Assembly (NCBI GenBank): GCA_022771625.1
Contig: JALFCW010000058.1
Span: forward strand, 1-48,496
DNA length: 48,496 bases
Source: Prevotella sp.
GTDB taxonomy: Bacteria; Bacteroidota; Bacteroidia; Bacteroidales; Bacteroidaceae
Direction of reading: 5' to 3'
This document shows, piece by piece, positions 1 to 48,496 of this stretch. A program made the translations under genes and the position numbers. The notes under the pieces are model-generated. The model did no database searches, was not told the DNA's origin, and saw only the letters and a list, made by a program, of their open reading frames with translations. How positions within the stretch are numbered: position 1 is the stretch's first letter; the number at the start of each line of letters is the position of its first letter.

Positions 1-128
1 ACAAAGAAATTTAATGAGCAAAACAGATGATTTTAAGAATTTTATTTGGTAGTTTGAATATTTAAACGTACCTTTGTTGCCGGTTTAAAGTGGTACCCTT
101 TTTAATTAGAATGTGGTATACTTTTTAT
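1..128. other. Non-coding window edge with GGTA(C/T)-type repeats
   Basis: No gene is visible in these bases. Two copies of a motif of the form GTGGTAYnCTTTTTA occur in tandem at about 91-105 and 114-128, just beyond the stop codon of the minus-strand ATPase gene. A related palindrome, GGTATATACC, occurs upstream of the Fic gene at 37713-37722. The function is unknown; it could be part of a dispersed repeat family or a protein-binding site. Confidence 0.35.
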
Positions 129-1418
129 TTAGCATATACACAAAAGGCGGAAGGGCTTGCCGGAGGGCGTTTTGACATTGTCAACAGAATAATTGCCTGA
201 CCATATCCTTATGGCAATGTCCTCGGGAGACATGTCCATAAACACCTGTATGGAGCGCAGATGGGCATTAGTGCCGTTCTTCACTTCAATAGGGATTATT
301 CGTGAATCATATAAATAAATGAAATCTATCTCCGCGCCGTTGTTGGGACGTGACCAGTAGGCACGTCGTTGTCCCACTTTTTCACTCAATGCCAACAGTT
401 CCTGAGCCACCACTTGTTCGGCTATTCTTCCGCGCCATACATCGAGAATGTCCTTCGCTCCTATGATGTCCTTGCGAATGCCTGCTTGGTAGTTGACTAT
501 GCCAGTGTCAAACCATATCAGTTTCGGCTTACGTCTTGTCTCTGGTATGACTGGTTGTATGGGGGATGAAGTAGGATAAACCAGTTCCATAAGCATAGCT
601 TTCTCTAGCAGGCGGAATGCTTCGCCCACTTCACGCGACTGATAGGAAGACTTGGCAAAATTCCCTAATGTGATAGCTTCTCCGGCTTCACTCCAACCAT
701 AGGAAAGAATGAAGCGCACAACCTCTGTGAGTTTGTTGCCTCTTACGTATTTTTCAACGTCATCCTTGTAGGCTGTCACGAGAGTGTCGAAATAAGTGTC
801 AAGCCCCAGAATGTCTTTGTTCTTGGAAAAGGCATCAACAATCTCTGGCATTCCTCCCACAAGCATATATTGCTGGAAAAGATTCATTAATTCGTTGTGA
901 AATGGCAGAGCCATCTCTGGCGATGTGGATAGAATGGCTCTGAGGTTGCCCTTGCCCAATGCTCCAAGGAATTCGAAGAACGAACATGGCCGAAGAGCCA
1001 TATATTGCACTCTGCCCACTGGAAAACTGACCTTTACGTCAATTAGATTTTCAAGTAACGACCCGGCTGCAATCACGTGCAAATGGTGCAGTTGTTCATA
1101 GAAATATCTGAGTCGGGCAACGGTCTTGGGGGAGTTCTGTATTTCGTCAATAAACAGTAGGGTGTCCCCCCCGCGGTTTTCTTTGCCTTTTGAAGCATAT
1201 AGCATCATCTCGAGGTTTTCCATTGAGATGTCCATTTCCATCACATCGCGATCCTGTGTTTGCTCCATATTATAGTAGAGATAGTTGGCATAGGTCTTAC
1301 CGAATTCCTTTACTACAGTTGTTTTCCCTACTTGGCGTGCGCCACGTAGTATCAGGGGCTTCCGGGAGTCACTTGACTTCCATTGCTTGAGTCGATGGAT
1401 GATATCTCTATTGAACAT
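129..1418 (-). CDS. AAA_14 / DUF4143 ATPase
   Basis: This is a 429-residue member of the Bacteroidetes-rich AAA_14 plus DUF4143 family, whose role is not settled. The N-terminal ATPase has a Walker A (GARQVGKTT, residues 26-34) and a Walker B (LLFIDEIQ, 87-94). The C-terminal DUF4143 part ends in a PD-(D/E)XK-like pattern with D365 and an E-x-K at 378-380, suggesting a nuclease-fold domain. The ATG at 1418 is supported by a Bacteroidetes-type promoter immediately upstream on the minus strand (1466-1497). The gene is monocistronic and faces away from the AlaX-helicase pair. Such genes are often strain-variable, but this one may not belong to the defence island. The family call is firm; the biological role is unknown. 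Confidence 0.9.
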   Translation of the reverse strand: MFNRDIIHRLKQWKSSDSRKPLILRGARQVGKTTVVKEFGKTYANYLYYNMEQTQDRDVMEMDISMENLEMMLYASKGKENRGGDTLLFIDEIQNSPKTVARLRYFYEQLHHLHVIAAGSLLENLIDVKVSFPVGRVQYMALRPCSFFEFLGALGKGNLRAILSTSPEMALPFHNELMNLFQQYMLVGGMPEIVDAFSKNKDILGLDTYFDTLVTAYKDDVEKYVRGNKLTEVVRFILSYGWSEAGEAITLGNFAKSSYQSREVGEAFRLLEKAMLMELVYPTSSPIQPVIPETRRKPKLIWFDTGIVNYQAGIRKDIIGAKDILDVWRGRIAEQVVAQELLALSEKVGQRRAYWSRPNNGAEIDFIYLYDSRIIPIEVKNGTNAHLRSIQVFMDMSPEDIAIRIWSGNYSVDNVKTPSGKPFRLLCIC

Positions 1419-1465
1419 TTTCTTAATCGTTGTTTACTATACGACTTCAATTGATATTTTGTCGG

Positions 1466-1497
1466 CAAAGATACAATATTATTATGAATTATGCAAA
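1466..1497 (-). promoter_or_regulatory. Promoter of the AAA_14 ATPase gene
   Basis: On the minus strand TATCTTTG (plus strand CAAAGATA, 1466-1473) matches the Bacteroidetes -7 element TAnnTTTG. A -33 TTTG (plus strand CAAA, 1494-1497) lies 20 bases upstream. This is the expected geometry and puts transcription start about 55 bases before the ATG at 1418. Confidence 0.65.
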
Positions 1498-1510
1498 TTT
1501 TTTCTCGTTT

Positions 1511-1609
1511 TTGTCGTAAATCAGGGGCAAAATGGTGCCTGATTTGTCGTAAATCAGGGGCAAAATAGTGTTTTATTTGTCGTAAATCAGGGGCAAGATG
1601 ATGAAATAG
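1511..1609. repeat. 33-bp minisatellite, three copies
   Basis: Three head-to-tail copies with a 33-base period share the core TTGTCGTAAATCAGGGGCAA at 1511, 1544 and 1577. The array sits directly upstream of the -33 element of the minus-strand ATPase promoter. The period is divisible by three, which creates an artificial minus-strand reading frame with an 11-residue repeat; I do not regard that frame as a gene. Copy number could vary between strains and affect promoter activity, but this is inference. Confidence 0.85.
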
Positions 1610-1675
1610 GGTATTCAATAATTATGTGTTTTTGCTCTAAATCGCATGTTTTTTGTGAAATTTGGAGGAAAAACC

Positions 1676-1706
1676 TTTGTTTTCTGAAATAAAAGATGTA
1701 TTTTTG
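1676..1706 (+). promoter_or_regulatory. Promoter of the AlaX-like / Dna2-like operon
   Basis: TTTG at 1676-1679 and TATTTTTG at 1699-1706 are separated by 19 bases and fit the Bacteroidetes -33/-7 promoter consensus. The start codon at 1770 lies about 55 bases beyond the predicted transcription start. Confidence 0.6.
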
Positions 1707-1769
1707 CAGCATTAATTTAGTGCCTTATAAAGTTGCACTTACAATTGTTTATAGTTTTTTTGTTAGTAT

Positions 1770-2264
1770 ATGGAACAACCAGTATTGAATGAACACAACA
1801 AGAGTGAGCACGAACCTTCGCATACGGCGGAGCATTTGCTCAATCAGACAATGGTGAGGATGTTCGGCTGCGAAAGGTCGAAGAATGCTCATATTGAGAG
1901 AAAGAAGAGTAAAATAAACTTTCTGCTTGCGGAATGTCCTACTGATGGACAAGTTGCTGAAATAGAGAGTAAAATCAACGAACTTATTGCCGCAGACTTG
2001 CCTGTGGAATATGAGTTTGTCACTCGCGACAATATCCCGGAGGGAGTTAAGCTCGACAAATTGCCCGAAGACGCAAGTGAAACATTGCGACTCGTAAGGA
2101 TTGGCGACTATGACGTATGCCCTTGCATCGGCAAGCACGTAAAGTCAACCAAGGAGATTGGGTCATTCCGAATTACAAGTACAAGCTACAACGAAGGTTC
2201 GTTTCGCATTGTTTTCAGAGTATATCCCGAATTTCCCAATCACCCCGTAGGCTACGAGAAATAA
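1770..2264 (+). CDS. AlaX-like tRNA-editing (tRNA_SAD) domain protein
   Basis: This 164-residue protein resembles the second additional domain (SAD) of alanyl- and threonyl-tRNA synthetases, which as free-standing AlaX proteins deacylate mischarged tRNA(Ala). The metal-binding signature is visible as HTAEH (H18 and H22) and C119-x3-H123. The stretch around residues 131-152 (GSFRITST followed by a beta-rich segment) is also typical of the domain. No aminoacylation domain is present, so it can only be an editing or hydrolase domain. The stop codon is six bases before the ATG of the next gene, a Dna2-like nuclease-helicase, so the two are almost certainly co-transcribed. Whether it edits tRNA or has been reassigned to work with the helicase cannot be told from sequence. 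Confidence 0.8.
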   Translation: MEQPVLNEHNKSEHEPSHTAEHLLNQTMVRMFGCERSKNAHIERKKSKINFLLAECPTDGQVAEIESKINELIAADLPVEYEFVTRDNIPEGVKLDKLPEDASETLRLVRIGDYDVCPCIGKHVKSTKEIGSFRITSTSYNEGSFRIVFRVYPEFPNHPVGYEK

Positions 2265-2270
2265 TTGAAC

Positions 2271-5200
2271 ATGCTATCACCATATAGCCGAAAACATACT
2301 GATGACGGCGACAGGGAGAAGAACACCGGCAGGGGCAAGTATGTTATAGTGGAATCTGCATCGGCACTCTATGCGCAGTTGGAGGGTGCTTGTGCAGAGG
2401 GTATGTCAACCGAAGAAAGGTATGACATACTAAGAGGAGTGTTCCGACGTGCGGTGGAACAGGCTATAGCCGATTGTCAGATTGCCTTTGTGGGATTCTT
2501 CTCCAAGGTGGATTATTGTGTAAAGAAATATCAGATTCCTTATACAATAGCCGATCTCATACACTTGGCGCGCAAGGACATATTCCCAAAGTCGAATAGT
2601 GACCAAGAACTGTCAGATGACGAACTCGAAAGGCTCTTCCCCCACAATATTAAGGCTACGGCATTGCTGGTGTATTGGGTGTGTGGCAAGGAGGAGATAC
2701 CCGAAAGTCTGAAGAGCCATTTCCCCATGGCCGACAGGAAAAGCACATGGGGAAAAATCAGTGAGAATGTGCTACGCGTGGTGGTGGCACGATGGGATGA
2801 CAATTTCATCTGGGCTACGGAGGAAGAGAACAACACAACACTCAAGATATGCTATGGTAAGGACAACAAGATATTGACGCTTGACGGCAAGGCCGACTGG
2901 TCGTATCTGAAGACGGTGTTGTGGGAAGGCGCGCAGATGAACCTCGTCAGAATACGTATGGATGAGCGAGGGGAGATAGTCATGCCGGAGCTTATTATTC
3001 TCGAACCTGATTTCCTCGTGAACATCACCACGATAGCCAGTTGCTTTGAGTCGTATGCCGAGTCGCCATTCGTGAATCTCATCAACAAGATTAAGCCCAA
3101 TGTAAATAATCGGGCAATATTCCTGGGTAATCTCTCCGGACAATTTCTCGACGACACTGTGCATGGCAGGGACATCCCCTTTGAGAACAGCCTTAAGGAG
3201 TTTGTCAATAATAATGCTCTAAGCATGATATCTTGCCAGGAACTGATTGACAACTTCGTGCAGTTTAAGCAAGATGCGCAGGTTCAGAAGCGCAATATTG
3301 AGAAACTGATAGGCTCCGATCTTCCGAACTCAATCGGACAGTATAGCAAGGAAGACGTTGTTCTCGAACCCTCGTTTTTCAGTGAGGTGTTGGGAATACA
3401 AGGACGTCTCGACTTCCTATGTCAAAAGGGTAGGGACGTGACCATCATAGAGCAGAAGTCGGGCAAGGGAGAATTTGTTCCGTTTAAATCACCTGACAGC
3501 AATCCGGATATCCCCGTGATAAAGGAGCCCCATAAGGTGCAGCTGATGCTATATCGCGCTCTGTTCAATTATGAGTTTGGGAAATATGCTGAGGAACTGA
3601 AACATATCATGCTCCTTTATTCCAAATACTCTGCTGGATTGGTGCTTTTGGCAAACGACCAGCGGCTGCTGCTTAGGGCGATAAGGATGCGCAACCTGAT
3701 AGCATGGAGCGAGATATTCTATGCCAAGGAGGGATTGGACATATTGACGACTCTGACACCGGACAAGTTGAACCTGAAGAAAATATCGGGCCGACTATGG
3801 GAAAACTACTTAAAGCCACAACTGTCGGCATTGCTTGCGCCCATCTATTCCGCCACCCCATTGGAACGCTCGTATTACCTGCGATTCCTGCGTTTCCTCG
3901 AAAACGAACAGCTATTGTCAAAAATGGGAAACAAGCAGAAGGAAAACTCTGGATTTGCGTCAATATGGAATGACACTCTTGATGACAAGAAGACGGCGGG
4001 AAATATATACGACGGATTGACAGTGTCGGAATTCCGTTATGATGACGAAGGCAGTGCCGCGATTAGTGGGGTGGTGCTTAAGTTTGATGAACCGCAATCT
4101 GCCGACACCACGAATTTCCGTATAGGAGATATCGTCATACTTTATCCATATAATTACGACAAGAAAACAAGGATTCCCAATGCCTGCGCACAGATGGTGC
4201 ATAGGGCTACTATTGTGGATATTCGTGAGAATGACATTGAACTGAAATTGCGTAACAGTCAGACGGACAAGAGAACGATAGAGAACAAGCCCGAGGGTAC
4301 GCTTTGGGCCATTGAGCACGACATGCTTGAGTCGATGACCGGTTCGCTTTACAGTGCAATGCATTCTTTCCTCTCGGCACCGAAATCACGTCGCGACCTC
4401 ATACTCTCGCAGCGTGAGCCTATATGCGACACATCCATCCATCGCAAGGGGGAATACGGAGCCTTCAACACTCTTGTGGAACATGCCAAGCAGGCCAAGG
4501 ACATATTCCTCATTATCGGTCCTCCAGGCACTGGCAAGACATCCTACGGACTGGTAAACCTGCTCAAGGAGGAATTGCTGGAGGAGGGCACCAACGTGCT
4601 GCTTTTGTCATATACCAACAGGGCTGTGGATGAGATATGCAGCAAACTGGTGGAGATGAGGCAGGAGAATCCGGATTTTGATTTCATACGCTTAGGGTCG
4701 GAACTCTCGTGCTCTAAGGAATATCTCGACTATATGCTCAGTGTAAAGTCGAAGAAGCTCAATAGCGCCAATGCGGTGATGAAGATGATACAAACGACAA
4801 GGGTGTTCTGTGGAACGACGGCTTCGCTCAATGCCAACATCTCGTTGTTGCAGATAAAGCATTTCAGTCTTGCCATCGTGGATGAGTCATCGCAGATTCT
4901 CGAACCCCATCTTATAGGACTCTTCAGTGCGCAAAAGGACAATAGATGCCGGATAGAAAAGTTTGTACTTATCGGCGACCACAAGCAATTGCCAGCAGTG
5001 GTGCAGCAGACGGTGGAGGAATCGGCAGTAAGCGAACCCGAACTCATCGGCATCAATCTGAGGGATTGCCGCTTGTCGTTGTTTGAGCGATTGTTGGCGC
5101 AATTCAAGACTGATAAGGGGTATGACGAGAGATACGTGTATATGCTCACCAAACAGGGACGAATGCACAGGGACATTGCCGAATTCCCAAATCAGGCTTT

Positions 5201-5825
5201 CTATGGCAACAAACTCGACATCGTGCCGCTCGAACATCAGACGCTCCCCACGGTGCGCAAGGACTCAGCCAACAGTATCATCACCATGCTCACCACCCAC
5301 CGCATAGCCTTTGTGGAGGCTCGACCAACAGTGTTGTCACCTTCGGCAAAGACCAACAAGACCGAGGCGCAGATGATTGCTGCCACAGTGCGGGCCATAT
5401 ACGAACTGACATCTGAAGGCTTTGATAAAGACAAGACCGTCGGGGTGATAGTGCCTTATCGCAACCAGATATCAACCGTGCGCAACGAGATAGACAGATA
5501 TGGCATCCCGTGCCTGCACGACATCACCATCGACACCGTGGAGCGTTATCAAGGCAGTCAGCGCGACTTCATTATCTATGGTTTCACCATCCAGCAGCCC
5601 TATCAGCTCAACTTCCTCACCAACGACGTGTTTGAGGAGGACGGCATGATAATCGACCGCAAGTTGAATGTGGCTCTCACCCGTGCCCGTCTGAATCTCA
5701 TTCTCATAGGCAACCCCGTGTTGCTCAATATGAACATCACCTTCTCCAATCTTCTCGATTTTGTGCGTGCCAAGGGTGGATATATAGATGTCCCCACGGA
5801 GGAATACTGCAAGGGGGTATTTTGA
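2271..5825 (+). CDS. Dna2-like nuclease-helicase (PD-(D/E)XK plus SF1 helicase)
   Basis: The protein is about 1184 residues. A Cas4/RecB-type nuclease is seen around residues 380-430: D381, E394-Q-K396, then a downstream QLMLYR motif. A superfamily 1 DNA helicase of the Dna2/UPF1 type follows, with Walker A GPPGTGKT (about 750-757), motif II DESSQ, motif III GDHKQLP, motif V with RYQGSQRDF, and motif VI VALTRAR. The N-terminal 370 residues were not recognised. A TTG at 2265, directly after the preceding stop, is in frame, but the ATG at 2271 is the more usual start. The combination predicts ATP-driven cutting and unwinding of DNA ends or flaps, as in Dna2. The upstream AlaX-like partner is unusual. 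A role in repair or anti-phage defence is inference. Confidence 0.85.
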   Translation: MLSPYSRKHTDDGDREKNTGRGKYVIVESASALYAQLEGACAEGMSTEERYDILRGVFRRAVEQAIADCQIAFVGFFSKVDYCVKKYQIPYTIADLIHLARKDIFPKSNSDQELSDDELERLFPHNIKATALLVYWVCGKEEIPESLKSHFPMADRKSTWGKISENVLRVVVARWDDNFIWATEEENNTTLKICYGKDNKILTLDGKADWSYLKTVLWEGAQMNLVRIRMDERGEIVMPELIILEPDFLVNITTIASCFESYAESPFVNLINKIKPNVNNRAIFLGNLSGQFLDDTVHGRDIPFENSLKEFVNNNALSMISCQELIDNFVQFKQDAQVQKRNIEKLIGSDLPNSIGQYSKEDVVLEPSFFSEVLGIQGRLDFLCQKGRDVTIIEQKSGKGEFVPFKSPDSNPDIPVIKEPHKVQLMLYRALFNYEFGKYAEELKHIMLLYSKYSAGLVLLANDQRLLLRAIRMRNLIAWSEIFYAKEGLDILTTLTPDKLNLKKISGRLWENYLKPQLSALLAPIYSATPLERSYYLRFLRFLENEQLLSKMGNKQKENSGFASIWNDTLDDKKTAGNIYDGLTVSEFRYDDEGSAAISGVVLKFDEPQSADTTNFRIGDIVILYPYNYDKKTRIPNACAQMVHRATIVDIRENDIELKLRNSQTDKRTIENKPEGTLWAIEHDMLESMTGSLYSAMHSFLSAPKSRRDLILSQREPICDTSIHRKGEYGAFNTLVEHAKQAKDIFLIIGPPGTGKTSYGLVNLLKEELLEEGTNVLLLSYTNRAVDEICSKLVEMRQENPDFDFIRLGSELSCSKEYLDYMLSVKSKKLNSANAVMKMIQTTRVFCGTTASLNANISLLQIKHFSLAIVDESSQILEPHLIGLFSAQKDNRCRIEKFVLIGDHKQLPAVVQQTVEESAVSEPELIGINLRDCRLSLFERLLAQFKTDKGYDERYVYMLTKQGRMHRDIAEFPNQAFYGNKLDIVPLEHQTLPTVRKDSANSIITMLTTHRIAFVEARPTVLSPSAKTNKTEAQMIAATVRAIYELTSEGFDKDKTVGVIVPYRNQISTVRNEIDRYGIPCLHDITIDTVERYQGSQRDFIIYGFTIQQPYQLNFLTNDVFEEDGMIIDRKLNVALTRARLNLILIGNPVLLNMNITFSNLLDFVRAKGGYIDVPTEEYCKGVF

Positions 5826-5869
5826 TGCTTATTTCCTTATCCTAATTCTATAAGAAATGGAAGAAATGA

Positions 5870-6000
5870 AACTCCCCAAACCTCGGCTGCAAGGAAACGC
5901 CCTACCTTTCAGGGCGAGCAATGGGCTGAACGACATTACCCAGGGTGCCGCTTCGCTCTGCCCTGGGCTATGAGCAGGTTGCCCTTTCAGGGCGTCCTTC
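5870..6000. repeat. GC-rich hairpin-forming repeat block
   Basis: This intergenic block is much richer in G and C than its surroundings and contains three nested hairpins: CGCCCT/AGGGCG at 5898-5916, CCCAGGG/CCCTGGG at 5939-5967, and GCCCT/AGGGC at 5981-5993. It resembles the small REP-like dispersed repeats of Bacteroidales genomes, although only one copy is present in this window. It may end the helicase transcript. I see no gene between 5826 and 6100. Confidence 0.5.
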
Positions 6001-6030
6001 ACTTGAGAGGGGCCAGGCTATGGAGCAAGA

Positions 6031-6069
6031 GGGCTCAGGGACAGGTACCTCTGATTCGTAAGAATGACA
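6031..6069. repeat. Dispersed repeat R1 (copy 1 of 3)
   Basis: The core is GGGACAGGTACCTCTGATTC, followed by G(T/C)AAGAATGA. Further copies lie at 14551-14590 and 37624-37657. Copies 1 and 2 are each within about 40 bases of a start codon that opens with Met-Ala-Lys-Lys (RhuM and HNH genes). The repeat contains an imperfect GGTACC-centred palindrome. Confidence 0.8.
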
Positions 6070-6100
6070 ACATAAAAGAATAACAATAAATAAGAAAACA

Positions 6101-7129
6101 ATGGCAAAGAAAAGAGAAATACGAAATAGTACAGCTGAGTTTCTTACCTTCGTAGCCGAAGGGAAGGAGAATGGCATACAGGTATTATATAAGGACGAAA
6201 CGATATGGGCTACCCAAAAGGCAATGGCCACACTCTTTGATGTGGGTGTACCGGCTATTAATAAACACCTGAAGAATATATTTGACTCAGGAGAGCTGAT
6301 GGTAGATTCAGTTATTTCCAAAATGGAAACAACTGCTTCCGATGGAAAAATGTACCAAACAGCTTTTTATAGTCTTGATGCCATCATCAGCGTGGGTTAT
6401 CGTGTCAACTCCATCCGTGCTACACAATTCCGCCAATGGTGTACATACGTCATCCGCCAGTTCTCGCTCCGAGGCTATATCATAGATAAGATGCGTATGG
6501 AGAACGGAGCGTTCATTGGCGAGGATTATTTTGAGCATCTGCTGTCTGAAATCCGTGAGATTCGCATGAGCGAACGGCGATTCTATCAGAAGCTCACGGA
6601 CATATATGCCACCAGCATTGACTATAACAGGGATGCTCCCACAACAAGAATGTTCTACAAGAAGATTCAAAACAAAATGCACTTTGCCGTACACGGACAT
6701 ACTGCTGCGGAGCTGATTGTTGACCGAGCTGATGCGTCAAAAGAGCACATGGGTCTAACAACCTGGGAGAAAGCACCTGACGGAAAAATTGTCAAGGCTG
6801 ACGTGAGCATAGCCAAGAATTATCTCAAAGAGAAGGAACTTGATGACATGGGAAAACTGGTCAACTCCATCCTTGACTTTGCACAACGTATGGCAGACAG
6901 ACACATTCCCATGACAATGGAGGACTGGGCAAAGCGGATAGACATCGTGCTTGAAGCTGGTGGAGATGCAGTCCTCAATGATGCCGGCCAGGTAACGGCA
7001 GAATATGCGAAGGAATACGCAGAGAGCGAATTTGAAAAATACCGAATCATACAAGACCGTTTGTTTAAGTCGGATTTTGATAAGTTCGACGATGGAGAAG
7101 GACTTATTTCTTTGGATTTTGAAAATTGA
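6101..7129 (+). CDS. RhuM family protein
   Basis: This 342-residue protein has the layout of the RhuM family, named after a Salmonella pathogenicity-island gene. A DNA-binding-like N-terminal region (about residues 30-75, with a WATQKAMATLFDV segment) is followed by a YSLDAIISVGYRVNS stretch and a helical C-terminal half containing a Fic/DOC-like AVHGHTAAELI stretch near residue 205. Members are common in islands and beside restriction systems; the molecular function is not established. Dispersed repeat R1 precedes it. Its last 92 coding bases and 25 bases beyond are repeated perfectly beside aat at 38883-39000, where a deletion remnant of the same gene survives. The family call is confident; the function is unknown. 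Confidence 0.85.
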   Translation: MAKKREIRNSTAEFLTFVAEGKENGIQVLYKDETIWATQKAMATLFDVGVPAINKHLKNIFDSGELMVDSVISKMETTASDGKMYQTAFYSLDAIISVGYRVNSIRATQFRQWCTYVIRQFSLRGYIIDKMRMENGAFIGEDYFEHLLSEIREIRMSERRFYQKLTDIYATSIDYNRDAPTTRMFYKKIQNKMHFAVHGHTAAELIVDRADASKEHMGLTTWEKAPDGKIVKADVSIAKNYLKEKELDDMGKLVNSILDFAQRMADRHIPMTMEDWAKRIDIVLEAGGDAVLNDAGQVTAEYAKEYAESEFEKYRIIQDRLFKSDFDKFDDGEGLISLDFEN

Positions 7130-7154
7130 TTGGAGGGTCACTGGGATATTCACT
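7037..7154. repeat. 118-bp perfect direct repeat, left copy
   Basis: This stretch covers the 3' end of the RhuM gene and its following bases. It is identical, base for base by eye, to 38883-39000. The right copy ends two bases into the last sense codon of aat. The two copies are in the same orientation and bound about 31.8 kb that includes the entire composite operon, so recombination between them could delete or circularise the segment. Confidence 0.9.
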
Positions 7155-7188
7155 CCATCTGATTCTAATACTTATTTAAATTAAGTTT

Positions 7189-8028
7189 ATGACAGGACAT
7201 GAATTATATGATGGACTTAAGCGAATAGCTGAAGCCCAGGAAGCCACAATGAGGCAATGCAGAATAATGGTGGCTGGATTCAAGGCTACTGGCGAGCAGG
7301 ACATCCGTTATATGGATGGCTTTATGGATGGACTATTGGATTTTATGGACCAAGGATCTGATACGGAACAGCTCTATAGGGAGTATCTTGCATACATATC
7401 TTCATTCAATCCTGAAGAAGGCAAAAGACGATTCCTTGACTTGGAGGACTCACAGGGTTATTGGACTCCGGCTGTGATAGCCGCCGGCATGGTGGCACGC
7501 GAGGTGCATCAAGGACAAAAGGACAAGGGTGGCAATGACTATTTTGTGTCACATCTCCTGCCCGTTGCTCAAAGCGGATTTACATGGAAAGAGAAAATCG
7601 TTGGTTTCCTTCATGATGCTATCGAAGATACTGATTATACAATAGAGGCCCTGTTCAGAAAAATTGAAGACACTCTACGTAAACTTTCTACAAGTGAAGA
7701 TGAAGCGTGGAAAGAAGAGTTTGATATGATGCCATTTCCTGGCGAAAGTATATATTTTCCATCAGATGATGATTGGCAAGAGATGGGAGATGCCTTGGCG
7801 ATTTTGAACTACCATACAGCTCCCAATCGGGAAGAGTATATAAAGAGATTTGGTGAGAATCAACTGGCATTGAAGGTAAAACTGAATGACATGAGGAATA
7901 ATATGGATATCAGCCGCATTCCTTCACCTACTCCGAAAGATTACGAGCGACTCGAAAGGTATAAGTCGGAATACAAAGTCTTACTGGATATGCTACCTCC
8001 GATTGATTTATCAGATAATCTCGAATAA
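7189..8028 (+). CDS. HD-domain phosphohydrolase, RelA/SpoT-hydrolase type
   Basis: This 279-residue protein carries the metal-dependent HD fold of (p)ppGpp hydrolases. H107 lies in a VHQGQ context, H122 follows a DYFVSH segment, the HD pair is H142-D143 with E146-D147 (LHDAIED), and a KLNDMRNNMD segment near residue 228 corresponds to the family's K-x-x-D-x-x-x-N element. No synthetase, TGS or ACT domain is present, so it resembles small alarmone hydrolases rather than a full Rel protein. The first 90 residues are helical and were not recognised. It stands between the RhuM gene and the WYL-led operon, in the same direction. A role in hydrolysing a nucleotide signal linked to defence is possible but unproven. 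Confidence 0.75.
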   Translation: MTGHELYDGLKRIAEAQEATMRQCRIMVAGFKATGEQDIRYMDGFMDGLLDFMDQGSDTEQLYREYLAYISSFNPEEGKRRFLDLEDSQGYWTPAVIAAGMVAREVHQGQKDKGGNDYFVSHLLPVAQSGFTWKEKIVGFLHDAIEDTDYTIEALFRKIEDTLRKLSTSEDEAWKEEFDMMPFPGESIYFPSDDDWQEMGDALAILNYHTAPNREEYIKRFGENQLALKVKLNDMRNNMDISRIPSPTPKDYERLERYKSEYKVLLDMLPPIDLSDNLE

Positions 8029-8194
8029 AGTAGCATAAAATCAGGAAACTATGAATGGTTGACAGTTCACTAAAAAGAGCAGAAAATTGGACTGAGAAAT
8101 GGACTAACAACCCAGAAGTCAGCAGAACTCAGCAAGAGGTCTGCAAGGTCGTTCGTGTCAACTACGCTCAAAATATGATTGATGCAGGGCTATC

Positions 8195-8339
8195 TGTGCA
8201 TTTTTACTGCATAAAACTGATTATTTTGATTATAGGTATAAAAAAAGAGTCATAACATTTGGTGGTTTGTTTTCTTTTTACTAATTTTGCAGATAGATTT
8301 ATAATAATCCGTATATGCCTACAAATAAGAACGCTCAAT
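8195..8339. repeat. 145-bp promoter-region repeat, left copy
   Basis: This stretch holds the promoter of the WYL-led operon, its leader and the first eight codons of the WYL gene. A nearly identical copy (about three differences, one of them in an A-run) lies at 37477-37622, where it leads into dispersed repeat R3 instead of a WYL gene. The right copy therefore looks like the stump of a second, deleted copy of the operon's front end. Confidence 0.9.
8258..8289 (+). promoter_or_regulatory. Promoter of the composite defence operon
   Basis: TTTG at 8258-8261 and TAATTTTG at 8282-8289 are separated by exactly 20 bases, a textbook Bacteroidetes -33/-7 pair. The ATG of the WYL gene is 25 bases beyond the -7 element, so the leader is very short. 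WYL regulators of defence operons usually repress their own promoter, so this site is the likely control point, although I did not identify a clear inverted-repeat operator. Confidence 0.7.
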
Positions 8340-9346
8340 TGAGATATAAGATACTTGACCGCTGTTTCAGCGACTTCTCCCGAAAGTATGAGATTGACGA
8401 CCTCTTGCAGATTGTCAATGAGGTGCTTTATGATGTGGATGGCAGTATGGTCAGCATTCGTCAGATACGCGATGACATCAGGAACATGCGTGACCGAATG
8501 ACCTATAATGCCCCAATCAAAGCATACCAGTATGATGGCAAGAAATGCTACTATCGTTATTCTGAGCCAGACTTCACCATATTCAATAATGAACTTTCGG
8601 CAGAGGAAGTGGCTTCACTGCGTTCCACAATCGACTTGCTCAGCCGTTTTCGTGGAGTGCCGAGCAATGCGTGGCTGGAGGACGTAATATCCAATCTCGA
8701 AATACGTTTCGGAGTGCGACCAAATACCGAGAACATAGTGTCTTTTGATAGTAATGACCTTTTGAAGGGAACTGAGTTTTTGGGTGAGCTAATAGATGCA
8801 GCAATAAACCATCAGCCGTTGAATGTAGAATATCGCACATTTGCCGGAAACGAGCGGACCACTATTATTCATCCCTATCATATTAAGCAGTTCAACAATC
8901 GTTGGTTTATCATAGGACTGCAAGAAGGTAGCCATGGAAACTATATCACCAATAAGGCACTCGACCGCATAGTGAAGATATCACGAGCCAATGTACCTTT
9001 CATCCCGAATACCAATATTGACTTCAACGAATATTTCAAGGACATAATTGGTGTCACCTTACCAGAAGACCATCCCGAGCTAGAAGAAGTACTGTTGAAG
9101 TTTGATGATGCTCGCTTCCCCTACGTTGTCAACAAACCTATTCATCCCTCACAGGAGACGGCAGATGACAAGGAGCATATCATCAGGCTGAGAGTCCGTC
9201 CCAACAAGGAACTCGAAGCAAGGATATTCTCTTATGGAAATCAAGTGGAAGTGCTAAAACCAGAGTGGTTGAGGCGGCAAATAGCGGAAAAATTAGGAGA
9301 GATATTGAAAAAGTATTCATCTGTGCAGGAAGACTGCAACATATAA
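8315..9346 (+). CDS. WYL-domain transcriptional regulator
   Basis: This is a 343-residue regulator. The N-terminal part (about residues 1-75) is consistent with a winged helix. The WYL domain lies at about 165-215, with the conserved HPYHIKQFNNRWFIIGL segment. A C-terminal beta-rich WCX-like part follows and ends in a LRRQIAEKLGEILKKY helix. WYL proteins of this kind (BrxR/CapW class) sense a ligand, often nucleic acid or nucleotide, and repress phage-defence operons until infection. It is the first gene after the promoter at 8258-8289 and is followed 19 bases later by a methyltransferase-like gene, so it probably controls the whole operon. Confidence 0.85.
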   Translation: MPTNKNAQLRYKILDRCFSDFSRKYEIDDLLQIVNEVLYDVDGSMVSIRQIRDDIRNMRDRMTYNAPIKAYQYDGKKCYYRYSEPDFTIFNNELSAEEVASLRSTIDLLSRFRGVPSNAWLEDVISNLEIRFGVRPNTENIVSFDSNDLLKGTEFLGELIDAAINHQPLNVEYRTFAGNERTTIIHPYHIKQFNNRWFIIGLQEGSHGNYITNKALDRIVKISRANVPFIPNTNIDFNEYFKDIIGVTLPEDHPELEEVLLKFDDARFPYVVNKPIHPSQETADDKEHIIRLRVRPNKELEARIFSYGNQVEVLKPEWLRRQIAEKLGEILKKYSSVQEDCNI

Positions 9347-9365
9347 CTGTAAATTAGCACGCGAA

Positions 9366-10499
9366 ATGATGAAAAGAGAAGCAGACATAAGTGAGAACCA
9401 ACTCCTCGTCAGCTATGGAGAGAAGGTTTGTATGAATCTCCTCAAAGACCATACCACCCAGCAGAATATCTATTGGGCCACCGACTCTTATGCCGACTTG
9501 GGAGAGGAGTTCACTTTCTTTGCTCCCATAACGCTCGACAAGATTACATCATATATATCAGATGAAGGTGTTGTGGCGACTAAAGAGCAATACGATGCCA
9601 TCATCAAACAAACGCCAGAAGCAAGACTCTGCTATCAGGAGATGATACGCCCACGTGCTGTCAAGTCGAAACAGGAACAGACACAGCGTGCCAAAGACAA
9701 GGCCGAGGTGTTTACTCCTGCATGGATATGCAACGCCCAAAACAACCTCATCGACGAGGCGTGGTTTGGCAGGAAGGAAGGGCTCTTCAATGCCCCTGAT
9801 CCCAACGACCCTCACAAGTGGATAAACAACGAAGAGAAGATACTCTTCCCCGAGGGCAAGACATGGCAGGACTATGTGGCCGACATGCGCCTGGAGATTA
9901 CCTGTGGCGAGGCGCCTTATCTTTGCAACAGATATGATGCTGTCACTGGAGAGTATAATCAGGATGTAAAGTATCGTATAGGAATGCTCGATCGCAAGCT
10001 GCGTATTGTATCTGAAAACACCAAGGACTCTAAGGAATGGATTCTTTGGGCAAAAGTGGCATTAAGGTCAACCTACGGATTTGAATGGCAGGGCGACAAC
10101 CTTCTCCTTGCCCGTGAAGCCCTCTTCTTCACCTTTGAGGAACACTACATCGCCCAGTTCGGGGAAAAGAAGTTCAATCAGAACAAGATGCGCATGATGC
10201 CGGGAGCCGCCTATATTATTTCGTGGAATGTGTGGCAGATGGATGGACTTACATACGGACTTCCAGGTTATCAGCCGTTCGTTGAAGAGAAAAGAGACAA
10301 ATACGTGCAATTATCCCTTTTCTCCGGCGATACTAAAGAAGAGAAACGAAAGCCTTCGCCCCACGAACGGTTCTGTCTGATAAAGGACTTTCTCGATGGG
10401 GTGAACATTCACAAGGCGACGCTCTGCTCTAAGGATTTCCATGACCAAAGTGCCCCGAAACAGACTTTCGAGTCAATAGTAAACAAAACTCAACAATAA
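9366..10499 (+). CDS. Methyltransferase-like restriction-modification subunit
   Basis: This 377-residue protein has the look of an N6-adenine methyltransferase module but not all of its motifs. KAEVFTPAWICN (about residues 118-129) matches the motif X region (K-x-x-x-FTP), RLEITCGEAPYL matches motif I, and GDNLLLAREALFFTF resembles the downstream Asn-Leu-x-x-Ala-Arg segment of Eco57I-type enzymes. I find no NPPY or DPPY catalytic motif IV. The next gene, 17 bases downstream, does contain NPPY. The pair may therefore form one enzyme from two chains, or this may be a non-catalytic partner. Substrate and sequence specificity are unknown. Confidence 0.7.
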   Translation: MMKREADISENQLLVSYGEKVCMNLLKDHTTQQNIYWATDSYADLGEEFTFFAPITLDKITSYISDEGVVATKEQYDAIIKQTPEARLCYQEMIRPRAVKSKQEQTQRAKDKAEVFTPAWICNAQNNLIDEAWFGRKEGLFNAPDPNDPHKWINNEEKILFPEGKTWQDYVADMRLEITCGEAPYLCNRYDAVTGEYNQDVKYRIGMLDRKLRIVSENTKDSKEWILWAKVALRSTYGFEWQGDNLLLAREALFFTFEEHYIAQFGEKKFNQNKMRMMPGAAYIISWNVWQMDGLTYGLPGYQPFVEEKRDKYVQLSLFSGDTKEEKRKPSPHERFCLIKDFLDGVNIHKATLCSKDFHDQSAPKQTFESIVNKTQQ

Positions 10500-10516
10500 T
10501 TATAAACGCTACTTCT

Positions 10517-13500
10517 ATGGACAATACATTCAACACATTAGAAGAGATACAGACGGCATTTGGCCAATCTGCTTCTGACGACGGGCGGATAACGCTTCGA
10601 GTGGAACAACGGAAAGCCATCGACAATGCCAAAGCCCAGTTCTGCAAGCGTAGTGGCAGTAAGGCTTCCGGCTATCAATGGACTGTGCAGCCGAAATATG
10701 CTCAGTATCTGTGGAATGCCAAGATGCGCTTCGGCAAGACACTGTGTGCCTTGCAGCTTGCAAGGGAGATGGATGTAAAGCGTACCCTCATCGTCACCCA
10801 TCGACCTGTGGTTAGTGAGAGTTGGGGAACTGACTTTAAAAACGTTGTGACCGACAGAATAACAGGCAATGACAATCAAAGGGACAAATGGGACTTCGGT
10901 ACGCTCTTTGATGATGAGCAGCACGACAAGCGGAAGTACTACGACTTGGAGAAGTTTGCCAATCGGAGCAACGACAACCACTATGTTTTCTTCGTGTCGA
11001 TGCAATATCTCCGGCTCTCGGAGCTTGTCAACATCAAGACACAGGTCAAGAACAAGGACAAGCATGATGACTCAAGTGGTCATAATCCGGCAAAGGAGAA
11101 TGAGAAGCTGAAGGCAGACATCCTCAACACCGACTGGGACTTGGTGGTTATCGACGAGGCACACGAGGGAACACGCACTGCCCTTGGCAAGCGCGTTATT
11201 GATGAGTTTCTGAAGAAGGAAAAGACAAAGATGCTCCACCTCTCCGGCACTCCTTTCAACCTGTATGAAGACTTCGAGGAAAAAGAAATCTTCACCTGGG
11301 ACTATGTCTCTGAGCAACAGGCAAAGCTTGAATGGGGCATTCAGCATCCCGATGAGCCCAACCCATACGCCGAACTGCCGCAGATGAAGATTTTCACCTA
11401 CGACATTACCCGCAACATCCAGAATGTAGTAGATCATGACGGAATATTCACCTTCAACGAGTTTCTGCGCACATGGACTGGCAACCCCAAGGCCGACAAT
11501 GCCCAAATGCCGGAAGGAGCCAAGGGACGTTTTGTGCATGAGGAGGAAGTGAAGCAGTTTCTCCAACTACTCTGCACCAAGGACGACACAAATAATTTTC
11601 CGTTCTCTACCAATGACTATCGTCGTATGTTCCGCCACACGCTTTGGGTGGTGACTCATGTTGACGAGGCTGCTGCCCTGACGCAGCTCTTGCGTGAGCA
11701 TCCCGTATTCAAGCGTTTCGACATTGTCAACGTGGCAGGCAAGGGCGACATTGACGAGCAGAGCGACAATGCCCTCGATGCAGTGAACAAGGCTATTGGT
11801 AGCATGCCCGAGAAGACCAGCACTATTACCATCTCATGTGGCCGTCTGACAACAGGAGTTACCGTGCGCCCATGGTCGGCTGTGCTCTACCTAAAGGGAG
11901 GCGACAGTGCTGCCACCTATATGCAGACCATCTTCCGAGTGCAGTCGCCCTACAAGACTGCCGACGGCAAGATGAAGACCACCTGCTATGTGTTTGACTT
12001 TGCGCCCGACCGCACACTGAAGATTGTGGCAGAGACAGCTAAGTTCTCTTCCATGGCAAAGGCCAAGGAGAAGAAGGATGCTGAAGGCGAGGAAGAGAAG
12101 ACACAGGAGATGCGCGACAAGGAGACAGTGCGCGACTTTATAGAGCTGTGCCCCGTGCTTTCGATGGAGGGAGGAAAGATGAGTCCGATGGACGTCAATG
12201 CCATCTACAAGCAACTTGAGAATGTGTTCATCGACCGTCTGGTGCGCAAGGGCTTCGATGATCCTTGTCTCTACAACCAAGACGAGCTCAACAAGATAGA
12301 CAAGGACATTGTCAACCACATAGGCGAGAACGGCGGTCAGGCTCCCGACGAGAAACGCAAGGATGCCAAGAAGGTTATCGATCTCAGCCACATGAGCGAG
12401 GAAGAGCGAGCCGAATATGAGGAGAGCATCCGCCGCAAGAAAGCTGAGGCTGCCGAACGTGCGAAGAAGAAGGCACAGAAGGACGAGCAGTTTAAGAAGC
12501 AATGGGAGGAATGGACTGAGGAGCAGCGTGAGGAATGGTTGCGGAAAGAGGCTGAACGACTTGCTCGCAACGAGCAGCTGAAGAAGGCTCGTGAGGAGTT
12601 CAAAGCCCGAATGACCAACATCCGAGGCATTGCCCTGCGCATACCGCTGCTGATGTATGGTGGTGCTGATGCGGGCGACCCGAAGGACGACCTCACTGTT
12701 GATAACTTCACCCGAAAGATTAAGGACGAGTCGTGGGCGGAGTTCATGCCCAAGGGCATATCGAAGGAAGACTTCAACAAGATACGCAAGTGTTTCAATG
12801 CCACTCGCTTTGAGGAGGCTGGCAAGAAATACCGTGCCCTCACCCGTGAGGCAGACTTTATGCATGTAGATGACCGCATTCGTCAGATAGCGGAGATATT
12901 CTCTTACTTCCGCAATCCCGACAAGGAAACAGTACTTACCCCATGGCGTGTGGTGAATATGCACATGAGCGATACTATTGGCGGCTGGTGCTGGTATGAC
13001 GAGACCTTCGACGAGAAGACTGGTCAGCTCGACACTCCACGCCTTGTTGACCAGGGCGACGTTACCCGTCAGCTCTTCGACAATGTTGACCTTGCAGGTG
13101 AGGTGCAGACGAAGATACTGGAGATTAATTCCAAGACCGGTCTCTATCCTTTATATGTTACCTATTCGCTCTACCGCCGTCGCCTTGAGGAATATATCAA
13201 GGCAAAGTGCATCGACCCTGCCACCATCAGTGTGCTGGAGGAGCAAGTGGTGTGGGACGACATCGTGCGCGACAACATGTATGTCATCTGCAACACCCCA
13301 ATGGCTGTGGGTATCACTCGCCGCACGCTCTTCGGCTTCCGTAACGTTGACCGAAAGGCAAATATCAAGAACGAACAATTAATAACTCGCGCTTCCTCCG
13401 ACCAAGAGGCTCTTGTCAATGACCTCAAGTCTGTCGGATTCTGGAAGGACAATAAAAGCAAACAAATGATAAAGTTTAATGCAGTGGTGGGGAATCCGCC

Positions 13501-14476
13501 GTATCAGATGGGAATAAACAAAGAACCTGCATATCATTATTTTATCGATTTAGGTCGATATATTAGTGCAATTGGAACTACAATCCATCCAGCGAGATTC
13601 TTGTTCAATGCAGGGAAAACACCTACAGAATGGAATGAAAAAATGCTTCATGATGAACATTATACAGTAATAAAGTACTGGAGTAATCCTGAAGAAGTTT
13701 TTGAAAATGTAGAAATTAAGGGCGGTGTTGCTATTACAATGTGGAATGAGGGTTATTCTTATGGTGAAATCGGATCTTTTATGAAATATCCTGAAATATC
13801 GCAGATTAAAGAAAAGGTAATGGGTGAACAATTTGTTTCTTTTGCAGATTTAGTTTATCCCCGTGATTTATATCGTTTGACAGAAACACTATATAAAGAA
13901 AACGAGTGGGCAAAAGAAAGACCAAGTAAGGGGCACAAGTTTGATTTAGGAACAAATGCATTTGACTTATTTCCAGAGCTATTTTCTACAAATGCTCAAA
14001 ATGTAGAATATGCAGCAATTATAGGTCGAATTAATAACGAACGTATACAAAAGTATATCAAGAAATCATATATTAGAATACCTGATAACTTTGAATATTA
14101 TAAAGTTTTTGTTGCTAAAGCAAACGGAAATGGAAAGTTAGGAGAAGAGTTATCCTCTCCATTTGTTGCCAAACCTAATGAAGGTTCAACAACAACATTC
14201 CTTAGCATAGGAAAGTTTGATACAGAAAAAGAAGCAACCTCTTGTCTCAAATATATAAAAACTAAGTTTGCCCGTTTAATGCTTGGCATTCTAAAAGTAA
14301 CACAAGATAATCCTAGAGATGTCTGGAAATTCGTCCCCCTCCAGGACTTCACCTCCACCTCCGACATCGACTGGAGTCAGAGCATTTCTGACATCGACCG
14401 CCAGTTATACGCCAAGTATGGCTTGTCGGACGAAGAGATAGCCTTCATAGAGAAGATGATCAAGCCGATGGAGTGA
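10517..14476 (+). CDS. SF2 helicase fused to Eco57I-type DNA methyltransferase
   Basis: This 1319-residue protein resembles single-chain restriction-modification enzymes. The N-terminal half is a superfamily 2 helicase: motif I MRFGKT (residues 70-75) and DEAH (213-216), followed by a SGTPFNLYEDF motif III region. A long charged helix spans about residues 625-698. A methyltransferase region follows, with motif I-like ILEINSKTGLYPLY (from residue 867) and motif IV NPPY (993-996), typical of N6-adenine methylation. The C-terminal part from about 1000 to 1270 should be the DNA target-recognition region. That stretch is much AT-richer than the rest of the gene (20 G/C in the 60 bases from 13741 against 34 in the 60 bases from 12541), suggesting a swapped specificity module. 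A separate nuclease is probably needed; the next gene encodes an HNH protein. Confidence 0.8.
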   Translation: MDNTFNTLEEIQTAFGQSASDDGRITLRVEQRKAIDNAKAQFCKRSGSKASGYQWTVQPKYAQYLWNAKMRFGKTLCALQLAREMDVKRTLIVTHRPVVSESWGTDFKNVVTDRITGNDNQRDKWDFGTLFDDEQHDKRKYYDLEKFANRSNDNHYVFFVSMQYLRLSELVNIKTQVKNKDKHDDSSGHNPAKENEKLKADILNTDWDLVVIDEAHEGTRTALGKRVIDEFLKKEKTKMLHLSGTPFNLYEDFEEKEIFTWDYVSEQQAKLEWGIQHPDEPNPYAELPQMKIFTYDITRNIQNVVDHDGIFTFNEFLRTWTGNPKADNAQMPEGAKGRFVHEEEVKQFLQLLCTKDDTNNFPFSTNDYRRMFRHTLWVVTHVDEAAALTQLLREHPVFKRFDIVNVAGKGDIDEQSDNALDAVNKAIGSMPEKTSTITISCGRLTTGVTVRPWSAVLYLKGGDSAATYMQTIFRVQSPYKTADGKMKTTCYVFDFAPDRTLKIVAETAKFSSMAKAKEKKDAEGEEEKTQEMRDKETVRDFIELCPVLSMEGGKMSPMDVNAIYKQLENVFIDRLVRKGFDDPCLYNQDELNKIDKDIVNHIGENGGQAPDEKRKDAKKVIDLSHMSEEERAEYEESIRRKKAEAAERAKKKAQKDEQFKKQWEEWTEEQREEWLRKEAERLARNEQLKKAREEFKARMTNIRGIALRIPLLMYGGADAGDPKDDLTVDNFTRKIKDESWAEFMPKGISKEDFNKIRKCFNATRFEEAGKKYRALTREADFMHVDDRIRQIAEIFSYFRNPDKETVLTPWRVVNMHMSDTIGGWCWYDETFDEKTGQLDTPRLVDQGDVTRQLFDNVDLAGEVQTKILEINSKTGLYPLYVTYSLYRRRLEEYIKAKCIDPATISVLEEQVVWDDIVRDNMYVICNTPMAVGITRRTLFGFRNVDRKANIKNEQLITRASSDQEALVNDLKSVGFWKDNKSKQMIKFNAVVGNPPYQMGINKEPAYHYFIDLGRYISAIGTTIHPARFLFNAGKTPTEWNEKMLHDEHYTVIKYWSNPEEVFENVEIKGGVAITMWNEGYSYGEIGSFMKYPEISQIKEKVMGEQFVSFADLVYPRDLYRLTETLYKENEWAKERPSKGHKFDLGTNAFDLFPELFSTNAQNVEYAAIIGRINNERIQKYIKKSYIRIPDNFEYYKVFVAKANGNGKLGEELSSPFVAKPNEGSTTTFLSIGKFDTEKEATSCLKYIKTKFARLMLGILKVTQDNPRDVWKFVPLQDFTSTSDIDWSQSISDIDRQLYAKYGLSDEEIAFIEKMIKPME

Positions 14477-14550
14477 GCGCATTGAATACGGATTCTTCTG
14501 ATTCAACTGATGAGGAGTCGTAAGAAGACGTAAGAATGACGACATATAAA

Positions 14551-14590
14551 GGGTCACAGGGACAGGCACCTCTGATTCGCAAGAATGATA
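14551..14590. repeat. Dispersed repeat R1 (copy 2 of 3)
   Basis: The core GGGACAGGCACCTCTGATTC differs at one base from copies at 6031-6069 and 37624-37657. It lies in the 133-base gap between the helicase-methyltransferase and HNH genes, the widest gap inside the operon. A CGTAAGAATGAC motif just upstream (14529-14540) echoes the repeat's tail. The gap may mark a joint where gene modules were fused. Confidence 0.8.
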
Positions 14591-14609
14591 TATAAATGGT
14601 AGAGAATAG

Positions 14610-15377
14610 ATGGCAAAGAAACAGACATTAGTGACAGCAGAAATGCTTCGGGAAGCATATATAGCCAACCTTGAAGCAAAGCGCAAGACAAATGCGGTGG
14701 CAATAGCCGACTTCACCGAGAGGGAGTTGGCAGATTTCATACGCCAATATGCTGACTTTCGATTTAAGAGCGTCTTTGAGGAGCTGGATCACAACTACTA
14801 TGACCGGGTGCGTGAGAAGATTGCCACCAATGGCGAGATGCGAACAGCTGACAAGGAAGCTGACAATATGTATTCTTTCCATCTGAAACAATGGACGAGC
14901 TTCTTGGAGTCGAAAGCATTCAAGGAACTGTTCAAGAAGAAGAGGTCTTCGGACGACAAGCCTAAGGCAACAGTCACGGCAGAGCCAGCAAAGCTTTTGG
15001 CTTCGCCTTTCAGAGAAGAGACTGAGGGTGAGCGCAAGCACATTGTAAAGGAGACGGAGGTGGTGCGCCGCAACCCCCAGTTGCGCCAGCAGTGCATTGA
15101 GAGGTATGGCTACCAGTGTCAGTGTTGTGGCATGAACTTCGCGGAACTTTATGGTGAGGAACTTGGTGCCAACTTCATTGAGGTGCATCATCTTAAGCCA
15201 ATTTCGACATACGAGGAGGATGGAATACCTGAGAACTTTCTGGAAAATCTCGTGCCGCTATGCAGCAATTGTCACTCGATGATACACCATATTAAGGATT
15301 CCGAGCATCCGCTACGTGATCTTCGTGAGGCTTATCGAGGGATCAAACAAGAAATATCCAAATGGAAAGAAGACTGA
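14610..15377 (+). CDS. HNH endonuclease
   Basis: This 255-residue protein has an unrecognised, charged helical N-terminal half (about 1-140) and a C-terminal HNH nuclease. The HNH part shows two cysteine pairs that would hold a structural zinc (C170/C173 and C218/C221) around EVHHLKP (HH at 193-194) and a CHSMIHH end. The layout is that of HNH proteins linked to restriction. Its stop overlaps the start of the next gene by 16 bases, indicating translational coupling. It could be the cleaving subunit for the methyltransferase-helicase pair, or an equivalent of the ZorE nuclease of type II Zorya, but ZorE similarity outside the HNH motif was not seen. Confidence 0.8.
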   Translation: MAKKQTLVTAEMLREAYIANLEAKRKTNAVAIADFTERELADFIRQYADFRFKSVFEELDHNYYDRVREKIATNGEMRTADKEADNMYSFHLKQWTSFLESKAFKELFKKKRSSDDKPKATVTAEPAKLLASPFREETEGERKHIVKETEVVRRNPQLRQQCIERYGYQCQCCGMNFAELYGEELGANFIEVHHLKPISTYEEDGIPENFLENLVPLCSNCHSMIHHIKDSEHPLRDLREAYRGIKQEISKWKED

Positions 15378-17914
15378 AAGACAAAATTGAACAACTCGAC
15401 ATCAGTCAGCCATACGTATGGCGGCTGCGACTGTCAGAAACCGACTTCACTGCGCTCGAAGCCGAGTTGAATGTTGTCGCCAGAAGTCAAGATTGCCAAG
15501 CATTGGCAAGCGAGGAGAATGCTAAGGCTACTGTTGTCTATATGGCTGAATGGTATAAACGAAGGTATCAGAGAGGTAATAAATGCGACCTCGTGGATGG
15601 TCTCGACCTTGAAACCCTATGGACGAACGCTGGTATCAGCAAGAAACGCTACCTGTATAGAGACGATAACGGCAACAAGCGTTGGCTCTACTCCATCTAT
15701 GTGTTGGGAGGTTTGGCAATAAAACATGAACTGGGCAGGAACGACAACATGAAGTTTCTGAAAGGACTTTGCCGTATATATCATGGCGAGAACTATACGT
15801 TGGAGAATCTGGACGATGCATCGAGAGCTGTGGCATTCCGTGAGAGCATCAAGCGGCAGCACTCCCTCTACGAATACATGAAGGAGATATTAAATGGCGA
15901 ACTACCTTTCGATGCCGCTGACCTGAAGGATGAGACTTCAGACGTGAACCGCTTCGTTGCCACCATCAAAGCTGCCAATGACGAGATTTTGCGACAGAAG
16001 TTCCGTTTAGAGTGGGCTGTGACTTTCTCTCCCGACTATGGCAGTATGACCCGTAGGCTGAATATATGGTTGAAGCCAGAGGAAGTGGGCGGCGGTCTGC
16101 ATCAGTATCTGCGGTATGACAGGGTACATCTGTGGGGAGTGCCTCATCCCGAAAATCAGCAACACCTATTTATATATATAAGGTTTAAGGACGGCGACAA
16201 AGTGGTGGGACAATCATTAGATGAGCGTCCTCTTATCACTTATCTGAACCATGGCGTAAATGACTTTGTCGCCTTCGGAGTGGAAAAGGGAGTACAGATA
16301 AAACATATTCCCACATGCCGTTTCACACGGATAGAAATCATCGTGAAAGACGATGAAGGCAATGAATACTTGGCTCAGACGCTGGACACCACCGAGTGGC
16401 TGCAGCTTTGGAGGCAAGGCGGCTATGGTGACACATGGACTTCAACACGCAACGATCAGAAAGAGACTGCATTGCTCTTCTCTAACCGTTGCCGACTGAA
16501 GGACGCTGCAATGGTTGATACAGTAAGCCGCAAGCCCTTTCGTGACCAAAAGACTGGCGTGAGCGAGACATGGAACTGGATGTATATCTACGACTCCGTG
16601 ACATTCCTTGATGAGCACGGTAGGGAAATAAGTCTATATAACCGTAATGGCTATGACCAAGTGACAACCCGTCTCTACACTGACATCATATTCTATGTGT
16701 CGGGAGGCAAGGTAAAGCACCGCTATTTGGACGATCCCGACATCAGCGATGAATATTCGGAAGACGAACTTCCAGTGATATTCGGACAGAAAGACATCAT
16801 AGTGCGCCACTTCCTGACCAAGGATGATATCCGAAATGCCAGACCGGAGAGCGACATAAAGGCAGAGCAAATAGAATACAAGACAGAAAGCGGACGCTAC
16901 AAGGAATGGACAAGCATAGACGAACCTACATACGGTGAGGTGACGCTGAGAGTGACAATAAAGGGGAAACCCTATCTGCTTACAGTAGCTTACCTGCCAG
17001 GACTAAATATAGAGCAACCCATCTGGAGAGACTATGAGCATACGCTTGTATGCTATCGAGGGCTTGACAAACAGGAACTCGAGAAGCAGGACGAGATACC
17101 GATGGACGGGCAAATGCTCAATCCTACCATTACTATACAATATGGCGAAGACTCCGACCACTATATAGTAGAAGTCTACCGCCCCACACTCATTAAGGAG
17201 GTTTTGCTTGATGGCGAGATTATCCAATATTTGCGGGGAGACGAAATGTTGCATCTGCCCTATATCTTCAAGAAACACGTTATACTGAACGACTTCAGCG
17301 AGCAAGGCTATCAGTCATACGACTGTAAAGACCTTGGAAGCATTTACAGAAAAGACCTGATTGACATAGAGCATAACCCGAGTGTGGGAATGGCAGCCCT
17401 TGCAGCATGGGATGCTGATTGTAACTATGCAGGGAAACTACTTGATGCCATGGCTCCCGACAGTCTGACCGTATGCTTTGGGAGAGCTAAAGATGATGCT
17501 ATTTGGGAAGGTCAGGAAGCTCTCTTGTGGGACTACGATTGCGAGAAAGAGCCCATGGCTACCTGTCCCGACGCAATTCCTGAATTTGGAATCATATTCC
17601 AGAATCTCAGCAATGACAAGAATCTGGTATGCAACTTCCCCATACTGCAAGATGATGACCCGTGGGGATTTGATGATGTTGACTGTTCTATCGTCAAGTG
17701 CTTCGAGGTGGCCAATGAGACAGAAACCTATTTCTTCCTGATGAAACCTCTGAGGGATATGAGACAGGATGAAATCATCCCTGAACTATACCGGCCTCTG
17801 CTCTGCAAGAGAGAAGGCAAACTCACTGACAAGGATAAGGAAGGGCTTGTTCGTCTGGGCGAAGAATTTGGTTTTGACTGGCAAGCACACAAGATAAGTT
17901 TTGATAACGATTAA
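15362..17914 (+). CDS. DruH-like (STY4851/ECs_5259-type) protein
   Basis: This is an 850-residue protein with no enzymatic motif that I recognise. An N-terminal YMAEWYKRRY segment (about residues 59-68) recalls the AEWWRRRY-type motif of the STY4851/ECs_5259 family, which as DruH accompanies the DruE helicase in type III Druantia. This similarity is from memory and was not aligned. The rest is rich in beta-strand-like alternation and acidic residues. The start ATG lies inside the end of the HNH gene (16-base overlap), and the helicase gene begins 13 bases after its stop. The position immediately upstream of a DruE-type helicase supports the reading. Its biochemical role is unknown. Confidence 0.55.
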   Translation: MERRLKDKIEQLDISQPYVWRLRLSETDFTALEAELNVVARSQDCQALASEENAKATVVYMAEWYKRRYQRGNKCDLVDGLDLETLWTNAGISKKRYLYRDDNGNKRWLYSIYVLGGLAIKHELGRNDNMKFLKGLCRIYHGENYTLENLDDASRAVAFRESIKRQHSLYEYMKEILNGELPFDAADLKDETSDVNRFVATIKAANDEILRQKFRLEWAVTFSPDYGSMTRRLNIWLKPEEVGGGLHQYLRYDRVHLWGVPHPENQQHLFIYIRFKDGDKVVGQSLDERPLITYLNHGVNDFVAFGVEKGVQIKHIPTCRFTRIEIIVKDDEGNEYLAQTLDTTEWLQLWRQGGYGDTWTSTRNDQKETALLFSNRCRLKDAAMVDTVSRKPFRDQKTGVSETWNWMYIYDSVTFLDEHGREISLYNRNGYDQVTTRLYTDIIFYVSGGKVKHRYLDDPDISDEYSEDELPVIFGQKDIIVRHFLTKDDIRNARPESDIKAEQIEYKTESGRYKEWTSIDEPTYGEVTLRVTIKGKPYLLTVAYLPGLNIEQPIWRDYEHTLVCYRGLDKQELEKQDEIPMDGQMLNPTITIQYGEDSDHYIVEVYRPTLIKEVLLDGEIIQYLRGDEMLHLPYIFKKHVILNDFSEQGYQSYDCKDLGSIYRKDLIDIEHNPSVGMAALAAWDADCNYAGKLLDAMAPDSLTVCFGRAKDDAIWEGQEALLWDYDCEKEPMATCPDAIPEFGIIFQNLSNDKNLVCNFPILQDDDPWGFDDVDCSIVKCFEVANETETYFFLMKPLRDMRQDEIIPELYRPLLCKREGKLTDKDKEGLVRLGEEFGFDWQAHKISFDND

Positions 17915-17927
17915 TGACAATAAATAT

Positions 17928-20900
17928 ATGAATTTCTCCGAACTATATAACAACAACCGCACAGCGGTGGAAAGAGCACTGGTGGCTATGTGGTGTGGCG
18001 AATCAACAAACGAGAGTCAACGCTCGTATATCAAGCAGATGAAGACACTCATTGGCGAGTTGTTTGCACCCAAGAATGCTGTGCCCGTAGTGCAATGTAT
18101 GAACTCCTATATCCCCGTTGCTCCCGAAAAGGCAGAGGAGGCAAAGGCATTGGTGGGGAAACTGTGGACAGCAACATATCCACCTTACGAGCACCAAAGC
18201 AAATGCTGGGATGTGCTGTTGAACCAAAGGACATCTGACGACAAGCCCAAGTCGATTGTCGTTACAACTGGTACGGGTTCTGGTAAGACCGAATGTTTTA
18301 TGATGCCGTTGATACACGACCTTACGCAAAACGCACTGCCTGGAGAGATACAGGCTCTCTTCCTCTATCCGCTCAATGCCCTGATGGAAGACCAGAAGGA
18401 ACGACTGGAAGAACTCATCTCTACTGCGGAATCCACCACAGGCACACGACTGACCTATACGGTGTATAATGGCGACCTTCCGGAGATAGAACCGAAGAAC
18501 ACCGACCGTTCTGACGATGCAGAGAAACTGCGACAACGCATTGAGCAAGTGACGGGTGGAAAATATGAATGGGTGAAAGATGATTCAGATGATAGAGGAC
18601 ACTATGAGTTGAAGAACATGAAATATCCTCACATGGTCTATACACGTAAGGCCGTGCGAGATACTCCTCCCCATATCGTACTTACCAATCCGACCATGTT
18701 GGAATATATCCTGTTGAGAGGAGCTGATGCCAAGCTTATCGTGGCAGGCAAGCACAGTTTGAGATGGGTGGTCATCGACGAGACTCACTCCTATACAGGT
18801 GCCGGTGCAGCGGAGTTGGCGATGTTGCTCCGTCGTGTGCTGTTGGCTTTCCAGGTTGATGCTGAGAATGTGCGTTTTGCCACTTCATCTGCCACATTTG
18901 GCAATGGTGAAGACGAGGAGAACGAAGAGAGAGAACTAAAAGAGTTCATTGCCAAAATTACGGGCATCAGGACTGACCAGGTGGAGGTGATAGGCGGAAG
19001 ACGTATCGGTGAGAAAGAGATTCCTGTGGGTGATGACGAGGAACGCTGGCGGAAGATATTCAAGGCTGATTATATCGCCCTTGATGAACTCTATCCTGGA
19101 GAGGCTTCTATTAGCGAAAAACTACAGTGGCTCGACGATATGTGTCAGCGTGAGGAAGAAAGATATAAGGCAGCGGGCAAGAAGGTGCCCGACATGAAGT
19201 TGAAGGTGCATTATTTCTATCGTGTGCCGAACAATGGTCTGTTTGTCCGTCTCAGTGAGTATGCCGACGGATCGTTCAAGATATACACTGAGAATGTTAC
19301 CGGGAAAAGGGTAGGGGAGGCATATAGTAAGACTTCAGCCATGGAAGAAGTGCCGCTGCTGGAACTCAGTCGTTGCAAACACTGTGGTGAATATGTAGCC
19401 TTGGCACAGGTGAATACAGAAGACTGGACATATGATGCGATAGCTACGGATGACAGTGACATGTTTGACCTCGAAATGGATGACAGTGACGAAAACGGCA
19501 CTAAGAAGTATGCCATCTTTGGCCTATCAAACGAAAAGAACACTAAGGGAGACGGCAACGTGAAGTTCCGACTGATGCCAGGAGCCAAGCTCCAACCGCT
19601 GACTCCTGCAGAAGATAAAGACTCAGGCGAATGGCATGTGGTGGGTAATATCCAAGGATGCTGCCCTTACTGCAATGCCAAGCAGACAAAGAGTCACAAT
19701 ACAGACAAGGATGTGGATGCCGATGCTATTGGCAATATGGAAGACAATCGTCTTCAGAAATTCCGCCTCTCTGCAGACTTCATCTCACGTGTACTGGCTC
19801 CAAGCATACTTGACCAGTTGGACAAGGGTACATCTCAGACCGACGGCATTGTATTGCATGACGGTCAGCAATATATCAGTTTTGTGGATAGCCGACAGGT
19901 TGCTGCTAGGGCAACATTGAAACAGAATCTGGAGCAGGAACGCATGTGGTTTTACAGCACCATATATCATGAGCTTTGCCGCCGAAAGGCTAATGGACTT
20001 ACCAAGGAGGCGGCCATGACTCAGATTATGGCGAAGGTGCAGGCCGACCCGATGTCCATGATGAAGTATGCTCCAATCATGGGCAACCTGCAATCGCCAG
20101 ACCCGAAGGTGGTGCAGAGGCAATTGGATGAATTGTCCTGCAAATACATGACATGGCGGGAGATTGCCGAACTAATCAAGAAAGACAAATACTGTCCAGT
20201 ATTTGCTTCAGTATTTGTAAAGAGGTCGGGCGACAGTGATGAGATAGAGGACGGACTGCCGTCGGACGAGATACTGGACAAATATGTGCAGAGTATTATG
20301 GTGATGTATTTGGGGCATCGTCCGGCATCGGCTGCATCGCCCGAGAACATGGGACTCTTCGAGACATGCTATCCACAGTTGGAGAAAGTGAAACTTCCTC
20401 AGGCTGTTGAAGACTTCAACGAACTGTTGGACAATCCATCCAACAGAATCACCGAGGAAGACTGGCGAAACCTAATGCAGGTATATCTCGACTATACCGT
20501 CAGAAACAACCAATCGTTCTATCTTCGCATACCAGGTAACGACAAGATAGATATTTTTTCTACCGTGCGCTTTGCCACGGAGAAACCTCGCCGCCGTCCG
20601 TTCAATAAACCGAAATTGGAAGAGGGCAAGGTTTCAACGGCTCGTATCGTCCGTTACCTATGTGCACTTATCTCGCGCGATGACCCATCACTCTCGTTGA
20701 ATGATGCACAGCGGCAGTATTTTCATGAAATATCTGGTGTGATTGATGCGCTATGGGAAACAATGACGTGCGATGAATACAAGATACTGCAGGTGGGTGA
20801 GCGATTGGATGACAACGGGCACTTTGTCACAGAGAAGGACAAAGCTCCGCGTTTCAACCTGAACGACCTCTGCTTCAAACTCTATGATGATGTTTATCTT

Positions 20901-23900
20901 TGCGACACAAAGGCAGACGGAAAGCGTCATGCCGTTTGCCTGCGACCTATTGGCAATAACTTCAAGCGTTTCTCACCATATTTAGAGGGTACGACACCTG
21001 TTGAACTGAAAGAAGACCTCCATGAACAATGGGATGCCTATCCCTATTATGAAGGCTCGGGCAAGGAGGCTGATAAGAAAACTATTGACTCATGGTCAAA
21101 ACAAAACAGGCCACTGCTTTGGAACAATCACCTGTGGGGTGAGGATGGCGTGTTCTCTGACCGTTTGGAAGATATACACCTTTTCCCAAACCTATTCTTA
21201 CAACAAGAGCATACAGCACAGGTAGATAAGAGCGTGGCACGAGGACTGCAGTCTAAGTTTAAAGATCATACCATCAACATCATGGCATGTTCAACAACTA
21301 TGGAGATGGGTGTTGACCTCGGTAACTTGGAGGTTGTGATGCTGCAGAGCGTTCCTCCGATGCCTGCCAATTATAAGCAGCGTGCCGGACGAAGCGGACG
21401 TAACAATAAGGTACGCAGTGCGTGCATCACGCTGTGTGGTTCTGACGTGATAGGACTCCGAACACTTCGCAATCCGATAGATAAGATTATTAGTAGGCCT
21501 GTGCGTGTACCTACTGTAGATTTGATGAGTCCGCAAGTGGTGCAGCGTCATGCCAACTCCTTCCTCGTGCGTGCCTTTGGCGTGTTTACCGAAGGGACGA
21601 ATGGGGGAAGACTGACACAGAAGGTGGCAGACTTCTACACTCCCTTCGAGGTGAGGGTGAGCAATGGAAAGATAGTGATTCTTAATGGTTCGAGCGAAGC
21701 CGACCCTGACGATTTGTTGGGCGACCCTAAGGGTACGATGTATGAGAAGTTCAACATACTTTGTTCTCAACCATTGGAAGCGGATGTGCGAGAAGACCTT
21801 ACCAAACTGCTGAAGGACACCTTCTATGACGGTAGGCTGACGCAGGTGGTAAAGAATGCACAGGATGCAAACGACCGTTGCTATGCCGAATTATATACCA
21901 AACTCGTTGATTACAAGACTGCATTCTCGGGCAGTGGACCTATCAGCGACAAGTTCCGCATTAAGTTGAAGATGCAGTATATAGAGGTGCTCTATAAGCG
22001 TCTGCTTAACTTTTGGGCAACCAGCCGCTTCACGCCCAATGCCAATATGCCGGTGAATGTACTGACGCTTGACCTAAACAGTAACGGGAAGCGAGATTTC
22101 TTCACGCCGATGACATCTTCCAATCCGTCGTATTCACTTCGTGACGCCATTGCACAGTATGCTCCAGGCAACAATGTCGCAGTGGATGGTGTGGTATATA
22201 CAGTAAGAGGCATAGAAATCACCAATATGTATGACAATACCCATAAGGCATACAAGACCATCTATCGCAACAGCGACAAAACAGTAATCGACGATGCCAA
22301 CCTGAGCAACCAGATAAGATGGGCGGTTAATAGGGAGAATGGCCTTGAACTTATTCAGCCAGTTGGTTTCCTGCCAGACATGAACGAGGATAAGACCCGT
22401 ATCATGGATTCTAATGTCTATACTCGGGTGAGTGCCCAGCTGATAGATGCAGATGACTGGCCAAACTACGTGACAGAGCCACACCTTTTCTCCATGCGTC
22501 CGAATAATGAATCAGGCAATGCCAAGATACTCTATTACAACGAGGGAAAAGGCTATGGCTATTGTTTCTGTCCACGATGTGGGCGAACTGTGCTTGAGGA
22601 CGACGTGGCGGATAAGGACGAGCCACTGAAGTTCCCATACGAGTTCAACCCTATGACTCCCAAGCGTAAAGAGGGTCAGCCGGAGAAACCTAATTATCAC
22701 TTTGCCATCGCCGGCAAGGAGATGAGAAAGGCTTGCTCCTGCTCTAATGATAAGGACAAAGTGAAGCGTAATGTCATCATAGGCGACCTGATACAGACCG
22801 ACTTTTGCGAAATACGTATCCGTCATAAAGGCAAGAAAAAGTGGATGTCTAATCGTGACGAGGAAGAGAATCTGCTCTTTACCCTCGGCATCGCCTTTAC
22901 GCAGACGTTGGTAGATATATTGGGAAAGGAACGTGGTGCAGTGGATTTCGCACTTATGCCAAATGGACATATCTGTATATTTGATTGCAACCCCGGTGGT
23001 GCCGGCTATGCCAACCAAATGGCTAACATGATGGTGATGAAGGAAGTAATCAAGGCATCAAAGAAACTGTTGATGGAAGCCCGGGAAAGAAAATCAAAGG
23101 ATATGCTCCTCGACAAATTCACCCTGCGCTACGCCAAGTACCTCGATATAGATGCAGCCTTGGCATGGATAGCTGAAGAGGAAGAGGTGGGCGACACCAT
23201 TCCGCAGCCTATCAAGGATGCTTTCCCAGGTGCATCGCCTTCGCAGACCACCATATATGACCTGAAGAAGGCTTATGTAGCATCGCACCAGGAGTTGGTG
23301 TTGTTTGCCGACAATGACTTCTGCGACTGGGACTATGAGGACAATGAAAACGGTTGGCAGCCTCAGTTTATGAACCATTTCGTGATGAAGAGCCAGACGG
23401 TCTCATTTTGTGTGATGGAATCGGAAGAGGTCACCATGGTAGAGCCGATAAAAGCCATGTGTCGTGAGATAAAGGCTTGGGCAAAGGGTGGCGATGTCAA
23501 GTCGATGAAGAATCCTTGGCGTGACAATGGGCTATATCCCATTGCATATATCGACGGCAATCTATACTTTATGAGCAACAAGGAACGTGCCCAACTCAAC
23601 ATGCAGTGGGGCAATGACACGATGTTCTTTGTTCGCACGGACAATCCATTATCTGCAGCCAAGGCGATAGACCTTTCTTATAAGCCTTCTACTAAGGTGT
23701 TGAAACTATCAGGCGAACGATATAAGGAAATCCATACAGGTCAGTTAGGTGAAATCCTACAATCGGAGACAGATGGACTCATTGACGAGTTCATAGACTA
23801 TGCAAAGCAAAGTGGTTGTCGTCTGAAGATAAGCTATCAGGACGAGCACTTGAAGAGCATTATGGGTATGATTATCACACTGCAAACCATTCAACATATT

Positions 23901-24314
23901 GTGAAGCAGATAGGCTCAGACTTAGACATCGAGTTCAAGGTTGAGGCATATCGTGATGACAAGGGCAATGCCAACAAGATTTGCACTAACCTTCCTTCAT
24001 CCGAACTACGTGATGACTGGTTGACTCGTCTCACAAATGCCTGGATTGACGACTTGGTGCATGACTATAATATCCGTGGCAATCTCATCCCCGTGTTTTC
24101 CCTCCCCAAGCGCACTCTCACCCATTGGCGTGTTCTGTCTATCACCTGTGGCGACAAGCAGCTCGCCATCTATCCCGATGGCGGTTTCATCAATGAGTGG
24201 AACATAGCCCGTCAACCCAACGGCGAGCGTTTCGAGGTATCGACCATCACCCACGATGCGAAGATTTATCTATATAGGAACAAAGATATTAAAATAGACG
24301 TGACGATAGAATAA
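17928..24314 (+). CDS. DruE-type giant DUF1998 helicase
   Basis: This is a superfamily 2 helicase of about 2128 residues. Motif I is TTGTGSGKT (113-121) and motif II DETH (284-287). The C-terminal RecA domain shows TMEMGVDLG and a QRAGRSGR motif VI (1151-1158). Possible zinc-binding cysteine pairs lie near 483 (CKHC) and 578 (CPYC), then again near 1546 (CPRC) and 1601. A DUF1998/MZB signature, FDCNPGGAGYANQ, is near 1685, followed by an unrecognised extension of about 430 residues. Overall length and order fit DruE better than the shorter DrmA of DISARM, which has the same helicase-DUF1998 core. An in-frame TTG at 17901 lies inside the previous gene; the ATG at 17928 is preferred. It presumably translocates on or remodels foreign DNA. 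Confidence 0.8.
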   Translation: MNFSELYNNNRTAVERALVAMWCGESTNESQRSYIKQMKTLIGELFAPKNAVPVVQCMNSYIPVAPEKAEEAKALVGKLWTATYPPYEHQSKCWDVLLNQRTSDDKPKSIVVTTGTGSGKTECFMMPLIHDLTQNALPGEIQALFLYPLNALMEDQKERLEELISTAESTTGTRLTYTVYNGDLPEIEPKNTDRSDDAEKLRQRIEQVTGGKYEWVKDDSDDRGHYELKNMKYPHMVYTRKAVRDTPPHIVLTNPTMLEYILLRGADAKLIVAGKHSLRWVVIDETHSYTGAGAAELAMLLRRVLLAFQVDAENVRFATSSATFGNGEDEENEERELKEFIAKITGIRTDQVEVIGGRRIGEKEIPVGDDEERWRKIFKADYIALDELYPGEASISEKLQWLDDMCQREEERYKAAGKKVPDMKLKVHYFYRVPNNGLFVRLSEYADGSFKIYTENVTGKRVGEAYSKTSAMEEVPLLELSRCKHCGEYVALAQVNTEDWTYDAIATDDSDMFDLEMDDSDENGTKKYAIFGLSNEKNTKGDGNVKFRLMPGAKLQPLTPAEDKDSGEWHVVGNIQGCCPYCNAKQTKSHNTDKDVDADAIGNMEDNRLQKFRLSADFISRVLAPSILDQLDKGTSQTDGIVLHDGQQYISFVDSRQVAARATLKQNLEQERMWFYSTIYHELCRRKANGLTKEAAMTQIMAKVQADPMSMMKYAPIMGNLQSPDPKVVQRQLDELSCKYMTWREIAELIKKDKYCPVFASVFVKRSGDSDEIEDGLPSDEILDKYVQSIMVMYLGHRPASAASPENMGLFETCYPQLEKVKLPQAVEDFNELLDNPSNRITEEDWRNLMQVYLDYTVRNNQSFYLRIPGNDKIDIFSTVRFATEKPRRRPFNKPKLEEGKVSTARIVRYLCALISRDDPSLSLNDAQRQYFHEISGVIDALWETMTCDEYKILQVGERLDDNGHFVTEKDKAPRFNLNDLCFKLYDDVYLCDTKADGKRHAVCLRPIGNNFKRFSPYLEGTTPVELKEDLHEQWDAYPYYEGSGKEADKKTIDSWSKQNRPLLWNNHLWGEDGVFSDRLEDIHLFPNLFLQQEHTAQVDKSVARGLQSKFKDHTINIMACSTTMEMGVDLGNLEVVMLQSVPPMPANYKQRAGRSGRNNKVRSACITLCGSDVIGLRTLRNPIDKIISRPVRVPTVDLMSPQVVQRHANSFLVRAFGVFTEGTNGGRLTQKVADFYTPFEVRVSNGKIVILNGSSEADPDDLLGDPKGTMYEKFNILCSQPLEADVREDLTKLLKDTFYDGRLTQVVKNAQDANDRCYAELYTKLVDYKTAFSGSGPISDKFRIKLKMQYIEVLYKRLLNFWATSRFTPNANMPVNVLTLDLNSNGKRDFFTPMTSSNPSYSLRDAIAQYAPGNNVAVDGVVYTVRGIEITNMYDNTHKAYKTIYRNSDKTVIDDANLSNQIRWAVNRENGLELIQPVGFLPDMNEDKTRIMDSNVYTRVSAQLIDADDWPNYVTEPHLFSMRPNNESGNAKILYYNEGKGYGYCFCPRCGRTVLEDDVADKDEPLKFPYEFNPMTPKRKEGQPEKPNYHFAIAGKEMRKACSCSNDKDKVKRNVIIGDLIQTDFCEIRIRHKGKKKWMSNRDEEENLLFTLGIAFTQTLVDILGKERGAVDFALMPNGHICIFDCNPGGAGYANQMANMMVMKEVIKASKKLLMEARERKSKDMLLDKFTLRYAKYLDIDAALAWIAEEEEVGDTIPQPIKDAFPGASPSQTTIYDLKKAYVASHQELVLFADNDFCDWDYEDNENGWQPQFMNHFVMKSQTVSFCVMESEEVTMVEPIKAMCREIKAWAKGGDVKSMKNPWRDNGLYPIAYIDGNLYFMSNKERAQLNMQWGNDTMFFVRTDNPLSAAKAIDLSYKPSTKVLKLSGERYKEIHTGQLGEILQSETDGLIDEFIDYAKQSGCRLKISYQDEHLKSIMGMIITLQTIQHIVKQIGSDLDIEFKVEAYRDDKGNANKICTNLPSSELRDDWLTRLTNAWIDDLVHDYNIRGNLIPVFSLPKRTLTHWRVLSITCGDKQLAIYPDGGFINEWNIARQPNGERFEVSTITHDAKIYLYRNKDIKIDVTIE

Positions 24315-24339
24315 TTACACTAACAAATGTGTAATTATT
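24310..24339. promoter_or_regulatory. Perfect 11-bp inverted repeat between druE-like and zorA-like genes
   Basis: AATAATTACAC at 24310-24320 is matched by its exact complement at 24329-24339 with an 8-base loop. The left arm contains the stop codon of the helicase gene. It lacks a G/C-rich stem and a T-run, so it is a weak terminator at best; an RNA processing or expression-tuning site, or a protein operator, is as likely. Base composition changes sharply at this point. Confidence 0.6.
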
Positions 24340-24375
24340 GCAAATAACAATAATCAATAAACAATAAGAATACAT

Positions 24376-25935
24376 ATGAATGATTTATTACTGAATTGGT
24401 GGAATTTTGTCGTGTTAGTTATCGGATTAATAGCAACATTCTGGTGTAAGAATAAATATAACGACACAAAATCAAAGCCATTGTTAACGTGCCTTCCAGG
24501 AGTATGGACATCCCTCGGTCTTCTTGGAACTTTTTGTGCAATTTGTCTTTCCTTACATGGATTAGATGCTAATTCTGAAATTGTTGACAATACGGGTAAA
24601 ACCTTAGCCGAAGTTAAGGCAGCAAGTAGTCAAGATCTTGATATAATGAAGATTATCAGCGAGCTTATTCCTGCTTTTACAACATCTATCATAGGTCTTA
24701 TTGGAGCACTCTTAGTTACTATATGGACAAAACTAAAGTTTGCGAATGAAGAAGTTGAAGAAAATAGTAAACTATCAAACACCACACCTGAAGAGTACAT
24801 TCGGGATATAGCAATCTATTCAAAGGAGATGACATCTAACAAGACCCTCCTGAACAAACACAATGAGCTGCTAACAGAATTGATTTATCTTCATAAGGAG
24901 GAAGAAAAGAAGAATAGAGAATACAACGATAAGCTCAACGACAATATTAGTCATCAGAGCGAGATTCTTAAAGAATTCATTGACGGCTTTGTTAAGCGTA
25001 TGGATGACATCTTCAAACAAATGCATGGTGCTATCCAGCAGCAAGTACAGAACTTTGGAGAAGAGCAATTTAGCAAGACCAGTGAGTTGCTTACTTCTAT
25101 TACTGAGCGTTTGAGTGCTGTTTCTACCGACATTATCGACAATCAGCGTAAATCTGTTGAGACGATGATGAATAACACGAATTTTGAAATAGGTAACATT
25201 ACGTCCTCAGTTACAAGGGTTCTTGGAGATTTGACATCTAATGTTCAAGAATCTCTTGCAACACTTAATACGCAACAATCAGAGCGTCTAAATGAGATTA
25301 TATCAAACTACGATACTCTTGCCACTAAACTGTCAGAGCAGAACACTGACTTTGCGACAAAGGTAACAGAACAGATGCATACAGAATATTCTAAGGTACA
25401 GGAGCATAACGTACAGAGCCTTCAGCAGATGGTTGAACTTAGAAATGCATATCAGGAAGTTACTTCTGATGTGCTTACGAGCACTCTCAATATGAATGAG
25501 AAAGCTACAGCAGACTTGAGAGAGTCGATGTCAGGATTTGTAACAAATATCCAGACCTTGATAGCTACACAATGTTCTGCTCTTAGTACTTCGATTTCTA
25601 CAAATGTGGAATCACTCAATAAAGCATACCAGTTTATTGAAAGTCTTGTGGCTGAGATACGTCAGAACTATGATCAGGCTGTTCTCGCTTATGGTGATGC
25701 TGTAAATATTGCTCATAGAATAAACGAGTCTTCAGAGAAGGCTATCGCAGCAAACAACAAGAGTTTACAGGCAGTTGAAGAAACTAACGATAGAATTTCG
25801 TCTGTTCTCGACTTACTTATGAAGCGTCAGGAAAACATTGAACAACTTACAAAACAGATTAGTTCTGTAAGTGGTGCTATCGTTGAATTGCAGAAATTGG
25901 AATTAATGCTTAACAAGATAACAAGTAACAGATGA
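24376..25935 (+). CDS. ZorA-like MotA/ExbB-family motor subunit
   Basis: This 519-residue protein has three predicted membrane helices, at about 10-26, 42-64 and 96-117. The second lies in a PGVWTSLGLLGTF context and the third in IPAFTTSIIGLIGALL, both characteristic of MotA/TolQ/ExbB channels and of ZorA. The remaining 380 residues form a long helical, coiled-coil-like cytoplasmic tail, as known for ZorA. In Zorya the ZorA5-ZorB2 complex is a proton-driven rotary motor in the inner membrane that senses phage invasion and signals along the tail. The stop overlaps the next start by four bases (ATGA), coupling it to the ZorB-like gene. The gene is clearly AT-richer than the upstream helicase. 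Confidence 0.85.
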   Translation: MNDLLLNWWNFVVLVIGLIATFWCKNKYNDTKSKPLLTCLPGVWTSLGLLGTFCAICLSLHGLDANSEIVDNTGKTLAEVKAASSQDLDIMKIISELIPAFTTSIIGLIGALLVTIWTKLKFANEEVEENSKLSNTTPEEYIRDIAIYSKEMTSNKTLLNKHNELLTELIYLHKEEEKKNREYNDKLNDNISHQSEILKEFIDGFVKRMDDIFKQMHGAIQQQVQNFGEEQFSKTSELLTSITERLSAVSTDIIDNQRKSVETMMNNTNFEIGNITSSVTRVLGDLTSNVQESLATLNTQQSERLNEIISNYDTLATKLSEQNTDFATKVTEQMHTEYSKVQEHNVQSLQQMVELRNAYQEVTSDVLTSTLNMNEKATADLRESMSGFVTNIQTLIATQCSALSTSISTNVESLNKAYQFIESLVAEIRQNYDQAVLAYGDAVNIAHRINESSEKAIAANNKSLQAVEETNDRISSVLDLLMKRQENIEQLTKQISSVSGAIVELQKLELMLNKITSNR

Positions 25936-26633
25936 GTAGAATTTCATTCCGTGATAACGGAGAAGAACATAATTTCTGGCAAAACTACACTGATTTGATG
26001 TCAGGCTTCCTCATAGTGTTTATCATTACGAGTCTCGTCGCGTATGGTAGCTATAAGGTTTATGTTGATTTGTACCACAATAAAGGTATTACTGAGAATA
26101 ACATTAATGATATTGTAGTAAATGCCGAACTATACAAAAAAATTAGGGAGTTTCAAGAGGCCCAGAAATCCATTAGTCGTAAATATTTCAAGTATAACGA
26201 TAAATACCAGCGATTTGAGTGTACTGTTGATGTTATGTTTGCACCTGAGAGCCCTGTAATTCCGCAATCATGTTATTCTCAATTGGAAGAGGCTGGAAAG
26301 GAGATTGAAGAAATCATTGACAAGTTTAAAGAATCTGCCAATGTATCTTTCAAGGTTGTAATAGAAGGTCGTGCAGCACGTTCTCATAATAATCCTAACC
26401 CAAACATGGATCAGAAAGCTTACGCAGCCAGACTAAGTTATGAACGTGCTCGTAACCTTCATCTATTCTGGAAAAATAAAGGTTTATTACAGAATATTGA
26501 GAAACAGAATGGAGAAGTCTTCATATCTGGCTCTGGATTTGAGGGCAAAGGAAGGTATACTGGTTTTGGACCAAATGGAGAGGACAAAAATAAAACTTTT
26601 ATTATTCAAATTATTCCATACATAACCTACTGA
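25932..26633 (+). CDS. ZorB-like OmpA/MotB-family motor subunit
   Basis: This 233-residue protein has a short cytoplasmic N-terminus, one membrane helix (about 23-45) with a conserved aspartate at its start (D21 in FWQNYTDLMSGF), and a periplasmic OmpA-like peptidoglycan-binding domain (about 120-230, with a VIEGRA segment and YERARNL). This matches MotB and in particular ZorB, where the aspartate carries protons through the ZorA channel. It is translationally coupled to the ZorA-like gene and followed after seven bases by the GHKL-DUF3883 gene. With ZorA it should form the envelope-spanning sensor motor of the system. Confidence 0.85.
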   Translation: MSRISFRDNGEEHNFWQNYTDLMSGFLIVFIITSLVAYGSYKVYVDLYHNKGITENNINDIVVNAELYKKIREFQEAQKSISRKYFKYNDKYQRFECTVDVMFAPESPVIPQSCYSQLEEAGKEIEEIIDKFKESANVSFKVVIEGRAARSHNNPNPNMDQKAYAARLSYERARNLHLFWKNKGLLQNIEKQNGEVFISGSGFEGKGRYTGFGPNGEDKNKTFIIQIIPYITY

Positions 26634-26640
26634 TAACATT

Positions 26641-29600
26641 ATGAATGTACGAGATTTAAGTCAATATATAACAAAACTCTGCGGTCAGGAAACATTACAT
26701 CTTCTTGGCTCCAATAAAGAACTATTACTTCAAAAGATTTATGGTCAGGATCCTTCTCCTGATCAGGTAAAGTCTGTTATCTCTGATGCTGCCAGCTTTG
26801 CAAGTAATGCAGAAGAGCAGTTGTTTTATGAGTTTGTGCAGAATGCGTATGATGCAAGTGCAGACTCACTATTCTTCTATGCAAACAAGAATTATCTAAT
26901 TGTACTGAACAATGGTGAACCTTTCTATACGGATTTTGATATATTTGATTCTGGAACAATTCCACGTGACGGTCAGCTATATAACTTCCTGGCAAAAGGA
27001 AAGTCTTTGAAACGCACAGACAATAGTAAGCTTGGTAAGTATGGTCAGGGTTCCAAATTGCTTTATACGCTCCTTACAGAAGTAAGTGAAAGTGAAGAGA
27101 ACGAAGACCTTTTGATAAAGACTCTTTATGATGAGAAGAAAGGACCTTATCTAATCTCTTGGTATAATAGAAATCAACTGGCTAACCTTTTGCAGAAACA
27201 AGGTGTATGGACACCAGCACAAGGTGACGACTATAAAGAGAATATTCTTTTTGCAAAGATAATGATGAGCTACTATCCTGTAGCTCCAGGCACATCAGAA
27301 GACATCTTCTCTACAAAAGAAGCTTTGGATGCAATCGAAGCATTTGATACTCTCGTTGATCCGAGACGTAACCTCCACTTCCTCTATAGAGGTACTGCGT
27401 TGATAATACCTCTTGGTGAAGGTAAATATGAAAGAATAACCTCAGAAATCAACTTAGAGCGTGTAAGAACTCGCCTTGGAGGTTTTGCTTCCATCACCAA
27501 AGACCAGGAACGTAATGAAGGAAAGACTGTTGACCACATTTATGTCATGGGCGAAGAGGTTGAACAGCATGAGGTTCAATCTGTATTTGTTGACTTCAAG
27601 GTAGAAGGCAAACCGTTCTATTATCACTTTGCGTTCAATCCAGTTTTTGCTGAAAAGAATTTTGTGAATTTGTTCAAGGGTCTTCCTATTCTTGAAACGA
27701 AACTCCGACTTGGATTCATCATTGATAGCCAAAAGTTTGATGTTGATAGTAGCCGACAGCGAATAAGTGATAAAGACAAGACAAAAGGACAGTTAGTCAG
27801 AGCCTTTTCAGAGCTTGTCACTGTTCTTCGAGGCTTAAAGAATACAAACCCTAAGAAGTTTGACTATATTTACAAGTCAATAGCAGCCACAAAATACCAA
27901 GAAGGAGAAGACTTCAAATTCATAAAAGAAGCCTTCCAGGAGGTTTTTGTCCCATTCTTTGAAGAATTTGTACTTACATCTACTGGTGAATATGAGAAGA
28001 AAGAGAATGTACGATCATTTGAAGAGGACTATCAAGTACCTTTGAAAGAAATTGGAATCAACAAATACAAATGGATTGACAGCTCTATAAAGAAAGACCT
28101 TCACCGCCATAAGGTAGATGTTGATTCAATCGATTTCTCTACACTACTCTCTGATGCTGACTCTACAAAGTTGATAACATGGATAAAGTCATTATCCGCA
28201 AAGGAATACAACGATTTTGCAAAGGTTAGCGACAGCCATAAGAATGAATCTGGAGTCCTAAATAACAAGATATTCCGTAGTAACAAAGGAAATATCTATA
28301 GTTACAACGAACTGAAAAGTACAGCAAACATCTACTATCCATTCGAGGATGGCATGAAGTTTGGCGAATGCGAGCATATTAACGAGACTCTTTCTGATAT
28401 TGATGAGAATACATATCTTGCAATATTGTTTGAAAAGATCAAAGCTAATATTGAGACATTTAGACTAACTGATTCATCAAAAGACGATGCTGCTAACCTG
28501 TTGGCATGGATTGCTGCAAAGAACGAGTATTATGGTACGCGTATTAAGACAGAAATATGCCTTTTACAAAACTGGCATAATAGTTATCTGTCTTTTGACA
28601 ATCTCATGATCGAACGACCAAAAGATACCATACTATTTGACAATTATACAGTTAAAGGCTATATTCCAGAGGCTGTGAAGTCAAATAATTGGCTAATAAA
28701 TCCGGCAAAAGCAAAAAAAACTTGCTGGCAATGGGTCGTTTCTCATTGGCAGAACATCCAAGACAATGAAGAATGGGGTGACAATACACATGCCTATATA
28801 GCCGACATAAAGAAAGTTTATAAGGCAGTAGGTGTTGATGCCCAGGGAAATGTAGATAATACGAAGTTGACTCTCTATCTGGATGACGAAGGAAAGCCGA
28901 CTGATCAGTTGCGTACTATTGTAAATAATGTATCGAAGCTTACAGAGGAAGAATATAACTATCTTGATGAAAAGGTTTTGCATCTGCGATTGTTGCCTTA
29001 TGAGTATTACAAAGAACTCATGGAGGCTCCTTTCTGTGTTGAGACAGTTCAATCATCTAACATCGTAAATGAATCGTTATCAGCAGACGAGAAGCTTTTG
29101 CGCATCTTTATAAAAATAACGGATGCATACCTGCAATTCTATAGAACACAAGAAATATCAGGTAGATACGTTATTACTAAAACTTCAAGTGGCTATAACT
29201 ACATAGATACAGTATCGGCAGATTTGCAGTCAGAACTTCTTGCTGCTAACTTCTATCGTATTCCCGATAAAGTGCAGGAGATACTAAGAACAGAGAGCGG
29301 AAAATACAAATTCGCTTCAAACGAAACTATGCTCATAAGAGCCATAGAGCGAATAAATAATCCGATTAAGCTCCTTCCATTTGCAAAACAGGCGAATGTT
29401 AATGTTGTAAACTCTTTCTTCAACAATCTTAAGACTATTAATGTAGATAGCAAGATAACAAAGGAAGATTTGAGATGGCAGGTCATGGAATTTGCTGTTC
29501 AGCGTAATACTGATGACAATGAGTACATTGATACAGTATTTGGACTTATCCGACACAAGAACACGGAACTTCCAGAATCCATAACTCAACAATATGTAAA

Positions 29601-31704
29601 AGTTGGTGAAAATGAATACGATGTATATGTCCTTAATAGTAATTATAAAGATGATAATCAAACAATAGATTCTTTCCTCAAATGTCTTCCTTCACAAAAT
29701 GAGATTGATTACTTCAAGGAGCATTATTATGAGGGAAAAGAAGATGAGGTTCCTACAGATGTTCTTTATGATGAATTAAAAAAGCATTATCTGTCTATCG
29801 AGCAATTAAAGTTCTGTATAGATTACGCTTTAACAAACAATGACGATTGTGATGATCTTGAAATAACTGAGGACGAAAGCCTTACCAAAGCTCTTGATAT
29901 GATCTTGGAAAACAACTTTGTTGGTTTTGACAAACATTTCAAGATGGAAGGTGTGGATTTTGTAAACCAGGTTTATGCAAAGCATGACATACTCCTCCAA
30001 AGTGAGTACTTGCCAGATTCTCTTCATAAATGGATTGACAAGAATCCAAGCTCTTTGATGTTGTTCACTCAACTTTCAACTTATTCGAATCCGTACATCG
30101 CTGTTCGTCAAGCACTTCTCGACAATACGACATACTCTGATGTCACTTGTTTCTCCGATATAGACCATAAGGAAGCCATTGATTATGCAATAAACTGGGC
30201 TATAGAGAAAAAACTCACCTATGCATACCAATCAGAAAGATATAATACGATGATGGCAATTATTGAGAAATTACCATCCGATTATGGTGTTATGCCGTTC
30301 CTTAGATATACAGGAAAGGTTGTTCCTATAGAAAATTCATGTGACCCCCCAAAACCATTATTCATGTTGGAAAGATACCAGGAAGGTGCTTCGTTCCTTT
30401 CTTGGTATTCATGGGCTGGTACACAATTCCAAGAACGACTTAATAGAAGTTCAAAACTGGCAAAATTCATAAAAGACAATATTGTTTATATATACGGCGA
30501 TAAAGAATTATTGTTCAATCATGGATTCAAAAAGAATCCACGCTGGAATGTTCAAGCCTCTGTTGATATTAAGGATTTCCCTGAACATGATGATCCTGTA
30601 TATAAGAATTGGAAGAAGTCTGATGAGTCAGGAGGTATAACTATACATACTTCTGATAAACCAATAATCATGAATTTCAATATCATGGCTTCTAATTACA
30701 GTATCTTTGCAGACAAGTTACATGATAGTGAGTTCGGTTATGAACCTGGTAAACGAGTCGTTGTGCAGCAACCAAATAAAGATGGTTTGAGCTTAATGAA
30801 GACCATTGCAAAGCATATTGCAAGCATGGACTTCTTTAAGGAACCTTTTATTGCTCTACAGTCTTTATACGTTGATCAATGGGAACTTTTGCAACAGGGA
30901 GTAATTGGTAATGGAGATGGAACAGGTGACAACGAAGGTGCTGGAAAATCTAATATTGATCTCTCAAACAGCCCTCTCACTGAAGAACAAGCTCAAGAGG
31001 CAATCAATAAAATCTCTGCAGAGACTGCGGAAAACATAGAGCAAGTCAACAATATCACTAAACAGATGAATGGTGAAGAACTGAACAAGCTAAATGAGGT
31101 TGCAGAACCTATCAAGGAATTGATTGAAGGCTTGGAAAAGGAAGATATTGAACGACTCGCTGAGAAGAAAGACAAGTTGATGCAGATGATGGATGGTCTT
31201 TCAGAAGCAGAGGAAGAAGAGAAAGAATCTCAGGTGCGTCAAACAATAGGATTCATTGGAGAACTTATATATAGCCATTATCTTGAAAACAAGAAGCTGG
31301 TCAAAGATATTGATTTCATTCATGCAGCACTTGATGGTATCGGTGAGTATGATTTTGAAATAAAATCAGAGAAGATGTTTGTTGATGTAAAGACAACACT
31401 ATATAGCTTGAAAGATGGTACTGCTCCCTTCTATTTGCATCGCTCACAAAATGTTTTCATGCAGAAACATCCTAATTCAAAATATCATATTGTACGTATA
31501 TCATTAATAGATTTAGACTTAAAGAAATCGTATGAAGAGTTGCGTGACACATATGGTAAGGATGCTAACCCTATGGAGAATACACACCTAAAAAAACGAT
31601 GTGAAGCTTTGGCAAAAAAATATTGGCGAGGAGCAAATATTGAGGAGTTTGATGCATTATCTCCTGAATATGCGATAAGAATAGAACAAAAGATTAACAA
31701 TTAG
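26641..31704 (+). CDS. Giant GHKL ATPase with C-terminal DUF3883 nuclease-like domain
   Basis: This 1687-residue protein has a GHKL (Hsp90/sacsin-like) ATPase at the N-terminus: N-box EFVQNAYDASAD (about 64-75), a G1-like NNGEPF (90-95) and G2 GKYGQGSKL (132-140). The middle of about 1100 residues is unrecognised and helical. A glutamate-rich coiled-coil segment spans about 1450-1535. The C-terminus is DUF3883-like: a GELIYSHYLE helix, then YDFEI near 1570 and DVKTT at 1582-1586, the D...D-x-K layout of PD-(D/E)XK nucleases. It follows the ZorB-like gene by seven bases and occupies the position of the Zorya effector genes. I infer that the motor's signal reaches this protein. Such ATPase-DUF3883 proteins are known from defence islands, but their chemistry is not established. 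Confidence 0.75.
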   Translation: MNVRDLSQYITKLCGQETLHLLGSNKELLLQKIYGQDPSPDQVKSVISDAASFASNAEEQLFYEFVQNAYDASADSLFFYANKNYLIVLNNGEPFYTDFDIFDSGTIPRDGQLYNFLAKGKSLKRTDNSKLGKYGQGSKLLYTLLTEVSESEENEDLLIKTLYDEKKGPYLISWYNRNQLANLLQKQGVWTPAQGDDYKENILFAKIMMSYYPVAPGTSEDIFSTKEALDAIEAFDTLVDPRRNLHFLYRGTALIIPLGEGKYERITSEINLERVRTRLGGFASITKDQERNEGKTVDHIYVMGEEVEQHEVQSVFVDFKVEGKPFYYHFAFNPVFAEKNFVNLFKGLPILETKLRLGFIIDSQKFDVDSSRQRISDKDKTKGQLVRAFSELVTVLRGLKNTNPKKFDYIYKSIAATKYQEGEDFKFIKEAFQEVFVPFFEEFVLTSTGEYEKKENVRSFEEDYQVPLKEIGINKYKWIDSSIKKDLHRHKVDVDSIDFSTLLSDADSTKLITWIKSLSAKEYNDFAKVSDSHKNESGVLNNKIFRSNKGNIYSYNELKSTANIYYPFEDGMKFGECEHINETLSDIDENTYLAILFEKIKANIETFRLTDSSKDDAANLLAWIAAKNEYYGTRIKTEICLLQNWHNSYLSFDNLMIERPKDTILFDNYTVKGYIPEAVKSNNWLINPAKAKKTCWQWVVSHWQNIQDNEEWGDNTHAYIADIKKVYKAVGVDAQGNVDNTKLTLYLDDEGKPTDQLRTIVNNVSKLTEEEYNYLDEKVLHLRLLPYEYYKELMEAPFCVETVQSSNIVNESLSADEKLLRIFIKITDAYLQFYRTQEISGRYVITKTSSGYNYIDTVSADLQSELLAANFYRIPDKVQEILRTESGKYKFASNETMLIRAIERINNPIKLLPFAKQANVNVVNSFFNNLKTINVDSKITKEDLRWQVMEFAVQRNTDDNEYIDTVFGLIRHKNTELPESITQQYVKVGENEYDVYVLNSNYKDDNQTIDSFLKCLPSQNEIDYFKEHYYEGKEDEVPTDVLYDELKKHYLSIEQLKFCIDYALTNNDDCDDLEITEDESLTKALDMILENNFVGFDKHFKMEGVDFVNQVYAKHDILLQSEYLPDSLHKWIDKNPSSLMLFTQLSTYSNPYIAVRQALLDNTTYSDVTCFSDIDHKEAIDYAINWAIEKKLTYAYQSERYNTMMAIIEKLPSDYGVMPFLRYTGKVVPIENSCDPPKPLFMLERYQEGASFLSWYSWAGTQFQERLNRSSKLAKFIKDNIVYIYGDKELLFNHGFKKNPRWNVQASVDIKDFPEHDDPVYKNWKKSDESGGITIHTSDKPIIMNFNIMASNYSIFADKLHDSEFGYEPGKRVVVQQPNKDGLSLMKTIAKHIASMDFFKEPFIALQSLYVDQWELLQQGVIGNGDGTGDNEGAGKSNIDLSNSPLTEEQAQEAINKISAETAENIEQVNNITKQMNGEELNKLNEVAEPIKELIEGLEKEDIERLAEKKDKLMQMMDGLSEAEEEEKESQVRQTIGFIGELIYSHYLENKKLVKDIDFIHAALDGIGEYDFEIKSEKMFVDVKTTLYSLKDGTAPFYLHRSQNVFMQKHPNSKYHIVRISLIDLDLKKSYEELRDTYGKDANPMENTHLKKRCEALAKKYWRGANIEEFDALSPEYAIRIEQKINN

Positions 31705-31760
31705 CAATATGCAATATATAAAGATTATCATGTCAAATCAGCAAAAAAGAACTCAGTCTC

Positions 31761-31791
31761 TTGGCTATATTGAGAATTTTTGCTATCTTTG
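31761..31791 (+). promoter_or_regulatory. Promoter of the AlbA_2/SNF2 unit
   Basis: TTGG at 31761-31764 and TATCTTTG at 31784-31791 are about 20 bases apart and fit the Bacteroidetes promoter consensus. This separates the AlbA_2-helicase pair from the composite operon. It also shows that the in-frame TTG at 31761 cannot be the translation start; the ATG at 31857 is preferred. Confidence 0.65.
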
Positions 31792-31856
31792 CCCACAGAA
31801 TAAATCGCTGTCTCAATGACGTGAGATATAATAATTATTGTGCAAACATTAGGTTT

Positions 31857-33350
31857 ATGACTGAAGAGATATTTAAGGACTTATGCCTTTGTGGTGAGAC
31901 TACTAAAGTGCAATTCAAACAGGCATTCACCTCGCAGAAGGAGATTGCCAAGGAGATGATAGCCTTTGCCAATAGCAAAGGTGGGGTCATCCTGTTTGGT
32001 GTGGAAGACAAAACGGGAAAACTTGTTGGGTTGTCATACGAGCAAATTCAACAGACGAGTCGTGAACTTGGTAATGCCGCAAATGAACAAGTCCGGCCTA
32101 CGATATACATTGAAACCGAAGTGGTGCGAATAGAGAATAAGCATTTTCTTGTTTGTTCCGTAGAACAAGGTAAGAATAAGCCTTACAAGAATCTTAATGG
32201 TGAGATATGGGTTAAACAGGGGGCTGATAAAAGAAGAATTACTGAGAATGCAGAGATATTGGCTCTATTTCAGGACTCAGGCAGTTATCAAACTGATGCT
32301 GCAGGGGTTGATGGTACCACTTTGTCAGACCTTGACCGATATGCCATTGATGATTATCTAATGAAGGTATATTCAATAAGTTTGGATAGCTTGGGGGAAA
32401 AAGCGGAACAAATGATGAAGAATATTCATATATTGAATCAAACTGGCAAACCGACTCTTGCCGGCTACCTCTTCTTTGGCAAACATCCAGAGTACAACTG
32501 TCCGATGTATATGGTGAAAGCCGTTTCGTTCTTTGGAAATGATTTGGGAGGAACGCAATATCGTGATACCAAAGAAATATTGGGCAATATGCCACAGGTT
32601 TATGATAAGTGTATGGCTTTCTTGAAGTCAAATCTCCATAATATTCAAGAAGAGGGTGCTTCGTTTAATACTTTAGGCAAATTGGAAATACCAGAAAACG
32701 TGCTTGAAGAAGTTTTGCAAAATGCACTGATTCATAGAGACCTTCTGCGGCCTGCTCCAATTCGGATATTCATATTTGACAATCGTGTAGAGGTGATAAG
32801 CCCAGGGGCATTAGCCGGAGGACTGACTGAAGAGGATATCCGCAATGGTAAAACCTATCAACGTAATCCTTTTATGGCAACCTTTGCCACCAATGCCTTG
32901 CATTATAGAGGCATTGGGTCGGGTATTGTGCGTATTCTGGCAGAGTGTCCCAATGTGGATATCCAAAATGACTGTGTTGGCAATGAGTTTAAAGTAACGA
33001 TTTTCAGAGGTGTATTAGATACTATCCAAAAGGATGATTTTACTATCCCAAAGACGGAAGATACTATCCAAAAGAAGGAATCTACTATCCAAAAGGATGA
33101 TTATACTATCCAAAAGACGGAAAAAACTATCCAAAGGGGAGTGGATTATTCAGAGGGGATGGTTCTGAAGTTCTTCTATGAGCATCCAAAAGCTACAATA
33201 GATGAAGCGGTTGATGCCATTGATGAACTTTCATTAGGTGGTGTGAAGTTCATCATCGCAAAACTCCAACAAAAGGGATTGTTGAAACGTGTGGGTGGAA
33301 GAAAACATGGCGAGTGGGTCGTATGCCATTATGAGAATAATACCAAGTAG
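31857..33350 (+). CDS. AlbA_2 (Schlafen-type) HATPase transcriptional-regulator-like protein
   Basis: This protein is about 497 residues from the ATG at 31857. An AlbA_2 domain (Schlafen AlbA_2, nucleic-acid binding) occupies roughly residues 10-130, with the typical MIAFANSKGGVILFGVED segment. The HATPase_c_4 region lies at about 280-370, with LQNALIHRD and the RGIGSG glycine motif. Residues about 389-430 consist of six heptapeptides beginning Thr-Ile-Gln/Pro-Lys, followed by a C-terminal winged helix. Proteins of this family are regulators or putative DNA/RNA-acting factors near defence genes. The SNF2 helicase gene starts four bases after its stop. It is probably an ancillary regulator or defence factor; no direct evidence of target. 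Confidence 0.8.
   Translation: MTEEIFKDLCLCGETTKVQFKQAFTSQKEIAKEMIAFANSKGGVILFGVEDKTGKLVGLSYEQIQQTSRELGNAANEQVRPTIYIETEVVRIENKHFLVCSVEQGKNKPYKNLNGEIWVKQGADKRRITENAEILALFQDSGSYQTDAAGVDGTTLSDLDRYAIDDYLMKVYSISLDSLGEKAEQMMKNIHILNQTGKPTLAGYLFFGKHPEYNCPMYMVKAVSFFGNDLGGTQYRDTKEILGNMPQVYDKCMAFLKSNLHNIQEEGASFNTLGKLEIPENVLEEVLQNALIHRDLLRPAPIRIFIFDNRVEVISPGALAGGLTEEDIRNGKTYQRNPFMATFATNALHYRGIGSGIVRILAECPNVDIQNDCVGNEFKVTIFRGVLDTIQKDDFTIPKTEDTIQKKESTIQKDDYTIQKTEKTIQRGVDYSEGMVLKFFYEHPKATIDEAVDAIDELSLGGVKFIIAKLQQKGLLKRVGGRKHGEWVVCHYENNTK
33021..33146. repeat. 21-bp tandem repeat inside the AlbA_2 gene, six copies
   Basis: Six units with an exact 21-base period start at 33021, 33042, 33063, 33084, 33105 and 33126. 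Each begins ACTATCC and encodes a seven-residue unit such as TIQKDDF. The period keeps the reading frame, so copy-number change would lengthen or shorten the linker between the HATPase domain and the winged helix without breaking the protein. Confidence 0.9.
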
Positions 33351-33354
33351 GCTT

Positions 33355-36189
33355 ATGATATCATCCATTCAACTGAAGTATTACGCCTGGGACATCTCAC
33401 ATAAGAAGTCGGTGAGTGATGACAGCAGATTTACTGGTGTGCTGTCGGAAGCGCGTGTTGACCTCAACCCTCATCAGGTTGAGGCAGCTTTGTTTGCATT
33501 TAAGTCGCCACTGAGCAAGGGTGCTATACTTGCCGATGAGGTGGGACTGGGAAAAACGATAGAGGCGGGTATTATTCTCTCGGAGATGTGGGCGGAGAAT
33601 AAAAGGAAGATTCTTATTATAGTACCGGCATCTTTGCGCAACCAATGGAACATTGAGTTGATGGAGAAGTTTTACCTGCCTTCCTTCATTCTGGAAAGCA
33701 ACTCTATGGATGATGCCAAGAGCCAAATAATACGTGGCAAACAACAAATATTCATCTGTTCATATAACTTTGCTTCAACTAATGCGGATTTCCTTAAGAC
33801 AAGAAAATGGGACTTGATTGTATTTGATGAGGCTCACAAGTTGCGCAACGTATATAAAAGAGGTAATGTGATGGCGAATGTGATACGTGCTGCCTTTCAG
33901 AATTATAAAAAGGTGTTGCTAACTGCCACTCCATTGCAAAATAACTTGAAAGAACTCTACGGACTGATAAGCATCATCGACCCTCAATTTTTCTTAAGTC
34001 TTGATACATTTGCCGAACAATATAATGCCGTATCTACTCGTGATGCGGCCAAATACGGAGAGCTGAAAGGAAGGATATCCCATATTATCCACCGTACACT
34101 GAGAAACCAGGTGGAGGAATATGTCAATTTCACGAAAAGATCTGCTTTTGTGCAGGAATATTATCCCTCGGAAGCGGAGATGAAATTGTATGAATCTGTC
34201 AGCAACTACCTGATGCGTGAGGGGACATACGGAATACCGGAACGACAAAGGCCTCTGTTGTCACTGCTCGTCAGGAAAATCATGGCTTCATCGTCTTATG
34301 CACTTGCATATACTCTGCAACGCTTTATAACCCGCTTAGAAGAATACAAGACGACTGGGGTTGTTTCTTCGTTGTTGTCTTGTATCTCTGATGATTTTGA
34401 GGGCGGAAATGACGAGTATAGCATTTACCCCAATGATTCGCAATCAGAAAACTGTTCGTCTCAAAGTCTTGACAATGAGATTGAGGAGCTGAAAGGTTAT
34501 TGTGTCATGGCTCGTGCCATTGGAGTAGAAACCAAGGCTGAGGAACTGTTGAAAGCACTTGATGTCTCATTTGAGAAGATTAAGAACCTTGGCGGACAAA
34601 GGAAGGCATTGATATTTACTGAGAGCCGTAGGACTCAGGAGTATTTGTATAAGTTTCTGTCAGACAATGGATATAACGACAAGATAGTGTGTTTCAATGG
34701 AACGAACGATTCTGAAGAAGCAAAGAATATATATCGCCTATGGTTAATGCAATATGCGGGGACGAACAGAATATCGGGCAGTACGGTGATAGACAAAAAA
34801 CAGGCCATTGTTGATACGTTCAGAGACAAAGCTGAGATAATGATTGCCACTGAGGCAGGTGCCGAGGGAATTAACCTTCAGTTCTGTTCATTGGTTGTCA
34901 ACTACGATATGCCGTGGAATCCGCAACGCATAGAACAACGCATAGGGCGTTGCCACCGATATGGTCAGAAGAATGACGTGGTGGTAGTCAACTTTGTCAA
35001 TCAGGCAAACTATGCTGATTGTCGTGTGTATGAATTGCTAAATGACAAGTTCTCATTGTTTGATGGTGTATTTGGAGCGAGTGATGAAGTGTTGGGAACG
35101 ATGGATTCAGGTGTGGATTTTGAACGTAAACTCAACAATATATACAACACTTGCCGTACGGAACGGGAGATTGCCGCTGCTTTTGATGAACTGCAAAACG
35201 AGTTGGAGGCAGTCATAAAGGAGAGAATAGATTCTACAAGGAAGTCATTGCTGGAAAACTTTGACGAAGAGGTTGTCAATAAACTGCGTATGCGTCAAGG
35301 CGAGGATACAATAAGAATGGATTCTTACAACAGACATTTGTGGAAAGTTGCCGTATCGGTGTTGAAGGATGTTGTTTCTGATATTGACGAAGGTAAACAT
35401 ACATTCACCATAAACAGAATCCCGACAGAAGATATTCCTTCTGGTACATATATACTAAATAAAGAATCTGACCAGTATATCCAACTAAGATTCGGTCATC
35501 CTCTGGGGCAATACGTTGTCAAAAAAGCTATGGAGACAAATGTACCAGACTGTGAGTTGGTCTTTGATTTGGATTCCTATGACTTAAAGTCAAAATTGCT
35601 GGAAAGATACAAGGGGGAAAGTGGTATGGCCTCTATATATCGTGTTACCTCTTATAACGAATACGATTCTGAAGAATATCTTATCGGTTGTGCCAAGACG
35701 GATAATGGAGAGAAACTGCCGAAAGAATTCGTATTTAAGCTTTTGGAAATAGGATGTGTTGATGAAAGTGTAACAAATCTTGAGGATTTGGATGTTTTAT
35801 TCAAGGCTGATTACGAAAACCAACTCTCAGAAAATCAAATGGTAATAGAAGAAAGGACCAATCAGTATGTGGATTACGAAATAAATAAATACGAAATGTG
35901 GGCAGACGACCAACTTGTTCCATTGCAAAAGGAAGTGATGGAGTTGAGCAGAGAGCATGATGCACTTCGCCGCCAGATTAGAAAGGAACATAATGCAACA
36001 ATAAAGTTGCAATTGAAGAAGGAAGAAATGCAGATGTCCAGAAATCTCAACCAAAAAAGAGCACGGATGTATGCTTTGGAAGACGAATATAAAGACAAGG
36101 TGGATGAGATGACTGAGAAACTACAAAAAGAGGTGAATATCAAAATACATTCTGAGGTTATGTTTAGATTTAAATGGCATATAATTTGA
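33355..36189 (+). CDS. SNF2/HepA (RapA-like) helicase
   Basis: This is a SNF2-family ATPase of about 944 residues. Motif I is ADEVGLGKT (60-68), motif II DEAH (158-161), and motif III LTATPLQNN. The second RecA domain has a TEAGAEGINLQ segment and a motif VI RIEQRIGRCHRYGQ (about 525-538). The last 130 residues form a charged coiled coil. No nuclease domain is visible, unlike ZorD of type I Zorya, which joins a SNF2-like helicase to a nuclease. An upstream in-frame start (33289) overlaps the AlbA_2 gene; the ATG at 33355, four bases past that gene's stop, is preferred. The pair probably acts together on DNA. Whether it serves the upstream system or is separate is unknown. Confidence 0.85.
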   Translation: MISSIQLKYYAWDISHKKSVSDDSRFTGVLSEARVDLNPHQVEAALFAFKSPLSKGAILADEVGLGKTIEAGIILSEMWAENKRKILIIVPASLRNQWNIELMEKFYLPSFILESNSMDDAKSQIIRGKQQIFICSYNFASTNADFLKTRKWDLIVFDEAHKLRNVYKRGNVMANVIRAAFQNYKKVLLTATPLQNNLKELYGLISIIDPQFFLSLDTFAEQYNAVSTRDAAKYGELKGRISHIIHRTLRNQVEEYVNFTKRSAFVQEYYPSEAEMKLYESVSNYLMREGTYGIPERQRPLLSLLVRKIMASSSYALAYTLQRFITRLEEYKTTGVVSSLLSCISDDFEGGNDEYSIYPNDSQSENCSSQSLDNEIEELKGYCVMARAIGVETKAEELLKALDVSFEKIKNLGGQRKALIFTESRRTQEYLYKFLSDNGYNDKIVCFNGTNDSEEAKNIYRLWLMQYAGTNRISGSTVIDKKQAIVDTFRDKAEIMIATEAGAEGINLQFCSLVVNYDMPWNPQRIEQRIGRCHRYGQKNDVVVVNFVNQANYADCRVYELLNDKFSLFDGVFGASDEVLGTMDSGVDFERKLNNIYNTCRTEREIAAAFDELQNELEAVIKERIDSTRKSLLENFDEEVVNKLRMRQGEDTIRMDSYNRHLWKVAVSVLKDVVSDIDEGKHTFTINRIPTEDIPSGTYILNKESDQYIQLRFGHPLGQYVVKKAMETNVPDCELVFDLDSYDLKSKLLERYKGESGMASIYRVTSYNEYDSEEYLIGCAKTDNGEKLPKEFVFKLLEIGCVDESVTNLEDLDVLFKADYENQLSENQMVIEERTNQYVDYEINKYEMWADDQLVPLQKEVMELSREHDALRRQIRKEHNATIKLQLKKEEMQMSRNLNQKRARMYALEDEYKDKVDEMTEKLQKEVNIKIHSEVMFRFKWHII

Positions 36190-36220
36190 TAATTATTGCT
36201 GCATGATATTTAAATTATGA

Positions 36221-36252
36221 ACAGGAAGAGTAATTTCTTACTGTTTTTTTTT
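36221..36252 (+). terminator. Weak terminator after the SNF2 gene
   Basis: AGTAA-tttc-TTACT at 36229-36242 forms a short five-pair hairpin followed by a nine-T run (36244-36252). The stem is weak, but position and T-run fit an intrinsic terminator. Confidence 0.35.
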
Positions 36253-36372
36253 GCCTTTTCATAAACTTTTTGTTATTATGCAGAAAGACTGCATTGATAG
36301 TTATTTACTTTGCACATGTAAATTCAAGATTAAATAATTATTGGTAACATTCAAAAATTTAAAAATCAAATT

Positions 36373-36762
36373 ATGAAAAAGCAACTATTTTTACTGCTAA
36401 CCCTTGTGGTAGCAACATTTGCATTCGTCTCATGTAGCAATGACGATGATGACAATCAGTATGACCCTGCCATTGTTGGCACATGGAAGATTACTGAAGT
36501 TAAAACAAGCCAGTCTGGTACATATATTAACTGGCCATTCAAGACAACGTATGCCTCATTCAAGTCTGACGGCACATACTATGGTTCTGGATATTTCGGA
36601 AACGGTAGCGGCACATGGTCAATAAAGGGCAACACAGTGAATACCTATGTTGATGGAGATCTGTATGCCTCGTATGAGATTATTTCAGTAACATCAACAA
36701 CATCTGAGTTGAAGATGTCAATGGATGGCGAATCTATATGGATAAAATGCAAGAAGGAGTAA
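36373..36762 (+). CDS. Small lipocalin-like lipoprotein
   Basis: This 129-residue protein has a lipoprotein signal: a basic start, a hydrophobic stretch, and cysteine 21 in an AFVSCSND context. An acidic DDDD linker follows, as is common in Bacteroidetes surface lipoproteins. The mature part contains IVGTWKITEV, FKSDGTYYGSG and GTWSIKGNTV, a beta-barrel pattern resembling the lipocalin-like domains of this phylum. A strong terminator follows. It stands alone between the helicase unit and the non-coding region, and no link to defence is visible. Ligand and function are unknown. Confidence 0.75.
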   Translation: MKKQLFLLLTLVVATFAFVSCSNDDDDNQYDPAIVGTWKITEVKTSQSGTYINWPFKTTYASFKSDGTYYGSGYFGNGSGTWSIKGNTVNTYVDGDLYASYEIISVTSTTSELKMSMDGESIWIKCKKE

Positions 36763-36784
36763 TGACTCCATGAATATTCGAAAA

Positions 36785-36817
36785 AAGGATGGCAGGGCTA
36801 ATTGCCTTGCCATCCTT
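36785..36817 (+). terminator. Terminator after the lipoprotein gene
   Basis: AAGGATGGCAGGGC at 36785-36798 pairs with GCCTTGCCATCCTT at 36804-36817 across a five-base loop, with a single G-T pair. It is a strong stem, preceded by an A-run and followed by a modest T/A-rich stretch, so it may act in both directions. Confidence 0.75.
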
Positions 36818-37301
36818 TAATATATATAACTAAGGTGTGAGCAATGGAAGAAAGATTTTTCCATTTGGCCAATCGTTGATTAGCCAATTATTGCTTCCTT
36901 CGGCAAAAGCCAATAAATATAGAACTAGGACATTAAGTTTGATGTGGTAATAGATAATAATTACTGTTTCCAAAATGTAAATAGTTCAAACGGAAGGCAA
37001 CAGAGAAGTCAATAAAAACATGCATTTTTGAACGTGTTTTTTAATGGTTTTGAGCGCGAATTTGCTAAATTAACATGATTTTAACATAAAAAATGAAGGA
37101 AATTAGCTCATATTTGCTCGAAATAATTGTTAAAAAGTGCGTTTTTAAGCCTAAAAACGGCTTCTACTATCACTACTGTCACTACTGCTGTCACTACTTA
37201 ACTCTATGATTATTAAATGTTTAACCTCAAAAGTGATAGCAGTGACAGTAAAAATCACAAAATATATAGTAAGGGTGTAGCATAACAATGCCTGTCCTTA
37301 A
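36818..37301. other. Non-coding stretch with TCACTACT repeats and an inverted partner
   Basis: No gene is visible. At 37165-37199 the motif (G/A)TCACTACT is repeated three times. At 37230-37249 a partial inverse (AAGTGATAGCAGTGACAGT) could fold back on it, giving about ten pairs. Similar sequences could be the end of an ancient mobile element. The rest is AT-rich and featureless to me. Confidence 0.4.
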
Positions 37302-37458
37302 GTCATAAGAACAGGGTATCCTAGGGTCATAAGAACAGGGTATCCTAAGGTCATAAGAACAGGGTATCCTAAGGTTATAAGAATAGGGCATTCAGTTATC
37401 AAGTGAATAGGGTGTTCAGTTTCCAAGTGAATAGGGCATTCAGTTACCAAGTGGATAG
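37302..37458. repeat. 24-bp minisatellite, about seven units
   Basis: Units start at 37302, 37326, 37350 and 37374 (type GTCATAAGAACAGGGTATCC), then at 37395, 37419 and 37443 (type GTTATCAAGTGAATAGGGTG). The period is 24 bases, with one 21-base step where the type changes. There are no unique spacers, so it is not a CRISPR array. It lies in non-coding DNA just left of the stranded promoter copy. Confidence 0.85.
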
Positions 37459-37476
37459 CCTCATTTGTCTTCATTT

Positions 37477-37622
37477 TGTGCATTTTTACTGCATAAAACT
37501 GATTATTTTGATTATATGTATAAAAAAAAGAGTGATAACATTTGGTGGTTTGTTTTCTTTTTACTAATTTTGCAGATAGATTTATAATAATCCGTATATG
37601 CCTACAAATAAGAACGCTCAAT
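37477..37622. repeat. Stranded copy of the operon promoter and WYL gene start
   Basis: This is nearly identical to 8195-8339. It includes the -33/-7 promoter pair (TAATTTTG near 37564-37571) and the codons for Met-Pro-Thr-Asn-Lys-Asn-Ala-Gln, after which the WYL coding sequence is missing and repeat R3 begins. The promoter may still fire toward the Fic gene. The copy indicates an earlier duplication of the operon front followed by deletion. Confidence 0.85.
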
Positions 37623-37623
37623 C

Positions 37624-37657
37624 GGGTCATAGGGACAGGTACCTCTGATTCGCAAGA
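37624..37657. repeat. Dispersed repeat R1 (copy 3 of 3)
   Basis: GGGACAGGTACCTCTGATTC with the CGCAAGA tail matches the copies at 6031-6069 and 14551-14590. It directly abuts the truncated WYL fragment, so it may mark one end of the deletion that removed the rest of that copy. Confidence 0.8.
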
Positions 37658-37712
37658 TGAACGAATATAATAAGGTATAATAAATTGCAAGAAATTATCG
37701 TTTAAGGTAGAT

Positions 37713-37722
37713 GGTATATACC
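37713..37722. promoter_or_regulatory. Palindrome GGTATATACC upstream of the Fic gene
   Basis: A perfect ten-base palindrome lies 40 bases before the Fic start codon, flanked by two TTTAAGG motifs. Its position suits an operator. Related GGTA motifs occur at the left edge of the window, which favours a dispersed sequence instead. I found no clear -33/-7 pair here. Confidence 0.3.
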
Positions 37723-37761
37723 TTTTAAGGTGTTTTTCTGCAAGAGTTAAATATAAAGCAC

Positions 37762-38826
37762 ATGGATAAAGTAACTCAAATAATGGAACGATGGAATGCT
37801 CTTCAGCCTCTTTCTGAAAGAGACAGGGAGCTGCTGAGCCGTCGCTTTACCATTGACTTCAACTACAACAGCAACCATATAGAAGGCAATACTCTGACTT
37901 ACGGTCAGACAGAAATATTGCTTATTTTTGGCAAGATTATTGGTGAAGCAGAAGTGAAAGACGTACAGGAGATGACAGCCAGCAATGTCGGTCTGAAAAT
38001 GATGCGAGAAGAGGCTCTGTTGAATGATGTGCCTTTGACGCAGAATTTCATTCGTACTTTGCATAAGACTCTTCTTCGTGAAGACTATACGGTTTATAGG
38101 AATCTTCCGGGTGGGCAGACTACCAGTTATACGATACATGCAGGGGTATATAAAACACGTCCCAATAGTGTCATAACGAGATATGGAGACAGATTTGAAT
38201 ATGCATCTCCTGAGGAAACACCAGCCTTGATGACTGATTTGATTGATTGGTATAACGAGGCTGAACAGTCGGGCAAATTCTCACCTATTGAGTTGGCAGC
38301 CATTTTTCATTATCGCTACATACGTATCCATCCATTCGAAGATGGGAATGGGCGTATTGCCAGATTGATGGTTAACTACATCCTCTCCCGACATGGCTAT
38401 CCCATGATCGTGGTGAGAAGCCGAAAGAAAAATGAATACTTGGAAGCACTCCATAAAACGGACCTTACTGTAGGACCAACGCCTTCACATGGGGCGCATG
38501 CTTCAAAGCGGGAAATACAGCAGTTTTTGACCTACTTCACCAATCTGTTTGTAGAAGAAGTGACATACAACGTACGTTTCTTGACAGAAAGGGGAGATAA
38601 TGTATGGTGGTTTGACGGAGAGAGTGTGAAATTCCGCTCCGACACAACCAGCAAGATGCTCAACCTGATGTATGCCCATCCGGATATCACCATTTCCCAA
38701 TTATCAGAAAGCACAGGGGTTAATGTGGCTTCTGTCAATAAACAAATAAGACAATTAACCACAAAAGGGTATATTCAGAGAGCTTCAAACGGTGATTGGA
38801 GGCTGATTATAACACCTTCCATCTGA
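37762..38826 (+). CDS. Fic-family protein adenylyltransferase (class II)
   Basis: This 354-residue Fic enzyme would transfer AMP from ATP to a hydroxyl side chain of a target protein. The catalytic motif HPFEDGNGRIAR (190-201) is complete, with H190 as base and E193/D194 in the metal-binding position. The inhibitory helix motif SNHIEGN (S37, E41, G42) lies N-terminal to the Fic core, which makes it a self-inhibited class II Fic. A C-terminal winged helix (about 285-350) suggests autoregulation or DNA binding. It is the only intact gene between the repeat-rich region and the RhuM remnant. The target is unknown; it may be housekeeping or a defence-linked toxin. Confidence 0.88.
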   Translation: MDKVTQIMERWNALQPLSERDRELLSRRFTIDFNYNSNHIEGNTLTYGQTEILLIFGKIIGEAEVKDVQEMTASNVGLKMMREEALLNDVPLTQNFIRTLHKTLLREDYTVYRNLPGGQTTSYTIHAGVYKTRPNSVITRYGDRFEYASPEETPALMTDLIDWYNEAEQSGKFSPIELAAIFHYRYIRIHPFEDGNGRIARLMVNYILSRHGYPMIVVRSRKKNEYLEALHKTDLTVGPTPSHGAHASKREIQQFLTYFTNLFVEEVTYNVRFLTERGDNVWWFDGESVKFRSDTTSKMLNLMYAHPDITISQLSESTGVNVASVNKQIRQLTTKGYIQRASNGDWRLIITPSI

Positions 38827-38866
38827 TGAAGACAATCAATCATGGAATAATATAAAATCAAAACTG

Positions 38867-39000
38867 ATGGCAAAGAAACGAGAAATACCGAATCATACAA
38901 GACCGTTTGTTTAAGTCGGATTTTGATAAGTTCGACGATGGAGAAGGACTTATTTCTTTGGATTTTGAAAATTGATTGGAGGGTCACTGGGATATTCACT
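38867..39000 (+). pseudogene. RhuM gene remnant with right 118-bp repeat
   Basis: The first seven codons (ATG GCA AAG AAA CGA GAA ATA) match the start of the RhuM gene at 6101. They are joined directly to its 3' end, the 118-bp perfect direct repeat at 38883-39000. About 920 internal bases are missing; the joint falls on a short AAATAC match present at both ends of the lost part, and the frame is broken (stop at about 38912). The repeat runs two bases into the last sense codon of aat, so this joint also marks the right edge of the island against core genome. Confidence 0.85.
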
Positions 39001-39670
39001 TCAGCAGGCTCATATACTCTTCGTATGTGATATGCCGACCTCCCATAGATTTAAGATGTGCAGTCTCGAATTGACAGTCGATAAAGGCCCCGCCGATTTT
39101 GTCGAGCGCGCGAGCCAAATGAATCAATGCCAACTTGGAGGCACTGGGCACTAATGAAAACATGCTTTCGCCAAAGAAAGCATTGCGGATGGCAACTCCA
39201 TATAAGCCTCCCACGAGCTTTAAACTTTGCTCTTCGGAAGTGGCGTCACCTGGCTCCCATACCTCAACACTGGCGGCATAACCGAGACGATGTAATTCGG
39301 TGTAGGCCTTCATCATGTCAGAACCCAACCATGCCCCGAACTCATTATTGCGTCCGTCAACAGTGGAGCAGCCACGGATAACTCCCTCGAAATCCTTGTT
39401 GAAGGTGACGATATATTTCCCGTGGCGCATCAACTGTTTCATGGAGTGGCTGACGTGAATCTCTTTGGGAAATATGACAAAACGGTCTAACGGACAATAC
39501 CAATAGGGTTCGTCACACTCTTGATATGAGAACCATGGAAAAAAGCCGTTGCTATATGCCAAGAGCAGACGGTTGACGGATAAATCACCGCCAACCGCTA
39601 CAAGTCCGTCTTCCTCGCCCAAGTGTGGATCGGGAAACCATAGGTTTTCATCCAATTGATAAATTGCCAT
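38996..39670 (-). CDS. aat: Leucyl/phenylalanyl-tRNA-protein transferase
   Basis: This 224-residue enzyme attaches Leu or Phe from aminoacyl-tRNA to proteins with N-terminal Lys or Arg, creating a bacterial N-degron. The family's FPDP start region, the GGDLSVNRLLLAYSNGFFPW segment, GGLYGVAIRNAFFGESMFS and the C-terminal DCQFETAHLKSMGG element are all present at normal length. Its start overlaps the end of clpA by 23 bases on the same strand, and clpS lies just beyond, so the adaptor, unfoldase and transferase of the N-end-rule pathway form one operon. Its 3' end coincides with the edge of the duplicated RhuM fragment; the protein itself looks intact. Confidence 0.95.
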   Translation of the reverse strand: MAIYQLDENLWFPDPHLGEEDGLVAVGGDLSVNRLLLAYSNGFFPWFSYQECDEPYWYCPLDRFVIFPKEIHVSHSMKQLMRHGKYIVTFNKDFEGVIRGCSTVDGRNNEFGAWLGSDMMKAYTELHRLGYAASVEVWEPGDATSEEQSLKLVGGLYGVAIRNAFFGESMFSLVPSASKLALIHLARALDKIGGAFIDCQFETAHLKSMGGRHITYEEYMSLLK

Positions 39671-41867
39671 CTTTTATTCCAATTGTTATTTCACCACCGT
39701 TCTTCAGACTGCCAAACAATATCTCGCGCATGAGCAATGGTTTGAGTCGTTGGGCAATGACACGGTCCATCTCGCGTGCACCGTATTCGGGAGTGAAGCC
39801 TTCTTTCAACAGATATTCGAAAGCGTCGGGAATGAGATTCATCTTCACTTGCTTTGCCTCCAGTTTGGATTCCAACTCCCGCAATTTCTTTTGCAATATC
39901 AGGGTAGCCATCTGCTTGTTCATGTCGTGGAAAACCACTGTGCCCGACAGACGGTTGAGAAACTCCGGTTTGAAGGTCTTCTTCACTTGCTTCATCATTG
40001 CCTCGCCGCGGCTTACTGTGCCGTTGAATCCTATGGAAGCATGCGAGGCATACTGTGCCCCGGCATTCGAAGTCATTATCAGCACCACATTCCTGAAATC
40101 GGATTGCCGTCCCTTGTTGTCGGTGAGTCGGGCATAGTCCATCACCTGGAGCAGGATGTTGTAGATGTCCTGATGAGCCTTCTCGATTTCGTCGAGCAAC
40201 AAGACGCAGTTGGGAGACTTGCGTATGGCATCGGTCAGTAATCCTCCGTCTTCATAGCCTATGTAGCCCGCAGGCGAACCAATGAGTTTTGCAACGGTGT
40301 GTTTCTCGGTGTATTCGCTCATGTCGAAACGTGTGAGGGGAATGCCGAGCTCTTTCGAAAGAACGCGCGCCACCTCTGTCTTGCCTACACCCGTAGGACC
40401 TACGAAAAGCAAAGAGGCCAAGGGTTTGTTGTCGTCGAGCAGACCCGCTCTCGACATCTGCACCGACTCAACCACCTGACGTATGGCTTCGTCTTGTCCG
40501 TAGATTTGCGAAAGCATGCGATCGGCAAGTCTTTCCAATTGCTTGTAGTCATCGTCTTCAGCCTCTGACAATGCCTCCACCTTGCATGTCTTCGACAATA
40601 CATCTGCGATTTCCTTCTTGCCGATGGTCTTTGCGTTTTCCTCTATTTCCATTGCCGCACCAGCCTCGTCGATTAGGTCGATAGCCTTGTCGGGTAGGAA
40701 ACGTTCGTTGATATGCTTTGCACTTGCCTCTACTGCAAACGAGATGGCATCATCGGTATATTTCACACCGTGAAAATCTTCATATCGGGGTTTCAACTGC
40801 ATGATGATATTCTTTGCCTCGTCGATAGAAGGCTCGGTAATGTCTATCTGTTGAAAGCGACGAATGAGTCCCTTCGAGCGTGAGAAATGGCGGTTGTATT
40901 CCTCGTAGGTCGTAGAACCGATGAATCGTATCTTGCCGGATTCAAGATATGGCTTGAGCATATTAGAGGCATCCATAGCTCCATCGCCTATGGCTCCTGC
41001 CCCTACCAGCGTATGTATCTCGTCGATATAAACAATGTTGTTGTCGCTTTCTCCCAGCACGCCGTCCATTATCTGCTTGATGCGCTTCTCAAAGTCACCA
41101 CGGTATTGGGTGCCTGCAAGCAGAGTGCCCATGTCCAACTGATATATCTTGCTTCCTTGCAACCTCTTGGGCACCTTGTTTTCCTCTATGAGTCGGGTCA
41201 ATCCCCATACAAGGGCAGTCTTGCCCACGCCAGGTTCACCCACATGCAGTGGGTTGTTCTTGTCGCAGCGACAGAGCACCTGGATGGTGCGTTTCAGTTC
41301 ATGCTCTCTTCCGATAAGAGGATTATGCTTCAGATAATTGTCGTTCATGCAAGTCACGAGTTGCTTCCACGAAGATTTCGGTGATTTTGCCTCATCGTCA
41401 TTGTTTGCGTCAAATATCATATCATCATACTCGCAGAATTCAATCAATTCTCTCATGAAATACTGTTCATTGTCGCCAATAGAATCCTTCAGAAAATAGC
41501 TAGCCCAGGAATCATCTTTAAGCTCCAACAGTCCTTTCACCAAATGGGGAATGTCTATTGATTCCGCTCCACTGTTCTCCACATGCTTAATGGCATTATC
41601 TATCACTTGCCCTGTCTGTATTGACAGTTCCGGGTGGTATTCTATATCTTGTGGTACAACCTCAATGTTATCAAGAAAATCCTCAATCTTGTTGGCGAAA
41701 GTGAGTGGACTGCAATATGCAGCTAATGCGGAATTGAAATTGGAGTCTTCGACCAATGCTAAAAGCAAATGTTCGGGCATGACAAATTCATTCCTGAGTG
41801 TTTTGCAATACCCAAGCGCCGATTTTATTACACGTTCCACTCTTTCTGTCTGTTCTATTTCTGCCAT
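39648..41867 (-). CDS. clpA: ATP-dependent Clp protease ATP-binding subunit ClpA
   Basis: This 739-residue AAA+ unfoldase feeds substrates to the ClpP protease in the cytoplasm. An N-terminal Clp_N repeat domain (about 1-140, with a MPEHLLLALVED segment) binds the ClpS adaptor. The two ATPase modules have Walker A motifs VGEPGVGKT and VGPTGVGKT, each with a Walker B (IVYIDEIH and LLLDEIEKAH). A D2-small domain ends the protein. It begins two bases after the ClpS stop codon. ClpA rather than ClpB or ClpC identity is supported by the lack of a long middle coiled coil and by the clpS/aat context. Confidence 0.95.
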   Translation of the reverse strand: MAEIEQTERVERVIKSALGYCKTLRNEFVMPEHLLLALVEDSNFNSALAAYCSPLTFANKIEDFLDNIEVVPQDIEYHPELSIQTGQVIDNAIKHVENSGAESIDIPHLVKGLLELKDDSWASYFLKDSIGDNEQYFMRELIEFCEYDDMIFDANNDDEAKSPKSSWKQLVTCMNDNYLKHNPLIGREHELKRTIQVLCRCDKNNPLHVGEPGVGKTALVWGLTRLIEENKVPKRLQGSKIYQLDMGTLLAGTQYRGDFEKRIKQIMDGVLGESDNNIVYIDEIHTLVGAGAIGDGAMDASNMLKPYLESGKIRFIGSTTYEEYNRHFSRSKGLIRRFQQIDITEPSIDEAKNIIMQLKPRYEDFHGVKYTDDAISFAVEASAKHINERFLPDKAIDLIDEAGAAMEIEENAKTIGKKEIADVLSKTCKVEALSEAEDDDYKQLERLADRMLSQIYGQDEAIRQVVESVQMSRAGLLDDNKPLASLLFVGPTGVGKTEVARVLSKELGIPLTRFDMSEYTEKHTVAKLIGSPAGYIGYEDGGLLTDAIRKSPNCVLLLDEIEKAHQDIYNILLQVMDYARLTDNKGRQSDFRNVVLIMTSNAGAQYASHASIGFNGTVSRGEAMMKQVKKTFKPEFLNRLSGTVVFHDMNKQMATLILQKKLRELESKLEAKQVKMNLIPDAFEYLLKEGFTPEYGAREMDRVIAQRLKPLLMREILFGSLKNGGEITIGIKDGNLSIG

Positions 41868-41869
41868 GT

Positions 41870-42178
41870 CTATTCCTCTTCAGGTTCAACGGTTAGTCGC
41901 AATGGAAAGCCTTGTTCACGAGCCATGTTTGTGGCCTTGTTGGCTTTCGACACTGCAATGTCGTATGTATATATTCCCACTATGGCCTTGTTTGCGCGAT
42001 GCACTTGCAGCATAAGTGTTTCGGCCTTCTCATTACTGAAAAAGAAAACCGTCTTCAGCACCTCTACCACAAATTCCATTGTGGTAAAGTCGTCGTTGTG
42101 AATTATCACCTTATATCTGCGCGGCTCCTTAAGGTCGTTCTTCTGTCGCTCTCTGACATGAGATTGTTCTTGTGGCAT
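41870..42178 (-). CDS. clpS: Clp protease adaptor ClpS
   Basis: This adaptor of about 102 residues recognises N-degron residues and delivers proteins to ClpA. The core shows YKVIIHNDDFTTMEFVV, followed by a VHRANKAIVGIYTYDIA segment typical of ClpS. The conserved H in VHRANKA (normally VHxxGxG) is present, but the following Gly-x-Gly is altered to Asn-Lys-Ala, a Bacteroidetes-like variation. A longer in-frame start at 42232 would lie inside the upstream hairpin, so the ATG at 42178 (Met-Pro-Gln-Glu) is chosen. It forms an operon with clpA and aat. Confidence 0.92.
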   Translation of the reverse strand: MPQEQSHVRERQKNDLKEPRRYKVIIHNDDFTTMEFVVEVLKTVFFFSNEKAETLMLQVHRANKAIVGIYTYDIAVSKANKATNMAREQGFPLRLTVEPEEE

Positions 42179-42201
42179 ATTCGTATGTTTTATTGTATCT
42201 A

Positions 42202-42236
42202 AAAAGTGGTAACTCCTGATTGGGAGTACCACTTTT
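42202..42236 (-). terminator. Terminator between mscL and clpS
   Basis: AAAAGTGGTAACTCC (42202-42216) pairs with GGGAGTACCACTTTT (42222-42236) across TGATT with one bulge. On the minus strand a T-run follows the stem, so it ends mscL transcription and may tune read-through into clpS. Confidence 0.7.
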
Positions 42237-42287
42237 GAGTTATATAATAATGTAGATACACCTTATTATATTATAATGGAGGCAATC

Positions 42288-42719
42288 TTACTTCTTCAGT
42301 TCCTTGATAGCATCGCGAATTTCTGTGAGCAGAACCTCTTCCTTGGATGGTGTGGGAGGAGCTGCGGGAGCCTTGGCTTCTTCCTTCTTCTTCTTCTTTG
42401 CCAACTTGTTGATACCCTTCACGAGCATGAAGACGCAGAAGGCAATGATGGTGAAGTCGATGATGGTCTGGATGAAAGTACCGTAGTTGATGGTGGCAGC
42501 AGCCAATTCCTCACCTGCGATTTTCACTGTCGGAAGCTCAAATTTCAGGTCGGAGAAGTTGACACCGCCGATAAGCCATCCGATAGGAGGCATGATGATG
42601 TCATTGACGATTGAAGAGACGATTTTACCGAAAGCACCACCGATGATAACACCGACAGCCATGTCAACAGCATTGCCTTTTACGGCAAATTCCTTGAATT
42701 CGTTGATAAATTTACCCAT
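42288..42719 (-). CDS. mscL: Large-conductance mechanosensitive channel MscL
   Basis: This 143-residue inner-membrane channel opens under hypo-osmotic tension. The N-terminal helix and first membrane span ([30 protein letters not shown] region, about 8-40), the periplasmic loop (about 50-75) and the second span (about 80-103) are all recognisable. A lysine-rich cluster (KKKKKEE) and C-terminal helix complete the family pattern. It is transcribed away from gapA. Confidence 0.95.
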
Positions 42720-42752
42720 TGTTTTGATTTTTTATATTAATTAATACTACTT

Positions 42753-42787
42753 TTTGGCGCAAAATTAAAAAAAAAATTGTAACTTTG
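42753..42787 (+). promoter_or_regulatory. Promoter of gapA
   Basis: TAACTTTG at 42780-42787 is a good -7 element. The nearest TTTG (42753-42756) is 23 bases upstream, a little wider than usual. The leader to the gapA ATG is about 85 bases. Confidence 0.5.
42760..42767 (-). promoter_or_regulatory. Likely -7 element of mscL
   Basis: TAATTTTG on the minus strand, 41 bases upstream of the mscL start codon, fits the Bacteroidetes -7 consensus. No clear -33 partner was seen. It faces the gapA promoter. Confidence 0.4.
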
Positions 42788-42868
42788 CGCCCGAATAGAA
42801 GAAAAAGTGCATAAAATGTGCTAAATTCTAGGAAAAAGCGACTATATTAACCCTTTAATAATAAATAA

Positions 42869-43888
<1,020 letters not shown>

Positions 43889-43914
43889 TCCTATTAACTC
43901 AAATGATTTATTAG

Positions 43915-43948
43915 GCTGCCCGACACTTTCTTGTCGGGCAGCTTTTTT
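43915..43948 (+). terminator. Strong intrinsic terminator of gapA
   Basis: GCTGCCCGACA (43915-43925) pairs perfectly with TGTCGGGCAGC (43932-43942) across a six-base loop and is followed by six T residues. It lies between gapA and miaA and also excludes an upstream in-frame miaA start inside the hairpin. Confidence 0.95.
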
Positions 43949-43957
43949 CTTGTCTAT

Positions 43958-44881
43958 ATGAAGAAGATGATAACGATATTGGGGCCCACAGCTTGCGGAA
44001 AGACTTCGCTTGCTGCTGCATTGGCTGCCGACATCCACGCCGAGATAATCAGTGGCGACTCGCGCCAGGTGTATCGCGGTATGGACATCGGTACAGGTAA
44101 GGATCTCGCCGATTATAGGGTGGGGAACATCAATGTGCCTTATCATCTCATTGACATTGTTGAGCCAGGTACTAAATACAATGTGTATCAATACCAGCGC
44201 GACTTTTTGCGTGCATACGACGATATAGTGGGGAGAGGCGTCACACCCGTGCTCTGCGGAGGCTCCGGGCTTTATCTTGAGGCTGTGCTTAGAGGCTACC
44301 GAATGGCTCCAGTGCCTGAGAACAAGCCACTTAGGCAGAGCCTGGAGGGAAAGCCGCTTGCCGAACTGACTGAAATGCTGAATGACATCAAAAGCAGAAA
44401 AGGACAGAAAATGCACAATACCACGGATGTAGATACGGCCAAGAGAGCAATACGCGCCATCGAGATTGAACTCTATCAAGATGAGCATCCCGAGGATACG
44501 GAGGACATACAACCAGTGGATTCGCTCGTTATCGGACTCAAGATTGACGTGGAGCAGAGACGCGAGAGAATAACACGCCGACTGAAAGCCCGATTTGACG
44601 AGGGAATGGCCGATGAGATAAGGCGCATCATCGACGGCGGTGTGGCTCCAGAGGATTTGATTTACTACGGACTTGAATACAAGTACGTTACGGAATATGT
44701 TATTGGGCAACGTGATTTTGAGGAGACATTCCGCCTGCTCGAAATAGCCATACATCAATTTGCCAAGCGTCAGATGACTTGGTTCCGCGGTATGGAAAGG
44801 CGTGGCGTGGCAATTCATTGGATTGACTCGTCGTTGCCTATGGATGAAAAGATTAACGAGATTAAGAGACTATGGCAGTAG
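43958..44881 (+). CDS. miaA: tRNA dimethylallyltransferase
   Basis: This enzyme of about 307 residues adds a dimethylallyl group to adenosine 37 of tRNAs that read codons starting with U. The P-loop GPTACGKTSLAA begins near residue 8. The ISGDSRQVYRGMDIGTGK segment (substrate and tRNA contact region) and the DIVEPG and GGSGLY motifs follow. The DNA around an upstream in-frame start (43931) forms the gapA terminator, so the ATG at 43958 is preferred. The last ten bases overlap the start of the next gene, indicating coupling. Confidence 0.95.
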   Translation: MKKMITILGPTACGKTSLAAALAADIHAEIISGDSRQVYRGMDIGTGKDLADYRVGNINVPYHLIDIVEPGTKYNVYQYQRDFLRAYDDIVGRGVTPVLCGGSGLYLEAVLRGYRMAPVPENKPLRQSLEGKPLAELTEMLNDIKSRKGQKMHNTTDVDTAKRAIRAIEIELYQDEHPEDTEDIQPVDSLVIGLKIDVEQRRERITRRLKARFDEGMADEIRRIIDGGVAPEDLIYYGLEYKYVTEYVIGQRDFEETFRLLEIAIHQFAKRQMTWFRGMERRGVAIHWIDSSLPMDEKINEIKRLWQ

Positions 44882-45813
44882 ATACATCAAGACTGGGAGT
44901 GCTGTATTGTCCCCGACAGATATTCGGAGGCAGAGGACGCAAGCATCGCGAGAAGTTGGAGGCATTGCTTTCAGAACGTGGAGTGGAGTATGACATCGTG
45001 CAGAGCGAATCGACCGAAAGTGTTGAGCGACTCGTGAGGATGCTCATCAACAACGGATATAAGACAATTGTCATCGTCGGGGGCGACTCTGCCCTCAATG
45101 ATGCAGTGAACTGTCTTATGCATATCAATCGCGAGGAGCGTGAAAGTATATCAATAGGTGTTATCCCTAATGGTGTGCTTAACGACTTCGCAAAGTTCTG
45201 GGGATTGCGTGAAGGCGACATAGAGACTTCTGTTGATGCCATAGTGAATCATCGTGTGCGAACGGTCGATCTTGGATGTATCAGATATGTGGATAAAAGG
45301 GGAGAAAACTGTCACCGCTATTTCCTTAATTGCGTGAATGTGGGACTTATAGCCGACATAATGAATCTGAGACGCCAGACGCGCAGCCTTCTCGGTTCTA
45401 GGACATTGTCGTTTGTGGTGTCGGCCCTGCTCATGTTGTTCCATCGGATGGAGTATAAGATGAGCGTGAAAATCAATTCCGACAAAATCGAGCGGAAACT
45501 CATGAATGTGTGCATTGGTAGTGGACCAGGATATGGACAGACACCTAACGCTGTGCCTTATAACGGATTGTTGGATGTCACCGTGGTGAGTCATCCCGAG
45601 ATTACCCAGTTGTTCCACGGCTTGTGGTTATTGTTTACAGGCCGTTTCCTGAATCACAAGAATGTGCGGCCTTATCGCACAGGCAAGGTAGAGTTTGAAA
45701 GTGCCGCTCATGCCATGATAGGTATTGACGGCAGGATGCTCGGCAGTGCGAAGGGCTCATTCACAATAACAGTGGAGCAGGAGGTGGTGAATTTCCTAAT
45801 CCCGAATTGCTGA
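44872..45813 (+). CDS. Diacylglycerol/lipid kinase-like protein with altered GGDGT motif
   Basis: This 313-residue protein resembles the DagK/YegS lipid-kinase family, which phosphorylates lipid hydroxyls with ATP. The nucleotide-binding GGDGT-L-N motif appears here as GGDSALNDAVN (about residues 69-79), and the second glycine motif as VIPNGVLNDFAKFWGL. The C-terminal beta-sandwich region contains GSGPGYGQTPNA and a VTVVSHPEI segment. The change of Gly-Thr to Ser-Ala in the signature might reduce or alter ATP binding. The start codon overlaps the end of miaA by ten bases. It converges on crp, with a shared hairpin between. Substrate unknown. Confidence 0.8.
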   Translation: MAVDTSRLGVLYCPRQIFGGRGRKHREKLEALLSERGVEYDIVQSESTESVERLVRMLINNGYKTIVIVGGDSALNDAVNCLMHINREERESISIGVIPNGVLNDFAKFWGLREGDIETSVDAIVNHRVRTVDLGCIRYVDKRGENCHRYFLNCVNVGLIADIMNLRRQTRSLLGSRTLSFVVSALLMLFHRMEYKMSVKINSDKIERKLMNVCIGSGPGYGQTPNAVPYNGLLDVTVVSHPEITQLFHGLWLLFTGRFLNHKNVRPYRTGKVEFESAAHAMIGIDGRMLGSAKGSFTITVEQEVVNFLIPNC

Positions 45814-45828
45814 TTTCTTATAGATAAT

Positions 45829-45855
45829 CCCAAATTGCGAATCATCCAATTTGGG
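45829..45855. terminator. Bidirectional terminator between the lipid-kinase-like gene and crp
   Basis: CCCAAATTG (45829-45837) and CAATTTGGG (45847-45855) form a perfect nine-base stem, extended to ten by an A-T pair, between convergent genes. The stem includes the crp stop region. Neither side has a long T-run, so efficiency is uncertain. Confidence 0.5.
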
Positions 45856-46546
45856 AAATCTTATGTAACATAGCCTCGTTTTCGATTCTAATGTTTCGTC
45901 CGTCAAGGCTTATCACTCCCTCTTGTGCAAGAGCCGATAGGGTGCGGATGGCATTGCTGGTAGTCATACACGCAATGTTGGCGATGTCCTCGCGGCTTGT
46001 AGATAGTGAGAGAGTCTTTCCGTCGTCTTCCACTCCAAACTTGTCCTTTATAGTAATGATAGCCTCGGCAAGTCGGGCGCGGATATGCTTTTGAGTCAAA
46101 GTTACGGTAAGCGCATCTGCACCACCGAGCATGCTGGCGAGTCGTCGCAGGAAGAACACTCCCACCATAGCATTGCTCACAATAATCTTCTTGATGACGT
46201 TGATAGGAATTTGGCATAATGTAGTATTCTCGAAAGCTGTAGCTCCCGTGATGTATTTCTCGCTTGCGAATGCGGCACGATAGCCAAACATTTCCTTTGG
46301 CTTGATCATCCTTACTATTTGCTGCTTGCCAGCCATTCCGGTCTTATAGACTTTTACCTTTCCATCAAGGACGTAAAGGAGAAACTTAGGGTCTTCATCC
46401 TCGTTATAGATGGCCTCGTTTTTGCTGTATTTACAAATAACAATACTATCAACCAAGTACTTTTTTTCGTCATCCCTCATGGAGTCCCAAAGGCCCGTCA
46501 TCGACTGCGCAACATGGAGTTTGTTGTATCTTTGGTTATCATTCAT
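45842..46546 (-). CDS. Crp/Fnr-family transcriptional regulator
   Basis: This regulator of about 234 residues has an N-terminal cyclic-nucleotide-binding-like beta-barrel (about 30-130, with a YVLDGKVKVYKTG segment) and a C-terminal helix-turn-helix (about 180-220, TSREDIANIACMTTSNAIRTL). No Fnr-type cysteine cluster is apparent. A longer in-frame start at 46579 overlaps the -7 promoter element, so the ATG at 46546 (Met-Asn-Asp-Asn) is preferred. It is divergent from the debranching enzyme gene, with facing promoters in about 200 bases, which suggests it may control carbohydrate-storage genes. The ligand is unknown. Confidence 0.88.
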   Translation of the reverse strand: MNDNQRYNKLHVAQSMTGLWDSMRDDEKKYLVDSIVICKYSKNEAIYNEDEDPKFLLYVLDGKVKVYKTGMAGKQQIVRMIKPKEMFGYRAAFASEKYITGATAFENTTLCQIPINVIKKIIVSNAMVGVFFLRRLASMLGGADALTVTLTQKHIRARLAEAIITIKDKFGVEDDGKTLSLSTSREDIANIACMTTSNAIRTLSALAQEGVISLDGRNIRIENEAMLHKISQIG

Positions 46547-46576
46547 CTCTAAAACAATCTGGTCTTTTTCACGTTG

Positions 46577-46606
46577 CAAAAGTACAAAAAATCCTACAAT
46601 AACAAA
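46577..46606 (-). promoter_or_regulatory. Promoter of the crp-like gene
   Basis: On the minus strand TACTTTTG (46577-46584) and TTTG (46603-46606) are 18 bases apart. The -7 element overlaps a potential upstream start codon, which settles the start at 46546. Confidence 0.6.
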
Positions 46607-46675
46607 AGAAATACCGCAAAAACTATGTCAAAAACATAAAAAAATTGGTATATTTTGAAAAAAATCGAGGAATTG

Positions 46676-46707
46676 TTTGGTCAAATGAATAAAAATGAGT
46701 ACTTTTG
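46676..46707 (+). promoter_or_regulatory. Promoter of the glycogen debranching gene
   Basis: TTTG (46676-46679) and TACTTTTG (46700-46707) are separated by 20 bases. This promoter faces away from that of the crp-like gene about 70 bases to the left. Confidence 0.65.
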
Positions 46708-46748
46708 GACGTGTGAAACTAACTAATTGTACCAAATAGCAGGAATCT

Positions 46749-48496
46749 ATGAGTTATTTAAGATTTGAAAAAGCTGTAATGACAAACCTTGAGGAAAGCC
46801 TCCACAAGGAACTGCTTAGGACGAATCGTTCGGGTGCTTACTCCTGTTCGACCATCGTTGACTGTAATACTCGCAAGTATCATGGTCTGTTGGTTGTGCC
46901 TGTTCCCGAACTTGACGACGAGAACCATGTTCTTCTGTCGTCGCTCGACCCAACTGTTATCCAGCACGGGGCGGAGTTTAATCTCGGTCTCCACAAGTAT
47001 CAGGGAAACAATTACAGTCCCAAAGGTCACAAGTACATACGAGAGTTCGATTGTGACAAAGTGCCTACAACCGTATATCGTGTAGGCGGAGTTATTCTAA
47101 AAAAAGAAGTGGTATTCCAGCACTACGAGGATCGCATTCTGATTCGTTATACCCTCGTCGATGCCCATTCTGCCACCACTCTCCGTTTCCGTCCATTCCT
47201 GGCATTCAGGAGTGTCCGCCAGTTCACTCATGAGAACTCGACGGCTAGTCGTGCCTACGAAGAGGTTGACAATGGTATTCGTACAAAGATGTATGCAGGT
47301 TATCCGTTCCTCTACATGCAGTTTAGCAAGAAAAACGAGTTCGTATTCCATCCCGATTGGTATCGTGGAGTGGAATATCCGAAGGAGCAGGAACGTGGCT
47401 ATGCCTCAAATGAGGACCTCTATGTACCAGGCTATTTCGAGTTGGACATCAAGAAGGGTGAGAGCGTCGTGTTCTCGGCTTCTACTTCGCAGATAAAGAC
47501 GACAACACTTCGTTCTTTGTTTGAGAAGGAGGTTGAGGCCCGTTCACCTCGCGACAACTTCTTCCATTGCTTGGTGAATGCTGCCCACCAGTTCCACAAG
47601 CGCGAGAAGAATGACGACCGTTATCTTCTTGCCGGTTATCCGTGGTTTAAGTGCCGCGCTCGCGACACGTTCATCGCCTTGCCCGGTCTTACTCTCGCCA
47701 TCGACGAGCAGGACTATTTTGAGTTGGTGATGAAGACTGCCGAGAAGGGACTGAGGGAGTTTATGGAAGGAAAGCCCATCACTGCAAAGATCTACGAGAT
47801 GGAGCAACCCGACGTGCCCCTGTGGGCAGTATGGGCAATCCAGCAGTATGCCAAGTCGGCAGGTAGAGACAAGTGCTCGCAGATGTATGGCAAGCTTCTT
47901 GAGGACATTATACATTATATTATAGATGGCAATCATCCCAATCTGCGCCTCGACGACAACGGTTTGCTTTATGCCGACGGTCGCGACAAAGCAGTGACAT
48001 GGATGAACTCCACAGCCAACGGACGTCCGGTTGTACCGCGTTCGGGATACATTGTGGAGTTTAATGCATTGTGGTATAATGCTCTTAAGTTCTGTGCCTC
48101 TATTGCCACAGATAACGGACGTGCCGACGAGGCAGCCGAACTCAACGACCTTGCCGACGTGGCTGGAGAGTCGTTTGTAAATACATTCCTCAACGAATAT
48201 GGTTATCTCTACGACTATGTAGATGGCAATATGGTTGACTGGAGTGTGCGTCCGAATATGGTGTTTGCAGTGGCATTCGACTATTCTCCGCTCAGCAAGG
48301 AGCAGAAGAGAAGCGTGCTTGACATCTGTACTCGTGAACTGTTGACACCAAAGGGATTGCGCTCGCTGTCTCCTAAGAGTGGTGGATATAATCCGATGTA
48401 CGTGGGTCAGCAGACACAGCGCGACTATGCCTACCATCAGGGCACGGCATGGCCTTGGCTTGAGGGATTCTACTTCGAGGCATGTATCAAGCTGTA
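46749..48496 (+). CDS. Glycogen debranching enzyme (amylo-alpha-1,6-glucosidase), partial
   Basis: The first 582 residues are in the window; the gene runs off the right edge. The N-terminal domain (about 1-260) begins with SYLRFEKAVMTNLEESL and has a NRSGAYSCSTIVDCNTRKYHGLLVVP region typical of bacterial GDE_N. The GDE_C glycoside-hydrolase part follows, with a YLLAGYPWFKCRARDTFIALPGL segment, the NSTANGRPVVPRSGY region and TAWPWLEGFYFEA near the break. These match the archaeal/bacterial GH133-type debranching enzymes that hydrolyse alpha-1,6 branches of glycogen. The ATG at 46749 lies about 40 bases beyond the -7 element. No defect is seen. Confidence 0.92.
   Translation, partial: MSYLRFEKAVMTNLEESLHKELLRTNRSGAYSCSTIVDCNTRKYHGLLVVPVPELDDENHVLLSSLDPTVIQHGAEFNLGLHKYQGNNYSPKGHKYIREFDCDKVPTTVYRVGGVILKKEVVFQHYEDRILIRYTLVDAHSATTLRFRPFLAFRSVRQFTHENSTASRAYEEVDNGIRTKMYAGYPFLYMQFSKKNEFVFHPDWYRGVEYPKEQERGYASNEDLYVPGYFELDIKKGESVVFSASTSQIKTTTLRSLFEKEVEARSPRDNFFHCLVNAAHQFHKREKNDDRYLLAGYPWFKCRARDTFIALPGLTLAIDEQDYFELVMKTAEKGLREFMEGKPITAKIYEMEQPDVPLWAVWAIQQYAKSAGRDKCSQMYGKLLEDIIHYIIDGNHPNLRLDDNGLLYADGRDKAVTWMNSTANGRPVVPRSGYIVEFNALWYNALKFCASIATDNGRADEAAELNDLADVAGESFVNTFLNEYGYLYDYVDGNMVDWSVRPNMVFAVAFDYSPLSKEQKRSVLDICTRELLTPKGLRSLSPKSGGYNPMYVGQQTQRDYAYHQGTAWPWLEGFYFEACIKL

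What the first reader, a model, noticed from the sequence alone, without database searches (positions are those of the whole stretch)
8258..31704. Composite defence operon joining restriction-modification, Druantia-like and Zorya-like parts under one WYL-controlled promoter
Nine genes in one direction follow a single clear promoter: WYL regulator, methyltransferase-like subunit, helicase-methyltransferase, HNH nuclease, DruH-like protein, DruE-type DUF1998 helicase, ZorA-like, ZorB-like, and a giant GHKL-DUF3883 protein. Most gaps are under 20 bases or are overlaps; the two wider gaps (133 and 61 bases) hold a dispersed repeat and a perfect inverted repeat. Zorya and Druantia are known as separate systems that can co-occur in islands. 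Here their parts are arranged as one transcription unit together with modification genes. I know of no described system with this gene order, although I could not search.
Basis: partly seen in the sequence, partly recalled or inferred. Interest (0 to 1): 0.95.

Follow-up and report, generated by a model that had tools for sequence, protein, structure and literature searches.

The report
Phage-defence stack with Zorya-Tiamat hybrid
A bacterial genome carries three predicted phage-defence units, each found without the others in relatives, packed head to tail behind one predicted promoter, and the last of them is a four-gene unit, not found described in the papers searched, that likely couples a flagellum-motor-like membrane sensor to a giant predicted DNA-cutting ATPase and a helicase.

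Summary
The nine genes, spacings, repeats and promoter-like site are as described, but relatives show three modules rather than one system: (1) a methyltransferase-like plus helicase-methyltransferase pair, found without Dru or Zor genes in 15 of 15 fetched stretches; (2) a Druantia III-like DruH-DruE pair with WYL regulator, which in one other genus has the same pair and an HNH gene in front; (3) ZorA-ZorB-TmtA-SNF2 helicase. In 14 of 14 loci found with the giant protein, ZorA-ZorB lie directly upstream; in 8 of 8 long enough, the SNF2 helicase follows; none has a full DruE. DNA similarity to a Prevotella relative starts 7 bases before zorA. The giant protein matches Tiamat TmtA over its length (650 bits) and ends in conserved PD-(D/E)xK-type residues. 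The novelty is a Zorya-like unit with Tiamat and SNF2 as accessory genes: a new variant of a known kind. The Druantia-Zorya junction may be chance, or selected, since such systems synergise elsewhere (PMC13192584); two contig-length coincidences hint at recurrence without showing it.

The parts
8259..8289 (+). Bacteroidales-type promoter-like site TTGG-N19-TAATTTTG before the operon
   Evidence: sequence and scan; consensus recalled; the same site recurs in the copy near 37565
8315..9346 (+). WYL/WCX regulator
   Evidence: Pfam WYL, WCX over cut-off; 36% and 40% relatives beside DruH-DruE in G726 and on a Chryseobacterium plasmid
9366..10499 (+). MTase-like partner subunit (MTasN), no NPPY-type motif
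   Evidence: PADLOC MTase_II 293 bits; motif scan
10517..14476 (+). ResIII helicase + Eco57I-type methyltransferase (HelMT), NPPY at residue 993
   Evidence: Pfam, motif; MTasN adjacent in 15 of 15 fetched relatives
14552..14588 (+). 37-nt island-specific dispersed repeat
14610..15377 (+). HNH nuclease
   Evidence: Pfam HNH 34.6 bits; same position in G726 (26%)
15362..17914 (+). DruH-like protein
   Evidence: position before DruE; PADLOC DruH3 11.8 bits; profile comparison with two DruH proteins E 2.4e-4, probability 43%
17901..24314 (+). DruE, Druantia type III helicase
   Evidence: PADLOC DruE3 892.9 bits, residues 9-2130
24310..24339 (.). perfect 11-bp inverted repeat at the Dru/Zor junction
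24376..25935 (+). ZorA-like motor subunit, three TM-like peaks and long cytoplasmic coiled tail
   Evidence: PADLOC ZorA1 44 bits; family profile hits PDB ZorA 8qyk best, E 5.5e-7; TM scan
25932..26633 (+). ZorB-like motor subunit with Asp21 at its single TM helix
   Evidence: PADLOC ZorB1 40.6 bits; Asp21 invariant in 15 of 15
26641..31704 (+). TmtA-like (Tiamat) GHKL-type ATPase with C-terminal PD-(D/E)xK-like domain
   Evidence: PADLOC TmtA 650 bits over residues 1-1647; conserved YD..(D/E)xK in 11 of 11; VIA-align rows mostly PD-(D/E)xK nucleases
31761..31791 (+). second promoter-like site TTGG-N19-TATCTTTG
31857..33350 (+). inserted Schlafen/AlbA_2 protein, absent between tmtA and SNF2 in relatives
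   Evidence: Pfam; break in DNA similarity 31712-33354; no gene there in 8 of 8 loci
33355..36189 (+). DrmD/RapA-like SNF2 helicase, fourth gene of the Zor unit
   Evidence: PADLOC DrmD 646 bits; directly after tmtA in 8 of 8 loci; start at ATG 33355

Best explanation
The region is a stack of three predicted defence modules that occur apart in relatives (a helicase-methyltransferase pair, a Druantia III-like DruH-DruE unit with WYL regulator and HNH nuclease, and a ZorA-ZorB-TmtA-SNF2 unit), probably read from one promoter but likely not one machine. The Zor unit would work like Zorya: ZorA-ZorB form a peptidoglycan-anchored ion-driven motor that senses the envelope disturbance of phage DNA entry; the ZorA tail then recruits or activates TmtA (GHKL-type ATPase) and the SNF2 translocase, and TmtA's PD-(D/E)xK-type domain cuts DNA. 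The DruH-DruE unit would act later, on replicating phage DNA, and the helicase-methyltransferase pair would mark host DNA. Shown: gene content, conserved order, portable boundaries, catalytic-type motifs. Inferred: co-transcription, sensing, recruitment, DNA cutting.
For: ZorA-ZorB directly upstream of TmtA in 14 of 14 loci; SNF2 helicase directly downstream in 8 of 8 long enough, the other six being cut within tmtA; a further tmtA end piece in G464 also has it. ZorA, TmtA and SNF2 pairwise identities rise and fall together over nine loci, window included (r 0.98 and 0.93). 22 shared longest-contig lengths between the 120 best ZorA and 120 best TmtA homologues versus 0.2 per shifted control. 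DNA similarity to Prevotella P5-50 covers 24369-31712 and 33354-36119 only. Genes upstream of the Zor unit differ: AbiE pair in L002 (same-sized pair in L006), UvrD-type helicases in L004 and L014, DNA methylase in L007, DprA-type in L012, type III RM in L003. Dru/modification unit without Zor in G726; WYL-DruH-DruE without that pair on a Chryseobacterium plasmid. MTasN-HelMT without Dru or Zor matches in 15 of 15 fetched stretches. ZorB Asp21 invariant in 15 of 15; the published ZorB ion residue is D24 (type I) or D21 (type II) (PMC11890865, passages).
Against: No promoter-like site in the 61-base Dru/Zor gap, and the Zor unit sits close behind the preceding gene in L002 (28 bases), L006 (22) and L015 (1) too, so it may be selected to join other operons. 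[quoted passage not shown] The contig-length coincidences 19190 and 47684 would, if real, mean the composite recurs. In G823, outside the order, ZorA-ZorB-TmtA lacks the helicase, so the helicase is not universal. The loci were found with patterns from relatives of this TmtA, so the ZorAB link is shown for this subfamily, not for Tiamat at large. The Zor unit is rare: TmtA in 2 of 399 family and 2 of 395 class genomes, own included. The DruH assignment is weak, and the separate Dru/modification unit rests on one intact relative.
Confidence: 0.67

Rival explanations
1. One integrated composite system: Dru, modification and Zor parts act together, with ZorAB as sensor and DruE/HNH/TmtA as shared effectors under WYL control.
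For: Tight packing and no promoter-like site at the junction. DruH-DruE with ZorE gave the full combined phenotype against phage Bas37, and the full sets were needed against T3 (PMC13192584, section). DruH/ZorA and DruH/TmtA contig-length coincidences.
Against: Zor unit without Dru in 14 of 14 loci; Dru unit without Zor in G726; DNA similarity boundary seven bases before zorA; no other listed genome with both among 399 of the family.
Confidence: 0.15
2. The Zor unit is two systems side by side: a Zorya-like ZorAB pair that has lost its partners, and a stand-alone Tiamat.
For: Tiamat is recalled as a single-gene system; a Parabacteroides plasmid has a ZorA-ZorB pair with no TmtA.
Against: ZorAB adjoin TmtA in 14 of 14 loci and in a genome of another order of the class; co-divergence.
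Confidence: 0.13
3. Decaying defence island with parts no longer expressed.
For: Promoter and RhuM relics at 37477-37631 and 38880-39018; inserted AlbA gene splits the Zor unit.
Against: All nine frames and the SNF2 gene are open; helicase, methyltransferase, HNH and GHKL-type motifs are present.
Confidence: 0.05

Closest known systems
Zorya types I-III (ZorAB + ZorCD, ZorE, or ZorFG)
   Same: ZorA/ZorB motor pair first in the operon; an SNF2 helicase as in type I (ZorD); motor Asp conserved
   Different: No ZorC, ZorF or ZorG match and no ZorE next to ZorAB; TmtA takes the third place; the helicase matches ZorD only in its helicase core (112 bits, best stretch 51-271)
Tiamat (TmtA)
   Same: Match to PADLOC TmtA model PDLC03970 over residues 1-1647, 650 bits
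   Different: Directly behind ZorA-ZorB in all 14 loci found; Tiamat is recalled as a one-gene system, and was listed in 2023 among systems of unknown mechanism (PMC10482375, passage)
Druantia type III (DruH + DruE)
   Same: DruE3 full length; a DruH-like protein directly before it
   Different: DruH very divergent and shorter (850 aa); preceded by a methyltransferase pair and HNH nuclease
E. coli Zorya II - Druantia III - ARMADA II array (PMC12458937, PMC13192584)
   Same: Zorya and Druantia III neighbours with methyltransferase and RapA-like helicase genes nearby
   Different: Different Zorya kind; Druantia first, whereas the array is named Zorya first; modification genes are an Eco57I-type pair
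DISARM (DrmD)
   Same: SNF2 gene is DrmD-like (646 bits PADLOC)
   Different: Below the NCBIfam DrmD cut-off (643 of 950 bits); no DrmB or DrmC listed for the 19 window proteins scanned (lists capped at 25 families for three of them)

Membership tests
Zorya (any type) | ZorA: MotA-like with long cytoplasmic tail | tested here: met
   PADLOC ZorA 44 bits; profile hits solved ZorA best, with apolipoproteins next through the coiled tail; three TM-like peaks
Zorya (any type) | ZorB: one TM helix with the motor Asp | tested here: met
   Asp21 in 15 of 15; one TM-like peak
Zorya (any type) | ZorB peptidoglycan-binding domain | tested here: inconclusive
   ZorB1 profile covers residues 9-205; no Pfam hit
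Zorya type I | ZorC and full-length ZorD | tested here: not met
   no ZorC listed; ZorD only in the helicase core, NCBIfam 73 of 1500 bits
Zorya type II | ZorE next to ZorAB | tested here: not met
   the only HNH gene of the nine lies 9 kb upstream, ZorE2 18 bits, mREase_IV 32 bits
Zorya type III | ZorF and ZorG | tested here: not met
   none listed
Tiamat | TmtA over full length | tested here: met
   650 bits, residues 1-1647
Tiamat | single-gene system (recalled) | tested here: not met
   ZorAB adjacent in 14 of 14
Druantia III | DruE type 3 | tested here: met
   893 bits
Druantia III | DruH | tested here: inconclusive
   11.8 bits; hhalign probability 43%; no clear structural match
DISARM | DrmD over the NCBIfam cut-off | tested here: not met
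   643 of 950 bits
DISARM | DrmA, DrmB, DrmC core genes | tested here: not met
   DrmA models match only the helicase parts of DruE and of the SNF2 gene; no DrmB or DrmC listed for 19 proteins, lists capped for three
[quoted passage not shown]
   no ARMADA hit listed from the 2023 PADLOC copy, which predates the name; DruE3 is the best match

The most novel reading that the evidence does not exclude
A naturally fused Druantia-Zorya immune operon: an early membrane motor (ZorAB) driving a Tiamat nuclease and SNF2 translocase, and a late DruH-DruE arm with its own built-in HNH partner and host-marking methylase, expressed together under one WYL switch so that each arm prepares DNA for the other.
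Probability: 0.17. Interest if true: 0.88.

Novelty: new variant of a known kind. Interest (0 to 1): 0.62.

Why it matters
Tiamat was listed in 2023 as of unknown mechanism (PMC10482375, passage). The fixed place of this TmtA subfamily behind ZorA-ZorB makes it a testable effector of a Zorya-type motor and would add a Zorya type whose accessory genes are a GHKL-type ATPase-nuclease and an SNF2 helicase. The window also offers a natural same-strand, tightly packed version of the Druantia-Zorya pairing now reported to synergise, and a Druantia III variant with an attached modification pair and HNH nuclease.
Full report
Observation. Nine co-directional ORFs are present at 8315-31704 exactly as listed, with gaps of 19, 17, 133, -16, -14, 61, -4 and 7 bases. 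A TTGG-N19-TAATTTTG site lies at 8259-8289 (the Bacteroidales consensus is recalled). The 37-nt repeat in the 133-base gap and the 11-bp perfect inverted repeat in the 61-base gap are real. A 21-base core of the repeat occurs exactly three times, all in this island, and once elsewhere with two mismatches.

Identity of the parts. PADLOC gives WYL, MTase_II (293 bits), REase_MTase_IIG (162 bits, best in the C-terminal part), HNH-type nucleases (32 bits), DruE3 (893 bits over 9-2130), ZorA (44 bits), ZorB (41 bits) and TmtA (650 bits over 1-1647); the DruH-like protein has no hit at 0.001 and only 11.8 bits to DruH3 at a looser limit. NCBIfam gives it 22 bits to the YjiT family over residues 19-73, far below the cut-off of 150; DruH is assigned to that family (PMC13192584, section). 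A profile of 23 sequences aligns to the two DruH proteins beside DruE in G344 and G361 over residues 19-234, E 2.4e-4, probability 43%. Its predicted order of helices, beta-rich middle and helices resembles the published DruH description, but no solved structure matches. I treat it as a divergent DruH, likely but not proven.

Zor unit. With an alignment of 20 TmtA relatives I scanned the genome collection, one genome for each of 84,980 species: 95 pattern matches, 14 confirmed loci, all from Bacteroidota by their titles and the look-up of one genus. In 14 of 14, a ZorA and a ZorB relative lie directly upstream; in 8 of 8 loci whose contig passes the end of tmtA, a DrmD/RapA-like SNF2 helicase follows with gaps of 2-6 bases or an overlap; in the other six tmtA is cut at or near the contig end. 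None has a DruE beyond one 37-bit partial match that is a UvrD helicase; 12 of the 14 have at least 7.7 kb before zorA. G464 adds one more tmtA-SNF2 end. In G823, outside the order, ZorA (33 bits), ZorB (123 bits) and TmtA (498 bits) stand together without the helicase. Over nine loci, window included, identities of TmtA track those of ZorA (r 0.98) and SNF2 (r 0.93). In the protein database, the 120 best ZorA and 120 best TmtA homologues share 22 longest-contig lengths, against 0.2 per shifted control. The unit is rare: 2 of 399 genomes of the family and 2 of 395 of the class have TmtA, own included.

Boundaries. DNA similarity between the window and Prevotella sp. P5-50 (L002) runs from 24369, seven bases before zorA, to 31712 at 88.5%, stops, and resumes at 33354 for the helicase at 71%. 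The stop is the AlbA_2/Schlafen gene (31857-33350), which has a promoter-like site of its own at 31761-31791. The window's helicase is nearer to L005 (83%) than to L002 (77%), whereas TmtA is nearer to L002 (95% against 82%), which suggests recombination at the insertion.

Upstream of zorA, relatives carry AbiEi-AbiEii (L002; L006 has a same-sized pair, not scanned), a T5orf172-domain gene with type III restriction genes and an HNH gene further up (L003), UvrD-type helicases (L004, and L014 one gene away), a DNA methylase on the other strand (L007), a DprA-type gene (L012) and, in L005, L009, L013 and L015, genes with no defence match. The unit therefore joins different neighbours.

Dru/modification unit. 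DruE relatives are rare: 3 of 393 genomes of the order (E 1e-60) and 4 of 399 of the family (E 1e-80), own included. In G726, another genus, the order is MTasN-HelMT-HNH-DruH-DruE-WYL at 39, 43, 26, 31, 45 and 36% identity, without Zor matches in the 38 kb read; a small XRE-type reading frame precedes MTasN there (read by eye). G416 has a relic with an MTasN piece beside DruE pieces; G560 has DruE at a contig edge. G344 and G361 have DruH and DruE without the modification pair; a Chryseobacterium plasmid has WYL-DruH-DruE, followed by a DUF2130 gene and methyltransferase and S-subunit genes of another kind. The MTasN-HelMT pair is common: 21 of 391 genomes of the order have a HelMT match (E 1e-40), and in 15 of 15 fetched stretches MTasN adjoins HelMT and no DruE, HNH or Zor match is seen; one of these is a second copy in the window's own genome (L025). 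So even the first six genes are a layered assembly, but that assembly recurs at least once at about 26-45% identity, which points to a Druantia III variant with an attached modification pair and HNH nuclease.

One system or three. Against one system: the portable boundaries and separate distributions above. For it: no promoter-like site in the junction; the reported synergy and co-location of Druantia III with Zorya II and their array with ARMADA II in E. coli (PMC12458937, passages and one section); and single contig-length coincidences DruH/ZorA (19190) and DruH/TmtA (47684), each within chance. I put 0.15-0.17 on a true composite.

Novelty. No title, abstract start or passage that I saw or 102 and the papers opened describes ZorAB with TmtA, or Druantia III with this methyltransferase pair and HNH; PADLOC 2023 names TmtA apart from Zorya. 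The claim is limited to those searches.

Noticed in passing
window 37477-37631 and 38880-39018: Relics: a 95-98% copy of the operon promoter plus the first WYL codons, joined directly to the 37-nt repeat before a Fic gene, and a 94% copy of the RhuM gene end; traces of cassette turnover.
   Followed up: partly
window 6031, 14552, 37625: 37-nt repeat lies upstream of RhuM, HNH and Fic genes; its core is exact only in this island; may be a recombination scar.
   Followed up: partly
window 9366-10499: MTasN lacks NPPY but has EVFTPAW-like and ITCGEAPYL-like stretches that resemble SAM-binding motifs (recalled); the methyltransferase may be split over two genes.
   Followed up: no
window 33020-33135: 21-nt tandem repeats inside the inserted AlbA gene, encoding about six TIQK-type heptads.
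   Followed up: no
window 37295-37458: 24-nt tandem repeats in an intergenic stretch before the promoter relic.
   Followed up: no
window 1770-5825: AlaX-like editing-domain ORF directly followed by a PLuB/MkoA-like helicase ORF, perhaps another defence pair.
   Followed up: no
window 7189-8028: Protein with a weak RelA/SpoT N-terminal match (28 bits), between RhuM and the operon.
   Followed up: no
L041 8484-10627: Parabacteroides plasmid with a ZorA-ZorB pair and no TmtA or annotated helicase next to it.
   Followed up: partly
L025 (own genome contig 34): Second MTasN-HelMT pair in the same genome, 44-48% identical.
   Followed up: partly
L013 10001-14844: tmtA in two open pieces; likely a broken copy.
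   Followed up: no
L003 23394-23894: A second, partial TmtA-like (34% over 116 residues) reading frame 8 kb behind the Zor unit.
   Followed up: no
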